Positions 1 to 64,000 of a stretch of 64,000 nucleotides of DNA are shown piece after piece. Position numbers and translations under genes: made by a program. The notes beneath the pieces were generated by a model. The model was not told where the DNA came from. It was given only the letters and a program-made list of their open reading frames with translations, and ran no database searches. This stretch comes from Thermoplasmataceae archaeon (lineage in GTDB: Archaea; Thermoplasmatota; Thermoplasmata; Thermoplasmatales; Thermoplasmataceae). The stretch covers positions 22,571 to 86,570 of the forward strand of contig JAVYSB010000006.1 of assembly GCA_038729425.1 (NCBI GenBank), given 5' to 3'. The first letter of the stretch is position 1. Every line of letters begins with the position of its first letter.

Positions 1-1
1 G

Positions 2-1003
2 GTGAATGAAAAAAACGAGAAAGAAATGTACGTGAGGGCATATACCGCAATGGTGCTCTCAAGGACCTTTGACAAGAAAATCGTAACGGCGCAGAGGCAG
101 GGAAGGATCGGGTTTTATACACCTTCCATTGGCCAGGAAGCCACACAGGTAGGCATATCAATGGCTCTTGACCAGGAAGATCTCATATTTCAGTACTACA
201 GGGACGTGGCACTCATGATACATCGTGGCGTTCCACTTGAGATTCTGCTGAACCAGATTATGGGAAACACTCAGGACGAGTCCAAGGGAAGGCAGATGCC
301 AAGTCATTACCAGGCAAAACAGTACAACTTCATGTCCGTGCAGAGTCCAGTGGCAACAAATCTTCCCCTCGCCGTTGGGGCTGCATATGCCCTGAGATAC
401 CAGAAAGCAAGCAAGGTAGTAGTGGCCACATTTGGCGACGGATCGACATCAACGCCGGACTTCCATGCCGCAATGAATCTTGCGGCAGTTTTCAACCTCT
501 CGGTAGTGTTCGTCTGTGAGAACAACGGATGGGCAATATCCATGCCGACGGAGAGGCAGACGAAAGTGGAGATATCTGAGAAAGCGTCTGCCTACGGAAT
601 GAAGGGGATCAAGGTCGATGGGAATAATTTCATTGATACATACAGAGCAATGGCCGGGGCCGTTGAGAGGGCAAGGTCCGGAAATGGCCCGACGCTCATA
701 GATGCCATAAGTTTCAGGATGGGCCCGCATTCAACCTCTGACGATCCTGGAAAGTACAGGTCTGAAAATGTTGAGGAGGGCAGTGAGAAGGACCCCATAA
801 CCGTGGCCGAGAATCAGCTGAAGTCCATGGGATACCTGAACGATGCACTTATTGCAAAGATCAGGGAGGAGGCATCCCGGGTCGTGACGGAGAAGTTTGA
901 CACGCAGGAGAAGGTACCGGGACCTGAACTGTCAACGATGTTTGAGGATGTATACGCAGATAAGAACTGGATTGAAAAAGAAGAAGAGGATGATATTATA
1001 TGA
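2..1003 (+). CDS. 2-oxoacid dehydrogenase E1 component, alpha subunit
   Basis: Thiamine-diphosphate-dependent alpha subunit that decarboxylates a 2-oxoacid (branched-chain or pyruvate) in the cytosolic multienzyme complex. The ThDP motif is clear: GDGSTSTPDFHAAMN near residue 145 followed by ENNGWAIS about 30 residues later. Length (333 aa) fits stand-alone archaeal E1 alpha. The reading begins at a GTG one base into the window, so the true start could lie upstream; an in-frame ATG follows at base 26. It overlaps the E1 beta gene by an ATGA. In Thermoplasma acidophilum the homologous complex was shown to prefer branched-chain 2-oxoacids, which is the best guess here; substrate is not readable from the sequence. 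Confidence 0.93.
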   Translation: MNEKNEKEMYVRAYTAMVLSRTFDKKIVTAQRQGRIGFYTPSIGQEATQVGISMALDQEDLIFQYYRDVALMIHRGVPLEILLNQIMGNTQDESKGRQMPSHYQAKQYNFMSVQSPVATNLPLAVGAAYALRYQKASKVVVATFGDGSTSTPDFHAAMNLAAVFNLSVVFVCENNGWAISMPTERQTKVEISEKASAYGMKGIKVDGNNFIDTYRAMAGAVERARSGNGPTLIDAISFRMGPHSTSDDPGKYRSENVEEGSEKDPITVAENQLKSMGYLNDALIAKIREEASRVVTEKFDTQEKVPGPELSTMFEDVYADKNWIEKEEEDDII

Positions 1004-1968
1004 GCACCATGAACATGGTCCAGGCTCTCAACTCGACGCTTGATCATGCCATGTCAGCGGATCAGAATATAATTCTCCTTGGGGAAGACATTGGCAGAGA
1101 TGGCGGAGTTTTCAGGGTTACGGAGGGGTTGCAGGCAAAATATGGCAGCGAAAGGGTTATTGATACTCCACTTGTGGAACTGGGAATCGTCGGGATGTCC
1201 ATTGGGATGTCCATGATGGGGGTAAAAGCCGTTCCCGAAATCCAGTTTCAGGATTTCATTTTCACTGCATTTGATCAGATTGTTAACCAGATGGCCAAGA
1301 TGCGTTACAGATCCGGTGGTTCATACACCGTTCCTCTGGTTCTCAGAACCCCTTATGGCGGCGGGATCAGGGGTGGACTGTACCACTCACAGAGCGGGGA
1401 ATCATATTTTGTGCATACTGCGGGCCTGGTTGTTGTGACGCCGTCAAATCCCTATGATGCAAAGGGATTACTCCTTTCGTCTCTTGATAGCCATGATCCC
1501 GTGATTTTCCTTGAACCAAAGCGGCTTTATAGATCCACAAAGATGGACGTCCCGGAGGAGGATTTTAGGGTTAAAATAGGAGAAGCTGCCAGATCCGCTG
1601 AAGGTGATGACGTAACCATAATAACATACGGGTCGATGGTTCCGACTGTACTTGCAACTGTGAAAAAGAACGGGCTGAGTGCTGACGTGATCGACCTCAG
1701 GACACTTCTTCCACTAGATATTGATTCAATAATTGCGTCGGTGAAGAAAACGGGAAGAGTAGTGATAGTCCATGAAGCCCCGAAAACACTGGGAATGGGT
1801 GCTGAGATATCTGCACTCATCTCGGAAAGGGCTATTGAATACCTTTATGCGCCAATCATACGGGTAACAGGTCCAGACATCCCATTTCCGTATAGAATGG
1901 AAGATCATTACATCCCAAATGAACAGCGCATTATGAAAGCTATCAGGAAAGTAATGGAGTTCAGGTGA
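1000..1968 (+). CDS. 2-oxoacid dehydrogenase E1 component, beta subunit
   Basis: Beta subunit of the E1 decarboxylase, pairing with the upstream alpha chain to make the ThDP-binding heterotetramer. Visible family landmarks are the N-terminal LLGEDIGRDGGVF, the central PEIQFQDF and RTPYGGGIRGG, and the C-terminal half with the DVIDLRTLLPLD motif of transketolase C-terminal domains. Length 322 aa is normal. The start ATG overlaps the alpha stop codon (ATGA), so translation is coupled. The E2 gene follows after 4 bases. Confidence 0.93.
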   Translation: MSTMNMVQALNSTLDHAMSADQNIILLGEDIGRDGGVFRVTEGLQAKYGSERVIDTPLVELGIVGMSIGMSMMGVKAVPEIQFQDFIFTAFDQIVNQMAKMRYRSGGSYTVPLVLRTPYGGGIRGGLYHSQSGESYFVHTAGLVVVTPSNPYDAKGLLLSSLDSHDPVIFLEPKRLYRSTKMDVPEEDFRVKIGEAARSAEGDDVTIITYGSMVPTVLATVKKNGLSADVIDLRTLLPLDIDSIIASVKKTGRVVIVHEAPKTLGMGAEISALISERAIEYLYAPIIRVTGPDIPFPYRMEDHYIPNEQRIMKAIRKVMEFR

Positions 1969-1972
1969 TCAT

Positions 1973-3130
1973 ATGTATTCATTCAAGCTTCCGGACATAG
2001 GAGAGGGTGTAACAGAAGGGGAAATAGTCAAGTGGCATGTAGCGGAGGGCGATGCCATAAGGAAAGACCAGGACATGGTCGAGGTCATGACCGACAAGGT
2101 CACAGTTAAAATTCCGTCTCCGGTGGATGGGAAGGTCACGAAGATCATGTACCCAGAGGGAAAGGTCGTTCAGGTAGGGTCGGTCTTGCTGCAGGTCGAT
2201 GACGGAACCGGCACTGAGAAGATCATTGAAGAGAAACCTGAGATCAAGACCGAGGAGAAACAACCAGAAATCCAACCGCAGGCTGCGCCTGTGGTAACCA
2301 CGGCTTCTCCCGCAGTCAGGAGAATGGCCAGGGAGAGAGGTATTGATCTTGCGTCACTTCATGGAACGGGTCCTGGGGGAAGGATCACGCTGGAAGATCT
2401 CGATATGGCAAGGGAGATCCCACCATCCACGGCACAGAAGGTACCGGAAAGGATCATCGAGATGACCCCCGGGGATCAGGTCATTGAAATGCGTGGCCTG
2501 AGGAGGATCATCTTCGATAAGATGACAAAATCCAAGCAGATCATGCCTCATTTCACTGTGATGGAGCAGGTTGACGTTTCGCCCCTTCTCGGTGCGAGGG
2601 AAAATCTCAAGCAGTATGGATTGTCGGTCTCATTCACGCCGTTCTTTGTGAAAGCTGCGGTTGCGGCGTTGAAGAGGCATCCATATCTAAATGCAGTTTA
2701 CAACGAGGAAAACAGGAACTATACCCTGAGGAAGGAATACAACATTGGGATTGCAATAGATACGCCTGACGGGCTGACTGTTGCCGTCGTCAGGGACGCT
2801 GACAGGAAGAGTCTTGTGCAGATTTCGTCGGAGATCCAGGATCTTGCTGAGAGGGCCAGGAAGAATGAACTCAAGCTTAAGGAAGTGCAGGGATCAACGT
2901 TCACGGTGACTAATGTTGGATCAATAGGCGGCATAATGTCCACGCCCATCATTAATTATCCAGAGGTCGCGATCCTTGGGGTTCACAGAATTATATCATC
3001 GGGCGAGGCAAAAAATATGTTCCTGTCGCTTTCATGTGATCACAGGCTAATAGACGGTGCAGAGGCTGCTAGATTTATTAAAGACATTAAGGATTACGTC
3101 GAGAATCCCGTGGTATTACTCTCGCAGTAA
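1973..3130 (+). CDS. dihydrolipoamide acyltransferase (E2) of the 2-oxoacid dehydrogenase complex
   Basis: Core acyltransferase passing the acyl group from lipoamide to CoA. Domain order: one lipoyl domain (residues 1-75) with lipoyl-lysine K42 in MTDKVTV; a charged Pro/Glu-rich linker; a peripheral-subunit-binding domain (about 105-140, ASPAVRRMARERGID and GPGGRI); and the catalytic domain ending with the active-site motif CDHRLIDGAEAA (HxxxDG). 385 aa is usual for a single-lipoyl archaeal E2. The lipoyl lysine must be modified, which ties in with the lipB gene at the end of this operon. Confidence 0.94.
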   Translation: MYSFKLPDIGEGVTEGEIVKWHVAEGDAIRKDQDMVEVMTDKVTVKIPSPVDGKVTKIMYPEGKVVQVGSVLLQVDDGTGTEKIIEEKPEIKTEEKQPEIQPQAAPVVTTASPAVRRMARERGIDLASLHGTGPGGRITLEDLDMAREIPPSTAQKVPERIIEMTPGDQVIEMRGLRRIIFDKMTKSKQIMPHFTVMEQVDVSPLLGARENLKQYGLSVSFTPFFVKAAVAALKRHPYLNAVYNEENRNYTLRKEYNIGIAIDTPDGLTVAVVRDADRKSLVQISSEIQDLAERARKNELKLKEVQGSTFTVTNVGSIGGIMSTPIINYPEVAILGVHRIISSGEAKNMFLSLSCDHRLIDGAEAARFIKDIKDYVENPVVLLSQ

Positions 3131-3133
3131 CTG

Positions 3134-4462
3134 GTGATGAGAATGAAGTATGATGCAATAATAATTGGTGCTGGTCCAGGTGGATATGCTGCAGCTATAA
3201 GACTGGGCCAGAAAGGTAAGAAGGTTGTACTCATTGAAAAGGACAAGATTGGAGGCGAATGCCTCAATTATGGTTGTATCCCATCCAAGGCCATTATAGA
3301 ACTGGCCAGCTCCATAGATTACCTGAAACGGATGAAGGGTGTGCAGGCAGACGTGAAGGTTGACATGTCCCAGTGGCAGGAATGGAAATGGGGCATGATT
3401 AACAGGCTCACAGGCGGAGTGGAGACTCTATGCAGGAATTATTCCGTCGAAATCGTTAAGGGAGAGGCAATGATTGTAGACAGGAATCATGTATCCGTGG
3501 GTAGCATCGTTTATGAGGCCGAGAATCTCATAATCGCTACTGGATCGTCCCCCGTTAGATTCGACAGTTTTCAGGGCGTTATCTACAACAGGGAAATGCT
3601 GGATATCCAATCCATACCACAGAACCTTGTGGTCATAGGTGGGGGTTATATAGGAATAGAACTTGGAACGGCCATGGCAAAGCTGGGTTCTGCCGTTACT
3701 GTAATTGAAATGATGCCGTCCATATTGCCTGGTGTCGATTCTGACCTTGTGAGACCTGTGGAGAGAAAGATCAGGGAACTTGGAATAAAAGTGCTCACAG
3801 CAACAAAGGTCAAGTCAGTCCTGAAGGGCTCTAAATATTCAGTTACGCTAGAAAACGGGGATGTCATTGAAGCTGATGTTGTGATGCTGACCGTTGGCAG
3901 GAAGCCGAATACCAAAGGTTTTGGTATGGAGAAACTTGGCCTGGCCATGGATGGAAATTTCATAAAAACTGATAAAAGAAAGAGAACCAGCGTTCCAAAC
4001 GTTTACGCCATTGGTGATGTCTCTGGTCAGCCTATGCTGGCGCATAAGGCATATTATGACGCAGACATTGCTGTGGACAACATCTGTGGTATAAACGCGG
4101 AGGAGGACTATCGTGCCATGCCATACGTGATTTATTCTGACCCGGAAATAGCTTACACTGGTTCAAAATCCACGGCTGAAACATATTTCCCGGTGGCCGC
4201 GAACGGCAGGTCCCTGAGCATGAATGCAAGCACTGGAGGCTTCAGGATTTATTATGATCCCAGTGGCAAAGTTACGGGAGCAGGAATAGTGGCTCCGCAT
4301 GCATCGGAATTAATATCCGAGATCTCCGTGGCAGTTGAATCTGGGCTCAACGCAATGGACATAGGGTTGACAATACATCCACATCCGACTGTTTCGGAGG
4401 GAGTTAAGGAGTCAGCGGAAGCCGCTTATGGAAAACCTCTCCACTTCAAACCTGCACACTGA
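3134..4462 (+). CDS. lpdA: dihydrolipoyl dehydrogenase (E3)
   Basis: FAD flavoenzyme that reoxidises dihydrolipoamide with NAD+. It has the N-terminal FAD motif GAGPGGYAAA, the redox-active disulfide GGECLNYGCIPSK (C43 and C48 counted from the first start), the NAD motif GGGYIGIELGTA, the second FAD motif YAIGDVSGQPMLAH, and the catalytic C-terminal HPHPTVSEG. Candidate starts are GTG 3134, ATG 3137 and ATG 3143; the third gives the usual N-terminus. The 3' end overlaps lipB by 35 bases in another frame. Confidence 0.94.
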   Translation: MMRMKYDAIIIGAGPGGYAAAIRLGQKGKKVVLIEKDKIGGECLNYGCIPSKAIIELASSIDYLKRMKGVQADVKVDMSQWQEWKWGMINRLTGGVETLCRNYSVEIVKGEAMIVDRNHVSVGSIVYEAENLIIATGSSPVRFDSFQGVIYNREMLDIQSIPQNLVVIGGGYIGIELGTAMAKLGSAVTVIEMMPSILPGVDSDLVRPVERKIRELGIKVLTATKVKSVLKGSKYSVTLENGDVIEADVVMLTVGRKPNTKGFGMEKLGLAMDGNFIKTDKRKRTSVPNVYAIGDVSGQPMLAHKAYYDADIAVDNICGINAEEDYRAMPYVIYSDPEIAYTGSKSTAETYFPVAANGRSLSMNASTGGFRIYYDPSGKVTGAGIVAPHASELISEISVAVESGLNAMDIGLTIHPHPTVSEGVKESAEAAYGKPLHFKPAH

Positions 4463-5096
4463 TCTTGGCAGGATAGGATACCAGGAATGCCTGGAATTGC
4501 AGCTCAAGCTGTTAAAGTTGAGGAAAGGTGGCAAAATAGGGGACATCATGCTATTCCTGGAGCATGATCCCCCTGTGTTTACCACAGGCAGGAAATCCAA
4601 TCCTATAAATTTTGGAAAAGTAAACGTAGTCGCGACTGACAGGGGAGGTGACGTAACCTATCATTCGCCCGGCCAGCTTGTGGTATACCTGATCTTCAAT
4701 ATTGAAAGTGACGGAAAGAGAGATGTCCGGAAGTTTGTGCATGCAGTTGAAAGTGCAATAATGGAGTCAATAGCTCGTTTCGGGTATGATCCCTATGTTG
4801 GAGACGAACCAGGGATATGGATAAAGCAAGGGAATAAGAAGGTTGCTTCCATCGGGATGGCAATCGACGGGTTCGTTTCTTATCACGGGTTTTCGCTGAA
4901 CTTTACTGATGAACCTCTAGAAGGTTTCAGACAGGTCAATCCTTGCGGCCTTGATCCCGGAGTGATGGGTTATGTTCCTGTGGACAGAAACTCATTGATC
5001 GGCGAACTGCTGAAGAACTTTGGTAGCAGATTTGGAAATTTCATAGCCATTGACAAAAACGACCTTGAAGAAGCGGTAAGAAAGTTGAATGCATGA
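4428..5096 (+). CDS. lipB: lipoyl(octanoyl) transferase LipB
   Basis: Transfers octanoyl or lipoyl groups to the E2 lipoyl lysine. The LipB signature RGGDVTYHSPGQLVVY is near residue 70, KKVASIGMAI carries the conserved lysine, and NPCGLDPGVMG carries the catalytic cysteine. Length 222 aa is normal. It starts inside the last 35 bases of the E3 gene, so it is the fifth gene of the complex operon. Thermoplasma acidophilum is known for a two-part lipoate ligase (LplA/LplB), so a LipB gene here is noteworthy; no lipoyl synthase is in the window. Confidence 0.88.
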   Translation: MENLSTSNLHTDLGRIGYQECLELQLKLLKLRKGGKIGDIMLFLEHDPPVFTTGRKSNPINFGKVNVVATDRGGDVTYHSPGQLVVYLIFNIESDGKRDVRKFVHAVESAIMESIARFGYDPYVGDEPGIWIKQGNKKVASIGMAIDGFVSYHGFSLNFTDEPLEGFRQVNPCGLDPGVMGYVPVDRNSLIGELLKNFGSRFGNFIAIDKNDLEEAVRKLNA

Positions 5097-5177
5097 GATC
5101 TGCTCGCCATGATCGGGAGGACAGAGATAATGCTGCCCTGTTAACCGATCTATCGTGAGATGTAAATTACCCTATAT

Positions 5178-5609
5178 CTAAGCTTCCTCGCTTTCTACGC
5201 CCACGGAGTGTGGAAGAAGAGAACCACCAACAAAGCCACCAAGCGCACAGAAAGCAATTCCAAACACAGAAATCCTCACATACATCGCCGTTTTCGCGAG
5301 CCCCGCCAGATAGGAGATCAGTGAAAGATCGTTGGAAACCAGTGAAGAGTAAGAGCTAATTGATGAGAACGCACCAAACGCTGTAGATCCGAGAATTGAG
5401 AAAATAATAACCACAATTGCCATTATTATCCCAGAAACCAGACCAGCTATTGTCCCTCTAAGAGTCCCTCTTGCAATGAGTCCTGCAATTAAACCTGCGA
5501 AAACTATCGCAAGCACGCTGGCATTTACGAGCACACCCGCCAGAATGATCCCGGCCACTGTACCAGCCGCTACACTTCCAGCATATCCGGGACTCTTAGG
5601 ATCATTCAT
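5178..5609 (-). CDS. small glycine-rich membrane protein
   Basis: 143-aa hydrophobic protein with about four predicted membrane segments: two Gly/Ala-rich ones around residues 10-50 (GIILAGVLVNASVLAIVFAG), one near 60-85 (GLVSGIIMAIVVIIFSILG) and one near 115-135. The small-residue-rich repeats and one or two charged residues resemble archaeal membrane proteins of unknown function (DUF5518-like style), but I do not recognise the family. The chosen ATG has a TATA element (5633-5640) centred about 26 bp upstream, typical of a leaderless start; a longer frame would overlap the upstream gene. Convergent with lipB. Confidence 0.7.
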   Translation of the reverse strand: MNDPKSPGYAGSVAAGTVAGIILAGVLVNASVLAIVFAGLIAGLIARGTLRGTIAGLVSGIIMAIVVIIFSILGSTAFGAFSSISSYSSLVSNDLSLISYLAGLAKTAMYVRISVFGIAFCALGGFVGGSLLPHSVGVESEEA

Positions 5610-5632
5610 ACAGAATTGTATTTCAAGAATTG

Positions 5633-5640
5633 TATTTAAA
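5633..5640 (-). promoter_or_regulatory. TATA box for the small membrane protein gene
   Basis: TTTAAATA on the minus strand, centred about 26 bp before the ATG at 5609. This supports a leaderless transcript and decides the start of that gene. Confidence 0.5.
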
Positions 5641-5670
5641 CCTTTTCTGTACGTTCCCATTCCTAGGTTT

Positions 5671-6021
5671 TCAGAAATACCTGAACGTGGATCTGTCAAG
5701 CTGATCCATGAATTGCTCTGCATCTTTTTCCTCAGGCGTGGGAATCATTTCGACAGAATCCCAGGATATCTTAACATCCGTGGTCTTACCAGAAGAGATG
5801 CCCTTTACCTGAAAGCTGATACTCCTGATCCTGTCAATATCAGCGGGTTCTGGAAATTCAACCTTGGCGCGGACGTCATCTATATCTTTTCCCTTAAACA
5901 GCTCACAGGACGTGTAGTATATGGAATATTTATCGATATTTACCTCCCTGATTCTCTTTAGCATGAACAGATTCGAAAAATAAATAACAATATCTGAATA
6001 GTCCTCACCGGTTTCGGTCAC
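5671..6021 (-). CDS. hypothetical protein
   Basis: 116-aa soluble, mostly acidic protein without a recognised domain. The reading frame starts at a GTG preceded by AAAGGAAAA; an internal ATG (codon 20) is an alternative. Its end lies 61 bases upstream of the ATG of the small membrane protein on the same strand, with that gene's TATA box between them. Codon use looks like its neighbours. Function unknown. Confidence 0.55.
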   Translation of the reverse strand: MTETGEDYSDIVIYFSNLFMLKRIREVNIDKYSIYYTSCELFKGKDIDDVRAKVEFPEPADIDRIRSISFQVKGISSGKTTDVKISWDSVEMIPTPEEKDAEQFMDQLDRSTFRYF

Positions 6022-6065
6022 TTTTCCTTTTATAACAATAAATGATAAAAATTATTGGATACGCT

Positions 6066-7268
6066 CTATTTCTGCAGCATCTTTTTTTCTTTGCCGCGCG
6101 TTTTCACCCTGAAGGTTGATAGCAGAATGGCGGCAATGAGCGTTAGAGATCCTCCAATAATCCACATATTTGTGTACGTTGTAACGTCAATAATATACCC
6201 GTAGAGTGGGATTCCAATGATCACGCCGAGATACATTATTGTCAGCGAAACCCCGCTATATACGCCCACATGTTCCCGGGGTGCTTCTTCGGATACTATT
6301 GTTACGAATGTTGAATTCCATGAAACTGACGTGAATCCAAGGAAGAATGAACCTGCAAGGGCTGTATACCATATAAAAGCATCAACTGGTACTGACATGA
6401 GCATGATTCCCGAAAGGACTACAATCACGAGGAGTACATCAATCTGTCTGCTGGCGAATAATCTCTGGCTCAGAAAGGGCCAAACAATCCTCCCAATCGT
6501 AGAACCAATCAACATTGTGCCAAGAAGTATCTCGGAGAAGAGCACATCGTAACCCCTGAATTTCATGAATACCACAAGGAAGGTAAATATGGCCTGTTGC
6601 CCAAGCGAGAGAAAAACCGCCACAGTGCTGACGACGACTAGTTTACGGTTCCGGAGAGCTTCACGCATTGTTTTTCCGACCTGAACCTTTACAGGGGCAC
6701 GCTTCTTATTGTCCCAAGATCCCCTGGTTACCAGTGCAATAACAAGCGCCAGTAGCATCATCGCAAGAAACGCGTACCTCAAGGATAAATCGATGGCAAT
6801 CACTGGTAGCGCAAGGGTTGCGGCTAACGCTCCAAGTGGAACTCCAGCCTGTTTCACTCCCATGGGTACTGTGTGTTTTGGATAATAAAGCTCAATGATC
6901 GCGCTGTTAGTTGCAGGCGTTACGATGCCATATCCAAAGCCTATGATCGAATAACCAGCCACAACCGTGTAATAGGAATGCGCCGAAAGGGCAATCAATG
7001 ATCCTGTGGAAAGAAGGAAAAAACTTATCCTCAAGGCTGTTTTAGAACCCAGCCTGTCAACCATAAATCCCCCAATATTGGCCGCCAGCAATGAACCGGC
7101 AAACACGGCGCTGGTTATAATGCCCAGTTCAAAGGAGTTGAGGCTAAACGTTCCCTTTATGAAAACTGAGAGTGGCGAATAGGAGTTATTCGTGAAGTTG
7201 GCCAGAAGCTGGAGGATCATTATCTGCAGAAACAGAGGCATTATTCTTCTGTAAGTGGAAACCGACAT
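6066..7268 (-). CDS. MFS transporter
   Basis: 400-aa protein with about 12 hydrophobic segments in the 6+6 arrangement of the major facilitator superfamily. The loop between segments 2 and 3 reads GGFMVDRLGSKTALR, a good match to the MFS signature GxxxDRxGxR. A basic stretch (about residues 186-200) marks the central cytoplasmic loop, and the C-terminus is strongly basic. The substrate cannot be assigned. It has its own upstream spacer and seems monocistronic. Confidence 0.88.
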   Translation of the reverse strand: MSVSTYRRIMPLFLQIMILQLLANFTNNSYSPLSVFIKGTFSLNSFELGIITSAVFAGSLLAANIGGFMVDRLGSKTALRISFFLLSTGSLIALSAHSYYTVVAGYSIIGFGYGIVTPATNSAIIELYYPKHTVPMGVKQAGVPLGALAATLALPVIAIDLSLRYAFLAMMLLALVIALVTRGSWDNKKRAPVKVQVGKTMREALRNRKLVVVSTVAVFLSLGQQAIFTFLVVFMKFRGYDVLFSEILLGTMLIGSTIGRIVWPFLSQRLFASRQIDVLLVIVVLSGIMLMSVPVDAFIWYTALAGSFFLGFTSVSWNSTFVTIVSEEAPREHVGVYSGVSLTIMYLGVIIGIPLYGYIIDVTTYTNMWIIGGSLTLIAAILLSTFRVKTRGKEKKMLQK

Positions 7269-7340
7269 CTATGTTCGACAGCATGATCTCCTAAGTTTTA
7301 TTCTTACCTGTGAGGTCGTCGGGTATTGGATATGAAAAGG

Positions 7341-8147
7341 TCACGGCTGAAATACGTTCTCCTTCATCATTCCATTAAGAAACGTGTCTCTGGTAAACAG
7401 GTAGAAATTGTCTGTGCCCGACTTGAAATCAACAGCTACAAAGCCATGGGAGAAGAGAAATTTCATGACCTTGTCGCTTGATTCTCTCCACCTCATTGCT
7501 TCCTCCATGCTGTTGTTTCTGATCGCTTTGAAGTTACCAGGTATGTGTACGCGGACAGTAGATTCTTCTCTGGCTATTCTCTGCATATCCTCGCTTACAA
7601 TGCCGGTTCTGTCAAGCGCCGTTATTCCATTATCTTCAATCTCAGGTCTCTGATAATCAAGCCACAGCTCAGCGACAAACCTGTCTGTTCTCATTCCAAC
7701 ATTTATTTTATCATCCATCTGGCCATAAAAATTCCGTAGGTACGTTCTGGCAAAGGCACCAATCTTATGGATATTGAATCTTGCATTCAATGCCATGAGG
7801 GGATCGTAGGTCCAGGCAATCATGTTGTACCCCTGCCTCTTCGCCCACGCTTTCTGGTACATCTTAAGCTGATACCCTATCCCAGAGTATTTCCTCTCCT
7901 CCAAAACTCCTGTCATATGCGAATAGAAATAATCATAATTCTTCCTCCTCCCAGGGAATCCAAAACTCATGCCTATTAGCTTGTCTTCATCATAAGCTCC
8001 AATAACTACGCCGCCGTGAAATTTCATTGCGACGACTATATCTTTTATGAGCCCATCGAGATTTTCGAATCCCCAGGCAGATTTTATAATGGGGACAATC
8101 CCCTTCACTGCATCAGGATCGTGCACTTCAGCTATGCGCATGCCCAT
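7341..8147 (-). CDS. GNAT-superfamily acetyltransferase-like protein (COG3375 type)
   Basis: 268-aa protein resembling the predicted GNAT family of COG3375. The N-terminal half has GGVVIGAYDEDKLIGMSFGFPG and, further on, LEERKYSGIGYQLKMYQKAWA, matching the acetyl-CoA-binding A motif, then NMIAWTYDPLMALNARFNI, characteristic of this family. The C-terminal third is less conserved. A TATA-like GATTTAATC at 8163-8171 is centred 26 bp before the third codon (ATG 8141), so translation may start there. Substrate unknown. Confidence 0.75.
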   Translation of the reverse strand: MGMRIAEVHDPDAVKGIVPIIKSAWGFENLDGLIKDIVVAMKFHGGVVIGAYDEDKLIGMSFGFPGRRKNYDYFYSHMTGVLEERKYSGIGYQLKMYQKAWAKRQGYNMIAWTYDPLMALNARFNIHKIGAFARTYLRNFYGQMDDKINVGMRTDRFVAELWLDYQRPEIEDNGITALDRTGIVSEDMQRIAREESTVRVHIPGNFKAIRNNSMEEAMRWRESSDKVMKFLFSHGFVAVDFKSGTDNFYLFTRDTFLNGMMKENVFQP

Positions 8148-8238
8148 AAATGATCAATGTCTGATTAAATCTTGTGCCTCAGGAACAAGTGCGAACAAAA
8201 AATTGCCGGCTAAATCTTATACGATACCACGGCCATTT

Positions 8239-8403
8239 TCAGAGGGCAAATGGAATAGTAAAACTGGATCCGTCCTCCGAAACGTACAGGGTGAATTTTT
8301 CCCTGCACCTTGGGCATTTGTATTTCGAAACTTTGAATTCCCCACTCGACCACTCCTTGTAGGGATTCCTGTCAGATTCAGTTTTGCAAGCTGGGCAGAT
8401 CAT
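8239..8403 (-). CDS. small zinc-ribbon protein
   Basis: 54-aa protein with two CPxC knuckles, MICPAC at the N-terminus and YKCPRC near residue 30, separated by a basic and polar linker and followed by a short beta-rich tail. This is a single zinc ribbon. A TATA element, TTTAATATA (8429-8437), sits about 26-30 bp before the ATG, supporting real expression. Similar tiny zinc-ribbon proteins are common in Thermoplasmatales; function not known. Confidence 0.7.
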   Translation of the reverse strand: MICPACKTESDRNPYKEWSSGEFKVSKYKCPRCREKFTLYVSEDGSSFTIPFAL

Positions 8404-8428
8404 GAGATACAAAACCCAATTAGTACGA

Positions 8429-8437
8429 TATATTAAA
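8429..8437 (-). promoter_or_regulatory. TATA box for the small zinc-ribbon gene
   Basis: TTTAATATA on the minus strand about 30 bp upstream of the ATG at 8403. Single copy, read by eye. Confidence 0.45.
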
Positions 8438-8585
8438 TGTTTCTAGATATTGATTAAGATTCTTTCTAAAACAGATGGCAGATCATAAAAGTAGGAGACT
8501 GGAAATAGATTTCTATCTGGCGTTCTGTATATGGATCATGGGTGCTCATAGACTAAGAGAAATCAACGTATAAAACAGAATCAGA

Positions 8586-8608
8586 GAAAAATAAAAAAAA
8601 GAAAAAAT
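8586..8608 (-). terminator. T-rich terminator after the acetate-type transporter gene
   Basis: Reading the minus strand, a nearly uninterrupted run of T with single other bases begins 8 bases after the stop codon at 8616. Archaeal polymerase terminates at such T tracts. Confidence 0.5.
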
Positions 8609-8615
8609 TGAAAAT

Positions 8616-9278
8616 TTATGCGTGGGTTTTCTGTGCTTCCGTTGTTTTTTTGCTCCCTTTCCTGAATGGGAACAGAGGAAGGATAGGCTCCTGGCCAGCC
8701 TGAACCCACCTGTCGTTGATCACGGCAGCTCCAGCTAGATATGTCGTGAAGATTACGTCAATCAGGCCTACGACTCCGGCCGGCACAACTGCACCTGGCA
8801 TTGCTCCAAGGAGAGTGGTACTGCTTGCGGTCATGCTCAGCAGTGGAATTGCCCACAGTATGAAAGTTATGAAAAGGAAGAATAGCATCAGGAAGTGCAT
8901 GAGGGTCATTTTTAGGCTCGCAATCATGTATATGAATGTCATCAGGACAAAGGCAAAAGCCATCATTCCTACCAGATGAGCGTGCTGTACGTCAGATATA
9001 AAGCCGTAAAACAAGCCGAATGTCAACACTGCGAATGTCAGGAAAAAGCCTGCGTAAGTTCCGAACGCTGTCGCGCCAAACGTGTTGCCATTATTATATT
9101 CCCAGTTTGCTGCCACAAGAAGCAACAACCCACTAAAAGCAAGTGCTGGCGCCATCAGCGCAAGGTGCTCTCCCCATGGAAAGATTCCCGCTCCATAACA
9201 GGACAGTATCATTAACCCAAAGCCATACGCAAAAATACCAAGAGCTGTTGGGTCCCCCTTCTTTACGTCATTTACCAT
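8616..9278 (-). CDS. acetate uptake transporter family (GPR1/FUN34/YaaH, SatP-like)
   Basis: 220-aa membrane protein with six hydrophobic segments. The N-terminal GDPTALGIFAYGFG corresponds to the family signature NPAPLGLxxFG, and FGATAFGTYAGFF to the second conserved segment. Family members import acetate or succinate with protons, or release acetate or ammonium. The C-terminus is short, basic and polar. Monocistronic, with a T-rich terminator behind it. The family is clear, the substrate inferred. Confidence 0.85.
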   Translation of the reverse strand: MVNDVKKGDPTALGIFAYGFGLMILSCYGAGIFPWGEHLALMAPALAFSGLLLLVAANWEYNNGNTFGATAFGTYAGFFLTFAVLTFGLFYGFISDVQHAHLVGMMAFAFVLMTFIYMIASLKMTLMHFLMLFFLFITFILWAIPLLSMTASSTTLLGAMPGAVVPAGVVGLIDVIFTTYLAGAAVINDRWVQAGQEPILPLFPFRKGSKKTTEAQKTHA

Positions 9279-9485
9279 AGCTTCACCTAAGAGCCAGACG
9301 GCTCCTTAAATTAAATATAGATCATGTACTAATAACAGTAGTTCCTCACAGGTCAGGTATAGATGATACAGTGTAGCACACGCCACCTGAACAAATGGAC
9401 CGCAAATCCTTTTTACCAATCTAACGTCGGCAGATAACAACACCTTTCAATTTTTGGAGGCCAAAACTATTTACAAAGATCTCGT

Positions 9486-10187
9486 TTAGGAAGATTCGAT
9501 CTTCTTGCTGCTGCCCTGTTTAGGGGTCATATCAGAAAATACCTCTTTCCCTAAATCGTAAGCTTCAGCTTCTCTGCATTCAGATATTAGTTTCCAGAAT
9601 TTTTTCGACTGGAAAAGTGTGTTGAAAAAAAGCGCCTTAGTGTGTAAATCCGGAGCATGAATATCGGCACGAAGTCTCTTTATAACATCAAATCCCTTGG
9701 CGTATTGAGCAACATCCTTTTCAAGCCTATCCCTTATAAACCTTGAAAGCGATGGAGATTTCCCAAGAGTGGAAACGGAAACAACTATCCCCTCTTTCTG
9801 AAACGAAGCTGGAAATATAAAAGGGCTCCGGTTATCATCAACACGGTTAAACAGAACACCACGGGTTAAGCACTCTCTGGATATCATGTCATTCAGTTTT
9901 CTGTCATCTGTAGCAATGATGATTATGTTCTCCTTGCGAAGGTATTCATTTATCTGATCGATGAGGACAATATGCAACTTCACTTTCTCAATGCTGAGTC
10001 CAGAGAATTCTGGATCGAACTCATCAGCTATCGCAATAATCGATTTGCAGTGCGGAATAAGGTTTATTACTTTCTTGTGGGCAGCTTGGCCTCCCCCTAT
10101 AACTATGACTTTCCCTTTTGAAACGTTCAGCATTATTGGAATATATTCTGCTCTCTCAGGGGTTGAGTCCAACTGTAACACCAGCAT
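9486..10187 (-). CDS. precorrin-2 dehydrogenase / sirohydrochlorin ferrochelatase (Met8/CysG N-terminal type)
   Basis: Oxidises precorrin-2 with NAD and inserts iron, completing siroheme. Seen: the start of the Rossmann fold PIMLNVSKGKVIVIGGG with AHKKV, then IIIATDDRKLND and LFNRVDDNRSPFIFPAS, followed by the SVSTLGKSPSLSRFIRD loop, all typical of the Met8 family. 233 aa is normal. ATG 10187 is used; codon 19 is an alternative. It lies 49 bases behind the uroporphyrinogen methyltransferase gene, as the last gene of the dsr operon, so it probably supplies siroheme for DsrAB. Confidence 0.88.
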   Translation of the reverse strand: MLVLQLDSTPERAEYIPIMLNVSKGKVIVIGGGQAAHKKVINLIPHCKSIIAIADEFDPEFSGLSIEKVKLHIVLIDQINEYLRKENIIIIATDDRKLNDMISRECLTRGVLFNRVDDNRSPFIFPASFQKEGIVVSVSTLGKSPSLSRFIRDRLEKDVAQYAKGFDVIKRLRADIHAPDLHTKALFFNTLFQSKKFWKLISECREAEAYDLGKEVFSDMTPKQGSSKKIESS

Positions 10188-10236
10188 TGAAGGTATAGAG
10201 AACGAAGATAGAACGTTTTCCCGTAATATGTTGCGA

Positions 10237-11007
10237 TTAATCCTGCAAGGTTATCTGACGCCCTTCAATGGATCTTGTCTTCATATTCTCGAAACCGCTG
10301 CTAAGGCTGATTATAACGACACAAAGATCTCCGTGCCCGTTTTGAATTCCATTAGAAGCTTCTTCCAGAGTCGTTTCAATTACTTCCTGATTATCTCTGG
10401 AGGCGTTAAATATAATGCGGGTCGTTGCTTCAGGATTCGCACCCGCATCCAGGAGCCTTACAGCATAGTCTTTGATGGTAGTTGCACCCATTAGAACCAC
10501 AAGAGTATCTACTGCACCTGCAAGCTTTTCCCAATTTACCCTGTGTGTAGAATTCTCCATTGCCTCGTGTCCAGTCACAATTGCAAAGGAAGATGAAAAC
10601 CTGCGATCTGTTAGCGGAGTTCTAGAGACCATAGCGGAGTATAGGGCGGAAGTTATGCCTGGCACAATGTCGTAAGGTATGTTTTTCTCTTCGAGGAAGG
10701 CGGTTTCCTCCCACAGCCTTCCGAAGATAATAGGGTCGCCGCTTTTGAGCCGCACCACCATATCTCCTCGCTGAGCATGCTTGATCATTAGGTCTGCTAC
10801 TTCATGCATTTTCAGGCCGTGTGCGCGTGGAGTCCCTCGGATGGGCACGCAGATCGCGCTTTCAGGTATTAGATCTAGTATGCCCTGGGTAACCAGGCTG
10901 TCGTATATCACTACGTCAGATGACTTCAAGAGTCTCAGTGCCCTGACAGTAAGAAGGTCAGGGTCACCAGGGCCGGAACCAACAAAATAAACCTTACCAG
11001 TTGGCAT
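10237..11007 (-). CDS. cobA: uroporphyrinogen-III C-methyltransferase
   Basis: SAM-dependent methylation of uroporphyrinogen III to precorrin-2, the first committed step to siroheme. N-terminal KVYFVGSGPGDPDLLTVRA is the tetrapyrrole methylase signature; VRLKSGDPIIFGR, VPGITSALYSAM and TLVVLMGATTIKDY are the further family motifs. 256 aa is usual. The ATG at 11007 is preceded by GGTGA at five bases, and that GGTGA also contains the DsrE stop, so translation is coupled; an ATG four codons upstream is less likely. Confidence 0.93.
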   Translation of the reverse strand: MPTGKVYFVGSGPGDPDLLTVRALRLLKSSDVVIYDSLVTQGILDLIPESAICVPIRGTPRAHGLKMHEVADLMIKHAQRGDMVVRLKSGDPIIFGRLWEETAFLEEKNIPYDIVPGITSALYSAMVSRTPLTDRRFSSSFAIVTGHEAMENSTHRVNWEKLAGAVDTLVVLMGATTIKDYAVRLLDAGANPEATTRIIFNASRDNQEVIETTLEEASNGIQNGHGDLCVVIISLSSGFENMKTRSIEGRQITLQD

Positions 11008-11012
11008 GCCCG

Positions 11013-11390
11013 TCACCATATTGAAATCATGTGGGCGTTCTCAGTTTCAATTGCGAATTTAGTAACTCCCCACACGTCGCTGATGAGGTCACCCATGTCC
11101 TTCTTGTCCACGCCATAAATCTGGCATGCGTAGTAGCAGGCATAAACATTCAGGTACCCGTCATCCTTGCCTTCCTTGATATTTTTAGTCCATTCCGGAT
11201 CCTTTTGGCTTATGAGTTTCGAACTGGCCGTTGTGATCTTTATCTCTGGCTTTTTCATGAAAGCCTTTAATCCTTCCATGGTCACAAAAATAATCACTTC
11301 ATCGCCCATGGATGCTCTCATGCCACCCTCTATTGACGCAAACATCAGTCCAGACAACTCGTTAGTTCCAAGTATAATCCCAACCTTCAT
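11013..11390 (-). CDS. DsrE/DsrF-like sulfur-relay family protein
   Basis: 125-aa protein with the DsrE-like fold pattern: N-terminal beta strand MKVGIILGTNE, a long central strand EVIIFVTMEG, and a C-terminal GVTKFAIETENAHMISIW. Two cysteines (YACYYACQ, near residue 85-90) may be the thiol site. Family members carry sulfur as persulfide. It lies between the dsrK-like and siroheme genes and follows the first by three bases, so it probably handles sulfur for DsrC. It is a single gene, not the DsrEFH trio of sulfur oxidisers. Confidence 0.75.
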   Translation of the reverse strand: MKVGIILGTNELSGLMFASIEGGMRASMGDEVIIFVTMEGLKAFMKKPEIKITTASSKLISQKDPEWTKNIKEGKDDGYLNVYACYYACQIYGVDKKDMGDLISDVWGVTKFAIETENAHMISIW

Positions 11391-11393
11391 ATT

Positions 11394-12779
11394 TCACACC
11401 TCAATTGCGTATCCAACCAGATCCATCAGCCCCTTGGTCACCATGTCCACCTTATGGTACCCTATTACGTGCGGGAACTGTGCCTTATCTATTGCACAAG
11501 GTGACACGAAGTTGTGCGCCCCTGTCTTCCAGCCATAATACACAGCAGGCCAGCCTGCCCAGGCCCTGTATTCATTCCAATCTTTCTCGTCCGCAAGCAA
11601 CCCGCCTCCAGCACCGCAACAGAATGTCTGCTCCTTGGTGTATTCGGCTTCCACCGTCTCCCTGACTACTGCACTGAGAACCCTCCTAGGTTCATTGATA
11701 AGATTGCCGCCCCTCGCATAGTTGCAGGGATCATGATAATTGTACAGATCATCATTCTTGTTCTTGTCCACCTTTATCTGTCCACGTCTTAGGGCATCAT
11801 CAGTCACTTGGTGAATGTGCTTCAATTCAATCCCGTTCTTGGCCAGTTCGTATCTTACATACTGATCCGCAGATCTCCAGCCATGGCCACATTCTCCCCA
11901 GATAACGGTTTTTGAACCCTTCCTCACAGCCTCCTCCACCACTCGGTTTCCGAAATCCCTGAGATGTTTCTCAGAAAGGAAAAGACCAAAGTTGGCGACT
12001 TCTGTGGTGTAAGAGGAAAACGTATAATCTCTCTTGAGGACATGCATCACCTTGATGTAACCTTTCAGCGTGTCCGTGTTTGTGAACAGATCTGCCGATG
12101 ATGGAATAAAGAGTGTTTCAGCCTTTGGCTTATCAAATGGGACATTGATCTGTTTGCCTGTCTCTTCAAGAATTTCCTGCTCAATGAACGAACCAACATC
12201 CTTAAGGAATTTATCGTGGAGACCCATGTTGTTGCCTGTTTTATATACCTGGGCTGCTGTACTTGCGACGTAATCAGGCACTTGCCCCATTTGTGTCAGG
12301 ATGTCCCTTATGTTTCTCGTTATTTCCGATTGGTCTATGCCCTGGGGACAAAAAAAGGAACATCTACGGCATTCCGTGCACTGGTAATAGTAATTGTAGA
12401 GTTTCTCAAGATCAACTGCGTCGGGTGTTAGCCTCTTCCCCTTGTTGTACATTTTCCTTGCAAGCTCTGCTCTACCGACTGGCGTATTATTCACGTCGCC
12501 GGTGGCTATGAACATTTGGCATTTATCCACACAAATGCCGCAGTGGGTGCAGCTCTCCATGAAATTTGCAAATGCTCGGTTACCCCTCATTTCTATGAAC
12601 TTCTGCACAAAATGTTCTGGGTTATCATCCTTCTTCAGGAATATTTCATTAAGTTGCTTCTCCTTTGCGTGGCGCTCTCCGGTTTTGGCAGCCCACTCTA
12701 TGTCCTTCTGCCTTGACAGCCAGTCTTCTGCTTTGCCACTGGGGCTCTCAAGCAAAATGTCCCTTATTTTTGGCTTCAT
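11394..12779 (-). CDS. dsrK: DsrK-like (heterodisulfide reductase HdrD-type) iron-sulfur protein
   Basis: 461-aa cytoplasmic subunit expected to reduce or oxidise the DsrC trisulfide/disulfide. It has two ferredoxin-type [4Fe-4S] motifs, SCTHCGICVDKCQMF (about residue 91) and QCTECRRCSFFCPQGID (about 133), and a C-terminal region with GECGHGW, HDPCNYARGG and the CCG-type motif FCCGAGGGL, which in HdrB/D and DsrK holds the catalytic noncubane cluster. The start overlaps the end of the dsrM-like gene (ATGA), as expected for a membrane partner pair. Confidence 0.87.
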   Translation of the reverse strand: MKPKIRDILLESPSGKAEDWLSRQKDIEWAAKTGERHAKEKQLNEIFLKKDDNPEHFVQKFIEMRGNRAFANFMESCTHCGICVDKCQMFIATGDVNNTPVGRAELARKMYNKGKRLTPDAVDLEKLYNYYYQCTECRRCSFFCPQGIDQSEITRNIRDILTQMGQVPDYVASTAAQVYKTGNNMGLHDKFLKDVGSFIEQEILEETGKQINVPFDKPKAETLFIPSSADLFTNTDTLKGYIKVMHVLKRDYTFSSYTTEVANFGLFLSEKHLRDFGNRVVEEAVRKGSKTVIWGECGHGWRSADQYVRYELAKNGIELKHIHQVTDDALRRGQIKVDKNKNDDLYNYHDPCNYARGGNLINEPRRVLSAVVRETVEAEYTKEQTFCCGAGGGLLADEKDWNEYRAWAGWPAVYYGWKTGAHNFVSPCAIDKAQFPHVIGYHKVDMVTKGLMDLVGYAIEV

Positions 12780-13537
12780 CTTGCTTCACCCTGCTTTAAC
12801 CCTGTGTGATGGAGAGAATACATCGTTGGATTGGTAAAGAAGGAAAACGGGTGCATCAGTTTGCTGAATGGGAAGTAGAAGAAGAGAACCAGTGTTGCAG
12901 AAAAGTGAATAAGGAAAGGCAACTCTGTTGGAATATTGATTGGCGAGAATGTTACGAGTGACATTATAAACGGAGACACAGCAGAATAAGCGTAATTCCC
13001 TGGGAGCATGAATCTCTCCAATATTCCGGTCACTCCAATTGCAACGATAAGGGAAACTGCAAAATAATCCGATGCTGTATTCAGGTGCCGCAGGTACTTA
13101 TCTTCAATACGTCTGTAAAGAAGAACAATACCAAAGACAACCATGACGACGGCAAAGAATGTCCCTGCGTAGTCTCCAATCGTCTCAAGCGTAGCCTGAC
13201 TGATCCCTGCTGCCTCAAAATAAGAATAAAGAAAGAGGTCTGAGTGTGCGGCAATGACAATCCAGAGACTCCAATGAAAAGCAAGTGAAGAATATCTGAC
13301 CTTAGGATCTCTCTTCATACTGGAAAAGAGGAATATACGCTTTAAGATGTTTACAAAGGCCTTCAGTCTAGTATCCTGCCCTGGATATACAAATAGATAT
13401 GGAAGTCCAAGGTAAGTACCACTTGGCCCTTTCCGCCTGAATATCCATTTCAGGAGAACTGCTAAAACGCCGACAATGAATACCAATACTGCAAGATAGG
13501 CAGTTGCTATGAACAATAATGATTCAATGGACAACAC
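12776..13537 (-). CDS. dsrM: DsrM-like membrane cytochrome b subunit (NarI type)
   Basis: 253-aa protein with five to six membrane segments: N-terminal about 4-28, then around 85-105 (AFHWSLWIVIAAHS), 120-140, 160-178 and 212-228. Histidines in membrane segments (FHW, AAHSD, IHFSAT, LMHPF) could hold two b hemes. It should exchange electrons between the quinone pool and the DsrK-like subunit, with which it overlaps by four bases. DsrJ, DsrO and DsrP are absent, so this is a two-subunit DsrMK. Confidence 0.8.
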   Translation of the reverse strand: MLSIESLLFIATAYLAVLVFIVGVLAVLLKWIFRRKGPSGTYLGLPYLFVYPGQDTRLKAFVNILKRIFLFSSMKRDPKVRYSSLAFHWSLWIVIAAHSDLFLYSYFEAAGISQATLETIGDYAGTFFAVVMVVFGIVLLYRRIEDKYLRHLNTASDYFAVSLIVAIGVTGILERFMLPGNYAYSAVSPFIMSLVTFSPINIPTELPFLIHFSATLVLFFYFPFSKLMHPFSFFTNPTMYSLHHTGLKQGEAR

Positions 13538-13570
13538 AGGAGTTCACCCCAGAGAATGGATGGGGAGCGT

Positions 13571-14644
13571 TTACCTCCCGCTCCCGTTTCTCAATGTGGT
13601 AATACCCCTGACATCAAGATACTCGAGGCTCTGCTCGAAGAACGGCAGACCGGTTCTCTCAAAGAATTTCTCCCACCCTATCCTTTCAATCCAGTCTGAT
13701 ATCCTCTCTCCCTTCTTCGCATCGTTCTTCCAGGTTTCGACAATTTTCCTCACCGTAGCCACAGTCTTCGGATAATGTGGTACTTCATTTGGCAGGAATG
13801 GCACAACGATCCTTCCAAGGGTCGTACCCTGCCTGGAAGCCGCGGCCTTGCCTCCAACCATCAATGCATGACCATCTGTTTTTTCAGGTGTCCTGAAGAT
13901 GATCCCGCCGCAGGCAGCGAGACAGAGTCCGCATCCAATGCAGAGGTTTTCCCTTATTTCAAGAGTCCTTGTCCCGTCGGGGAGAGGTTTGAGCTGTATT
14001 GCCCCAACCGGGCACGAGAATGCCGTCCCCTGCATATCGCATGTCTTCGCAGCATCAGTCACAATAGGTATTTCAGTGTGTATTCCGCCTATGGAGATGT
14101 CAGGGAGGAAGGTATTTCCACACGAACTGGGACAACCGGAAACGCCTATGGCAAGTTTGGCAGGCAGATCCTCTTCGTTGTAATACTTTGAAAGATCATT
14201 CGCTATGGCCTGTAGAAGCGATGGGGCATCAACGGCCGCAAGGGCGCAGTGGAAGAATCCAGCACAGCTTGTCATGTTCCAGAGATGGCCTCCCCATCCA
14301 CCCACCGGGAAGCCTATACTGTTCATTTCTTCCTTAACTTTCTTTGCTGTCTTAAGGTCCTTCACTATGAACTCAATGCTATAGGCCTGCGTAAATCGCA
14401 TCGATCCCTCCCCGTACTTCCTCGCAATAGCAGATAACTTTCTTATGGTCTCAGTACTGTATCTTCCGTTGGGAGTCGAGGGAGACTTGACGGTAAATAT
14501 TTTCTTTCCTGAGGTGTCAGTGTGAGCAATGATACCCGGTTCTACTATTTCATGCATTATCCACTTCCCTACAGAATCCTGCAGAAAAGAGGGAATATAT
14601 TTGGTGTATGGCCTCGGTGGGCCCTCAATTACTGTCTCTGTCAT
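13571..14644 (-). CDS. dsrB: dissimilatory sulfite reductase beta subunit
   Basis: 357-aa siroheme protein subunit. The siroheme/[4Fe-4S] cysteines are C127 and C133 (SCAGFFHCA, CX5C) and C171 and C175 (SGCPSSCGN, CX3C). An inserted ferredoxin domain holds CPVGAI (C211) and CIGCGLCLAAC (C235, C238, C241, C245). Canonical DsrB lacks the full CX5C element and has a CC pair instead, so this subunit is unusual. Length and order after dsrA (four-base ATGA overlap) support beta. It reduces sulfite with DsrA and passes sulfur to DsrC. Confidence 0.88.
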   Translation of the reverse strand: MTETVIEGPPRPYTKYIPSFLQDSVGKWIMHEIVEPGIIAHTDTSGKKIFTVKSPSTPNGRYSTETIRKLSAIARKYGEGSMRFTQAYSIEFIVKDLKTAKKVKEEMNSIGFPVGGWGGHLWNMTSCAGFFHCALAAVDAPSLLQAIANDLSKYYNEEDLPAKLAIGVSGCPSSCGNTFLPDISIGGIHTEIPIVTDAAKTCDMQGTAFSCPVGAIQLKPLPDGTRTLEIRENLCIGCGLCLAACGGIIFRTPEKTDGHALMVGGKAAASRQGTTLGRIVVPFLPNEVPHYPKTVATVRKIVETWKNDAKKGERISDWIERIGWEKFFERTGLPFFEQSLEYLDVRGITTLRNGSGR

Positions 14645-15822
14645 GATGTTACCTCCTTTGATACGCTCTCCGGTATCTCTTTCCTCTCCTCTTCTGATAC
14701 TCCGTAGAATATGTTTGTCCTAAGATCTTTCACGTTCATGGGTTTTGGTTCCATTCCCATAAGATCCAGGAAACCCTTCATGCCTATTCTGAAGATTAAA
14801 TCGCCAAGTCTCTCTTTCCTCGCAGCATGGTCCTGGAACACGTCAACAATCTTCTGGACGTAGTCCATACCCTGATCCATTGTATCCACTCTATCGAGGA
14901 GTTTCGCAGATAGTGGTCCTTTTTTCCCGCGGAGCTTTCCACCCACGTAAACATTGAGTTTAGCTTTCTTTCCTGGCATAAATGCTCCATGTCCTTTTTT
15001 AACGCATTCCATGCACTGTATGCAATCCTCACCTTTTATCTCAACGCCTGTTTTTGTCGCCCTTATTGCGAGCGTAGGGCACGAATGTACAACGTCGTCA
15101 ATTTCTTCCTTGCTCAGCTTTTTCAGGTATTCCTCACGCACCTCTGGTGCACCTTCCCAGGATCCAACCAGAGCTATGTCACCTTTCTGGGTTGCCCTGG
15201 CACAATCCAGTGGACAACCGGATATCTTCAGCTTGACTTTGTGCGGGAATGTAGGATATTTGGCGTAATCGTTGAATCTTTCATAGAAATCGTCCCTGGC
15301 CTTCATGGTGTCAAATCTGGCGTATTCACACAGTGCTGACCCAACACATGTGGTCGTGTTCCTGAAGGCATCACCCGTCGATCCGATCTCGAAACCAGCT
15401 TTCCTGAAATCTACGAAGAAATCTTTGATCCTTTCCTTGGGTATGCCAGGAATCTCGATATCCTCGCCCGTGCTGAGGGCATGAATCATTCCGACACCAT
15501 ATTTGTCCGCAAAGTCACAGTATCCATCCAGCATATCCGAAGTGACAAAATTCCCCGAAGGTATGAGAACCCTAACAACATTTGTACTTTCTCCTATATC
15601 CTGCCTGCTGGAAACTCTCATTAGGATCCCCGTGGGCGCTCCTGGTACTGAAACGTATCCCCCCGTTGTAAAAAGGTCTCTCTTGAGATACAGGGATGCT
15701 GCGTACAGATCAACTGGGTATCTCGTCTTCTCGGCTTCTTTTATATAATTAGGCCAATCTCCCTTCTTTATCTCTTCTAGTATTTTTCTTCCTTCTTTCA
15801 CTTCTGGCAAAACTTCAGACAT
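14641..15822 (-). CDS. dsrA: dissimilatory sulfite reductase alpha subunit
   Basis: 393-aa subunit with the canonical siroheme/[4Fe-4S] motif: C159 and C165 (TTTCVGSALCEY, CX5C), C203 and C207 (SGCPLDCARA, CX3C). The inserted ferredoxin domain has HSCPTLAI (C248) and CIQCMEC (C267, C270, C273). The ATG at 15822 follows AGAGGTGA; the frame stays open 51 codons further upstream, but that part has Cys/Gly/Arg-rich composition unlike DsrA and overlaps the preceding gene. Slightly shorter than typical DsrA (about 415-440). The base at 15822 is shared with the TGA of the upstream gene. Confidence 0.9.
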   Translation of the reverse strand: MSEVLPEVKEGRKILEEIKKGDWPNYIKEAEKTRYPVDLYAASLYLKRDLFTTGGYVSVPGAPTGILMRVSSRQDIGESTNVVRVLIPSGNFVTSDMLDGYCDFADKYGVGMIHALSTGEDIEIPGIPKERIKDFFVDFRKAGFEIGSTGDAFRNTTTCVGSALCEYARFDTMKARDDFYERFNDYAKYPTFPHKVKLKISGCPLDCARATQKGDIALVGSWEGAPEVREEYLKKLSKEEIDDVVHSCPTLAIRATKTGVEIKGEDCIQCMECVKKGHGAFMPGKKAKLNVYVGGKLRGKKGPLSAKLLDRVDTMDQGMDYVQKIVDVFQDHAARKERLGDLIFRIGMKGFLDLMGMEPKPMNVKDLRTNIFYGVSEEERKEIPESVSKEVTS

Positions 15823-16121
15823 CACTTCACCTCTTTGAACTGATTCAGCGCGTACTCTGTAGCCACCGCATAACCATGATCCCTGCAAAACTCGGCAAAC
15901 TTGGCTTTCTCCTGGCCTTGAATCGTTACCCGCATCAGTGGGGTATCCTCCTCCTTCGCATCTATTCTCTCGCACCTTCCAATGGTATTCACGCAGTTAG
16001 GGCATACTTGATCCCTTGTTGTAAGATATTTTAGTCGCTTAGCCTTTACCGGGTTGTTAAGTTCCTCCTCAGACAATATATCAATTGCGTATCCGCATTT
16101 TGGGCAGGTCAGGTAAATCAC
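15822..16121 (-). CDS. zinc-ribbon-like protein encoded inside the dsr operon
   Basis: 99-aa protein starting at GTG (16121), with CPKCG near residue 7 and CPNC near residue 40, spaced like a treble-clef or rubredoxin-like zinc site, plus two further cysteines (GRCERID and EFCRDHGY). The C-terminal 45 residues look like a small alpha/beta extension. It sits between dsrC and dsrA with no gaps, so it is cotranscribed and probably translationally coupled. It does not resemble DsrD (winged helix, no cysteine pairs). Function unknown; a role in Dsr assembly or persulfide handling is only a guess. Confidence 0.72.
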   Translation of the reverse strand: MIYLTCPKCGYAIDILSEEELNNPVKAKRLKYLTTRDQVCPNCVNTIGRCERIDAKEEDTPLMRVTIQGQEKAKFAEFCRDHGYAVATEYALNQFKEVK

Positions 16122-16472
16122 TTAAACACACCCCGTTGGTTTTGGTGCACCAGCAAGCCGGCATGCTCCTTTAGCTGGTCCTGTTGGGAAGAGAGAATAG
16201 ATCTTCTTCAGTTCTGTTCCAGTGTTCTTTACTAGCATCCTGATCGGCGGGCAACTGTCGAATTCTCTGTAGTATCCCCTCAGATAGTTTATTATCTTCC
16301 AGTGCTCATCGGTAAGCTGACTGACGGCTTCATCTGGAGCAATGGCAACCGCAAATTCCGGACACCAGTCCTCCGGGTTCACAAGAAAGCCATCTTCATC
16401 GATCTCAATTTTCTTCTCTGATCCGTCTGCTGATTTAACGGAAACATAGCGTTTGCTTTCGTTGGATTCCAT
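16122..16472 (-). CDS. dsrC: DsrC, sulfur-carrier protein of dissimilatory sulfite reductase
   Basis: 116-aa DsrC/TusE family protein: DEDGFLVNPEDW, LTDEHWKIINYLRGYY and the C-terminal arm GPAKGACRLAGAPKPTGCV. Both redox cysteines are present, C104 and the penultimate C115, spaced 11 apart, which marks a true DsrC able to form the trisulfide substrate of DsrMK rather than a TusE with a single cysteine. GGTG lies nine bases before the chosen ATG; an in-frame ATG five codons upstream directly abuts a TATA-like element (16488-16496) and is less likely. First gene of the operon. Confidence 0.93.
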   Translation of the reverse strand: MESNESKRYVSVKSADGSEKKIEIDEDGFLVNPEDWCPEFAVAIAPDEAVSQLTDEHWKIINYLRGYYREFDSCPPIRMLVKNTGTELKKIYSLFPTGPAKGACRLAGAPKPTGCV

Positions 16473-16487
16473 TTTTCGCACACCCAT

Positions 16488-16496
16488 TTTATAAAT
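16488..16496 (-). promoter_or_regulatory. probable TATA box of the dsr operon
   Basis: ATTTATAAA on the minus strand, centred about 20 bp before the dsrC start at 16472. Spacing is a little short for a leaderless archaeal promoter, so an additional weaker element further upstream (CCTTATTTCC, 16507-16516) cannot be excluded. Confidence 0.45.
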
Positions 16497-16841
16497 CGGG
16501 AGCGTGGAAATAAGGAGGTTGCCTTATCCATGAGGTATTTCCTGCAAAATAACAATCTTTTCACATTTCAGTAGGCTTCAACACCGGTTTTCACTCGGTT
16601 CCATGAATTTCGTATAAATTGCAATTTTTTCCTACATCTCATTATTTAAATACAGATACAAGGACATTCAGGATCTATGTGCGAATCGGTATAAGCAGAA
16701 CACCTTAATAGCTACTGCCTGCTTTCATTTGTGACTTAGGTGATAAAAAGGGGGTTAAACTCAGGAAAGTAAGTACCATCCTATATTACCGCATACGTTA
16801 GGTATCATTGTAATAAGCCAGACACCGATCTAAAAATTATC
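16497..16841. promoter_or_regulatory. divergent regulatory region between dsr operon and HTH-10 regulator gene
   Basis: About 345 bases without a gene, AT-rich, holding promoters in both directions. Visible elements: an inverted repeat TAAGG-N6-CCTTA at 16511-16526 upstream of dsrC; the near repeat CGGTTTTCACTCGGTT around 16582; and CACCGATCTAA at 16823-16833 just before the regulator ATG, which recurs upstream of aprB (25199-25209). The divergent arrangement suggests that the regulator controls dsr; this is inference. Confidence 0.45.
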
Positions 16842-17450
16842 ATGGCATCTAAATGTTCAACAGAAATAGTTTTGGACATTCAAAGAAACGACTGCGAAAT
16901 CCTCAAGGCTATTCACGGCCACGAGTGTTCTGTTGAACAGCTTTCTGTGCATTCAGATAGAACACTGGTTTCTATAAAGTCAAAAGATTGCCATGAAATC
17001 ATCAGGGATATGTCCTATAACGGGATGAAGGTTAGAACCGCCAGAAGAGGAGAAATATGGGTAGAAGGATCAAGCTGCACATTTTGCTCATTTATCTCAA
17101 AGTTTCCTTTTGTTAAGGTACTGCGGGTCATTCCACTAACCGAGAACAGGATACAGGTGCACCTCGTTATACCATCCAGGGGAGACGTCAGGTTTTTCAA
17201 ATCAAAGATGAAAAGATCTGGAATAGACTATACAATTCTCAGCGAAAGGCCATTCCAGCCTAAAGATATGACAGATAAGGAGAGAGAAATGGTCTCCACG
17301 GCACTTCAGAGGCACTTCTTCGATTGCGAGAACAGGACCTCCCTCACGGCAATTGCAAAGGATATAGGAATATCTCCTTCATCGCTATCGGAGACTATTC
17401 GCCGCGGAACAAAGAAAGCAGTTGTATACTATATGGAAAATAAAAAGTAA
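16842..17450 (+). CDS. HTH-10 (bacterio-opsin activator type) transcriptional regulator next to dsr
   Basis: 202-aa regulator. The C-terminal 55 residues form the HTH-10 domain: LQRHFFDCENRTSLTAIAKD, then ISPSSLSETIRRGTKKAV. The N-terminal 145 residues are an uncharacterised sensor-like part with several cysteines (SSCTFCSF near residue 83), possibly redox or metal sensing. It diverges from the dsr operon. A second regulator beside the apr-sat operon (29245-29868) shares nearly the same recognition helix and the same cysteine-pair region, so the two look like recent paralogues dedicated to sulfur genes. Confidence 0.85.
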   Translation: MASKCSTEIVLDIQRNDCEILKAIHGHECSVEQLSVHSDRTLVSIKSKDCHEIIRDMSYNGMKVRTARRGEIWVEGSSCTFCSFISKFPFVKVLRVIPLTENRIQVHLVIPSRGDVRFFKSKMKRSGIDYTILSERPFQPKDMTDKEREMVSTALQRHFFDCENRTSLTAIAKDIGISPSSLSETIRRGTKKAVVYYMENKK

Positions 17451-17527
17451 CTCTTTCTATCTTAAGGAAAGTATTTTGCAAGAATTTCGGTGAATAATTA
17501 ATATTGTGGAATATGTATTGGGTGAAC

Positions 17528-18625
17528 ATGAAAGGTAGGGTGACATACCGTATTCTGAGGATGCCCATGATCTATCCCTTTGAGACAAGTTTTGGGAGGC
17601 AGACTGAAAGGGTGCCGATTATATTCAGAATGGAAAAGGACGGGATAACAAGTTATTCCGAATGCGTAACCGATGTTGATCCGTTCTACAGCTATGAATC
17701 AAATTCCACTGCCCTTTATATAATAAAGAATTACCTGGGAAAGATCCTGAAGAATGCGGAAACCCCGCAGGACTTTATTGATGGAGCTGCAGTTATCAAA
17801 GGTCACAACATGGCTAAAGGAGCCCTGGAAATGCTTCTCTGGGATCATTCTGCCAGGATGTCCGGGATACCTCTGCACAGCATGCTTGGGGAAAACAAGG
17901 GATATGCCGAAGTGGGTATATCTATAGGTATGGAAACAATACCAGGGCTTTTGGACAAGGTCAGAAACGCAGTAAATTCGGGTTATAGAAGGATAAAGGT
18001 CAAAATTAAGAGGGGAAGGGAAATGGAAATCCTATCAGCTGTCAGGGACTCATTCCCGGATGTTCGGTTGACTGCAGACGCTAACTCAGATTATAGCACT
18101 AAGGACGCTGATCTGCTCAAGAAACTCGATAAATTCAATATGGAATACATTGAGCAGCCATTCGATCATGATGACCTTATTTATCACAGTAGACTTGCAA
18201 AAGACATCAGCACACCCATATGCCTGGATGAATCCATTACATCTCCCGAAAAGGCAAGAAAAGCGCTGGAGATAGGTGCATGCAGTGTCATAAACATCAA
18301 GCCAGGGAGGGTTGGGGGTTTCTCGAATTCCCTAAAAATCGCAAAAATAGCGAGAGAATTCAAGGCACACATATGGATTGGAGGCATGCTTGAAACCGGA
18401 ATAGGGCGTTCTTTCAACATAAGCCTCGCATCATCAGCATTGGTAGATTACCCTGGGGATACATCCCCAAATTCGAGATATTTTCACAGGGATATTGTCA
18501 GGAATCCATTTATGATGGAACATGGAAAAGTAACCCCCTCTTCTCTTTCAGGGGCTGGATACGATCTTGACATGGACGCATTTGTGTCTTACACAATAGA
18601 GGAGGGCACCATCTTTGAGTGGTAA
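17528..18625 (+). CDS. enolase-superfamily racemase/epimerase (N-acylamino acid racemase / OSBS-like)
   Basis: 365-aa member of the muconate-lactonizing subgroup. It has the catalytic KxK motif (RIKVKIKRG), metal ligands in TADANSD, IEQPF and CLDES, then INIKPGRVGG with the second catalytic lysine, and HIWIGGMLETGIGRS. These fit the NSAR/OSBS branch. The ATG at 17528 has a close GGTGA and a TATA-like TTAATATT about 27 bp upstream; earlier TTG and ATG codons are possible. It overlaps an M20 hydrolase gene, which suggests N-acyl amino acid processing rather than menaquinone synthesis. Confidence 0.85.
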   Translation: MKGRVTYRILRMPMIYPFETSFGRQTERVPIIFRMEKDGITSYSECVTDVDPFYSYESNSTALYIIKNYLGKILKNAETPQDFIDGAAVIKGHNMAKGALEMLLWDHSARMSGIPLHSMLGENKGYAEVGISIGMETIPGLLDKVRNAVNSGYRRIKVKIKRGREMEILSAVRDSFPDVRLTADANSDYSTKDADLLKKLDKFNMEYIEQPFDHDDLIYHSRLAKDISTPICLDESITSPEKARKALEIGACSVINIKPGRVGGFSNSLKIAKIAREFKAHIWIGGMLETGIGRSFNISLASSALVDYPGDTSPNSRYFHRDIVRNPFMMEHGKVTPSSLSGAGYDLDMDAFVSYTIEEGTIFEW

Positions 18626-19760
18626 CGGCAATGTATTAGTGAAATACTTTGTGGACAACAAAGATGAGATGATTTCTGATCTGAAACGGCTAACAGAATG
18701 TGAAAGCCCGTCTGGGAACGTTGCATTGCTAAATGCCTGTGCAAAAGTGATTTTAGAAGTCATAGGAAAGAGAACCGGTATCAAACCAGACATCTTAGAA
18801 CTTGAAGATGGAACTCGGGCTTTAAGCCTATCCATCGGTCGAAAAGGCGGGAAAAGTATCCTTATCCTGGGCCATTTCGATACCGTATTTCCGGAGGGCA
18901 CCCTGAAGAGAAGGCCATTCCGCGTTTCGGATGACATGATCGAGGGACCCGGTGTTTTTGACATGAAAACAGGTCTTGTTCAGGGGATATGGTCAATAAA
19001 ATTCCTGCGGGAACACGCACATTGCGATCAACGGATTCTATTCCTTATAACTCCAGATGAAGAAACAGGGAGTCTCTATTCGAGGAAACTAATTGAAGAA
19101 GCCGGCAAAAATGCCAGTCTTGGGTTTGTGCTTGAGCCAAGTGAAAGTGGAAAACTGAAAACTGGCAGGAAGGGTGTGGGTACATACAACATCACGGTAA
19201 AGGGCAGGGCAGCTCACGCTGGATTACATCCGGAAGACGGTATAAGCGCCATATGGGAGATTGTGCATATAGCAGAAAGGCTAAGTGAGCTACAGGACAT
19301 CTCCAAGGGAACGACGATCAATGTTGGAACAATCTCTGGTGGGACAGCTGCAAATGTAGTTCCAGATATGGCTACAATAACTGTGGATGTAAGGGTAACT
19401 GACCTTGATGAAGCTAAGAGAATTGACGAGAGTATACAATCTATGAGGCCGCAGAACATCGAAGCCAGGATCAATGTGGCTGGAGGAATCAACCGCTTAC
19501 CGATGGTCAAGAACGAACGCACCGCAGTTGTGCTTGAAGAGATAAAGAAGATAGGTAATGACATTGGCATAAAGATAGAGGACGTATCGGTGGGGGGAGG
19601 CAGCGACGGGAACATAATATCGCAGTTTGGGCTTCCTGTTATAGATGGGTTGGGAGCAGTAGGTTCGGGGGCGCATTCCGACACGGAGTTTGTGGTTATG
19701 TCTTCCATTCCTTTAAGGACTGCCCTATTGACTCATATCCTTATGAAGTATTGTGATTGA
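18615..19760 (+). CDS. M20-family metallohydrolase (CPG2/ArgE/DapE type deacylase)
   Basis: 381-aa zinc hydrolase of the M20 peptidase family. Landmarks: GHFDTVFPEG (metal His and Asp), GPGVFDMKTG (bridging Asp), TPDEETGS (catalytic Glu pair), the dimerisation insert with GRAAHAGLHPEDG, and GAVGSGAHSDTEF with the last metal His. The likely start is TTG 18615, inside the racemase gene (11-base overlap); GTG 18639 is an alternative. With the upstream racemase it could convert N-acyl-D-amino acids to L-amino acids, as known for NSAR/desuccinylase pairs. Confidence 0.86.
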   Translation: MSGNGNVLVKYFVDNKDEMISDLKRLTECESPSGNVALLNACAKVILEVIGKRTGIKPDILELEDGTRALSLSIGRKGGKSILILGHFDTVFPEGTLKRRPFRVSDDMIEGPGVFDMKTGLVQGIWSIKFLREHAHCDQRILFLITPDEETGSLYSRKLIEEAGKNASLGFVLEPSESGKLKTGRKGVGTYNITVKGRAAHAGLHPEDGISAIWEIVHIAERLSELQDISKGTTINVGTISGGTAANVVPDMATITVDVRVTDLDEAKRIDESIQSMRPQNIEARINVAGGINRLPMVKNERTAVVLEEIKKIGNDIGIKIEDVSVGGGSDGNIISQFGLPVIDGLGAVGSGAHSDTEFVVMSSIPLRTALLTHILMKYCD

Positions 19761-19946
19761 AAATAGGCCACATATTCTATGGTCGCTTTGATCATCGGGA
19801 AAAAACTGACTGTCTTTCACGAAGGGCAGGGTCAGATTTTTCGTTGAACGACGAAATGCTCTCTGGAGTTGAAACCAGCGTTGCGTACGGCAAAATCTAA
19901 CCTGTTAGAATCCTCCTTAAAATACGTTAACCGTTTATAAATTTCT

Positions 19947-21365
19947 ATGGCTGAAAGCACAAACGATCAAGAAAACATAGCGGGCAGGCTTGAGAGGTTG
20001 CCTTATAGCAATTTCCACACTAAGTTTGCATTGATGCTCGCAAGCGGAGAATGGGCTGAGAGCCTGATGCTTCTTGGAAATGGAGCAATTCTCACGCTGG
20101 TAGCAGTCGCCTATGGAATAACTGGAGACCTGTCGGCCTATGGAATTCCTGCTTTCTTTTTCGCAGGTGAATTTATCGGGTCGATTCTCTTTGGAAGGAT
20201 CGCTGATACGAGAGGACGAAGAGCAGTATTTCTGACCAATCAGCTCGTTTTCGGAATTGGCATGATAATAGCCGGTTTCATGAACTCGTGGCAGTTGATC
20301 GGTATATTTGTCCTGATTGGGGGTATTGGAGTTGGCGGAGAATTTCCTCTGGTCGATAGCTACGGAACAGAGATGTTTGTCAGGAAGAAAAGAGGAGCGT
20401 GGCTGGCACTTATATACACCATAGCTGTAACTGCTGCACCACTGATTGTTTTTATAACTTATCTCACCAAAAGCATAGGTCCACTAATTGGTGGGGTAGG
20501 AATTCCTGGTATGCCCGGCTATGTTGCACCTGTTGGGTATTACTCGTTCAGGATACCTCTCTGGTTCATGGGAGTCGCCGGTATACTGGTTTGGTTAATA
20601 AGGTTCCGTCTGAAGGAATCTCCGAGATGGCTGGCCACCCATGGTAAAATGAATGAAGCAATGAAAGAAATGGATGACATAGAAGTCGAGGTCAAGAGGG
20701 ATACCGGACTTAAAGAACTACCTCCCGTTACAGACAAATTAGAAGCACCAGTTAAGATCTCCGCCTACAAGGACATCTTTGCCAAAGACGTCAGGAAGAC
20801 TACAATTTTGATGGCTATATTTATGTTCTTCCAGTCTGGAATATTCTATGGGTTCGTCACATTCGCGCCAGGGCTGCTCGTAAGCAAGGTTACGCTTCCT
20901 TCGTACGATGTCCTCGGTTATGCAGCAGTCATATACAGTGGCTTCTTGGTGGGAAGTATTTTCAATGTGTTTATAATTGATAAAATAGAGAGGAGATTCG
21001 GTGTAATACTGTTCGCTATCCTTGGCGGCATTTTTGGAACACTGTTTGCAGTGGGTAGCGGACTTACGGAGGCCGTTATACTAGGGTTCATAACAGCATT
21101 CATGCTCTGGAATTTCTCAAACTTTTACCATCAGTATAACGCAGAGATTTTCCCGACGAGGGTGAGAACGACAGCAGCCGGCTTTGTTTACTCAATAAGC
21201 AGAATTTCCACTACAATCATAGTCCTGTTCATCGCTGCATACATCGGATCAAAAAATGCACTCGGAATATTCTCGGTTGTATGGGTATTCATAGTAATAG
21301 TTACCATAATATTGTTCCTTCTTCCTAATTCTACTCAGAAATATGTCGAAGAAATAGCAGTATAA
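19947..21365 (+). CDS. MFS transporter, metabolite:H+ symporter type
   Basis: 472-aa protein with about 12 membrane segments. The signature FGRIADTRGRRAVF lies between segments 2 and 3, and RFRLKESPRWLATHGK precedes the central loop, as in sugar- and carboxylate-transporting MFS members (SP/MHS groups). A T-rich terminator follows. Substrate unknown; the neighbours (N-acyl amino acid genes upstream, acyl/CoA genes downstream) would fit an organic acid. Confidence 0.85.
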   Translation: MAESTNDQENIAGRLERLPYSNFHTKFALMLASGEWAESLMLLGNGAILTLVAVAYGITGDLSAYGIPAFFFAGEFIGSILFGRIADTRGRRAVFLTNQLVFGIGMIIAGFMNSWQLIGIFVLIGGIGVGGEFPLVDSYGTEMFVRKKRGAWLALIYTIAVTAAPLIVFITYLTKSIGPLIGGVGIPGMPGYVAPVGYYSFRIPLWFMGVAGILVWLIRFRLKESPRWLATHGKMNEAMKEMDDIEVEVKRDTGLKELPPVTDKLEAPVKISAYKDIFAKDVRKTTILMAIFMFFQSGIFYGFVTFAPGLLVSKVTLPSYDVLGYAAVIYSGFLVGSIFNVFIIDKIERRFGVILFAILGGIFGTLFAVGSGLTEAVILGFITAFMLWNFSNFYHQYNAEIFPTRVRTTAAGFVYSISRISTTIIVLFIAAYIGSKNALGIFSVVWVFIVIVTIILFLLPNSTQKYVEEIAV

Positions 21366-21372
21366 TTCCATA

Positions 21373-21403
21373 ATTTTTTAAAAATCATCTTTTTTTATTT
21401 TTG
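21373..21403 (+). terminator. T-rich terminator after the MFS gene
   Basis: Two clustered T tracts start 8 bases after the stop codon, the second of about 20 mostly T bases. No stable stem is needed in archaea. Confidence 0.5.
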
Positions 21404-21855
21404 TACAACGTAATATCCAGTATACTTTTTGGCTTTTTTATGTTTAAGGCTTTTTAGACACAAGGCGCTGTTAGCAGCATAAAAACGGCTGGTCCAATTC
21501 TCTATGATCAGTTCTCAAATCTAATTTTTTTCAGATGGGCTGTTAGATTGAGAATCATCCCATTGTTAGTTGATCAATTAAGCCTTCTTTAAATCGGAAT
21601 GTCAAATACTAAATTTGTAAAATTCGCACTTATAGGTGCAGTGGGGAATATCGCGCTCAAGAACAAGTCCTGTGGGGAAGACCCTTTAGTTTTGTGTGAA
21701 ACGACGCACCCTGGATTTCAAACGCAACATGTTGAGACACACTAATTATTTTTTAATCCTAAAAGCTCCTCAGTGCATTACACCAATTTGTTTATGGAAA
21801 ACCTCTCCTAACCGGTTAGATCAACTATTATAATATTTGCACGCTATAGCAGATC
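21404..21855. other. intergenic region with an imperfect inverted repeat
   Basis: 450 bases with no convincing coding frame. An imperfect inverted repeat has arms TTCTCAAATCTAA (21512-21524) and TTAGATTGAGAA (21543-21554) around a T-rich loop. A TATA-like stretch TATTATAATATT lies at about 21827-21838, close to the next gene's ATG. Otherwise nothing recognised. Confidence 0.4.
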
Positions 21856-22905
21856 ATGATAACGGATGATACCCTTCGGGAGGGCATGCAGGCTCCAGGA
21901 ATGGCGTTCACCGTGGATGAAAAAGTTAGGATTGCAAGAATCATCAGTACTTGTGGAATAAAGCGTGCGCTGGTTGCATACCCACCCGCCCACACATCTG
22001 AAGTAAGGGCTACGGAAAGGATTGTGGCCGATCATATTTTCCCTGAAATCTTTGCGCTTGGTAGAGCTATAAAGGAGGATGTGGATAGCATTGCGGAAAC
22101 TGGCTCCAACATTTCCCTCCATCTCCCTTTCAGACTGGAGAAGCTTGACGAAGCCTTAGATGCGGTGAAGTATGCTTCCTCCAAAGGACGAATCCTGGAA
22201 GTGGCAGTGGTTGATGTCATGAAAAATGATATCAAGGATGTTATCAAGATCGCCAGACTGGTTTCACAGGCGGGTGCCGATGTTGTACAGCTACCCGATA
22301 CGACCGGTATGGGATCGCCCAAAAGAATCAGATCGCTGTTTTCCGAGGCAAGATCATCCCTTGAGGTCGAAATAGAAGCACACTGCCATAACGACATGGG
22401 GGCTGCGCTGGCAAACTCTTATGCAGCACTAGAAGGTGGCGCAGACCATGTGGATGCAACAGTTTATGGAATCGGAGAAAGGAACGGCATCGCAGACCTT
22501 GCATCTCTTTCCGCAGTACTTGAATCAGAAGGAATATCCACAGGAATCAAAGAAAGTGCTGTCAGGGAGGCTTACAAAAAGATACTGGATGTGATATTGA
22601 CCAAGGCTGGAGAGAGATTCTTCTTCCGGAACTTCCCCTCCGTAGGGGATAACGTCTCCATAAACACTGCGGGAACACACGTTGCATTTTCGGACATCTT
22701 CACTGCAGGAGGGATGAGTTTCAATGTGTACGCTGGAAAATCCATGATAAAGCGTGTGCTGGATTTTTCTGGTGTGAAGACAGATGATCAGGAGATTAGG
22801 AAGTTGCTTAATGCTGTGAAGGACAGATCGGCGAACGAGGGGAAGTGCTTGGGGGTTGACGAGATCGTGAAGATGGCAGGTGAGATCATTGGTGAGAGTC
22901 ATTGA
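21856..22905 (+). CDS. DRE-TIM metallolyase superfamily enzyme (homocitrate/isopropylmalate/citramalate synthase-like)
   Basis: 349-aa TIM-barrel enzyme joining or cleaving acyl-CoA and oxoacids. The first strand DDTLREGMQAPG contains the DxxxRE metal/catalytic element; AHCHNDMGAALANS gives the HxH metal ligands; DATVYGIGERNG is the conserved synthase signature. It lacks the C-terminal LeuA-type allosteric domain, as NifV-like and short homocitrate synthases do. The next gene is a CoA-transferase overlapping by 14 bases, which points to a CoA-ester pathway. HMG-CoA lyase is less likely because its GPRDGLQNE-type motif is absent. Substrate unassigned. Confidence 0.8.
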   Translation: MITDDTLREGMQAPGMAFTVDEKVRIARIISTCGIKRALVAYPPAHTSEVRATERIVADHIFPEIFALGRAIKEDVDSIAETGSNISLHLPFRLEKLDEALDAVKYASSKGRILEVAVVDVMKNDIKDVIKIARLVSQAGADVVQLPDTTGMGSPKRIRSLFSEARSSLEVEIEAHCHNDMGAALANSYAALEGGADHVDATVYGIGERNGIADLASLSAVLESEGISTGIKESAVREAYKKILDVILTKAGERFFFRNFPSVGDNVSINTAGTHVAFSDIFTAGGMSFNVYAGKSMIKRVLDFSGVKTDDQEIRKLLNAVKDRSANEGKCLGVDEIVKMAGEIIGESH

Positions 22906-24058
22906 GATTGGCCATATAGTCGCTGGCCCATCTGCAGGCCTGATATTTTCAGAGTTGGGGTACGACGTTATAAAAATAGAGAAGCCAGGGGATGGAGATA
23001 TAGCAAGACGGCTCACAGATTCCAGCGCGGGTGCATTTCCATTCTATAACAGAAACAAAAGAAGCCTTGCGGTGGACCTTGGAAAACCGGAGGGAAAAGA
23101 GGTGTTCCTGAGGCTCGCCAGGGAGACTGATATAATAATAGATAATCTGGGATATGGCGCGATGGATAGAATGCACCTTTCCTATAGTGACCTTTCATCC
23201 ATAAACAACAGGATTATCTATATGTCAATCAAGGGGTATGCTGCAGGGCCAATGGAGAAAAGAAAATCACTTGATTTTCCAATTGAGATTCACAGTGGTG
23301 TTGCATACATGACCGGTCTCACAAACAGGCCAATGAGGGTTGGTGGCTCCATGATTGATATGGGGGCGGCCATGTTCGGCGTTATCCAGGCTCTGGACGC
23401 TCTTATGGAAAGGGAGAAGACTGGAAAGGGGAAGTTCATCGATATCGGATTGTTCGAGACTGCAATGTTCTTCATGGGGCAGCATATTGCAACATACCAG
23501 ATCATCCACAGGGCATTGAAACCAATCAATGAGGAGGGATTTGCATGGGCAATATACGACTTCTTCGATACCAGTGATGGAAACCAGGTTTTCATTGCAG
23601 TTACAACGGACGCCCAGTGGAAGGTGTTCTGCAGAGAAATGAATCTTGGTATCTGCGAGAGGTCAGACCTGGAAAGAAATGAAGATCGGTTTACAAAAAG
23701 GAGAGATCTTCTCGCCCTGATAGCAGAAAGAACTACTAAGATGAAGAAAGTTGATCTAATTCGCCTTCTGCAGGCAAACAACATTGCATATTCTGAGCTA
23801 AAAAGGCCTTGGGACCTGCTTTCAGACGAGCAGGCGGCAAATAATCTGGTGGTTGAGGATTACCTGGGAGATCGAATCAGGGTGCCAGCCATTCCTGGGG
23901 GTGGACACATCGCAAGGGACCCTCCAAATATAGGGCAGGATACGGATGAATTACTAAGGGAATTGGGGTATTCTGAGCTGGATATGGAAAAATTGAAAAA
24001 TATTGGGGCAGTTGCTTTTGCAGGTATAATTGAACAAAAGCGAGTTCATAATCTGTGA
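22892..24058 (+). CDS. family III CoA-transferase (CaiB/BaiF)
   Basis: 388-aa enzyme moving CoA between carboxylic acids. N-terminal VRVIEIGHIVAGPSAGLIFSELG and VIKIEKPGDGD match the CaiB/BaiF start; NRNKRSLAVDLGKPEG follows; the catalytic Asp is expected in the MIDMGAAM region. The GTG at 22892 has GGTGA at eight bases; another GTG lies four codons upstream. It overlaps the synthase-like gene, so product and CoA acceptor are probably shared. A citramalate- or methylglutarate-type acid would fit both enzymes, by inference only. Confidence 0.86.
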   Translation: MRVIEIGHIVAGPSAGLIFSELGYDVIKIEKPGDGDIARRLTDSSAGAFPFYNRNKRSLAVDLGKPEGKEVFLRLARETDIIIDNLGYGAMDRMHLSYSDLSSINNRIIYMSIKGYAAGPMEKRKSLDFPIEIHSGVAYMTGLTNRPMRVGGSMIDMGAAMFGVIQALDALMEREKTGKGKFIDIGLFETAMFFMGQHIATYQIIHRALKPINEEGFAWAIYDFFDTSDGNQVFIAVTTDAQWKVFCREMNLGICERSDLERNEDRFTKRRDLLALIAERTTKMKKVDLIRLLQANNIAYSELKRPWDLLSDEQAANNLVVEDYLGDRIRVPAIPGGGHIARDPPNIGQDTDELLRELGYSELDMEKLKNIGAVAFAGIIEQKRVHNL

Positions 24059-24146
24059 TTTTGTTTCTTTCCAGAATATTTGAACTCAGTGCTTTGGGTT
24101 ATCTCCCCTGTAATATTGCGATTTCCACTGTCGATCCTAAGAAAGA

Positions 24147-24155
24147 TTAATAAAC
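24147..24155 (+). promoter_or_regulatory. TATA box for the HTH-10 gene at 24180
   Basis: TTAATAAAC centred 29 bp before the ATG, which fits a near-leaderless transcript. Confidence 0.4.
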
Positions 24156-24179
24156 GATTAGGTATAATATAAATTATTA

Positions 24180-24827
24180 ATGATCTACGGCAGTTTCAGT
24201 GTTAAAAGCGAATGCGGACTGGCAAAAGTTTCTGAAGCACTCGGCGAGACTGTAATATCCCTTTATGCTGCCCCACTCGACGGTGGGAAAAATTACGTTT
24301 TTTCCATAGTAAACTCCCGAAAAAGTGAAGAGTTGGAACCGCTTCTTCTGAACGATTTTGTGTCTTATAAAATTCACTCCGAAAACGGAATCATTTTGCT
24401 CCAGGGTATAAAACGTGGTCATGGACTAATCAAGGCAATAGTGGACAGTGGAGCGGTACCCTCATTCCCCCTGTTAGCCAGGGGCGATATTGAGGTTCTT
24501 AATTTTATGTCCCTGTCTGATAGATCCCCCTCTGCCCTGGAAGATTCGCTGGGATACGGAAACAATTTGGATGATTTTTTCTTCGATAAGGTCGGAGGAG
24601 AGAGACTTATTCTCGACGTCACGCAAAAGTGGGGGGTACTTGGCACTGTAAGCCTCACAAATGCGGAGAGGGATCTCATAAAAGCTGCTTACAAACATGG
24701 ATTTTTCGAATGGCCAAGGATGTACGACCTTGATCTCATGAAACGTGACTATAACCTCTCGAAGCCGACCATTCTATATCACATGAGAAACGCCGAAAGA
24801 AAAATAATGCAGATGATATTCGGCTGA
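24180..24827 (+). CDS. HTH-10 family transcriptional regulator
   Basis: 215-aa protein of the bacterio-opsin activator (HTH-10) class: the C-terminal LTNAERDLIKAAYKHGFFEWPR followed by YNLSKPTILYHMRNAERKI is the DNA-binding domain. The N-terminal 150 residues are a variable sensor part. It diverges from the two sulfur-operon paralogues: the recognition helix reads SKPTILYHMR, not PSSLSExxRR. It lies between the CoA-transferase and aprB on the same strand and could serve either. Confidence 0.8.
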   Translation: MIYGSFSVKSECGLAKVSEALGETVISLYAAPLDGGKNYVFSIVNSRKSEELEPLLLNDFVSYKIHSENGIILLQGIKRGHGLIKAIVDSGAVPSFPLLARGDIEVLNFMSLSDRSPSALEDSLGYGNNLDDFFFDKVGGERLILDVTQKWGVLGTVSLTNAERDLIKAAYKHGFFEWPRMYDLDLMKRDYNLSKPTILYHMRNAERKIMQMIFG

Positions 24828-25279
24828 TCACCTTTTTTGATGTTCCTAATAATTTCAAGAAATTCGGATCTTATATCTATAGCGGATCGTTTTTAAAGCC
24901 AGCTCTTCCAAGGGCATCTCTGATTCCAGAATATAGGGCTGCGCCAGAACCATATCGCACTTTGCAATGTTCGCCGCTTATTACGCATTATCAGGATATA
25001 GTTGCATTTTATTGCACGTGCACATGATCTTGGAGCTAGAGGGTTATACCTCACCTGAGAGGTTTGATTTTTATTACGGATTTCAGAATGATACCGACGG
25101 GTGTAATGCATGATGGAATTCTCGCTATTTCAGAATAGAGTCCAGAACATCTCCTTCCATGGTTCGAAGACTGGGGTGTTCAACCCGAGACTGGATGCCA
25201 CCGATCTAATTCTGCATCTTGCTGAGATCTTTGTGTGCATTCCATCCACGACATTTTATGTCGAGAATAGGTGAAAAAT
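24828..25279. promoter_or_regulatory. upstream regulatory region of the apr-sat operon
   Basis: About 450 bases without a clear gene. Elements seen: palindrome TGCACGTGCA at 25013-25022; inverted repeat ACCTC-N6-GAGGT at 25048-25063; CACCGATCTAA at 25199-25209, also present before the dsr-side regulator; and TTTTATGTCG at 25254-25263, a TATA-like core found in the same position before the apr-side HTH-10 gene. GGTGA at 25270-25274 is the ribosome site of aprB. Confidence 0.45.
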
Positions 25280-25744
25280 ATGCCGTCTTTCGTGGTTGCT
25301 GCAAAATGCAAGAACAATGGAAAATGTGAAGAAATTTGTCCAAGCGATATAATGCGCGTGGATAAGGAACTTCAAAAAGGTTACAACATAGAGCCAGACA
25401 TGTGCTGGGAATGCCTTTCATGCGTCAAAGCATGCCCAGAGAAAGCTTGTGAGATACGGCCCTACGCCGACGTAGCTCCACTGGGGGCAGAGATAAAGGC
25501 TGACAGGGACGAGACAAGGAACAGCATCAAATGGGAGATAAAATACAGAGACCAGAGTATTCAGAAAAGTTTTGAGTTTGCCATCAGGACCACCCCATGG
25601 GGTGCTATAAGACTCCCGGAACCTACAGATGATAAAAATAACAAAATCGATGGAGAGGAGCTTTCTGAGGAACCAGAGAGGCTTATGACGGGAAAACCCC
25701 TGCCAACAAGAAAATCTGGTATAAAGGGAATAGGGGGCGAGTAA
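25280..25744 (+). CDS. aprB: adenylylsulfate (APS) reductase beta subunit
   Basis: 154-aa iron-sulfur subunit feeding electrons to AprA. After MPSFVVAAKC the protein follows the AprB pattern: CPSDIMRVD, then EPDMCWECLSCVKACPE and PYADVAPLGAEI, then a C-terminal beta region with RTTPWGAIRLPEP that wraps around AprA. The cysteines are rearranged: the first motif is C10, C16, C20 (CX5CX3CP) with no CXXC, whereas usual AprB has four cysteines there, and an extra C57 follows C42, C45, C48, C52. The ATG follows GGTGA at five bases. Confidence 0.93.
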   Translation: MPSFVVAAKCKNNGKCEEICPSDIMRVDKELQKGYNIEPDMCWECLSCVKACPEKACEIRPYADVAPLGAEIKADRDETRNSIKWEIKYRDQSIQKSFEFAIRTTPWGAIRLPEPTDDKNNKIDGEELSEEPERLMTGKPLPTRKSGIKGIGGE

Positions 25745-27571
25745 ATGCAAGTAAAACAAGTGGACTCAGACATTCTCATCATAGGGGGCGGAATGGCTGG
25801 ATGCGGAGCTGCCTATGAGGCAAGGTACTGGGGGAAGAACCTAAAGATTGTTATAGCTGAAAAGGCAAATATTGACAGAAGTGGAGCGGTTGCAATGGGG
25901 CTTTCCGCAATAAACACCTACATTGGAATGAGGTGGGGAGAGCATACGCCAGAGGAATTCGTGAGGTACGTCAGGGGAGACCTCATGGGAATGATCAGAG
26001 AAGATCTCGTGTACGATGTGGCAAGGCATGTGGATTCAACTGTTCATCTCTTTGAAGAGTGGGGGCTTCCCATAATGAAAGATGAAAAGACAGGGCATTA
26101 TAAGAGAGAGGGCCCGTGGCAGATTCTAATTCACGGAGAGAGCTATAAACCCATAGTTGCCGAAGCTGCGAAGAAGGCTGCAACAGAGGTATACAACAGG
26201 ATAATGATCACGCATCTGATGATGTCTTCCACAGAGAAGAACAGGGTTGCTGGAGCGGTTGGGTTCGATGTCAGAGATGGATCTTTCTGCATATTCAGAA
26301 GCAAGGCAACGGTAGTAGCATCTGGTGGAGCAACTCATATATTCCGTCCTAGGTCAGTAGGAGAGGGTTGGGGAAGGACATGGTATTCTCCATGGAGTAC
26401 GGGATCAGCATATGCGCTGCCGATACAGGCAGGTGCAAAGATGGTGCAGATGGAGATCAGGCTTGTGCCGTCTAGATTCAAAGATGGATACGGTCCAGTA
26501 GGTGCGTGGTTCCTGCACCTTAAATCCCAGGCCACAAACGTATACGGGGAGACCTACGACACTAATAGGGATAAACTCAGAGCAAAATATGGAAAGTATG
26601 CTGATCTTAAGCCCATGCCTACCTGCCTGAGAAACGACCTGATGATGGACGAGATAAACGAAGGAAGAGGGCCAATTCTGATGCACACAGAAGAAGTTCT
26701 TGATAATAGGGAAAAGGAGGAAGCCGGGTGGGAAGACTTCCTTGATATGACAATAAGTCAGGCTGGAATATGGGCGGCTCAGAATATAGAACCAAAAACA
26801 ATGCCCTCCGAGTTGGTTCCGACAGAACCTTACATTATGGGCTCTCATGCGTGCAACGCAGGTACATGGGTAAGTGGGCCTTCCGATCTGGCACCAAGGG
26901 ATTACCAGTGGGGATACAACAGAATGACAACGGTTACAGGACTTTTTGCCGCAGGCGATGCGGCAGGCGGGGCAGCTCACAAATTCTCATCAGGGTCGTT
27001 CACAGAGGGAAGAATAGCCGGGAAATCCGCAGTGAAATTTATAAGCGACACCGACGCTAGGCTGCCTGAAGTCGATAAAGACAAAATAGAGGCCTACAAG
27101 ACAGAAATTTTCCAGCCATTCGAGACATACGAGATTGGCAGGCAGTTCATCTCCAAAGGATCGGTTTCACCGTATTATCTCTACCCAAGTATGGGGCTGA
27201 AGAGGCTTGAGAAGATCATGGACGAGTACGCAGGAGGTATTTCAACCCTTTACAGGGCGAATGCGAAGGGAATGAGTCGGGGGATAATGATGCTGAACAT
27301 GCTAAAGGAGGACCTGCAGCTCTTGGGTGCAGAGGACCTTCACCAGCTTCAGAGAGCTTGGGAACTTCATCACAGGGTAGTGACTGCTGATGCTGTGTTG
27401 CAGCACACGCTGTACCGAGAAGAGACAAGATGGCCCGGATATTATTACAGGTCAGATTTCCCGAAGATAGACGATGAGAACTGGCATGTGTTCGTTGTAT
27501 CTCAGTACGACGGTGATCAGGACAAATGGTCACTGCAGAAAGTGCCAGTGCAAACCATAATTGGAGAATGA
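25745..27571 (+). CDS. aprA: adenylylsulfate (APS) reductase alpha subunit
   Basis: 608-aa FAD subunit interconverting APS and sulfite plus AMP. FAD motif DILIIGGGMAGCGAAYEARY at the N-terminus; active-site stretches RFKDGYGPVGAWFLH and GSHACNAGTWVSGP contain residues expected to hold the flavin and APS; the C-terminal half has the fumarate reductase/SdhA-like fold (GLFAAGDAAGGAAHKFSSGS). It starts immediately after the aprB stop codon. Confidence 0.96.
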   Translation: MQVKQVDSDILIIGGGMAGCGAAYEARYWGKNLKIVIAEKANIDRSGAVAMGLSAINTYIGMRWGEHTPEEFVRYVRGDLMGMIREDLVYDVARHVDSTVHLFEEWGLPIMKDEKTGHYKREGPWQILIHGESYKPIVAEAAKKAATEVYNRIMITHLMMSSTEKNRVAGAVGFDVRDGSFCIFRSKATVVASGGATHIFRPRSVGEGWGRTWYSPWSTGSAYALPIQAGAKMVQMEIRLVPSRFKDGYGPVGAWFLHLKSQATNVYGETYDTNRDKLRAKYGKYADLKPMPTCLRNDLMMDEINEGRGPILMHTEEVLDNREKEEAGWEDFLDMTISQAGIWAAQNIEPKTMPSELVPTEPYIMGSHACNAGTWVSGPSDLAPRDYQWGYNRMTTVTGLFAAGDAAGGAAHKFSSGSFTEGRIAGKSAVKFISDTDARLPEVDKDKIEAYKTEIFQPFETYEIGRQFISKGSVSPYYLYPSMGLKRLEKIMDEYAGGISTLYRANAKGMSRGIMMLNMLKEDLQLLGAEDLHQLQRAWELHHRVVTADAVLQHTLYREETRWPGYYYRSDFPKIDDENWHVFVVSQYDGDQDKWSLQKVPVQTIIGE

Positions 27572-27580
27572 GGTAGAAAT

Positions 27581-28846
27581 ATGAGCTATATAGGGCATAA
27601 TGGAAAACCAATAGTAGAGAGAGTGGAGACCGCAAACGTGGTAAGCAGAACGGCGGATATGAAAAGGATTCCAGTGAGGAGAGAGATAGCCCATGAGATA
27701 ATTAGCCTTTCATACGGCTTTTTCACTCCCCTGTCTGGTTTCATGAATCAGGATGAAGTCGACGGAGTCCTCGACAACATGGAACTTCCTGACGGGACAC
27801 TCTGGAGTATCCCCATAGTATTTGATATGTCTTCTCAGAAGATCAAGGAGTACGGTTTGAAAGAGGGGGACAGCGTGCTTCTGGATTACATGGAATCACC
27901 AATGGCGGTCTTCGACATTGAAAGTATTTATAAGTACGACACCGAGCGTATGGCTGAAAAGACGTATGGTACAAAGGACGCAAAACATCCTGGGGTGAAG
28001 AGAACGAGATCATATGAGGATAGGTTCATAAGTGGCAGAATTACGCTTATTAATGAGCCGGTCTTCAATGAACCATTCAGGAGTTATTGGGCAACTCCAA
28101 AACAGCACATTGAGGAATTCAAGAAAAAGGGGTGGAAACATGTGGTCGCACACCAGACAAGAAATGTTCCACACACTGGTCATGAGACGCTCATGAAGCA
28201 GGCCTGGTTCGCTGCTAATGAGGATATGCCAATAGATAACCTGCAGACTGGCGTGCTTGTCAATGCAATAATAGGGGAGAAGAGGGTAGGAGACTACATT
28301 GATGAGGCAATACTACTTTCACAGGACGCCCTGAGAAAATATGGGTATTTTCGGGATAACGTGCACAAGGTAACGTTTACGCTCTGGGACATGAGATATG
28401 CTGGGCCCAGAGAGGCCATATTCCATGCCATATTGAGGACAAATCTTGGCTGCACCCACCATATGTTCGGCAGAGATCACGCGGGAGTAGGTGACTTTTA
28501 TAAACCATACGATGCACAAAATCTTTTGAAGCAGTACAGGGACAAGCTGTCCATTAAGCCAGTATTCCTCATGGAAAACTGGTACTGTCCGGAATGTGCT
28601 GAGGTTACAAACTCTGCACTTTGCAGTCATGACTCAAAGGCACAGAGCTTCAGCGGCACTGTCATAAGAAGCATCCTTACCGATGGAGTCAAGCCTACCA
28701 GGAAGGTCATGAGACCAGAAGTATTCGATGTCGTAATGGAAAGCGCTGCAAAATATGGACAAGGGTCTCCATTTGTGTCTGAGCAGTACCTTAAAGTCAG
28801 GCAGCCTGTTTTCTCGCTGAATCAGATGGAAGTGATTGCAAAATGA
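27581..28846 (+). CDS. sat: sulfate adenylyltransferase (ATP sulfurylase)
   Basis: 421-aa homo-oligomeric enzyme activating sulfate to APS or making ATP from APS. The nucleotide-binding motif HQTRNVPHTGHE (QxRNxxHxxH), the FGRDHAGVGDFY motif and the N-terminal PUA-like region with GFFTPLSGFMN are present. A C-terminal zinc site is visible in WYCPECAEVTNSALCSHD, as in archaeal and reverse-pathway Sat enzymes. It lies nine bases after aprA. Confidence 0.96.
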   Translation: MSYIGHNGKPIVERVETANVVSRTADMKRIPVRREIAHEIISLSYGFFTPLSGFMNQDEVDGVLDNMELPDGTLWSIPIVFDMSSQKIKEYGLKEGDSVLLDYMESPMAVFDIESIYKYDTERMAEKTYGTKDAKHPGVKRTRSYEDRFISGRITLINEPVFNEPFRSYWATPKQHIEEFKKKGWKHVVAHQTRNVPHTGHETLMKQAWFAANEDMPIDNLQTGVLVNAIIGEKRVGDYIDEAILLSQDALRKYGYFRDNVHKVTFTLWDMRYAGPREAIFHAILRTNLGCTHHMFGRDHAGVGDFYKPYDAQNLLKQYRDKLSIKPVFLMENWYCPECAEVTNSALCSHDSKAQSFSGTVIRSILTDGVKPTRKVMRPEVFDVVMESAAKYGQGSPFVSEQYLKVRQPVFSLNQMEVIAK

Positions 28847-29154
28847 ACGCCGACAAAAACGCCATCAAAATAAATGTGTGGATAAACGATGACAGACTGG
28901 AAGCCTTGAAGAAAGCTGGCCTGGCAGAGATGGCCAGAGAGAAGTTCGCTGGCATGATGCTGCTTGAGATTAACTGTACTGAGGACCAGAAGAACTCAAT
29001 TCAACAGCAGTATCCTTCTGCCAAATACGACTCTTCAACGACTCATTCCATAGAGCTGCTTCCAAAAGCAGCAAAGGACAAGATCTTCGATCTGGCAGTT
29101 CATATGAGGTCAACAGGGCCAGAAGTAATAGACAGATTCCTGGCAAAGAAATAG
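28843..29154 (+). CDS. small protein coupled to sat, function unknown
   Basis: 103-aa protein starting at an ATGA overlap with sat, thus translated with it. Pattern: N-terminal beta strand KINVWINDDRL, two helices, one cysteine (LEINCTEDQK), then a C-terminal helix. No metal motif. In Archaeoglobus fulgidus an uncharacterised small gene is also recorded in the sat-aprBA operon; whether the two are homologous I cannot test here. A role as a Sat or Apr accessory factor is a guess. Confidence 0.7.
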   Translation: MNADKNAIKINVWINDDRLEALKKAGLAEMAREKFAGMMLLEINCTEDQKNSIQQQYPSAKYDSSTTHSIELLPKAAKDKIFDLAVHMRSTGPEVIDRFLAKK

Positions 29155-29244
29155 TCCTGAGCCTAAATTTTAATGAATCGGTTTCCCTGAAAACGGGGAA
29201 CCGAGGCCTTTTTCTAAAAGTAATACTGTACAATATGGCTGAAT

Positions 29245-29868
29245 TTATGGCAAATGGTCGAAGTAAAACATGACGACTTTCTTCATGCTTCTCCGCAGGA
29301 TCTCAGATAAAGAAGAAGGCGCCATATCTAGCCTTTCTGCCAGTTCAGTCAAAGATGTTCTATTATCCTCATCGAAATATCCATGCTCCATGGCGATTCT
29401 CAGAATGCTTCTTTGCCTTTCAGTCAGTTCCTGGTGGACATACGGATACACATTTATTGAGTTGTAATCTATCCCCTCTTTCTTTAAGTTGGACTCCAGA
29501 GTTTTTAAGTCTTTCATTGAAGGCAAAAGAACTCGATACTGAACTGTATTATTGCCAAGGCTTCTGGTTCCGAGTATCGCGGCAAATGACTTGGCGAAGA
29601 AAGCACAGGTAGAGCAACTATCGACCTCTGCCCACAGAGAATTGACGCCACCGTTTCTGTACTTAATCTTCCTTCGAGTAAGGCATGATTTTATATCAAG
29701 GCCGTCACCATCGAAAGATATCTTGTGGACAGTTGTATTAGGTCCTATATTGATTCTCTCAGTATGGCAGTTGGCATCAGATAATGCCCGGGAAATGGCG
29801 CAATCTTCCCTGATCACTTCTATAACTGCCTCAACTTGTCCCAGCTTGAGTCCCCTGAGTTCTATCAT
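29245..29868 (-). CDS. HTH-10 transcriptional regulator next to apr-sat
   Basis: 207-aa paralogue of the dsr-side regulator. The C-terminal HTH-10 domain reads YFDEDNRTSLTELAERL then APSSLSEILRRSMKKVV, sharing the RTSLT, PSSLSE and RR-KK segments. A CSTCAFF pair (near residue 87) aligns with SSCTFCSF in the other protein. It faces the apr-sat operon tail to tail. A TATA-like TTTTATGTCG lies 25 bp before its ATG, the same core and spacing as before aprB. Confidence 0.85.
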   Translation of the reverse strand: MIELRGLKLGQVEAVIEVIREDCAISRALSDANCHTERINIGPNTTVHKISFDGDGLDIKSCLTRRKIKYRNGGVNSLWAEVDSCSTCAFFAKSFAAILGTRSLGNNTVQYRVLLPSMKDLKTLESNLKKEGIDYNSINVYPYVHQELTERQRSILRIAMEHGYFDEDNRTSLTELAERLDMAPSSLSEILRRSMKKVVMFYFDHLP

Positions 29869-30070
29869 AATGCCTTAGTATTACGACATAAAAGGTATTC
29901 TTTGTCCCTTATATGTGAGGGTATTACATGACGACGTAGGTCAAAACCATTGAAAGTCTAAATGGGCATCAACACTATCTTTCGATTTTGTGTTCGAACG
30001 AAGTTTCTGGCAACCCTGCAATTACAAGAGAAAAACGTAAGCTGTAATAAGATGAAATTGATAGACATTC

Positions 30071-31135
30071 ATGGAGATTATGGTTCTTCAGGGGGACGGG
30101 ATCGGACCAGAGATAATGAGCAGCTCCATAAAGATACTCAAGGTCCTCAGGGAAAATTATGGCCTGAATCTGAATGTTATTTCCTATGATATTGGGGCAG
30201 AGACAGTGAAAAGTGGAAAATGGACGTTAGAAAAGATCTTGGAAGAAGCCGAAAAGTTCAAGGCCATCCTCAAGGCACCCATGGGTGATCCCAGAATCAG
30301 GAATAGGGACGGAACTGAGGCGGGCCTGGATGTAATTCTCGGTCTCAGGTTCAATCTTGGGCTCTTTGCGAACATAAGACCGATAAGATTGCTGCCTGGT
30401 GTATCCTCAGCTTTACGCGGTGTGGATACTTCCGGCTCAATTAACTATACCATTGTGAGGGAAAACAGTGAAGGATTATATTCAAGTCATTTCGGAGGTC
30501 TGGTGCTGAAAGAAGGTGTGGCGGTCGACAACCAGATCATAACGCGAAATGGTACAGAGAGGATCACTAGATTCGCATTTGATGTGGCGCTGAAGAGTTC
30601 CGGAAAACCTTCTGACAGAAAGAAAGAAGTCATCTGCGTTGATAAGAGCAACGTACTCAAGTCATTCGCCTTTTTCAGGGCCATTTTCAAAGAAGTAGCA
30701 AAGGAATTTCAGTCCGTGGAAACCAGATATATGTACGCCGACGCCATGGCACAGTACATGATCCTTCATCCCGGGGACCTCAATGTTGTGGTCACCGAGA
30801 ATATGTTCGGCGACATCCTATCGGACCTCGGTGCTGCAACTGTCGGTGGGCTTGGATTTGCTTCTAGTGCAAATTTATCGAATGAAAAAGGAATGTTTGA
30901 GCCTGTACACGGAAGCGCTGTTGATATAGCTGGGAAGGGAATCGCCAACCCAACCGCGATGATCCTTTCTACCCTCATGATGATTGAGTGGCTTGGATAC
31001 AAGAAAGTGAGCGACATTGTAGAACGCTCCCTTTTCAGGTTAATCTCAGAAGGATCTCGTACGCCAGATATGGCTGGCAGCTTGAGCACGGCGGCATTTA
31101 TAGACCGGCTGCTGAAAGAAATGGAAAAGGAATAA
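30071..31135 (+). CDS. isopropylmalate/isocitrate dehydrogenase family enzyme
   Basis: 354-aa NAD(P)-dependent beta-decarboxylating dehydrogenase. Seen: QGDGIGPEIM near the start, FNLGLFANIRPIRLLPG (substrate Arg residues), ENSEGLYSS, VDKSNVLKS with the catalytic Lys, and TENMFGDILSDLGAATVGGLG with the metal Asp residues, then FEPVHGSAVDIAGKGIANP for cofactor binding. The pattern is nearer isopropylmalate or homoisocitrate dehydrogenase than isocitrate dehydrogenase. It could act with the synthase-like enzyme at 21856, but no isomerase is present. Confidence 0.82.
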   Translation: MEIMVLQGDGIGPEIMSSSIKILKVLRENYGLNLNVISYDIGAETVKSGKWTLEKILEEAEKFKAILKAPMGDPRIRNRDGTEAGLDVILGLRFNLGLFANIRPIRLLPGVSSALRGVDTSGSINYTIVRENSEGLYSSHFGGLVLKEGVAVDNQIITRNGTERITRFAFDVALKSSGKPSDRKKEVICVDKSNVLKSFAFFRAIFKEVAKEFQSVETRYMYADAMAQYMILHPGDLNVVVTENMFGDILSDLGAATVGGLGFASSANLSNEKGMFEPVHGSAVDIAGKGIANPTAMILSTLMMIEWLGYKKVSDIVERSLFRLISEGSRTPDMAGSLSTAAFIDRLLKEMEKE

Positions 31136-31190
31136 TCTGCAAAAATTGTATAAATTATTTGTCTCAGGCATACGTTATTGAGTCCTAGGT

Positions 31191-31194
31191 AAAA
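31191..31194 (-). terminator. short T tract after tRNA-Phe
   Basis: TTTT on the minus strand directly follows the discriminator base of the tRNA. Very short, so weak evidence. Confidence 0.3.
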
Positions 31195-31267
31195 TGCCTT
31201 GAGCCGGAATTGAACCAGCGACCCCCAGATCTTCAGTCTGGTGCTCTCCCTACTGAGCTATCAAGGC
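31195..31267 (-). tRNA. tRNA-Phe (GAA)
   Basis: Seven-base acceptor stem GCCTTGA/TCAAGGC, D arm GCTC-AGTAGGGA-GAGC, anticodon arm CAGAC-TGAAGAT-CTG with anticodon GAA, and T loop GGTTCAATTCC. CCA is not encoded. No intron. A TATA element lies at 31291-31300. Confidence 0.95.
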
Positions 31268-31290
31268 CTTACACTCTATATTTCTGTGGT

Positions 31291-31300
31291 TTATTTAACT
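31291..31300 (-). promoter_or_regulatory. TATA box of tRNA-Phe
   Basis: AGTTAAATAA on the minus strand, centred about 28 bp before the tRNA 5' end. Confidence 0.5.
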
Positions 31301-31346
31301 TGTCATTAAGCCACGAAATTCCGCCTTATCTGTCGCCTAGGTGAAA

Positions 31347-31356
31347 TTTATATATT
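31347..31356 (+). promoter_or_regulatory. TATA box of the NAC-CCA operon
   Basis: TTTATATATT centred about 29 bp before the ATG at 31380, fitting a nearly leaderless transcript. Confidence 0.55.
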
Positions 31357-31379
31357 CACATTCGTGATTTGTTTTTATC

Positions 31380-31745
31380 ATGATTCCGGGAAAAATGAAT
31401 TCCAGAGAAATGAAAAGAATGATGGCACAGATGGGCATAAAATCTGAGGACATGCCTGATGTAAAAACAGTCATACTCAAGGGTACGTCCAAGGATTACG
31501 TTATTTCAAACGCTCAGGTAATGGTGATTGAAGCTCGCGGGGAGAAGACTTTCCAGATAATGGGGACAATGAAAGAAGTCGCAAAGTCCAGTGCAGATAG
31601 GGAAATACCCTCCACCCAATACAACGAAGATGACCTGAAACTGGTGACTGACCAGACGGGGGTAAGTAGAGAAAAAGCAATTGAAGCACTTAAAAGGGCA
31701 AATGGCCAGCCCGCACAGGCTATAATTGACCTGACCGGGCAATGA
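31380..31745 (+). CDS. nac: nascent polypeptide-associated complex protein (archaeal NAC)
   Basis: 121-aa ribosome-associated chaperone. The N-terminal KMNSREMKRMMAQMGI is the ribosome-binding helix; the NAC beta barrel spans about 25-70 (VILKGTSKDYVISNAQV and TFQIMG); and a UBA domain covers the last 40 residues (DLKLVTDQTGVSREKAIEAL). It overlaps the CCA-enzyme gene by an ATGA. Confidence 0.93.
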   Translation: MIPGKMNSREMKRMMAQMGIKSEDMPDVKTVILKGTSKDYVISNAQVMVIEARGEKTFQIMGTMKEVAKSSADREIPSTQYNEDDLKLVTDQTGVSREKAIEALKRANGQPAQAIIDLTGQ

Positions 31746-33037
31746 TAGATTACTCTTCCATACTTTTGAGGAATAAACCCGATGAAGGGGAGCGCGAAAG
31801 GATAAGATTAATTGTCCTTGAGGTGGGCAAAAGGATTTCTGAATACTGCAGAAACATGGGTATTGATGCAGACCCAGTTCTGGTTGGGTCGGCGGCAAAG
31901 GGTACTAACCTGAAGTCAGCGGACATTGACATTTTCGTAAGATTCTCAAGGCTATACAAGGAACGCGAAATGGAAAAAATGGGGGTTTCCATAGGGAAGC
32001 TCATAATTGAGGACGGGGTGGAAAAGTACGCCGAGCATCCGTACGTCACCGGTCACTATAAAGGATTCAAAATGGACATTGTGCCAAGTTACAGGTTGAA
32101 CCCGGGAGAGAAGAAAATAAGTTCCGTAGATCGAACCCCCCTTCATACAGAATTCGTCTTGAGAAATCTGTCTGAAGGCATGAAGGATGAAGTCATCCTT
32201 CTCAAGCTGTTCATGAAGCACTTTGGAATATACGGTTCTGAAGTAAAGGTATCAGGTTTCTCAGGTTATGTCTGTGAACTCCTAGTATGGAAATATGGCT
32301 CCTTTGAGAATGTAGTCAGGAAATTTGCTGAACTCTCTGGGAGGCTTATGGTGGGCGAAGTCGGAAAGAATAATATCCCGGAGTCTCCAGTTTTTATCGT
32401 CGATCCCGTTGACAGTAGCAGGAACGCTGCGGCAGCATTGAGCGAAGAAAGTCTGTCAACAATGAAGGTAGCGTCAAAACTTTTCCTGTTCCAACCAAAC
32501 GCCTCATTTTTTGATCAGAAGAAAATGATTGAGAGGCCGAAGTATGCTGATCGTGGCACAGCCATCAGGGTATTTACCCTTCCAAGGCCAGATGTGGTGG
32601 ACGATACCATATTTCCGCAGGCAGTCAAGTTCAGAAATTCACTACTGACCCTGCTCGAATCAGGCGGTTTTCATCCTCTCTCTTCCGAGATCGCTACTGA
32701 CGGCCAGATACAGGTTCTGATTGAATGCAGGAATCCTTTTAGTCCGGAAATAATTTTCAAGGAGGGCCCTCCCGCAGATTCTCCAAACGTTATTGATTTT
32801 ATCGAGAAATATAGATGCACGGCGGAACGTGGTCCATACATCAGGGGAAACAGGATATGGGTTGAGGTCAGAGCACTTCCAGAAAGCATAGCCGACTTCG
32901 TTAGTAGTCACATTGACGAACTCTCTATCGGGAAGAACCTTTCCCGCTTAAAAGAAGGGCTAGAAATACATGATCCATTAATGGATAACATTAGGATGGA
33001 AGTATTAGACAGGTTCTATTCTAAAAGGATAATATAG
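31742..33037 (+). CDS. cca: CCA-adding tRNA nucleotidyltransferase (archaeal class I)
   Basis: 431-aa enzyme adding CCA to tRNA 3' ends, needed because the two tRNA genes here do not encode it. The nucleotidyltransferase motif VGSAAKGTNLKSADIDIFVRF is at residues 42-62 and the third metal Asp lies in KMDIVPSYR. The C-terminal half follows archaeal CCA enzymes (YVCELLVWKYGSFENV). Normal length. ATGA overlap with nac. Confidence 0.93.
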   Translation: MIDYSSILLRNKPDEGERERIRLIVLEVGKRISEYCRNMGIDADPVLVGSAAKGTNLKSADIDIFVRFSRLYKEREMEKMGVSIGKLIIEDGVEKYAEHPYVTGHYKGFKMDIVPSYRLNPGEKKISSVDRTPLHTEFVLRNLSEGMKDEVILLKLFMKHFGIYGSEVKVSGFSGYVCELLVWKYGSFENVVRKFAELSGRLMVGEVGKNNIPESPVFIVDPVDSSRNAAAALSEESLSTMKVASKLFLFQPNASFFDQKKMIERPKYADRGTAIRVFTLPRPDVVDDTIFPQAVKFRNSLLTLLESGGFHPLSSEIATDGQIQVLIECRNPFSPEIIFKEGPPADSPNVIDFIEKYRCTAERGPYIRGNRIWVEVRALPESIADFVSSHIDELSIGKNLSRLKEGLEIHDPLMDNIRMEVLDRFYSKRII

Positions 33038-33232
33038 TTATCCGCCGGAAAAAACTTCCATGAATACAATATCGTCCTCGGTTGAAACCGGTTCATCGGA
33101 AGTTACAGGAACTCCATTTTTTAGGGTTATGTAAGCGCTTTCTGTAATACGCAGCTGCGAAGCCAGTTCTCCTACCGTGGTCTGTCCCTGTATAGGATAA
33201 GTTTCCCTGTTTCTTCCTACTATCCTTATCAT
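33038..33232 (-). CDS. ubiquitin-like small modifier / sulfur carrier (SAMP/ThiS/MoaD family)
   Basis: 64-aa beta-grasp protein ending in FSGG; the terminal Gly-Gly is needed for adenylation and thiocarboxylation or isopeptide formation. NGVPVTSDEPVSTEDDI is the typical ThiS/SAMP segment. The ATG lies 9 bases after the 3' end of tRNA-Gln on the same strand with no room for a separate promoter, so it may be made from the tRNA precursor. Whether it works in tRNA thiolation, molybdopterin synthesis or protein tagging cannot be told. Confidence 0.85.
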   Translation of the reverse strand: MIRIVGRNRETYPIQGQTTVGELASQLRITESAYITLKNGVPVTSDEPVSTEDDIVFMEVFSGG

Positions 33233-33241
33233 ACTGTCTCA

Positions 33242-33314
33242 CAGCCCCGGGCAGATTTGAACTGCCGTCGTCGGATCCAAAGTCCGATATGCTTGGCCAC
33301 TACACCACGGGGCT
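33242..33314 (-). tRNA. tRNA-Gln (TTG)
   Basis: Acceptor stem AGCCCCG/CGGGGCT, D arm region GTGTAGTGGCCAAGC, anticodon arm TCGGAC-TTTGGAT-CCGA with anticodon TTG, T arm GGCAG-TTCAAAT-CTGCC. CCA not encoded. Followed at once by the SAMP-like gene. Confidence 0.93.
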
Positions 33315-33424
33315 ATCCCGATAAAATGAATAGTAACAGAACTCTTAATCCTTTGCCAAAATAAATGTCTCCCCGCTGCGACGCGAGGCACCGATCGGAA
33401 ACAATTTCCAAGATAAATTTGTAG

Positions 33425-33856
33425 TTATGGAGTTATCTTTATGGCTCTGGTTGGGCAGACGCTCTCGCAAGCCATGCAGAATATGCACTCGCTCTCCCTC
33501 ACCGGGTCACATTTGTCGGTTCTGTATTTCGCAAAGAGGGACTTATCCTTTGATATGTCTTTGTCATTTCCTGTTCCCATCTGGCCGGGGTTAAGCTCCC
33601 ACTCGTACAGACTTACCGGGCAGACATCCATGCATGCCCCGTCCGCAACACAAGCATCCCAGTCGACAGCAACCTTTGTGCCGTGTATACCCAAGCTTAT
33701 GGGCATGGGTTTTCCATCAGCATCGGTTCTCTTTATTCCCTCTCCTCTTACCTCGTGATCATGGTGTTTGCCAGTTATGGGGTAATCCTTGGTATCATCC
33801 ATAAAATTTTCTTGTATTGGTTTCGGCTTGTAGTCAAGTGTTTCAACTTTTACCAA
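33425..33856 (-). CDS. zinc-containing ferredoxin of Thermoplasma/Sulfolobus type
   Basis: 143-aa electron carrier. The N-terminal extension (about 45 residues, VKVETLDYKPKPIQENF and KHHDHEVRGEG) contains the histidines that bind zinc in this family. Motif one is CVADGACMDVCP (CX5CX3CP, Asp in place of a cysteine, binding [3Fe-4S] in studied members) and motif two CIFCMACESVCP. The N-terminus as recalled from Thermoplasma ferredoxin (VKLEELDFKPKP) indicates a start at TTG 33856, preceded by GGTGA. It could serve the oxidoreductases of this window. Confidence 0.92.
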   Translation of the reverse strand: MVKVETLDYKPKPIQENFMDDTKDYPITGKHHDHEVRGEGIKRTDADGKPMPISLGIHGTKVAVDWDACVADGACMDVCPVSLYEWELNPGQMGTGNDKDISKDKSLFAKYRTDKCDPVRESECIFCMACESVCPTRAIKITP

Positions 33857-34099
33857 ACTATCACCAATCAGAGATTCCAAAGAACTTATAAAATGTTTGT
33901 TAAGTATCTTACATAATGAACCGAAAATTTATCATTAATCCGGTTTGGTCACTTTTGCGTAATGGCCCAGTGTCATCTCAGGAAAGGCAGAATGATGCAA
34001 ATTTATTGGCCTCAGCCATTAAAAAATGGACCAGAGCTGCTTCTAGGCTCTTGGATTTATGATATGATAAAAATTTAACCCATGATGCGATATATATAC

Positions 34100-35116
34100 A
34101 TGCCCACAGTCAAGAGTGGAATAATCGACAGAAAGCAGCAGGGAGAGTTTGTGAGCTCCCTTATCAGACAATTAAAGTTCAAGAGAGAGGACTTCAGAAC
34201 CGTAGGAAGCATCGGTGGTTTCACAGCTCTGATCGACCTCGGAAATTTTGCAGTTTCGTTCAACAACGACGGAGTAGGGACCAAGGTCCTGATTGCTGAA
34301 GAGACAGGAAGATGGGATACAATGGGTATAGATTGCATTGCTATGAACGTAAATGATGCAATAACCGTAGGGGCAGAACCCATTGCCATGGTAGACTACA
34401 TTGCACTTAATGAGGCCAACAGTGAGGTCGCAAGACAGATCGGTACTGGCTTCAACGTGGGGGCGCAGATATCGAACATCACGATAGTCGGTGGGGAAAC
34501 CTCCATCGTGCCAGATCTCGTCAAGGGCATTGATATCTCTGGTGCGGTTCTTGGAATAGTGCAAAAGAGCCAGATTGTGAACGGTGAGAATATAAAGCCT
34601 GGTGACCTGATCTTTTCCCTGCAAAGCAGTGGTTTGCACTCCAATGGATTTACCACCGTCAGGCATATTCTTGGAGAGAATTCAATTAGCATGGATGAAC
34701 AGTTTCCTGGGGATAATAAGAAGACTGCTGATGTTCTGCTTGAGCCAACAAGGATTTATGTAAGAGAGATCCTTGACATTCTGAATATTGTTAACATTCA
34801 CGGAATGGCAAACATAACCGGCGGTGGATTCAAGAATCTACCGAGGATGAAGGATATGCACTATGTCATAGAAGACCCGGTTGATCCACCAAACGTCTTC
34901 AAGCAACTCATGTCACTCGGCGGTCTCAGTTACGACAAGATGTACGAAACCTTCAACATGGGTACAGGGTATGTGGTTATAATCGATCCGGAGAGCAGGC
35001 TTGACTTTATTAATACCCTGAAAAGCAGGGTTTCCATAAAAGAAATTGGTCACGTGGAAGCAGGAACGGGAATCAGTATTCCAAAATTCTCGGTTGAACT
35101 TGCCGAGTATTACTGA
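34100..35116 (+). CDS. purM: phosphoribosylformylglycinamidine cyclo-ligase
   Basis: 338-aa AIR synthase of purine synthesis. Seen: FNNDGVGTKVLIAEETGRWDTMGIDCIAMNVNDA, broken here only by normal family spacing, VGGETSIVPDLVKGIDISG, and LQSSGLHSNGFTTVR. Start by family comparison at ATG 34100 (MPTVKSGIID); an AAATTTAA box is centred 26 bp before it. Two ATGs at 34082 and 34085 are in frame and possible. Confidence 0.92.
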   Translation: MPTVKSGIIDRKQQGEFVSSLIRQLKFKREDFRTVGSIGGFTALIDLGNFAVSFNNDGVGTKVLIAEETGRWDTMGIDCIAMNVNDAITVGAEPIAMVDYIALNEANSEVARQIGTGFNVGAQISNITIVGGETSIVPDLVKGIDISGAVLGIVQKSQIVNGENIKPGDLIFSLQSSGLHSNGFTTVRHILGENSISMDEQFPGDNKKTADVLLEPTRIYVREILDILNIVNIHGMANITGGGFKNLPRMKDMHYVIEDPVDPPNVFKQLMSLGGLSYDKMYETFNMGTGYVVIIDPESRLDFINTLKSRVSIKEIGHVEAGTGISIPKFSVELAEYY

Positions 35117-35198
35117 TTCACCACTATAATTTATTATTATTTTTGTGTAGTATACGATATAACATTTAGGTTAAATCCAGGGTTTACCTTATTTTCCT

Positions 35199-35549
35199 AT
35201 GAAAATTGTAGCAGTAGTAGATGAGGACAATATGATCACTCCGCTGGAATACGGAAGTTCCATATTCCAGATTGATGATGAGACGAAGGAAATTAAGGAA
35301 TATGAAAATCCAGGTTTTGGATCGCCCTACGGCGGAAAAGAACGCGCGATGGCAGCAATTCTAACGCTGAATGCAGACGCTATAATTGTGAAGGAAGGAT
35401 CGCTCTGTCCCGGCTCTTATCACATGTCCCTTGGGAAGATGAAATACATACCGGTTGAGGAAGAAAAACTGGATGACGTCATGAAAAACCTTCCGGAAAT
35501 AAAGAAACAAGCAGTGCCTGAGCTCAACATGGACATGTACAGAGAGTAA
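35199..35549 (+). CDS. NifX/dinitrogenase iron-molybdenum cofactor-like protein
   Basis: 116-aa alpha/beta protein of the NifX/NafY-like family: KIVAVVDEDN at the N-terminus, EIKEYENPGFGSPYGGKERAMA, then LNADAIIVKEGSLCPGSYHM and KYIPVEEEKLDD. Family members bind iron-sulfur or iron-molybdenum precursors. No nitrogenase genes are near, so it is probably a stand-alone iron-sulfur carrier. A GTTAAATCC box lies about 26 bp before the ATG. Confidence 0.7.
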   Translation: MKIVAVVDEDNMITPLEYGSSIFQIDDETKEIKEYENPGFGSPYGGKERAMAAILTLNADAIIVKEGSLCPGSYHMSLGKMKYIPVEEEKLDDVMKNLPEIKKQAVPELNMDMYRE

Positions 35550-35556
35550 TCTCTTC

Positions 35557-36111
35557 CTATTTTTTAATGGATTTTGCTATCATGTTTGCTAGGCGAAGAG
35601 GTTCTGGAATGTTTCCGGTCCTTGTCAATTTTTTGATATAAACCATCGCTGATCTCTGTTCTGTTCCAGCCCGATTTATGAACAATACCGATCGGTTGGG
35701 AAGATACAGTTCCTCTGGGGAGTATCTCTGCATTACGTCTATCTTTTGCCTCCAGTTGTCCTGCGTTTTTTCAATGGCATCTGCAATAGCTTCGAGATCA
35801 GGCCTTTTTCTAGTTATAGAAATCACCGGAATACCAGTTGCATTGAATATGCGGAAGAGATCAGCAACATTGAAGCCACCAAATGTAACGCCATATGCCA
35901 TTATTATGGACGCATTTCTCTTAAAATCACCATTCACAATTTCAATGATCGTCTCGGTTGAATCAAGGCCATCCACTTCAATAGGGCGGATAGAAACGGA
36001 CTCAACGAGTGAATCTGCCCTAATCAGTACTCCAGCTATCATGCAGTTTTTGTCCCTTCCTTTCATGAATGAACCGTCGTCAATGCCAACCGCCCTGAAG
36101 TTGGGTTTCAT
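35557..36111 (-). CDS. DUF99 family protein (endonuclease V-like fold)
   Basis: 184-aa archaeal protein of the DUF99/UPF0215 family: NFRAVGIDDGSF, AGVLIRADSLVESV, IMAYGVTFGGFNVADL and GIPVISITRKRPDLEAI. The fold is thought to resemble endonuclease V, function unproven. Start at ATG 36111, with TTATTAACC about 26 bp upstream; a longer frame adds 16 hydrophobic residues without support. Tail-to-tail with the NifX-like gene. Confidence 0.85.
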   Translation of the reverse strand: MKPNFRAVGIDDGSFMKGRDKNCMIAGVLIRADSLVESVSIRPIEVDGLDSTETIIEIVNGDFKRNASIIMAYGVTFGGFNVADLFRIFNATGIPVISITRKRPDLEAIADAIEKTQDNWRQKIDVMQRYSPEELYLPNRSVLFINRAGTEQRSAMVYIKKLTRTGNIPEPLRLANMIAKSIKK

Positions 36112-36530
36112 ATTTATTAGTATGAGAAGTTTGGTTAATAACATCTTTGCTGCTTTCATTTACGCCTGAATTTTTGTCTCTCTAATAGAAGATGAATAGG
36201 CCATAATGTTTCAGTTATCCGGACCTATTGTAACGTATCATTCAAAAGACAGTAGATGTAAAAATTTCATCCAAATAATCTACTTGATCCTCCTTGCCCA
36301 TTTATTTAATCACCAATTTCCAGTTAATCTTTGACATTTTATATCGTCATGAATAACGCCGAGATTCGTAACGCACAGCTTCTCCGGTACTCTTACCAAA
36401 ACGCTTATATCAGGCAAAGATATACCAAGCTTACACGCTTTAATGCACTTTCTGAGTAATACTTAGAGGGGAAGGGTATGAGGTTCTTTTTTAGAACCGG
36501 TGACGCCAACCAATAATAGTAACAGCAAAA
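36112..36530. other. 23S rRNA promoter and leader region
   Basis: About 420 bases without a protein gene. TATA-like runs occur at about 36300-36310 (TTTATTTAA), 36337-36345 (TTTTATATC) and 36404-36410. A short perfect hairpin GGTTCT-N5-AGAACC at about 36482-36498 lies close to the mature 5' end and may take part in leader processing. No 16S or tRNA precedes the 23S. Confidence 0.5.
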
Positions 36531-39451
<2,921 letters not shown>

Positions 39452-39494
39452 TGCTTCAGAGACCTGATTATTGGTTGGTTATCATACCAAGCGT

Positions 39495-39512
39495 TATTTT
39501 TTATTTTTTTTT
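39495..39512 (+). terminator. T-rich terminator after 23S rRNA
   Basis: Run of 16 T in 18 bases, about 45 bases after the 3' end of the rRNA. Confidence 0.55.
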
Positions 39513-39685
39513 GAATCAGCAATTGATGATTGTGTTCAGCATATTCTGTATGTTAAATCCAAATGGCCCCGGTTTTGTACTTCAGATCAAAGTATCATTG
39601 AACTTCAATGCCGTGTGGTTTTGTTAGTAATAATCAATATTTTCTATTTATGTCGGACATTGTCACGTATCTTTGCACCAATAGT

Positions 39686-39694
39686 GTTATAAAG
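39686..39694 (+). promoter_or_regulatory. TATA box of the VWA-PP2C operon
   Basis: GTTATAAAG centred 26 bp before ATG 39716. This makes 39716 the probable leaderless start rather than ATG 39701. Confidence 0.5.
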
Positions 39695-39715
39695 GGAATA
39701 ATGGTAGTGGAAAAC

Positions 39716-40540
39716 ATGACATATTCTTCGGAAATAAGCAGGAATAATCCTGGACTTTTCATATTCATGATAGATCAGTCCAGGTCAATGAGCCACAAAC
39801 TCGGTGGCGGTAGCAGATCGAAGGCGGCAGAGGCAGCTGACGCAATAAATAGGCAGATCGGGGAAATAATCAACAGATGCACCAAGTCTGAGGGTGTCAG
39901 GCACTACTTTGACATAGGTATAATCGGCTACGGAGCAAGAAGAGGTGAAGCCACATCGATGCTTTCGGGTGCCACCGTGGTTCCGATCAATGAAATGGAA
40001 TCCAGAATACTGAAGACGGAAACTAGAAAGCAGTCAATCGATGGCCAGGAGATTGATTATGAATTCCCTGTATGGTTCGAGCCTGTGGCTGCAAGTGATA
40101 CCCCAATGGTCAAAGCAATTGATCTGGCAACACAGTGGGCAAGGGAATGGGCTTCAAGCCATTCTGATTCATTTCCACCAATAGTGATAAATCTCACAGA
40201 CGGTGAGGCCACAGATGGCAACCCCGTTGATGCCATGGAGGAGCTGAAGTCCGTGTCCACAAACGATGGAAAGGTCCTGATATGGAATTGTCATCTTTCA
40301 GAAAACCGCACAAAACCTGTTTCTTTTCCGTCAAGCGTTCATGTCCTCCCCGAAGATAAGTATGCAGGAATCCTGTTTGAGATGTCTTCGGAACTTCCAG
40401 AAGGGATGATAGCAATAGCGAAGGAGGAGTACACTGAGGTATCCACAGGGGCAAGAGGATATGTATTCAATGCCCAGCTGGAGGATCTTATAAAACTGCT
40501 TGATATAGGCACTCGCGCAGCTTCTACGTTGATGAAATGA
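39716..40540 (+). CDS. TerY-like von Willebrand factor A domain protein
   Basis: 274-aa VWA protein. The MIDAS motif is DQSRSMS (D20, S22, S24), followed by helices with SKAAEAADAINRQIGEII; the conserved block FPPIVINLTDGEATDGNP and the C-terminal MSSELPEGM and GARGYVFNAQLEDL match a bacterial family regularly found beside PP2C and kinase genes. Metal-dependent protein binding is expected. Overlaps the phosphatase gene by four bases. First gene of a VWA-PP2C-kinase triad (TerY-P type). Confidence 0.86.
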   Translation: MTYSSEISRNNPGLFIFMIDQSRSMSHKLGGGSRSKAAEAADAINRQIGEIINRCTKSEGVRHYFDIGIIGYGARRGEATSMLSGATVVPINEMESRILKTETRKQSIDGQEIDYEFPVWFEPVAASDTPMVKAIDLATQWAREWASSHSDSFPPIVINLTDGEATDGNPVDAMEELKSVSTNDGKVLIWNCHLSENRTKPVSFPSSVHVLPEDKYAGILFEMSSELPEGMIAIAKEEYTEVSTGARGYVFNAQLEDLIKLLDIGTRAASTLMK

Positions 40541-41268
40541 ACCTTGTCACAGAGGCTCATAGGCCAAAGCTGGGAAATGACGAACGGGAGTACGAGGACG
40601 CTTTCTACTTTTCCGGGGACAGAAATAGATACGCTATTGCAGACGGAGCAAGTGACTCTGTTTTTTCTGGCATATGGGCCCGGAATCTGGTTAAAACATT
40701 CGTGAACCAGGAGACTAGGGTGGCTGAAATTACTGAAGATACTCTACACTCGCTGATCAGCAGTTCGAGGGATTCATGGTACAGGGACATAAATTGGGAC
40801 CAACTCAGCCTTTTTGTAAAGAACAAGGCAGTCAAAGGATCATTTTCAACCTTTCTCGGCATGGACGCATTTCGTATCGAAAGTAAATACAGGATAGATG
40901 TGGTAGCTGTGGGGGACAGTTGCATTTTTTTCCATCATGACAGCGTTCTAAAATCTTTTCCCATTGACGATCCATCAAAATTCGGAAACACACCAAATCT
41001 GTTGTGGAGTGGTTATGGTGCTCCTTTCACTGGAGAGTTCAGGTGGAAGAAACCTAAATTCTCAACATTTTCATTTGATCTGAGCCCGGGGGACAGCATC
41101 ATACTGGCGACTGACGCACTGGCAAAGTGGATGCTTGAGAACAGTGAAACCGCATGGGACTCACTCATGGATTGCGGAGACTACTTGGAATTTTTCGATG
41201 ATCTGCGGAGAAAGCGGGAGATGAGAAACGACGATATCACAATGGCAATGATTACTTTAGACTCCTGA
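40537..41268 (+). CDS. PP2C-type protein phosphatase
   Basis: 243-aa phosphatase: IADGASDSVFSGIWA (metal Asp-Gly), VVAVGDSCIFF, SIILATDALAKWM and RNDDITMAMI, the four PP2C metal-binding segments. A short N-terminal NDEREYEDAF replaces the usual NEDA. It probably removes phosphates placed by the kinase encoded head-on downstream, whose gene it overlaps by 17 bases at the 3' ends. Confidence 0.85.
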   Translation: MNLVTEAHRPKLGNDEREYEDAFYFSGDRNRYAIADGASDSVFSGIWARNLVKTFVNQETRVAEITEDTLHSLISSSRDSWYRDINWDQLSLFVKNKAVKGSFSTFLGMDAFRIESKYRIDVVAVGDSCIFFHHDSVLKSFPIDDPSKFGNTPNLLWSGYGAPFTGEFRWKKPKFSTFSFDLSPGDSIILATDALAKWMLENSETAWDSLMDCGDYLEFFDDLRRKREMRNDDITMAMITLDS

Positions 41269-42607
41269 TCCTGGATGGTTCTGTCCCTTCCCAGAGCGGA
41301 TCCTTCCCGCAGGCCTGGACAAGGATATCTGTAAGTTTCCTCGTTTTTCCTCCAATCCCTTTCAGTTCGTCTATCACCTCTGACCCGGAAGGATCCATAA
41401 AATCCTTCGCATCCAGTATTAGCTTATCTCCATCGTATCCGTTATATTTCCACAGGGAAGGATCCCTTGATAAGGCATACAGGGAGAGGTATACAACGAG
41501 CACAGAAAAATTGTCAAGGTTCTCGCCATAATGATCACCTCTCAGAGGATGCTGGAAATGTTCATGGCCCTTTTCTGGAGCGATCCTTCCATTGAATGGG
41601 GGAACATACATCCCATCATAGTCTATGAGCCGGACCTTCCCAGACGGGTCTATGATTATGTTATCACCTGATATGTCCCCATGTGCTATTCCGTACATTC
41701 GCAGTTCAATTGCGGAATTCAGGAATTCGTCCGCAACGGATCTGAGGTATTTTGCGTCGTTTAGATGGGACACAATGAAAGAGTTAAGGCTTACACCCTC
41801 AACCCAGTCCATCTGCAGAATCGGGTAATATGTCGCAGGCTTGTTAATCATCCTTATTGCGGAAGAGAGGTACTTGAAACCCACGAGAAACGGCAGGGAT
41901 ATGCCTGACAGGTACTCGCTTATAAGGTAATATCTTTCAGCGAGGTCAGGTGCGGCCCGCGTGAAACACTTAAGCGCATAATCCCTCGAGTTGGTATTTA
42001 TTTTGAAGACAGTCCCAAAATTACCGGAACCAAGTATGTACGAGATAAACTTCACGTTTTGGTTGCGGACCAGGTTGCCCGATCTTATTTCGGCGTATTT
42101 CTCTGAAACGCTGAAGGAGAGGTTTTGCAGTGCCTGTGAATATGTCGAGGAATTTGGCCACGACTTAATTATCTCGTTTCTAAAACCATCAGGCAGCTTT
42201 ATATTTTTCCTGATGGGCGCCGCACCTACTTCGGATATTACAGGTGAAACTTCGGTTTTTGGACCACGGGAAGCATCAGGCGCCTTAATTAAGAATGTAA
42301 AATCCTCAAGATAAACCATCTCTCCTTTTCCAAACGCAGCAAGCGATGCTTGCGCCTCCCCCAACGTTCCTGGAAAGAAACTGATAACGCACCTTCCGGA
42401 TTTCACCTTTCCATGGAAGAGCTTCTTTTTTCCTCCAGGAAGAATAACAGCAAGTTCAGCACGATTTACCATGTTGTTAGTTTTAAGAGAGACGACCTGC
42501 TCCGAATCAGATTCAACTTCTTTACTGAACTGAATGTAGACCATGGCCCCTCTTGATTGCTTAGCAACTTTGGAATCAGGAATTGCAGGACTTCTATTTT
42601 CGGCCAT
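41252..42607 (-). CDS. serine/threonine protein kinase with N-terminal accessory domain
   Basis: 451 aa. The N-terminal 100 residues form a beta-rich domain (VYIQFSKEVESDSEQVVSL), then a linker, then the kinase domain from about 185: glycine loop LGSGNFGTVFK, YALKCF lysine, catalytic HGDISGDNI, and LIDYDGMYVP in the DFG position, followed by GHEHFQHPLRGDHYGENLDNFS. This DYDGMYVP type of kinase is known from TerY-P-like operons. Start at ATG 42607, with GGTGA at six bases. Convergent with the PP2C gene. Confidence 0.87.
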   Translation of the reverse strand: MAENRSPAIPDSKVAKQSRGAMVYIQFSKEVESDSEQVVSLKTNNMVNRAELAVILPGGKKKLFHGKVKSGRCVISFFPGTLGEAQASLAAFGKGEMVYLEDFTFLIKAPDASRGPKTEVSPVISEVGAAPIRKNIKLPDGFRNEIIKSWPNSSTYSQALQNLSFSVSEKYAEIRSGNLVRNQNVKFISYILGSGNFGTVFKINTNSRDYALKCFTRAAPDLAERYYLISEYLSGISLPFLVGFKYLSSAIRMINKPATYYPILQMDWVEGVSLNSFIVSHLNDAKYLRSVADEFLNSAIELRMYGIAHGDISGDNIIIDPSGKVRLIDYDGMYVPPFNGRIAPEKGHEHFQHPLRGDHYGENLDNFSVLVVYLSLYALSRDPSLWKYNGYDGDKLILDAKDFMDPSGSEVIDELKGIGGKTRKLTDILVQACGKDPLWEGTEPSRIRSLK

Positions 42608-42673
42608 GGTTATCACCGACTATACCTAAAGCTATAAATTTGTTCCTATATCTGCTGTGCAATCATTTCCAGC

Positions 42674-43171
42674 TTAAAAGAAATATGAAATGACAACTAT
42701 CAGCGCGACGGCGATCACGGCGGAAATGGTGGTAGAAATACGCATTCTCTGCTCAAGCACAGTTTCATGGACAAAGGACTTCCCTTCAGGATTCTTTTCC
42801 CTGTATGCGGATATAACCGAATACCTCTTGAATGATGGGTTCACAAATCCTTCAGCCAGGACTGGATAAACCATGAGCATGAATATGAGTACAATATCAA
42901 ACCCTGGTGACAACAGAAGAGACCATACATGGGCAAGGGAGTAAGCCGGATACAGCTCTACAGCAAGAAAGAATATGAGATTCACCAGCCCGAATATTCT
43001 AACCAAATGGGATATTCTTCCTATAACCTCTCTTATGGACCCGGGAGCAATTTTCTGAGCCTTTGTCACAAATGAGCTGGCAAAGACCGGATAAGTGAGG
43101 ATAGCCGCTAACCAGATGGCGACAAGAGCAATCTCAAGGCTGAAGACAAGCTCATTCTGCATGGCAGTCAT
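42674..43171 (-). CDS. four-helix membrane protein, function unknown
   Basis: 165-aa protein with four membrane segments at about 8-28, 55-75, 85-108 and 143-163 and a basic loop (FKRYSVISAYREK). It does not match a family I can name, although the layout resembles DUF2269/CopD-like proteins. A TATA element, TTTTATAATA (43191-43200), lies about 26 bp before the ATG; an ATG three codons later is possible. Confidence 0.65.
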   Translation of the reverse strand: MTAMQNELVFSLEIALVAIWLAAILTYPVFASSFVTKAQKIAPGSIREVIGRISHLVRIFGLVNLIFFLAVELYPAYSLAHVWSLLLSPGFDIVLIFMLMVYPVLAEGFVNPSFKRYSVISAYREKNPEGKSFVHETVLEQRMRISTTISAVIAVALIVVISYFF

Positions 43172-43220
43172 TTTGTTTAAGAACGTATAATATTATAAAA
43201 TTGATGGTAGTGAGCAGGAA

Positions 43221-44072
43221 TCACTTTTTTTCCTGCTCAATTATCTTTGCGGAAATCTCGGAAAAGATCTTTTCCATATCCTTGTTGGTTTCAACGATTG
43301 GTATACCCTCATCTGCCTTTTCAACCACTTCCGGAATGAGGGGGACTCTTCCCAGGAACGGTACTCTGTGAGTCTCTGCTGCTTTCTCGCCTCCACCTGT
43401 CTTGAAGATATAACTGACTTTTCCGCAGTGCGGGCAGATGAAACCACTCATGTTCTCGACGATCCCCAGGACCTTGATTTTCATTTGATCGGCGAAGTTT
43501 ATGGCTTTCTTTGCATCAAGCAACGCAACTTCCTGTGGGGTAATCACGATAACGACACCTTCAACTTCCGGAACGATCTGCGCAATACTTAGGGCCTCGT
43601 CGCCAGTTCCTGGCGGAAGATCAAGTATAACATAATCTGTATCCTTCCATACCACATCCTCCAAAAACTGTTGTATTGCTTTATGCCGGAGGGCTCCTCG
43701 CCAGACGACTGCCGTATCCTCATTAGGCAGCAAAAACCCCATGGATATGACCTTAACGCCATATTTAGTGTTCACAGGAGAAATGCCACTATCATCGGCG
43801 TATACTTTTTCCTTGTCTACACCAAGCATCTTGGGATCATCTGGCCCGTTTATGTCGGCATCAATAATTCCTACCTTGAATCCCTGCCTGGCAAGTGTAA
43901 CTGCAAGGTTAACTGCTATGGTAGATTTTCCGACTCCTCCCTTGCCGCTCATCACCATGATAGTGTGCTTCACGTCTTTGTATTTGGTAGACTTTGGCGG
44001 CGGTCCGACAATAGGTGGAGGGGGGGGTTTATTTACTTTAATTGTTCCACTGGTCATGGAACTGAATTTCAT
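43221..44072 (-). CDS. Mrp/NBP35-family P-loop iron-sulfur cluster carrier
   Basis: 283-aa ATPase delivering iron-sulfur clusters. Deviant Walker A MSGKGGVGKSTIAVNLA, the conserved DADINGPDDPKMLG, DYVILDLPPGTGDEAL, and the cysteine pair FICPHCG that holds a bridging cluster in the dimer. The N-terminus has a proline-rich tract (KPPPPPIVGPPPK). Such a carrier would serve the many iron-sulfur proteins encoded nearby. Confidence 0.92.
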   Translation of the reverse strand: MKFSSMTSGTIKVNKPPPPPIVGPPPKSTKYKDVKHTIMVMSGKGGVGKSTIAVNLAVTLARQGFKVGIIDADINGPDDPKMLGVDKEKVYADDSGISPVNTKYGVKVISMGFLLPNEDTAVVWRGALRHKAIQQFLEDVVWKDTDYVILDLPPGTGDEALSIAQIVPEVEGVVIVITPQEVALLDAKKAINFADQMKIKVLGIVENMSGFICPHCGKVSYIFKTGGGEKAAETHRVPFLGRVPLIPEVVEKADEGIPIVETNKDMEKIFSEISAKIIEQEKK

Positions 44073-44209
44073 CTTATGATTTAGGTTTAACCGCTCATAT
44101 GATCGCAGGTCAGATCATTCGCCTTCAGAAAAATAAGCCTGGAAATTTTGGTATGAGGTTACACGGGAAGAAACTTTACTCAAAGTCTAAGGGCAATTAA
44201 CAGGAAATC

Positions 44210-44218
44210 GTTAAATAG
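44210..44218 (+). promoter_or_regulatory. TATA box before the small two-gene operon
   Basis: GTTAAATAG centred 27 bp before ATG 44241, which supports the small gene there and a leaderless start. Confidence 0.45.
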
Positions 44219-44240
44219 CATTCTTACAATTTATATTGGA

Positions 44241-44414
44241 ATGGAAAAAGTCAGGTTCGGAACATTCATAAGACAATATCAGGTTGCGGACGGGCTGGTA
44301 AAGGAAGGGAAGATAACAGTAGAAAACATTGATCAGGTAGAGGCAGTGAACAAATCGATAAAAATGTTGGACCCCAGGATCATGGAATATGCAAGGAGAA
44401 TTCTTGGAAAATGA
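44241..44414 (+). CDS. 57-aa hypothetical protein
   Basis: Short helical protein, basic at both ends (MEKVRFGTFIRQYQVADG and EYARRILGK). It is supported by a well-placed TATA box and by an ATGA overlap with the next gene. No domain recognised. Confidence 0.6.
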   Translation: MEKVRFGTFIRQYQVADGLVKEGKITVENIDQVEAVNKSIKMLDPRIMEYARRILGK

Positions 44415-44719
44415 TGCCCAGTTATTCCAGTATACTTGATGTGGCAACGTTCGTGCCTTCCTTCATGGCAACAGGGCTCAATCTTTCAGGGATTATAGGA
44501 AACAAGCACTACGCATCACTTTCCCTGAAGTTGAGTATGCTGATAATTTTCCCAGCCATAATCACAATATTGCTTTCCTTGTTCAACAGCTGGATTTCCA
44601 TAATATTTCTTATTGTGACATTCATACTGATTTTATACTCATACATTTACCTGGCCATCATAGTGGATGATTATGCACACAGCGCCAGGGCTGTTGATGA
44701 ACTTACGAGCAGTAAATAA
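44411..44719 (+). CDS. small membrane protein
   Basis: 102 aa with two strongly hydrophobic segments at about 40-60 and 62-88 (IISIIFLIVTFILILYSYIY-like composition) and a charged C-terminus. Translationally coupled to the 57-aa gene before it. Function unknown. Confidence 0.6.
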   Translation: MMPSYSSILDVATFVPSFMATGLNLSGIIGNKHYASLSLKLSMLIIFPAIITILLSLFNSWISIIFLIVTFILILYSYIYLAIIVDDYAHSARAVDELTSSK

Positions 44720-44787
44720 TGGCCTAGAAGTTGATAGCGATCCTTTTTTTTCTCCAAGGAATAAGTCACAGGCCACAGTTTCGCAGG

Positions 44788-46119
44788 TTATTTCCCAGAA
44801 TTTGAATCAAGGGGCGTGTTCACGAGTTTATTCCAGGCAGACTTCCGGAGTTCAGGATTCTGGGAATCTGGGGCAAGCTTCAGGTTCATCTTCAGCACCA
44901 TTAAGCTGAGTACGGCGCCGCCAAATGACATAATTGCCATTATTAAGAAGACACCATCCCACCCAAAATCAGGCACAAGAAATGAAGATACAAGTGGCCC
45001 GATAGCGTCTGCAGAATTCGATATGAGGCCCATCCCGAACGTTCCAGCGCCCATCATTGCTAGTGGAAACACGCTTGTCGTGGATGCCCACAGGTTAGGG
45101 GGTATCATCATCAAGAATGCGTTCACCAGGATCGCGAGTACCATGATTTGGAAGGATAATCCTCCCACTGTTACTATAAGAAGTGCGCCTACACCCATCA
45201 GGCAGTCTGCCACCGCAATTATTCTAACCCTTGCGTCAAATATCTCGCGGTTCGTCCTTCCTTTCCTTGCCAGCAAGTCACCTGCAATGGCACCGATAAA
45301 TGCGGTGACAAAGCTCGCAGTCCCCCATATTATAATAAGATAGTTTGTTTGCTGAAAATCATAACCGATGTGGTTGGAAAATGTAGGCAGAAAACCACCA
45401 ATGGTGAACAGCGTCCATGTGAGTGGAATCTGGAGAGCTCCCATTACCCATGTCATAGGATTTTCCCAGGCTCCGCCTTGGGTTCTGGATTTTGCCTTTT
45501 TCACGAGGCAGTATTGCGTCTTTGGGGATTTGGCAAAAGCAAAGTACACCGCTGCGCCGGCTAGCATGACCACTCCCGTAACGTAGTAAGTTTCCTGCCA
45601 GCTCATTGAGTCGAATATTCTGGAGAGAAGGGCGCCAACGGCACTTCCCAGTGGAACGGCTCCGAGGGTGAAGGCTAAAGATCTGGCACGTTCAGATTGC
45701 CTGAACCATCCAGAAAGCTGAATCGTGAAGAGTGCTATCATCATTATGGTAAGCCCCTGGAAAAATCTCAACAGGGTTAATGTGTAAAGGTCACTGGCGA
45801 TAGGTATTAGGAACTGAGGAATTATAAGGACGGCCTGGGCAAGCAGAACCCCAGTTCTCAGCCTGGTATCAAAAATCCCCCCATGCCCGACAAAAAATGC
45901 CGCAAAAAGACCTATGGAAAAAGCATCCACTCCATAGACCTCAATTGTATTGCTTCCGACGCCAAGGTTTATTGCTATGGATGGGGCGGCAATACTGAAA
46001 GACGTCAGTGAGATGAAACTAGTAGTCATTACCAGCCCTGCAACAGCGGCCATTACCCACCTGTATGGCGAGAGTTGCTCCGCTGACAAAGTATAAGGAT
46101 TTTCCGTACAATCATCCAT
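44788..46119 (-). CDS. MFS transporter
   Basis: 443-aa protein with about 12 membrane segments; the N-terminal MFS loop is relaxed (FVGHGGIFDTRLRTG), as in several archaeal transporters, and LAFTLGAVPLGSAVGALLSR marks segment 5. The central loop is basic (KKAKSRTQGGAWENP). Substrate not predictable. Stand-alone gene. Confidence 0.82.
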   Translation of the reverse strand: MDDCTENPYTLSAEQLSPYRWVMAAVAGLVMTTSFISLTSFSIAAPSIAINLGVGSNTIEVYGVDAFSIGLFAAFFVGHGGIFDTRLRTGVLLAQAVLIIPQFLIPIASDLYTLTLLRFFQGLTIMMIALFTIQLSGWFRQSERARSLAFTLGAVPLGSAVGALLSRIFDSMSWQETYYVTGVVMLAGAAVYFAFAKSPKTQYCLVKKAKSRTQGGAWENPMTWVMGALQIPLTWTLFTIGGFLPTFSNHIGYDFQQTNYLIIIWGTASFVTAFIGAIAGDLLARKGRTNREIFDARVRIIAVADCLMGVGALLIVTVGGLSFQIMVLAILVNAFLMMIPPNLWASTTSVFPLAMMGAGTFGMGLISNSADAIGPLVSSFLVPDFGWDGVFLIMAIMSFGGAVLSLMVLKMNLKLAPDSQNPELRKSAWNKLVNTPLDSNSGK

Positions 46120-46395
46120 CGCAAGCCATCTCCGATAAAGTATCGAAATGCAGGATAAAAACCAGAAACCTATTCCTTAAGGATCTATATCTGCGGCGTT
46201 CTCTCGGTTCAGGGCCGTTTTCCGATGTTTTTTTTGACTGACTTAGATCAGAAAAACCACATCCTCATTATTTAAGCACTAGTTGCTTCTTGTACTAGAC
46301 AAAGAAAGGTCATTGTATCCTAGAAAAAAATACAGCGTTGCTTTAGTAATAATGTTCTGATTTAACAGTAACGTATATAGCTAAAATCAGATTAC
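46120..46395. promoter_or_regulatory. divergent promoter region
   Basis: About 275 bases with no gene. GTATATAG at 46373-46380 precedes the short frame and the ferritin-like gene; CTTTATC near 46134-46140 precedes the MFS gene. Confidence 0.4.
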
Positions 46396-46440
46396 ATGAT
46401 GGAGGAAGAGTGTGACCCATGGTCAACCTCTCCTCAGTGA
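46396..46440 (+). CDS. possible 14-residue upstream reading frame
   Basis: ATG ATG followed by twelve more codons and TGA, ending nine bases before the ferritin-like gene. The peptide is acidic (MMEEECDPWSTSPQ). It lies between a TATA element and the gene, so it would be in the leader. May be chance. Confidence 0.25.
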   Translation: MMEEECDPWSTSPQ

Positions 46441-46449
46441 AGTGATAGA

Positions 46450-46734
46450 ATGCCGAGATTTGAGGTATCAGAAAACCTTAGCAAAAAAATGAACGATTTG
46501 AGCAGGGCCAGGCAGTCCCTTATAGAAGAAATGGAAGCCATTATGTTCTACGATGAGCGCGTAGACGCGACTGAAAACGAAGAGCTGAAAAGCGTTATGG
46601 CCCATAACAGAGACGACGAAAAGGAGCATTTTTCATTGATCCTAGAATTTCTCAGAAGAAATGATCCGGAGCTTGACAAAGAGCTTAAAGAGATCCTGTA
46701 CAGCAAGAAAAGAATTCAGGAACTTGGAGACTAG
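46450..46734 (+). CDS. encapsulated-ferritin-like (EncFtn family) protein
   Basis: 94-aa two-helix ferritin-like protein. Iron ligands fit the EncFtn pattern: Glu in RQSLIEEMEAIMFYDERVD and Glu/His in HNRDDEKEHFSLIL, followed by DPELDKELKEIL. Family members form ring-like decamers with ferroxidase sites between subunits, usually inside encapsulin shells. No C-terminal cargo-loading peptide and no encapsulin gene are seen, so it may act free or be targeted in trans. Likely iron storage or peroxide defence. Confidence 0.82.
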   Translation: MPRFEVSENLSKKMNDLSRARQSLIEEMEAIMFYDERVDATENEELKSVMAHNRDDEKEHFSLILEFLRRNDPELDKELKEILYSKKRIQELGD

Positions 46735-47037
46735 GGTCATCTTTCTACCAATCAAGTACCCGCCATTGGTGTTGCTTGAATAATTCAACAGCCTTCGCTG
46801 TATGAACAATTCGCACGGGCGCAAAGTCTTCATTACAATCTCGCAAATCTTGTTCCAGGCCCTATCACCTCTAATTGCTTAAGTTCCTGCCACACCTGAG
46901 TCATGGACGCATATATCTGGAATTCTCCTAAAGTCTCAGAATCACAATGCAGCGAGATGGATGAAACTTGCCCAATGAACTGATAGATGCGTTGCCATTG
47001 TCAAATGTTTTATTTAATGTCAACAATATCACCTCGT
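46735..47037. other. short intergenic region
   Basis: About 300 bases. Apart from the TATA box TTTATTTAA (47008-47016) of the following gene I see nothing. Confidence 0.5.
47008..47016 (+). promoter_or_regulatory. TATA box of the HIT gene
   Basis: TTTATTTAA centred exactly 26 bp before ATG 47038. It selects this start over an upstream in-frame ATG at 46987, which lies before the promoter. Confidence 0.55.
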
Positions 47038-47469
47038 ATGTCCGGCACGGAATGTGTCTTCTGCAGGGAGATAGTTCAGAAAAGGAACGCCGAGATCGTC
47101 TTTGAGGACAATGATACTATGGCGTTCCTGGATTATGCGCCAGTTGATGAGGGGCATCTTCTTGTCATACCGAAAAAGCATTTTGTTAACATCCTTGATA
47201 TTGACCCCGAGGATTTCTTGAAAGTCCAGCGCGTCGTCAAGGACCTCTGCCAGCCCGTAAAGGACGCTATGAACGCGGATGCCATAAACGTAGGTCAGAA
47301 TAATGGCCCGTGCGCCAACCAGATTGTGATGCATTATCACGTGCATATAATTCCAAGATGGTGTGATTCCAACCTTAGCTGGAACAGGAAGCGGGCAAGC
47401 CCTGAAGAACTCAGAGAGACCGCGTCAAAGATACGGGCCGAGCTTAGGCGCGTAGATATGTTAAAATAA
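47038..47469 (+). CDS. HIT family nucleotide hydrolase/transferase
   Basis: 143-aa histidine-triad protein. N-terminal CVFCREI gives half of a zinc site; DEGHLLVIPKKHFVNI and the triad motif HYHVHIIPRW are typical. Acts on nucleoside phosphoramidates or dinucleotides. The start is taken at the leaderless ATG. Confidence 0.92.
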   Translation: MSGTECVFCREIVQKRNAEIVFEDNDTMAFLDYAPVDEGHLLVIPKKHFVNILDIDPEDFLKVQRVVKDLCQPVKDAMNADAINVGQNNGPCANQIVMHYHVHIIPRWCDSNLSWNRKRASPEELRETASKIRAELRRVDMLK

Positions 47470-47998
47470 GAGCACATTCAGCACAATTGTTTTCCCTGCT
47501 TCCTGTAGTTCCTCACTCCACCTATACTGGCGTGCGGCTTGTCATTGGTAAAGTATCATGATGATGGGAATATTTCAGCGACAGTATGTTTATACATGGG
47601 TTCTGGCAGGTTCACTGAAGCATTGATGTCATAGAATATGTGACACACCCCGCTTGATCTGGATAAATACCCTAAACCATATGGTTTTCGCTTGAATAGC
47701 TAAAGATATGTGTTTCGCATCGGTAACTCAGAAGACTTGTTACTAAGGAGTTCCAAAAGCAGTTGAACAGATATGCCTGCACTCTAATATTACTGCTATG
47801 AATACGATTGACCCCTGCAGGTAACGAGCAAAAGAAGAAAAGAGCAAATGGACAAGCAAGGAATAGTAAATTCTGTTCTGGTGCTCTGGCCTAACCTGAA
47901 TAGAGCATAATCTGCAGATGTTGTCTGTCAGATAATGGATTTCAAATCGTTTTGTGATGCATATCTTATGAAAGCATGGTTAAAGATAAGCTGGCATC
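47470..47998. other. gene-free region
   Basis: About 530 bases between the convergent HIT and reductase genes. No coding frame, tRNA or clear repeat is seen; composition resembles other spacers. It may hold an unrecognised small RNA. Confidence 0.4.
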
Positions 47999-49072
47999 TT
48001 ATTGGCGGGTCGTGGTATGTTGCGTTTCGATCGCCTCAGGCTGCCCCGTCATGCTTGAACTGTGCCCGCCAAATATTGATGATTTCGGGTCTAGATATTT
48101 CTTGATATTGTTGATGGCCATATAGGCTTCGGCACCACCAACAGCGATTAACAGAACCTTTTGCGCGTTTTTTGCCTTTGATCCATCGCCGACAGCATAA
48201 ATGCCTTTCAGGTTAGTTTCAAATTTCTCGTTCACAGTAATAAATTTACCGTCCACGTCAAGAGAGATCGATCTAAAAGATACGGGTGCGCTGCGAAGTC
48301 CTATTGCAACCAAAATCCTGTCAGCTTCGTACTCGGTGGTTTCACCGTTCAGGGCGTTTCTGGTCACAACATTTCGCAAACCTTTTGCATCACCCAGGAT
48401 TTTAATGGGGGAGCTGTTCATGTTGAGCGTGACGTTGGGTTTATCCAGGACAGCTTTGACCGTTCTCTCTGCTGCTCTTATCCTTGTACCCCTCTGCACA
48501 ATGTGAACTTTGCTAGCAACAGCGGACAGCTCTTCAGCCCAATCAAATGCAGAATCACCTGCACCTACAATTACCACCTTTCTGTCTCTGAAATCTTCGG
48601 CATTTCTCACGGTGTAAACGACGCCTTTTCCACGATATTCGTCTTCCCCCTCAACTCCAAGTTTCACGGGATCGAATGACCCGATTCCAGATGAGATTAA
48701 GATGGTTTTTGTTGTGAACACTATCTTTCCGTTGACCTCAACATCGTACATTGAATCAGGCCTGGAAATTATGTCTGTCACTTTTGAATTCAACAAAATT
48801 TTACTTCCAAAAAACTCGGCCTGTCGCGTCATGTCCCTAACAAGCTGTTCCGCCTTAATTTTCGGAATTCCTTGAACATCGTACACATCTTTTTCCGGAT
48901 ACAGGGCAGTCAACTGGCCACCGGTAGAATCCATTGCCTCTAGCGTGACACTGTCGATATCTCTCAATCCTGCGCAGAATGTGGCAAAAAGTCCGGTAGG
49001 TCCGGCTCCTATAATCACTAGGTCCTTTTTTTCAGGTTTGTATGATATCATCCTGTCACTCATATGGTTCAT
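47999..49072 (-). CDS. ferredoxin/thioredoxin reductase-like flavoprotein (FNR type 2)
   Basis: 357-aa FAD/NAD(P) oxidoreductase with the thioredoxin-reductase fold: GAGPTGLFATFCAGL, STGGQLTALYPEKDVYDVQG, KVVIVGAGDSAFDWAE and GIYAVGDGS. The CxxC redox pair of thioredoxin reductase is absent and the LYPEKxxYD motif is present, which marks ferredoxin-NADP reductases of the TrxR-like type. The last 30 residues are polar. The zinc ferredoxin at 33425 may be its partner. Start at 49072 or ATG 49063. Confidence 0.85.
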   Translation of the reverse strand: MNHMSDRMISYKPEKKDLVIIGAGPTGLFATFCAGLRDIDSVTLEAMDSTGGQLTALYPEKDVYDVQGIPKIKAEQLVRDMTRQAEFFGSKILLNSKVTDIISRPDSMYDVEVNGKIVFTTKTILISSGIGSFDPVKLGVEGEDEYRGKGVVYTVRNAEDFRDRKVVIVGAGDSAFDWAEELSAVASKVHIVQRGTRIRAAERTVKAVLDKPNVTLNMNSSPIKILGDAKGLRNVVTRNALNGETTEYEADRILVAIGLRSAPVSFRSISLDVDGKFITVNEKFETNLKGIYAVGDGSKAKNAQKVLLIAVGGAEAYMAINNIKKYLDPKSSIFGGHSSSMTGQPEAIETQHTTTRQ

Positions 49073-49318
49073 TGGAGCGAACTATATGTTGTTGATCTTT
49101 CTCGATGATAAAATACGTCGTCGTAGCACAGCAATAAGAAACTGGCAATTATATATTATCGCATTAAGCAGTAGTATGGAATACTGCCATGGCACGAAGT
49201 ATATACGAAGGCACTCCTACTCCTCTGCATTCTGTCGTCATTAATGTGGCATCGCTAAGATTATAATACTCGGCGATTATTTGCAAATGAAAATAAGAAA
49301 TTGTCGATGGTGTGAGTT

Positions 49319-49915
49319 ATGAAAAGTCTTGAAGAACTCTACAAACGAGCCCTTGAACTCAAGTCGAAGGGAATGTCAGATAAGGAAATATCGACTGAGC
49401 TGCATTTATCAGTGAATACCGTTACTTGGCTTCTTGGAAAGGAATTCCTCCAGGAAGGCAGGGTCCAGGACGTTAGAATTGGGTGGAGGAGTGTGGGCGT
49501 CTATGGCAGCAGGATGCAGTCCATTGCGGAAATAATGGCAGACATCATCGAGGAGGAGGCTGCTACAAATGATTTTGAGTATGACTCAATCCTAGGAATA
49601 TCCATCAATGGTATTCCTTATGCCACTCTTGCATCAACTCTCCTTGACAAGGAACTCATAGTATACAGGCCACACCCTTCAAGGCAGGAGGGATTTTTCA
49701 GCAGCAATTTCGCCAGGGTCAAGGGAAAGAAGGTTGTCATAGTGGATGATGTAACTGACACCGGTGAAACGCTTAAGAGGACCATAATGGATGTTCAGGG
49801 TCAGGGTGGGAAGGTTGTCCTTGGAATTGTACTTGCTTCCAAACTCAATACCGATGAGCTCCTGGGCATAAAAATCAGATCTCTCTTCAGAGCGACGCTT
49901 GTGGGAAATCAATAG
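49319..49915 (+). CDS. GfcR/PyrE-like regulator (HTH plus phosphoribosyltransferase fold)
   Basis: 198 aa. N-terminal helix-turn-helix (residues 1-45, [23 protein letters not shown]) joined to an orotate-phosphoribosyltransferase-like domain with the PRPP motif [13 protein letters not shown]. Archaeal proteins of this build include GfcR, which regulates sugar metabolism. It is the first gene of an operon with LysRS, 8 bases apart. Confidence 0.85.
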
Positions 49916-49923
49916 GTAAGATA

Positions 49924-51441
49924 ATGCACTGGGCAGATGTTATTGCCTCGAAGCTAAGTGGCAAGCAACTTGTGTCAACCGGGATCTCCCCTTCAGGTCC
50001 AATACACGTTGGAAATATGCGTGAAATCCTGACTGGCGACGCCATATTCAAGGCATCCTTGACGGCAGGACTGGATGCACGCTTCATATATCTGTGTGAC
50101 GACATCGACCCGCTCAGGAAGATCTATCCATTCCTTCCGCAATCCTATGCGGAACACGTTGGGAAACCGCTATACCAGATACCTGCACCAGATGGCGAGG
50201 GTACATATTCCGAATATTTTCTGAAGCCATTCGTGGACACTCTAGACAAGATTAATATCAGGGTGGATGTAATAAGAACTCATGATCTCTACGCCACCGG
50301 AGTGTTTGCGGCTGCAACTGATATGGTCATAAAGCATAAGGAAGAAGTAGGAAGAATCCTTTCGGAAGTTTCTGGCAGGGAGCTTGAAGAGAACTGGTTT
50401 CCCTACAACCCTATATGCAAGGGATGTGGCAGGCTGAAGGGCCCGATTGTTGACGGTTATGAAAACCCATATATAAGTTACCACTGCACGTGTGGATACA
50501 GTGGCAAATCGGACATCCGTAAGGATGATGGAAAATTGCCCTGGAGGATCGAGTGGCCTGCAAAGTGGTTTGCCCTGAATGTTACGGTTGAGCCGTTCGG
50601 GAAGGATCACGGGGCACCCGGGGGGTCATATGACACCGGAAAGCGCATAGCGGAAGAGGTATTGGGGCATCCGGCACCAGTGCCATTGATCTATGAGCGC
50701 ATATTGCTTAAGGGGAAAGGGGCAATGCATTCATCGACTGGCATCGCTATAGCGGCATCTGAGATGATGAAATTTTCACCACCAGAAATATTGCGTTTCC
50801 TAATTATGCGCAATAATCCTGGCAGGCACATTACTTTCGATCCACAGCTCGGGATCCTGAATCTGATCGATGAGTTTGAAAAATACGAACGGGCTTACTT
50901 TGGGCAGGATACTGTTTCGGACGAGGATTTTAGGAGGGTTTATGAATTATCCACAGTTTCCGGCGAAGTGAAGCAACCCGAAACCATTGGATATCGGCAC
51001 CTCCTAACGCTTATACAGATTTACAGGAAAGACGAGGAACTGCTGAAAGCCCTTAAGAGAAATGGATATCCGAACGACATTATAGGAAAAAGAATGAAAC
51101 AGAGGATTGTGACGCTGAACAACTGGCTCGATACTTATGCTCCTGATGAAATCAAGTTCAGATTGCAGCCCGTGGATACTAAGGTCAAGTTGGATGAAAC
51201 TCAGAAGGGAGTACTGAAGGACTTTTCGGAGAAGATGGACGGTGTTTCGTGGGAGCCGGAATCACTCCACAATCTCGTATATGAGATAATAAGTGAGCGT
51301 AAAGTGAAGCCGCAAGATGGATTCAGTTCCTTTTACAAAATACTCATCAATAAGGAGAGGGGACCTAGGCTTGGATACTTTTTATCGAATCTTGAAAAGG
51401 ATTTTGTAAGGAAACGGATTGAGAGATCCCTCACGTACTGA
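49924..51441 (+). CDS. lysK: lysyl-tRNA synthetase, class I
   Basis: 505-aa class I enzyme. The HIGH-type motif is SGPIHVGN (residues 23-30), and the KMSKS equivalent is GKGAMHSSTG; zinc cysteines are in ICKGCGRLKGP and YHCTCG. Typical of Euryarchaea. The C-terminal helical domain binds the anticodon. Confidence 0.95.
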   Translation: MHWADVIASKLSGKQLVSTGISPSGPIHVGNMREILTGDAIFKASLTAGLDARFIYLCDDIDPLRKIYPFLPQSYAEHVGKPLYQIPAPDGEGTYSEYFLKPFVDTLDKINIRVDVIRTHDLYATGVFAAATDMVIKHKEEVGRILSEVSGRELEENWFPYNPICKGCGRLKGPIVDGYENPYISYHCTCGYSGKSDIRKDDGKLPWRIEWPAKWFALNVTVEPFGKDHGAPGGSYDTGKRIAEEVLGHPAPVPLIYERILLKGKGAMHSSTGIAIAASEMMKFSPPEILRFLIMRNNPGRHITFDPQLGILNLIDEFEKYERAYFGQDTVSDEDFRRVYELSTVSGEVKQPETIGYRHLLTLIQIYRKDEELLKALKRNGYPNDIIGKRMKQRIVTLNNWLDTYAPDEIKFRLQPVDTKVKLDETQKGVLKDFSEKMDGVSWEPESLHNLVYEIISERKVKPQDGFSSFYKILINKERGPRLGYFLSNLEKDFVRKRIERSLTY

Positions 51442-51711
51442 ATTCTTTCAACTCTCAAAGAAAGATGGGTTCCATGAAATGCTTCGTCTTTGTTTCCAGG
51501 GCATGCGTGTTTTCCAACACAATTTCTCGCAGGTTGACCAAAGGAAATTAGAATAGCAAGATGTGATATGCAGAGAATATCGCGTTTCGATGGAAGCAGC
51601 CGTTGGGAGATGAGACCATACGGGGAAGTGAAGGAACGATTCGGATGCATTTCCAAAATATATGCTGCGGATAGGCCTTTTACGGACCCAGAGATTCATT
51701 AAAATCGAATT
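51442..51711. other. short spacer
   Basis: About 270 bases between convergent genes. No gene recognised. Confidence 0.4.
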
Positions 51712-51720
51712 AAAAAAAAA
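51712..51720 (-). terminator. T tract after the ABC exporter operon
   Basis: Nine T in a row on the minus strand, 13 bases after the permease stop codon. Confidence 0.5.
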
Positions 51721-51732
51721 TGTTGAATGGGT

Positions 51733-52827
51733 TTACTGCTCCTTCCAGTTAAATTTCCATATAGACAGGACGAAGATTACCAACGCTACAGCAAGACTCA
51801 CGGCAAGATCGAACCAGGCAGAGGAGTAATTACTGTATATAGTGACGGAGTTCAGACCGTCTATTATGTAATAAAGCGGCAGCACATGAGCAACAGTCTG
51901 AAGCCAAGAAGGCATGATGGATATGGGGAAGAAAGTTCCTGCAAGGAACATCATCGGAAACGTGATTATATTCCCGACAACAGAGGCTCCCTCCTCCGTC
52001 TTCGCAATTGCGCCTGCAAGTATTCCCAGGCACGTGAACATGAACACCCCAATGACGATGAACGCGGCTACAAACAGGTTGATTGCCATACTTGCATTGA
52101 AGACAAAAGTGCCAATTGCAACAATTTCAACAGCGGATAGAGCAGACACCACCAGGTACCAAGCAAATTTAGAAAGAAACCACTCTGACTTCGTAAGGGG
52201 TGTTAGGGAAAGCTGCCGGAAGATCTTGTCTCTCTTGTATGAACTGACAACATATGTCATTGAGAACATGGGCGAGATAAGGACAACGAATCCGATGAGG
52301 CCTGGCATAAGGAAGTCCACATAACTCGCTGACCTGGACGTTAACGAAGTGTTGGTCATAAGTGTTATGGCATCTGTCTTGTTCGTAATTTTGTTGTTCA
52401 TAAGCTGAATCGCAACGCCGATTGCTTGCTGGACAGCACCGCTGGTCGAGACTGCCGGATTATCATAGAGAATCAACCTGGCATGATTCGTGGACAAATT
52501 CTGACTGAAGCCCGCGGGAACAACGAGCGCCGCTGAAATAGAATTCTGGGAAATGTATGTGTGTATGTCAACATCCGATGAAACCATGTGGACGTTCACA
52601 ACCTGAGTTTGGTTGAGCAGGGACAAAAATTCAGACACGTTCTGGTTGTTAGTACCCTGATTCTGCACATACAAGGGGACCTGTGAACTTGATGTTCCTG
52701 AAAATATCGAACCAAATATCAACATCAGTATTACAGGAAATATGAATACAAAAAATACAGCAGACCCACTCCTTATATAATTCTTTGAATATATTTTCAG
52801 GTCAGCAGCCACATTCTTTGGTTTCAT
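51733..52827 (-). CDS. ABC-2 type transporter permease
   Basis: 364 aa. Membrane segment at 20-40, a large extracytoplasmic loop of about 130 residues, then five membrane segments from about 170 including IGFVVLISPMFSMTYVVSSYKRDKI and the family motif VGNIITFPMMFLAGTFFPIS. Pairs with the ATPase encoded one base upstream. An exporter of unknown substrate, perhaps a drug or lipid. Confidence 0.88.
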   Translation of the reverse strand: MKPKNVAADLKIYSKNYIRSGSAVFFVFIFPVILMLIFGSIFSGTSSSQVPLYVQNQGTNNQNVSEFLSLLNQTQVVNVHMVSSDVDIHTYISQNSISAALVVPAGFSQNLSTNHARLILYDNPAVSTSGAVQQAIGVAIQLMNNKITNKTDAITLMTNTSLTSRSASYVDFLMPGLIGFVVLISPMFSMTYVVSSYKRDKIFRQLSLTPLTKSEWFLSKFAWYLVVSALSAVEIVAIGTFVFNASMAINLFVAAFIVIGVFMFTCLGILAGAIAKTEEGASVVGNIITFPMMFLAGTFFPISIMPSWLQTVAHVLPLYYIIDGLNSVTIYSNYSSAWFDLAVSLAVALVIFVLSIWKFNWKEQ

Positions 52828-52828
52828 G

Positions 52829-53737
52829 TTAATCCTGATCCTCCTTTACAAGGTTGACAAATATGTCTTCAAGTGTGTCTTCTTTAAGGGAAAGCCGAGC
52901 TAAGTCAATCCCTTTCTTCTCAGCATATGAGAGCACATTGATGAGATCGTGGTTGTTATTCATGGGAATAACAAGATCACCACCAGAAACAGTCAGTTTA
53001 AGATTCAGATCGTTCTTCAGGTAATCTGCAAGGCCGGCGGTGTTTGGGATATGTAACGTTCTTCCGCTTCCCATTTTCCTTATTATCTCGTCCGGGCTTC
53101 CCTCCACTACCATCTTACCATGGTCCAAGATGCCGACCCTGTCAGCAAGCATTTCCGCCTCTTCTAGGTAATGTGTGGTCAATATGACAGTTCTTTGTTC
53201 AGATCTGAGTTTCTTAATAAGGTCCCATATCTTCCTTCTAGCCTGAGGATCGAGCCCTGTCGTTGGTTCATCAAGGAAGACAATCTGAGGATCATTAACT
53301 AGGGACAGGCATATACCAACTTTCTGTTTCTGGCCTCCGGAAAGGTCCGTGAAATGGACGTTCCCAGAATCCTCTAGTTCAACAAGTTTCAACAACTCCT
53401 CAGCCCTGTTAGGAACACCAAACAGTGAGCAGAAATATGAAATGGCTTCCCTGGGAGTAATTCGATCCATAAACCGGAAATCCTGAGGCATTATCCCAAC
53501 AGCTTTGTGCAGGAGTGATGCGCTCTGTCGGGGATCCAGTCCAAGCACTGATATTCTCCCAATATCCGCTTCCCTAATACCCTCCAGTATTTCTACGGTT
53601 GTGGTTTTGCCCGCTCCGTTTGGTCCAAGTAAACTATACACCTCTCCTTTAAAAACATTGAATGTGAGGCCATCAACTGCCTTGATTCTCCCATATTTTT
53701 TATGTAGATCCTCCACGGCAATGGCTACTTCCCTCAT
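52829..53737 (-). CDS. ABC transporter ATP-binding protein
   Basis: 302 aa. Walker A GPNGAGKTT, signature LSGGQKQKVG, Walker B IVFLDEPTTGLDP, and H-loop LTTHYLEEAE. The C-terminal 80 residues form a regulatory tail found in DrrA/CcmA-like exporters. A strong TATA element, AATATATATT, at 53759-53768 precedes it. Confidence 0.93.
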   Translation of the reverse strand: MREVAIAVEDLHKKYGRIKAVDGLTFNVFKGEVYSLLGPNGAGKTTTVEILEGIREADIGRISVLGLDPRQSASLLHKAVGIMPQDFRFMDRITPREAISYFCSLFGVPNRAEELLKLVELEDSGNVHFTDLSGGQKQKVGICLSLVNDPQIVFLDEPTTGLDPQARRKIWDLIKKLRSEQRTVILTTHYLEEAEMLADRVGILDHGKMVVEGSPDEIIRKMGSGRTLHIPNTAGLADYLKNDLNLKLTVSGGDLVIPMNNNHDLINVLSYAEKKGIDLARLSLKEDTLEDIFVNLVKEDQD

Positions 53738-53758
53738 TATTCGTGATTATTATAGAGT

Positions 53759-53768
53759 AATATATATT
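53759..53768 (-). promoter_or_regulatory. TATA box of the ABC exporter operon
   Basis: AATATATATT (self-complementary), centred 26 bp before the ATG at 53737. Confidence 0.5.
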
Positions 53769-54690
53769 CCTTTGTTCTCCCATTCAGCAGGCGTGAGTTT
53801 GGGGAAGATTTGTATCATCTTGTAATATACAAAATCATCTCACCAGCGAGTTCATGAGAGTAACGGTATTACTGTACCCACGTAAATGAGTATTTTTAAG
53901 AATAGCGCTGGCGCTTTTCAGATGCAATATGGGTCAATAATCAATTGAGGGTAAATGGGACTGTCAGAAAAAAATGTTCTCAGATGCGGATTGTTTTCTT
54001 AAGGAACTTCTGGCCTTTCGAAATTGACAATGACATTTTTCAGACATTCCTTGGCACGTGGATACCTCCAGTGTGTGCTGAGGAATAGATCGATACCATT
54101 GCACTTGGTATCAGCTTTCTATAAGAAGTATAGGCGGGATTCTTATGGGTATGTTAACTATGTGATGGTCATTCGCACTGAGTGGAATAATTATTGTGAA
54201 GGTGGCGGTATTCTCCGTCATGTTCAGGGAATACTACGACCTTGGCCTATGGGCGTGCAATCAACCGCTTGAGGGTAATGCTGGGATTGCAGTTTATAAA
54301 GAAATATACAGGGTCAGACTCACGTTATGGAACGTCTTGAAAAAGCCTTCAACCAGACTCCTGGAAAAGCTTGGGTTTACGCTGGGGGAACCTCCGGCAA
54401 CGCGTCATGTTCAGGAACGAATATTTCGATCAGCTATATTACGGCCTACTGGCGAAGGAGTTTAACAAAGAGATCTGAAGAACTGAACGCCTGCAATGAG
54501 CCCATATAACTTAAGGCCTGGACGAAGGAGAGAATGCGTCACAACTTCTTTGGGTCACAACACCTATGGTGCTTTTAACATAAAAAGATCTGAAAGATTG
54601 GCGAACAAGGTCTATATCTGGAAAAGGATGATGAAGTAATGTGAAAAAGTCGGAAACCAACACATATCTGCCCTTTCTGGATTACCAAAT
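53769..54690. pseudogene. gene-free kilobase with a possible decayed plus-strand gene
   Basis: No intact gene. Between about 54024 and 54480, short plus-strand frames in different phases give protein-like stretches (SIPLHLVSAFYKKYRR, then FREYYDLGLWACNQPLEGN, then FDQLYYGLLAKEFNKEI), which would fit a frameshifted remnant. I could not name the parent family; a transposase or regulator is possible. No inverted repeats or target duplications were found. Confidence 0.25.
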
Positions 54691-55032
54691 CTACTTTTTT
54701 CCGAACGACTCCATGGCCTTCTCAAGTATGGTCGATCTTTCAGGTTTCACCACGAGAAAGTGACTTTTTTCAGGGTTTGTAGGTTTTAGTATTTTTGCAA
54801 TCTGTTTCGTCTCCGGGTCAAATTCGATAAGCCCAAGTGGCAGAGAACCTTTTGCAAGTGCTACGATCCAGAGTGACTCATCTTTCTCGCCAGCAAGTGT
54901 AGGGCTGTAAGAAATTACATGACCCCCATATACGAACAACGTTGAGATCTGCTTCATGCCGAGGGAAAAACTGTTTGCCGCCACCATGAGCAGGTCTTCG
55001 ACTGATCCATAAACTTCAAATTCAAACTTCAT
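54691..55032 (-). CDS. hypothetical protein
   Basis: 113-aa alpha/beta protein (FEFEVYGSVEDLLMVAANSF, then VIEFDPETKQI-like strands). No domain recognised. It lies directly before the PH-like/zinc-ribbon gene on the same strand and could belong to the same unit. Confidence 0.55.
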   Translation of the reverse strand: MKFEFEVYGSVEDLLMVAANSFSLGMKQISTLFVYGGHVISYSPTLAGEKDESLWIVALAKGSLPLGLIEFDPETKQIAKILKPTNPEKSHFLVVKPERSTILEKAMESFGKK

Positions 55033-55142
55033 GGCTCAAATAGCGCGAACACACATAAGAACCTTTCAGAAATGCTCTTGACATAACCGTTACTGGGCGC
55101 GGTCATAGTTGTCAGGGCACAATTGCGTAGGCGAGCGCTATG

Positions 55143-55676
55143 TTATCTCCCAGCTCCACAATTTGGACACTTTGTTTCGACTTCGTCATAAAGGCTTCCA
55201 CAGTATCTGCATCTGATCTTGATCACCTGTCTCTCTATGGTCTGCGTTGATGATGCCTGAGGAACACCTTGAGGCGGTGAACTCAGGTTTATGTTCACTC
55301 CATACCCTTGCCCCGGTTGCTGTACGGAAGGATGCAGCATTCCAACCTCACTTTTGGCCTTAAGTATTTGATTTAACCAGACATTTGGATCAGAGACCGT
55401 AAACATGGAATCATGCCCTGAGTGAGTTATCTTGAACGAAATGGGCTTACCGAAGCGTTTGGTTATAACGTCTGCCTTCATGATCTCTGTCAATGGTGTG
55501 ACGAAAACAATGATCTCATTTTTCTTATCTTTTCCAATGAGATGTTTCTCAATCGTGACCTTTTCTAGCACAAGTCTCTTATTCGTGAGGATAAGCGTAC
55601 CGGCTTTCCTCTTGTCATCATCCAAAACAACACTGTGTTCCTGATAAACACTTCTTTCGTCGCCGTCGAACAACAT
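55143..55676 (-). CDS. PH/GRAM-like domain protein with C-terminal zinc ribbon
   Basis: 177 aa. The N-terminal domain has KAGTLILTNKRLVL, the typical PH/GRAM-like strand pair, and FGKPISFKITHSG. A Gly/Pro/Gln-rich linker leads to a zinc ribbon, CRYCGSLYDEVETKCPNCG. Proteins of this build often attach to membranes or mark effector systems. It is divergent from the large GAP1-like gene cluster. TATA-like runs at 55691-55706. Confidence 0.7.
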   Translation of the reverse strand: MLFDGDERSVYQEHSVVLDDDKRKAGTLILTNKRLVLEKVTIEKHLIGKDKKNEIIVFVTPLTEIMKADVITKRFGKPISFKITHSGHDSMFTVSDPNVWLNQILKAKSEVGMLHPSVQQPGQGYGVNINLSSPPQGVPQASSTQTIERQVIKIRCRYCGSLYDEVETKCPNCGAGR

Positions 55677-56001
55677 CTTAGTTCACCTCTATAAGATATA
55701 AAATCTACTTAAAATATATCAGACGTTTCTATATGAATTTTCTCAAGAGATTTAAGCCTCTACATCGAATTCCAATTTTAAACCATTTTAACCTTGAAGA
55801 AGTTTTAATCAAAATTATTAATAGCTTAAAAGTATAGTCACGCATAAGCTTAGATTAGAACGCTGGCTCTATGGTCCAGCAAGCGGTGAAGGTAATGTAT
55901 CTGGCGGTGTCGTTTTCCAACTTAATTTGTGATACTTTTTACGCTGGTAATCGTATTTACATACCAATTCAGTCACATTTTATTTGCCATGCAGGGGAGG
56001 T
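55677..56001. promoter_or_regulatory. divergent promoter region of the GAP1/ESCRT-like cluster
   Basis: 325 AT-rich bases without a gene. TATA-like ATTTTATTTG (about 55976-55984) lies 20-30 bp before the next start, and TATAAGATATAAAA at 55691-55704 serves the opposite gene. Confidence 0.4.
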
Positions 56002-57771
56002 ATGAAATTGGTGTCAGAGGGACCGGAGTGCGATCAGGCCCTTTTTGGATGGGTGGAAAAAAAGGGACAGCTGGGCCATCAGTTGATATCGACTAGTTCA
56101 GGTGTTACGGGAGAGGAAATATCGTACTTGCAGAGATGGAATCTTCCAGTCTCCATAAGCAATGTGAAATTCAAGGAGGGTATCAGGTTCTTTCAGATTG
56201 GTGCTGGCCGGTACTGTCTAAATCTGGTAAAGAATATTGGCAAGGATCTGCAGGGGAGAGAAGGCGCCTTAATGAGCCATTTCATAATTCTGGACAGAGA
56301 GGCTCTTCACTCCATCAAGGGGGATTTTGCCTCCATGGATAGTGTGCTGCTACACTCGGTGAGCAGCCTCAAGGACCTCGAAAAATTGAGAACCAAGGAT
56401 GGAGACTTCTACCAGCTGCCAAAGGTCAGATTCAAGCCATCCCAAGATGGGGGTAAGGACGCGGGCGCCAACACTCTCAAGAATGAATTGACTCTGACCT
56501 CGCTTACTGACATTTTTTACGCGATGATCATTAACCTGGTCTTCCCCCGAATACGCCTCCTGGTTGTTACCGAAGGACCTGAATCAAAGTATGAACTTAT
56601 CTGGACCCTGCTCCGCCTTTTTCCGATGGATCTGAGATACATTTCACACTCAACCTCGCTATACAATGTTAGAGATGACTTGTCGTTTTCAATATCTCTG
56701 GTATCTTCTGCCAGCCAGGAAGAGTTTGACGGTTACAGCATTGTTTCACTTGATGGCACTTTTACGCATATTCCAAGCAAAAATGAGGCCGCGGCCCTTC
56801 TTTCAAATTATGTGGCGTCCCTGGTGTTCTCAGGAAAGCACGCAGAAATCTCAGCATATCAAAATAATTTTACAAGGATTGATCGGGAGATAGCGGCCCC
56901 TCACAGGCTCTTCCTTTCTCTTTCAGATTCCTTTCTGAGTAGCAATGCGGCGTTACTGGACAAGATCAAAGTGGCGCTGGAAGCTTCAGAAATTGAACTT
57001 CAGAGGGAGGGGAAATACCTAAGGCTGCTAAAAAGCCTTTTTTCAAGCCTGGATTCGAATGGAGATGGTTTTCGAATTGTTTCCGCCTTCTACGCTGATA
57101 GGATTAGGAGTTTGCAGGGTTCTCCAGATGCCAGGAAAAAGGTCTCAGAGCGTATGCTGGATCTGATGCTTCTTTCAGGAACTGGTGTTGATTATCTGAC
57201 CGTGGTTCTGAAAGATCTGCTGAATACACTGAAGAGTGATGCGGCGTTGGATCTAGCCAGATGCACCGTGGAAAGGATCATGGCTGTCGACCTATCCGTT
57301 GAAGATTTCAGCAAGGTGATCTCGACAAGCGAGATCATGATGAAGACATTTATTAGTATAGTCCGAGACGGTAAACTGCCAAAGGGTGGAATCAAGACCC
57401 TTGCGATGATACTGGAGAATGCCGAACAGGAGAAGGTTCTCTGGCAGTATCTGAACGGGTTCCTGGACGATAAGCCGGGGTTGGAGAAAATCATTGAGTT
57501 TATCAATGCTGTTTTCAATAGCGAAGTGATGGAAGTACTGGGACATGATCGGGTCGTAAAGATCCTGAAGCGGATGCCAAAAGTTGCAAAGGGCTTAGAT
57601 CCGAAGGGGGCAAGAGAGGTTATGAGTTCAATACTCCGATTGATACATGTGGAGCCACTCAGTAAATTTCTGTCACAATCGCAGTTGATCGATATGGAAT
57701 TCGTTTTGGCTGAAAAAGGGGTCATCGAGGATGATAATAGGAACACGCTAACAGAAGGCAGAAAAATATGA
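56002..57771 (+). CDS. large protein resembling GTPase-associated protein 1 (GAP1)
   Basis: 589 aa. The N-terminal part (QALFGWVEKKGQLGHQLIS, then TGEEISYLQRW) resembles the N-terminal domain of GTPase-associated protein 1, known next to double-GTPase genes in bacterial conflict and signalling systems. The middle (IRLLVVTEGPESKYELIWTL) and the helical C-terminal half are less clear. ATG 56002 abuts GGAGGT; GTG 56011 has better spacing. It overlaps the next gene by four bases. Function unproven. Confidence 0.6.
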   Translation: MKLVSEGPECDQALFGWVEKKGQLGHQLISTSSGVTGEEISYLQRWNLPVSISNVKFKEGIRFFQIGAGRYCLNLVKNIGKDLQGREGALMSHFIILDREALHSIKGDFASMDSVLLHSVSSLKDLEKLRTKDGDFYQLPKVRFKPSQDGGKDAGANTLKNELTLTSLTDIFYAMIINLVFPRIRLLVVTEGPESKYELIWTLLRLFPMDLRYISHSTSLYNVRDDLSFSISLVSSASQEEFDGYSIVSLDGTFTHIPSKNEAAALLSNYVASLVFSGKHAEISAYQNNFTRIDREIAAPHRLFLSLSDSFLSSNAALLDKIKVALEASEIELQREGKYLRLLKSLFSSLDSNGDGFRIVSAFYADRIRSLQGSPDARKKVSERMLDLMLLSGTGVDYLTVVLKDLLNTLKSDAALDLARCTVERIMAVDLSVEDFSKVISTSEIMMKTFISIVRDGKLPKGGIKTLAMILENAEQEKVLWQYLNGFLDDKPGLEKIIEFINAVFNSEVMEVLGHDRVVKILKRMPKVAKGLDPKGAREVMSSILRLIHVEPLSKFLSQSQLIDMEFVLAEKGVIEDDNRNTLTEGRKI

Positions 57772-59258
57772 AAGAATCATCAAGCAATGTGGACTTGAAG
57801 AAAGTTATCTCCGGGCTGAAAGTAGACGTGAAGAAGATCGCCGGTGACAGAAATGCTTCAGTACTTACAAGGAAAAATGTACTTTATAACCTGTCAAGGT
57901 TAAGATCTGCCGAGAACCCACACTCCAAGAAAGAGGTGGCAGTTGGACAGATCCTTGTAGTGCTGAAAATACTTTCCGAAGTTCCGGAGGTGCCGATAAA
58001 TAAGAAGGTATCATACAGGTCACTCCAAGAAAAGCTGAACACAATCCTAAGGGATATGAGTGCCAGCCCCCAGCTGACAGAGATCCAGAATGCACTACTT
58101 GGAGGAACTGAAGCTGAAAAGCTTGAAGCATCTGAAAACCTGCTCCAGTTATCGTCTTCATGGAAACCTGGCGTAATAAACATGATTCCGGCCGCCTACA
58201 GCAACATAGACACGGGGAACACCATACTGAAGAGGAACCTCGCTGGCTTTTTCTATTATATCTCCTCAAACAATCCTTCGTTGATTGAAAAATACAAACT
58301 GGACTTTTCCGAATTTGTCCGCGACAGCGATCCTACCGTAAGGGGTATCTCACTGTTAATTTGCTTGAAAACCAGAGACCAGAGGCTTCTGGAAGGGGCG
58401 TACGATATGCTCCAGGATAATTCCTCTGCTGATCTTTCCTGCCTCAATCTCCCTCCCCAGACGATACACTTTGAAATCACTGATATGGTAACAAAAGTTT
58501 CAAACATAGCTAGAGAGGTCGTTTCTGTTCTTGGGAATGATAAAACATCGGGAATGAATCTGCTAAAGAGATCATTCATTGTGATCCCGGCCTCGAAAGC
58601 AAAAAGAAACATGCCGGCAGAGATTACTGTCAGGGCAGATCCCGTGATTGACCTTACCAACATAGAGATTGATTTATCGGGTTTAGTGACACATTTCGGA
58701 GTGGATATCCCGACTCTCTCTATAGGGACGATAAAGGCACATGAATTGCGTGAAATAACCTTGAGGGTTGTTCCAATGGAAACTGGCTGGGTAAAATCCA
58801 ATATCGTAATTACGAACGCGAAGGTATCCCAGGAGTTTCCGTTTGAAATCTTCATTGAGGAGTCGCAGGCTGGCATAAGGCAGGACAGGAACAGGAATAC
58901 AGATCACATTCCTGGCGATGGCGAGGCGACCAATGGGAGCTACGCGCCTTCACAGAACATGGGGACTGCAATGGGAACCGGTCCTGAAACCCAGGGAAAA
59001 TACAACAATGAAATATGCAGAAAGAATCTCGAGATACTGGAAATGGACATCGAAACTAGGGAAGGCTCCAAGATAGCTATCTCCCTAAAATCCATTCTTC
59101 CTTGTGTGGCAGGAAATAGAGAATTCTATGACCAGATAGCGGAGGTAATTGACAACATCAACGCACTTTCAATGTTCTCAACAAGCATAGATGACGCCAG
59201 ATACAATATGTTGAAGGAACTCCTGCGTACCGCGAGAAGTGTAATGGAATCTCAATGA
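57768..59258 (+). CDS. HEAT-like repeat protein with C-terminal beta-sandwich domain
   Basis: 496 aa. The first 240 residues look like helical HEAT/ARM-type repeats (LIEKYKLDFSEFVRDSD, then VRGISLLICLKTRDQRLL). Residues about 265-370 form a beta-sandwich (AEITVRADPVIDLTNIEIDL and ITLRVVPMETGWVKSNI) recalling adaptin-appendage or Ig-like domains. A Gly/Asn-rich linker and a helical end follow. Translationally coupled (ATGA) to the GAP1-like gene. Likely a scaffold; the layout resembles trafficking adaptors but homology is unproven. Confidence 0.6.
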   Translation: MKESSSNVDLKKVISGLKVDVKKIAGDRNASVLTRKNVLYNLSRLRSAENPHSKKEVAVGQILVVLKILSEVPEVPINKKVSYRSLQEKLNTILRDMSASPQLTEIQNALLGGTEAEKLEASENLLQLSSSWKPGVINMIPAAYSNIDTGNTILKRNLAGFFYYISSNNPSLIEKYKLDFSEFVRDSDPTVRGISLLICLKTRDQRLLEGAYDMLQDNSSADLSCLNLPPQTIHFEITDMVTKVSNIAREVVSVLGNDKTSGMNLLKRSFIVIPASKAKRNMPAEITVRADPVIDLTNIEIDLSGLVTHFGVDIPTLSIGTIKAHELREITLRVVPMETGWVKSNIVITNAKVSQEFPFEIFIEESQAGIRQDRNRNTDHIPGDGEATNGSYAPSQNMGTAMGTGPETQGKYNNEICRKNLEILEMDIETREGSKIAISLKSILPCVAGNREFYDQIAEVIDNINALSMFSTSIDDARYNMLKELLRTARSVMESQ

Positions 59259-59399
59259 TATCAATCTAGATGTCTGCGCAACGCTAGGTAATTTACAGAA
59301 AGATATAGTCATGAATTCTCACAGACCAGAGAATATGGGTGGCAGGAATTTCTTTCGCAAACCTTTATTTATCTCTTTTGTCTGATTATGTGAGATTCA

Positions 59400-60020
59400 A
59401 TGCCCCCAATGTTTGGAAAGAGCGAAGAAGAAAAGAGAGCAGAGGCAAAGAGTAAAATAAGAGGCTATCAGAGTTCAATAGGAAGGTATCTGAGGGATTT
59501 CGAGAACCTGAGGACGCAGTCCATAAGCGCGGCACGGAAAGCACTTGCTGAGAAAGACATTGCAGCCGCAAGAAATGCTGCCAGAAACGTTCTCAGGAAT
59601 GAACTCTTCATAAAGTACCTCAAAAGTTTCAACCTGTTCATCACAAACCTTGGAATTACCATGGAGTATGTTTTCATGGAAAGAAAAGCTCACCAGACCC
59701 TCACGCAGGCCAACAAGGACCTTAAGGTAAACATGCTGAAGGATGAACAGGCAAACCAGATACAGGAATCCATTGATAGCATTCTCGATACAACCAAGGA
59801 TCTGGAGGACAGGGCGAACCTGCAACTTGATTCTCTGGACCAATCTCTGAGCAGTTTTGCCAATCAGCGAGCAGACGAAGTAGCAACTACACTCGAAAAT
59901 ATTGCTGTGGGAGGACAGAGAAAGTCTTCCGAGTCTCCGGTAAGTGGCGGTGATTCAGATGCGGCACTGGACGCCCTACTGGAAAGAATTTCCAGGGAAG
60001 GCGAGGCTACTACAAAGTAG
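59400..60020 (+). CDS. probable ESCRT-III (Snf7/CdvB-like) protein
   Basis: 206-aa helical protein. After a short basic start (MPPMFGKSEEEKRAEAKSK) come the ESCRT-III-like hairpin and core: QSSIGRYLRDFENLR, AARKALAEKDIAAARNAA, LFIKYLKSFNLFITNLG, and QESIDSILDTTKDLEDRA. The C-terminus, DAALDALLERISREG after a Gly/Ser linker, resembles a MIM1 motif that binds MIT domains. The next gene encodes a MIT-AAA ATPase, the normal Vps4 partner. It has its own promoter (CTTTATTTAT at 59363-59372). Family call by eye only. Confidence 0.65.
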   Translation: MPPMFGKSEEEKRAEAKSKIRGYQSSIGRYLRDFENLRTQSISAARKALAEKDIAAARNAARNVLRNELFIKYLKSFNLFITNLGITMEYVFMERKAHQTLTQANKDLKVNMLKDEQANQIQESIDSILDTTKDLEDRANLQLDSLDQSLSSFANQRADEVATTLENIAVGGQRKSSESPVSGGDSDAALDALLERISREGEATTK

Positions 60021-60065
60021 TTGCAAGTGATTGTCTGTGGCTGAGTTTGCAGACCAGGGATTAAT

Positions 60066-61166
60066 ATGACAGAAGCAGGTATCCAGAAAGTCAAACTATA
60101 CCTTATGCAGGGCCTTCAGTCAGAAGTAGCAGGGAAACTTGAGGATGCCAGGGAAAGTTACCTCAATGCCAAAGTAGCGCTGGAAAATAGCGGGGCAAAG
60201 GATACCGTGGAAGAAAAGAGAAAGAAGCAGATAGGGACCCTTGCCAGCGCCATAGAGCGTATTGACAAGAGGCTGGCTGAACAGTCATCTAATGAAGGAT
60301 CCACTGAGGGGCAGAGGATACTTAAGGAAATAGGTATAGATCCGGTCAGAAATAGCGGCGTGAAGCTATCTGACGTAATTGGGCTTGAGGATGTGAAGAG
60401 GGAAATCTTCCTCAGAGTCATATATCCAATGAAATTCAGGGAACTTTCTGAGGAATACAATGTAGCTGCTGGTGGAGGGATACTGCTTTACGGCCCTCCG
60501 GGCAATGGGAAAACGTTCATCGCAAAGGCGGTGGCATCGGAAATGGACGCCTACTTTATCTACGTGAACCCATCAACCGTCTACAGCCAGTGGTTTGGCA
60601 ACTTCGAGAAAAACATAACCGCAATATTCAGGGCTGCAGCCCTTCTCGAACCCTCCATAATCTTCTTCGATGAGATAGATGCCATGGTACCGAGCAGGGA
60701 AAGGGCGGATTCCGATGTAGTGAGGAGAGGCGTATCGCAGTTCCTGAATGAACTCGGCGGTTTCAGCTCAAAGCCATCAAGGAACGTTTTCATAATGGGA
60801 GCAACGAATATACCATGGAATATAGATTCTGCCCTTACCAGGCCAGGCAGATTTGACAGGTTGATATATGTCCCTCCCCCGGACCGATCACAGAGGGCTG
60901 AACTTTTCAGGTCGAGAATAGCCTCAATCAGGAATACAGAAAGGATTGAAACGCTTACGCTGGCTGAGAGAACCGATGGTTATAGCGCTGCAGATATAGA
61001 CTACATCTGCAGGAGGGCAGCGGAGGAGGTATTCCTCAAGGCAGTCAGCGGGAAGGAGAAACGCCCGGTAAGCATGGAAGATTTTGAGTCTGCAATCAGT
61101 TCAGTTAAACCCTCAGTCGGGAGATCTGTGATAGAAAGGTATGAACAGTTCTCCAGGCAAAGGTAA
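60066..61166 (+). CDS. Vps4/CdvC-like AAA ATPase with N-terminal MIT domain
   Basis: 366 aa. Residues 5-70 form a MIT-like three-helix bundle (KVKLYLMQGLQSEVAGKLED and ARESYLNAKVALE). The AAA domain has Walker A GPPGNGKT (143-150), pore loop SQWFGNFEK with aromatic Trp (about 174-182), Walker B SIIFFDEID (197-205), and the arginine region ATNIPWNIDSALTRPGRFDR. Should disassemble or remodel ESCRT-III-type filaments. It lies 45 bases after the ESCRT-III-like gene. Confidence 0.85.
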   Translation: MTEAGIQKVKLYLMQGLQSEVAGKLEDARESYLNAKVALENSGAKDTVEEKRKKQIGTLASAIERIDKRLAEQSSNEGSTEGQRILKEIGIDPVRNSGVKLSDVIGLEDVKREIFLRVIYPMKFRELSEEYNVAAGGGILLYGPPGNGKTFIAKAVASEMDAYFIYVNPSTVYSQWFGNFEKNITAIFRAAALLEPSIIFFDEIDAMVPSRERADSDVVRRGVSQFLNELGGFSSKPSRNVFIMGATNIPWNIDSALTRPGRFDRLIYVPPPDRSQRAELFRSRIASIRNTERIETLTLAERTDGYSAADIDYICRRAAEEVFLKAVSGKEKRPVSMEDFESAISSVKPSVGRSVIERYEQFSRQR

Positions 61167-61263
61167 AAACCGCATTTACTGACTAGCCGGGTTTCTGATC
61201 CACAAAACCCCGTAAAGGTTTTAGCATGTATAATACTTATCTTATTGGGACGTTGAGTATAGC

Positions 61264-63117
61264 ATGGAGAGCGAATGCGGCGATATGCTGAGGGCTGCCC
61301 TGATTCTCTCAAACAGGGATACAAAGGATATATCCTCGTTGAGCGTGAGACAGAGGGTAGAAGAATTCAGCCGGATGGAAGAATATTACTCAAAATATGA
61401 GACAGGCTGTGCACGACACATGAGCTCGGACATAAGGAACAAGGATCTCGCCACTTTCAGGTTTGCGCAGTTGAAAGCTGCATACACGCTTCAAACTGAA
61501 ATACTGAATGAAAGTGATGGTCAACTGGCAATGCCTGTCACCAGAAGATTTTCTAAAGATGAGTACGAGGCTTTCAGCTTGTTCGACAGGTTTTCAGCGC
61601 TGGACACGATGAAAGAGGGAGATATTGCCACTGCCCTTGTCAATAAAAATGAGCAAATATACAGGATTATAAAGGAATGGTACAACGATCAGATGGACAA
61701 TTTCCTCAAACTTCTTGACCCATCTGAAGCGTCAAAAAAAATCAGCGGAATGGTCTCAGTTGCCATGCGAGACAGATATAATTCGCGTTTCCAGAAGATC
61801 AGGGCAGGCATCATTTCTTACCTTAATCAGGATCCAGGTCAGCTGAGAAAGCTGTTTTACAATTATGAAGAAATGATGCAGTCTCTATCAAAATCAGAGA
61901 GGAAGAGGCTGGATCTGGAGGAGGCAATAAGGGGTATTTTATCAGGTGAAGAAGCGGATTCCCTGTTTGATGAGTTTCTCACGCTTTCCTCGTATGTGCA
62001 GAGAAGGGATCTGGTTGGAATAGCCTCGGTGGACATCAGGGACCTCAATAAAAGAACCAGGGTACTTTTGGGCAAGATTGATTCGGCGAAAATGGAACTA
62101 GAGAGGGAAAGAGACAAGATAGACAACGATCCGGATATGCGGGCTAACAATACACTCTTAGAAAACGAGAAAGTCAGGATCAATGCCACAATAGCTATGG
62201 CCGAAACATTCAGGGAACGCCTGGTAAACGAAATTCTGAAGGGTCTTGAAGATCTCGCTGAGATCTCGGCTCAAATGGAGATAGCCAAAAAGGAGGGCAA
62301 GCTTCCAGAGGATGAATGTGTTACGCAGGCACAGGCACAGCTTCTGAAGGAACAGTTCTTTCAGGACTTAAGACGTTCGATGGTTGAAATGGCTCCATTC
62401 ACAATCAGAAACCCAAACACAGGTCTTGATTTCAGGGTTAAACCAGGCGAGAGGTCTAGCGACAACTGGAGATCTGAGGATTTCGTTATTCAGGCTGGAC
62501 CCGATGAACCAAAACTGTACGTCTCCGAGATGGGAATAGATTTAATGAAACATGGAATACTCTCTAACAACCATGGAATATCTGTTCGCGCTGCAGTTCT
62601 CTTTCATGAAAGGCTGAATGAGAAACATAAGGTAGACATGTATCAGGTAAATCTTTCTGACATTGCTCCGCTCTACGCAAGGCTCATTGCTGATTCGCAG
62701 CAGTCCGGATCCTTCACCTATGTCATGGTGGGTTCTCCAAACGGTTTCGCGGAAGATCTGTTACGTGGTATAACTGGTGACGGCAATGGTATCCAGATCA
62801 AGGGAAGGAGCCTTCGGATAATTCTCAGGGACCTCAAGACAGGCAAGCTTTATTACGATGTCTCTGACCCAGATTCAAAGAATTTTGCCACGATCGCTGC
62901 TGGTAGGGATTTCCAGGAAAAGCAGATCGGGCTCTTCAAGGCAAGAACTCTGGTCGAATGCGAGAAAGCTGGGGTGGTTAGGTCAGCCTTAATACAAAAG
63001 ATCACTGAATCCAGTGAGGATGAAGTTATTTCAGCCTGGAAACAACTTGAAAAGGAAAAGAAAGGAAAAATCAGGAAAATAGAGGGAGAAACGGTCTTTG
63101 AAACAGCCCTCGCATGA
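61264..63117 (+). CDS. large helical protein of the ESCRT/GTPase cluster, function unknown
   Basis: 617 aa. The first 330 residues are mostly helical and charged with coiled-coil stretches (KIDSAKMELERERDKIDNDP). From about 375 the protein changes to an alpha/beta domain (NWRSEDFVIQAGPDEPKLYV, VRAAVLFHERLNEKHKVDM and TYVMVGSPNGFAEDLL), which could bind a ligand or have hydrolase activity, but no catalytic motif is clear. Own promoter (TATA-like TAATACTTAT near 61231). Convergent with the GTPase gene. Confidence 0.6.
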   Translation: MESECGDMLRAALILSNRDTKDISSLSVRQRVEEFSRMEEYYSKYETGCARHMSSDIRNKDLATFRFAQLKAAYTLQTEILNESDGQLAMPVTRRFSKDEYEAFSLFDRFSALDTMKEGDIATALVNKNEQIYRIIKEWYNDQMDNFLKLLDPSEASKKISGMVSVAMRDRYNSRFQKIRAGIISYLNQDPGQLRKLFYNYEEMMQSLSKSERKRLDLEEAIRGILSGEEADSLFDEFLTLSSYVQRRDLVGIASVDIRDLNKRTRVLLGKIDSAKMELERERDKIDNDPDMRANNTLLENEKVRINATIAMAETFRERLVNEILKGLEDLAEISAQMEIAKKEGKLPEDECVTQAQAQLLKEQFFQDLRRSMVEMAPFTIRNPNTGLDFRVKPGERSSDNWRSEDFVIQAGPDEPKLYVSEMGIDLMKHGILSNNHGISVRAAVLFHERLNEKHKVDMYQVNLSDIAPLYARLIADSQQSGSFTYVMVGSPNGFAEDLLRGITGDGNGIQIKGRSLRIILRDLKTGKLYYDVSDPDSKNFATIAAGRDFQEKQIGLFKARTLVECEKAGVVRSALIQKITESSEDEVISAWKQLEKEKKGKIRKIEGETVFETALA

Positions 63118-63204
63118 AACACACGTTAAGTTAATTCTAAATATCTTTGATGAGATATTGCGCTGAACGCTTCACCATTTATCTATATTATTACCAACCT
63201 GGAA

Positions 63205-64000
63205 TCAAATTAAATCCCCGTTCCTGCAGATCCATTCAGTGATCTGCTGAAAACCATAGTTTGTCTGTGGGTCATAGATGATATCTACCCTCGCACCGGG
63301 AAGTGTATCCAGTTTTGGAACAAGATCGCCGGATCCGTTCCTCTCAGTCTGTATATATGTTTTGAAAGCTGAATAGTCTTTAAAATGAGATTCCACGTAG
63401 CTCATTGTATTTCTCAGGGAAGAAAGAAGCTCGCCCGGCGATCTATCCTGTACGGCATCTGGCAGGAGGTCAGACTTTGTGAAAATGAACGCTATGGGGG
63501 ATTTGATGATCTTCTTCTCGCCAACTGCTCTGTACAGATCATCCAGTATGGACGCAAATCTTACATCTTCTATAGTCCATTCCTTGTAAATGCTGCAGTC
63601 AATGATAAAAAGGTAGGCCGAACATGAGGAAAGATAGTGGAATGCTTCCCTCCTTCTCTGGGGATTGGATGAAGCCCTGGAAAATAGTTCTCCAGCCACG
63701 TCATTCATCTCAAGGTACGTGCTTTTCTTCCTGACCCCCTTCTGAGTGAAGAATCTTATAAGCATTCTGTTAGGAGACTCAACACCGGTGGCGCTCGGGA
63801 ACCTCCTGTTCTTGAGAAGGTCATCCAGGAACTCTCTGTAAAATTCCTGACCGGCAAGTACTTCATAATTTACGTTCAGGTCTTTTGTTGTGTCCTTAAG
63901 GAAGTGAATAAAATAAGCGAGCATCGTGGATTTACCAGAAGCGACAGGTCCCAGTATGCCAACGGATTCTCTGTCCTCATTTCCTGTGATCTTGTAATCT
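63205..64000 (-). CDS. double-GTPase-like P-loop NTPase, 5' end outside the window
   Basis: Partial gene; the frame is open to the window edge. Walker A GPVASGKST is coded at 63925-63951, upstream of an internal ATG at 63924, so the true start is beyond 64000. A G3-like motif EMNDVAGELFSRA and a G4-like IFTKSDLL are present, matching the DO-GTPase pattern (DxAGE). The C-terminal end reads YDPQTNYGFQQITEWI. Such GTPases are found beside GAP1 proteins. At least 264 residues are visible. Confidence 0.75.
   Translation of the reverse strand, partial: DYKITGNEDRESVGILGPVASGKSTMLAYFIHFLKDTTKDLNVNYEVLAGQEFYREFLDDLLKNRRFPSATGVESPNRMLIRFFTQKGVRKKSTYLEMNDVAGELFSRASSNPQRRREAFHYLSSCSAYLFIIDCSIYKEWTIEDVRFASILDDLYRAVGEKKIIKSPIAFIFTKSDLLPDAVQDRSPGELLSSLRNTMSYVESHFKDYSAFKTYIQTERNGSGDLVPKLDTLPGARVDIIYDPQTNYGFQQITEWICRNGDLI

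Follow-up and report, generated by a model that had tools for sequence, protein, structure and literature searches.

A Thermoplasmatota genome that is 96.5 % complete and two genomes of a sister genus carry Sat, AprBA and DsrABC-MK but show neither QmoA/QmoB/HdrA nor an NrfD-type DsrP, and this combination makes the locus stand out. The Qmo complex normally powers the sulfate step; in its absence, calling the host a sulfite reducer is safer than calling it a proven sulfate respirer. The reading that we favour, with moderate confidence, is that the Dsr module works reductively on sulfite and that Sat-AprBA forms a second module, either reductive or sulfite-oxidising, sulfate respiration probably not being the main metabolism. 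The genes lie in two blocks of the window, by which we mean the whole stretch of 64,000 nucleotides that was analysed.

Gene content of the two blocks

Genes were identified by NCBIfam and Pfam profile scans with curated cut-offs. These scans place Sat, AprBA, DsrAB, DsrC, DsrMK and the siroheme genes where the initial annotation had put them (Table 1), and its gene set is borne out as far as DsrMK, with the minimal set DsrABCMK all together in one block. DsrA, DsrB and DsrK score under the equivalog cut-offs, as divergent archaeal types would be expected to. On examination of the alignments, the siroheme motif C-x5-C/C-x3-C was found intact in both DsrA and DsrB, with the ferredoxin-domain cysteines present; CxxCxxC is also intact in DsrA, the start of which is placed by homology at ~15825, correcting 15975. 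DsrM conserves four histidines, and DsrK keeps its CCG motif, the final Cys of CxxC being Asp here and throughout its clade. DsrC has both C-terminal cysteines (CRLAGAPKPTGCV), as had been claimed, and is a true two-cysteine DsrC.

The DsrE-like protein is correctly positioned but weakly identified, falling under the Pfam gathering threshold, with some backing from PDB entry 2qs7 (match at 9e-9), which is titled just 'Uncharacterized protein'. It is 58-62 % identical to its counterparts in the sister-genus genomes G142 and G314 and, among the families examined, a DsrE-like gene occurs inside the dsr operon only in family f1. It is the single protein of its kind in the dsr block, where profile scans detected no DsrF, DsrH or DsrL; DsrN siroheme amidase is likewise absent from the block. 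Six genomes conserve a zinc-ribbon ORF, overlooked in the initial annotation, that separates dsrC from dsrA; its fold was modelled at pLDDT 67 (three sequences), and Foldseek returned no match at E < 0.001. Among the accompanying genes, the YaaH/GPR1-like gene lies next to the dsr genes in G142 and G314, too, and is missing at the corresponding site of the same-genus genome G128, and the DUF6955 gene is a conserved neighbour of sat, lying close to it in G142, G314, G113 and G353.

Table 1. Features of the dsr and apr-sat blocks and their surroundings (window coordinates)
Feature	Position	Strand	Basis
YaaH/GPR1 acetate-transporter-like membrane protein	8616..9278	-	PF01184 3e-25; AceTr_1 49.7 bits, cut-off 50
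SirC-type precorrin-2 dehydrogenase (siroheme synthesis)	9486..10187	-	TIGR01470 84.8 bits, cut-off 62.3
Uroporphyrinogen-III C-methyltransferase (siroheme synthesis)	10237..11019	-	TIGR01469 234 bits, cut-off 185
DsrE-like small protein, conserved Cys (CYY motif)	11013..11390	-	PF02635 18.7 bits, gathering 22.7
DsrK, HdrD-like Fe-S protein	11394..12779	-	NF045796 321 bits, cut-off 400
DsrM, NarI-like haem b membrane subunit	12776..13537	-	PF02665 5.7e-21; NF038037 71 bits, cut-off 300
DsrB	13571..14644	-	TIGR02066 325 bits, cut-off 341.5
DsrA	14641..15825	-	TIGR02064 264 bits, cut-off 393
Zinc-ribbon protein, 99 aa, two CxxC	15822..16121	-	homology; no curated family match
DsrC	16122..16487	-	PF04358 8e-36; TIGR03342 123 bits, cut-off 53.5
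HTH_10 regulator, divergent from dsrC	16842..17450	+	PF04967; divergent in G142 and G314 too
Backbone: MenC, M20 peptidase, MFS, HMGL-like, CaiB, HTH2	17504..24827	+	collinear in G128, 59-80 % identity
AprB	25271..25744	+	TIGR02060 141.5 bits, cut-off 135.65
AprA	25745..27571	+	TIGR02061 913 bits, cut-off 642; 1jnr match 1e-219; tree
Sat, ATP sulfurylase, QTRNVPHTGHE motif	27581..28846	+	NF003166 501 bits, cut-off 387
DUF6955 small protein, last gene of plus-strand operon	28843..29154	+	PF22271 1e-32
HTH_10 regulator	29245..29868	-	PF04967 4.7e-17; near apr in G314 too
LeuB-like dehydrogenase, within second block	30071..31135	+	G128 homologue sits elsewhere in G128
tRNA-Phe	31195..31267	-	right border of apr-sat block
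Lone archaeal 23S rRNA	36531..39451	+	96 % identical to congener G128, collinear

Host and soundness of the assembly

The 23S rRNA and comparison with Thermoplasmata genomes identify the host as a member of Thermoplasmatota. The backbone of the window, 23S gene included, is collinear with G128, a single-contig genome of the same genus, from which exactly two window blocks, dsr and apr-sat, are missing; collinearity holds on both flanks of these blocks and in between, and the 7.3 kb separating them is ordinary backbone, outside the sulfur gene set. The initial annotation had named two sources of doubt, a 23S gene from outside Thermoplasmatota and a misassembly between the dsr/apr genes and the 23S gene. 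The gene is archaeal with 96 % identity to that of the collinear congener, which upholds the Thermoplasmata host, and contig misassembly is very unlikely.

The distribution of the blocks is patchy, the same-genus genomes G128 and G367 having no dsrA and no true aprA, and this could suggest a contig chimera or a contaminating fragment binned as Thermoplasmata. Such an origin is scarcely credible, however, given the collinear backbone around and between both blocks, a contamination of only 0.17 %, the identical block compositions of the sister-genus MAGs and a block GC of 0.45-0.46 against 0.43-0.47 in the backbone. A foreign composition of the blocks was also rejected, as both GC and GC3 match the backbone. 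A site-specific element at tRNA-Phe is not supported, because the block borders share no 11-base word and no integrase lies inside.

Phylogeny, distribution and comparison with known systems

In a DsrAB tree of 17 rows, which has a small reference set and carries a long-branch warning, the window's DsrAB is of the archaeal type, split from Archaeoglobus and bacterial DsrAB at 100/100, and groups (100/100) with ARK-15, G113, G101, G142 and G314. Placement in reference trees, as the initial annotation had proposed, points to a probable archaeal reductive type for DsrAB and makes AprA sister to a Thermoproteales clade. Amongst 390 Thermoplasmatota genomes sampled, 10 carry dsrA, nine of them together with aprA and sat. 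Of the 7 genomes in AprA subclade 1 (G000, the window's genome, with G142, G314, G312, G101, G353b and G330), 6 are dsrA-positive; in the other subclade, 3 of 10 are. The AprA clade of the window's genome includes Dsr-free relatives with COX1 and with HdrA near apr. A named-database scan gave just nine loci, two of which are unrelated weak matches.

Among the closest systems is that of ARK-15, which shares the DsrAB clade and the order dsrC-zinc ribbon-dsrA-dsrB...dsrM-dsrK; its genome has no aprA, however, and hydrogenase and HdrA-like genes adjoin its dsr genes, both of which are absent there in the window. Diaforarchaea of YNP-TEG with DsrABCMK, which we assume to be one lineage with ARK-15, produced sulfide from sulfite and not from sulfate in enrichment (PMC7174415). 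Archaeoglobus has Sat and AprBA as in the window, whose AprA aligns over its full length with 1jnr, but its DsrAB is of the bacterial type with another Cys pattern in DsrB, and it has Qmo. The Thermoproteales set L126 (Sat-AprBA with DsrABCM) resembles the window in its archaeal-type Dsr and sister AprA clade, although its DsrAB belongs to the other archaeal clade and a QmoC-like membrane protein lies beside aprB, where the window has none. Related AprBA and Sat are also found in the Dsr-free Thermoplasmata G330, G245, G357 and G183, in which the apr contig bears HdrA-type genes and Dsr is mostly missing, whereas the window's genome is Dsr-positive and HdrA-less.

Electron partners

QmoA, QmoB and HdrA gave no profile match in G000, G142 or G314, and PF02662 gave none in G000, whereas the same searches were positive in G113, an order-level relative with QmoABC and with apr and sat beside dsr. 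That Qmo is missing from the window had been observed before; a genome check now extends the absence across the whole assembly. Loss of a Qmo contig is possible at this level of completeness, although both sister genomes agree on the absence. The phrase 'near-complete sulfur pathway' of the initial annotation is thus correct for the catalytic genes but hides a genome-wide lack of QmoA/QmoB/HdrA: of the sulfate-reduction pathway, Sat and AprAB are found above curated cut-offs and a QmoAB(C)/HdrA donor is not.

No QmoC-like anchor was detected in four respiratory stretches of G000 and contig C6, or linked to apr-sat. NrfD-type DsrP (PF03916) is absent from all 20 genomes searched, G000 among them, and archaeal minimal Dsr sets can be without an NrfD subunit. 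Two terminal oxidases, COX1 and cyd bd, occur in G000. An SQR-type-III-like gene adjoins dsrK in G054, G113 and ARK-15 and is missing from the window's dsr block.

Direction of the pathway

Genes, motifs and synteny are observed, as are the absences to the extent that the searches are sensitive; the reaction direction, electron partners and physiology of the Dsr and Apr modules we infer, and, in line with the initial annotation, we treat reduction and oxidation both as candidates. In the favoured reading, sulfite or a sulfite-releasing compound would be reduced anaerobically: DsrAB, with electrons from outside the dsr operon, would load sulfite sulfur onto DsrC as a trisulfide, which DsrMK would reduce with menaquinol to release sulfide. 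Sat-AprBA would interconvert sulfate, APS and sulfite, with ferredoxin or another soluble donor driving it, or would run backwards to oxidise sulfite. Archaea without Qmo have been described as sulfite, not sulfate, reducers (PMC10504309), and support also comes from the clade-mate ARK-15, which lacks aprA, from the sulfide production of the YNP-TEG enrichment, from the missing NrfD and from the lack of a DsrE/F/H triplet or DsrL beside dsr.

Complete dissimilatory sulfate reduction, with a soluble donor, for instance reduced ferredoxin, or a membrane protein replacing Qmo and the sulfite passing to DsrABC-MK, would agree with the presence of every catalytic enzyme, including a 1jnr-like AprA, with aprA and sat in nine of ten dsrA-positive Thermoplasmatota, and with the frequency of dsrA in AprA subclade 1. 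We consider it unlikely, as Qmo, described as the electron donor of AprAB during sulfate reduction (PMC10504309), is missing along with HdrA and any linked QmoC-like anchor, whereas G113 with apr and sat by dsr has QmoABC. Sulfur oxidation is the other direction: Dsr in reverse would turn sulfide or S0 on DsrC into sulfite, and AprBA-Sat would yield sulfate and ATP with O2 as acceptor. Both oxidases, the DsrE-like protein within the operon and the AprA clade with its Dsr-free, COX1-positive relatives with HdrA-type genes near apr, which fits sulfite oxidation, point this way and count against the sulfite-reduction reading; the SQR-like gene next to dsrK in three relatives also favours oxidation. 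Nevertheless, archaeal-type DsrAB has so far been described as solely reductive (PMC10591310), DsrEFH and DsrL are not beside dsr, so that the oxidative set was not recovered in the block, the SQR-like gene is not part of the window's dsr block, and no quinone-linked Apr acceptor was found; oxidation therefore appears improbable. A further, rather doubtful possibility is that Sat-AprBA in this Thermoplasmata family cooperates with Dsr by a new electron route, directly from ferredoxin or through the DsrMK complex, and needs no Qmo, AprM or QmoC-like anchor. An archaeon that also respires O2 would then carry out sulfate respiration, or else disproportionate sulfite, in a Qmo-free manner.

Relation to published Thermoplasmatota and significance

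Thermoplasmata of hot springs have been discussed as sulfate/sulfite reducers (PMC11094006). RA-type DsrAB is published in Thermoplasmataceae, GCA-001856825, ARK-15 and UBA184 (PMC12948486), the first of which would fit a placement of the window's genome in that family, and the Thermoplasmatales MAG EUR_06 is published with dsrAB and aprAB (PMC9326234); these share phylum, reportedly family, and gene types with the window. The earlier view of Dsr/Apr sets as established just for Archaeoglobus and some Thermoproteota, and its claim of novelty, were too strong because of these reports. As far as could be ascertained, neither of the two describes how the genes fall into blocks, singles out the missing Qmo/HdrA or mentions the zinc-ribbon gene, and the main text of PMC12948486 makes no mention of Sat, Apr or Qmo.

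Qmo is treated as a hallmark dividing sulfate from sulfite respiration. Three related genomes without Qmo/HdrA but with Sat, AprBA and full DsrABC-MK, set against G113 with QmoABC, provide a natural comparison in which one can ask what drives Apr and how archaea shifted between sulfite and sulfate respiration. The absence of two blocks from a collinear congener points to gain or loss, possibly in habitats that are acidic, rich in sulfate and known for few sulfate-reducing archaea, of the sulfite and sulfate halves as separate units.

Gene content and integrity

Family scans bore out the gene list of the initial annotation for this window, which sits in an 87.7 kb contig (C6) of a 1.45 Mb genome, G000 (15 contigs, completeness 96.5 %, contamination 0.17 %). 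A 99-residue zinc-ribbon protein, overlooked there, occupies the space between dsrA (start at ~15825 by homology) and dsrC; its position is kept in G142 and G314 (same family), G113 (order-level relative), G101 and ARK-15, which shares the window's DsrAB clade. DsrA and DsrB both carry the siroheme-cluster motifs C-x5-C and C-x3-C together with ferredoxin-domain cysteines. This DsrB pattern is common to all 15 archaeal DsrB sequences compared, unlike Archaeoglobus and Desulfovibrio DsrB, where the first cysteine is Thr and the second half reads CC-x3-C. The C-terminus of DsrC, CRLAGAPKPTGCV, retains both cysteines, and alignments show four conserved histidines in DsrM and a CCG motif in DsrK, whose last cysteine is Asp throughout its clade, ARK-15 included. 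The match of AprA to its A. fulgidus counterpart 1jnr (1e-219) spans the whole protein, and Sat carries the QTRNVPHTGHE motif.

Features of the window and of related loci (L, locus in another genome or, for L072, in the window's contig)
Feature	Position	Remarks
SirC, uroporphyrinogen-III methyltransferase, DsrE-like, DsrK, DsrM, DsrB, DsrA, DsrC		minus strand
AprB, AprA, Sat, DUF6955		plus strand
Zinc-ribbon protein	15822-16121
Stretch 1 missing from G128	~8.15-17.5 kb	YaaH, dsr block, dsr HTH_10 regulator
Stretch 2 missing from G128	~24.83-31.19 kb	aprBA-sat-DUF6955, HTH_10, LeuB; ends at tRNA-Phe
YaaH/acetate-transporter-like gene	8616-9278	accompanies dsr block in three genomes
DUF6955	28843-29154	sat neighbour kept across several Thermoplasmata families
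PP2C-like phosphatase gene facing protein-kinase-like gene	40537-42616	adjoins 23S rRNA gene; kept in G128
Weak Snf7-like protein, then AAA ATPase with Vps4 C-terminal domain	59400-61166	ESCRT/Cdv-like pair
Membrane-HdrD-like fusion, then two electron-transfer-flavoprotein-like genes	L072:13521-17501	upstream of window; looks like a link from fatty-acid oxidation to quinone
sat-DUF6955-aprBA-qmoAB, true qmoC, dsrC-zinc ribbon-dsrAB-MK	G113:C4:69500-89000 (L085)	one contig
Stand-alone QmoC-like membrane proteins adjoining aprB	L097:1410-2180 (G054), L099:6843-7607 (G330), L126:5669-6583 (Thermoproteales)	Qmo-less loci
HdrA-HdrB-HdrC-like genes adjoining apr(-sat)	L099:1447-4557 (G330), L094:2-2514 (G353)	reminiscent of sHdr sulfur-oxidation cluster
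Type-III-SQR-like flavoprotein gene adjoining dsrK	L097:11176-12351 (G054), L085:19013-19501 (G113), L125:8680-9840 (ARK-15)	missing from the dsr block of the window

Genomic placement and origin

The congeneric genome G128, a single contig of 1.96 Mb, shows collinearity with the window over 2-8147, 17504-24827 and 31195-46119. The shared part takes in the 23S gene (96 % identity), and exactly the two stretches tabulated are missing from G128; the sulfur genes thus sit at two places within genuine Thermoplasmata backbone. The order-level name of the host rests on this kinship and on PMC12948486. The blocks reflect either two independent insertions or two independent losses. Both match the backbone in GC, and neither an integrase nor shared words were found at their borders. 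Since identity to G142/G314 (DsrA 70-74 %, AprA 78 %, Sat 72-73 %) resembles that of core proteins (42-74 %), long residence in the family, followed by loss or relocation, is as likely as recent transfer.

Among 390 sampled Thermoplasmatota genomes, dsrA (at least 250 bits) occurs in 10, belonging to four families (f1: G000, G142, G314, G219; f3: G113; f4: G312; f5: G101, G332, G340, G353), aprA over its cut-off in 18 and both with sat in nine; sat by itself is common (104 genomes over cut-off). Nine genomes have aprA and no dsrA, including G054, whose dsr operon may be cut off, as dsrK lies at a contig end. In the DsrAB tree, built on a small sequence set and carrying a long-branch warning, G000, G142, G314, G101, G113 and ARK-15 fall together in a single clade (100/100), apart from G219, G312, G332, G340, G353, UBA61 and YP4.bin104, which group with Thermoproteales. 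In number of clades, the split is consistent with the two Thermoplasmatota DsrAB clades described in PMC12948486. AprA has three origins within the phylum. The G113 sequence clusters with Archaeoglobus (100/99) and that of G054 with one from Thermoproteota (99/94); all others, G000 included, form a clade beside Thermoproteota (95/89).

Electron partners and proposed function

Searches that gave strong matches in G113, as positive control, detected at that sensitivity neither the FlpD domain of QmoB nor QmoA/QmoB/HdrA profile matches in G000, G142 and G314, and their apr blocks show neither HdrA-type genes nor a QmoC-like membrane protein. In other aprA genomes, HdrA-type genes lie on the apr contig (G330, G353; in G245, G357 and G183 at ~11 kb from apr), and the QmoC-like proteins directly beside aprB are possible Apr anchors. 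G113, with qmoA, qmoB and qmoC (390 bits, curated cut-off 300) in its sat-apr region and dsr on the same contig, is a better sulfate-reducer candidate than G000. NrfD (DsrP) was absent from all 20 genomes checked; G000 encodes a haem-copper oxidase and cytochrome bd.

Published work already includes dsrAB within Thermoplasmataceae (PMC12948486) and a Thermoplasmatales MAG with dsrAB and aprAB (PMC9326234). In the part of the literature covered, no prior description was found of the two-block structure, of Qmo/HdrA absence as a family trait or of the zinc-ribbon dsr gene.

Sat-AprBA could serve APS reduction, with ferredoxin or another soluble protein as donor, or sulfite oxidation, a use that it may also have in Dsr-free relatives with COX1 and HdrA-type genes near apr. 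As sulfate reducers are described as supplying AprAB with electrons through Qmo (PMC10504309), it is premature to name the G000 organism a sulfate reducer. We read its Dsr system as reductive because archaeal DsrAB of this type have been described as working reductively (PMC10591310), related Diaforarchaea, which we assume to be the ARK-15 lineage, reduced sulfite and not sulfate in enrichment (PMC7174415), and no DsrEFH/DsrL set lies beside dsr in the window. Most likely, then, DsrABC would reduce sulfite while DsrMK would regenerate DsrC with electrons from quinol.
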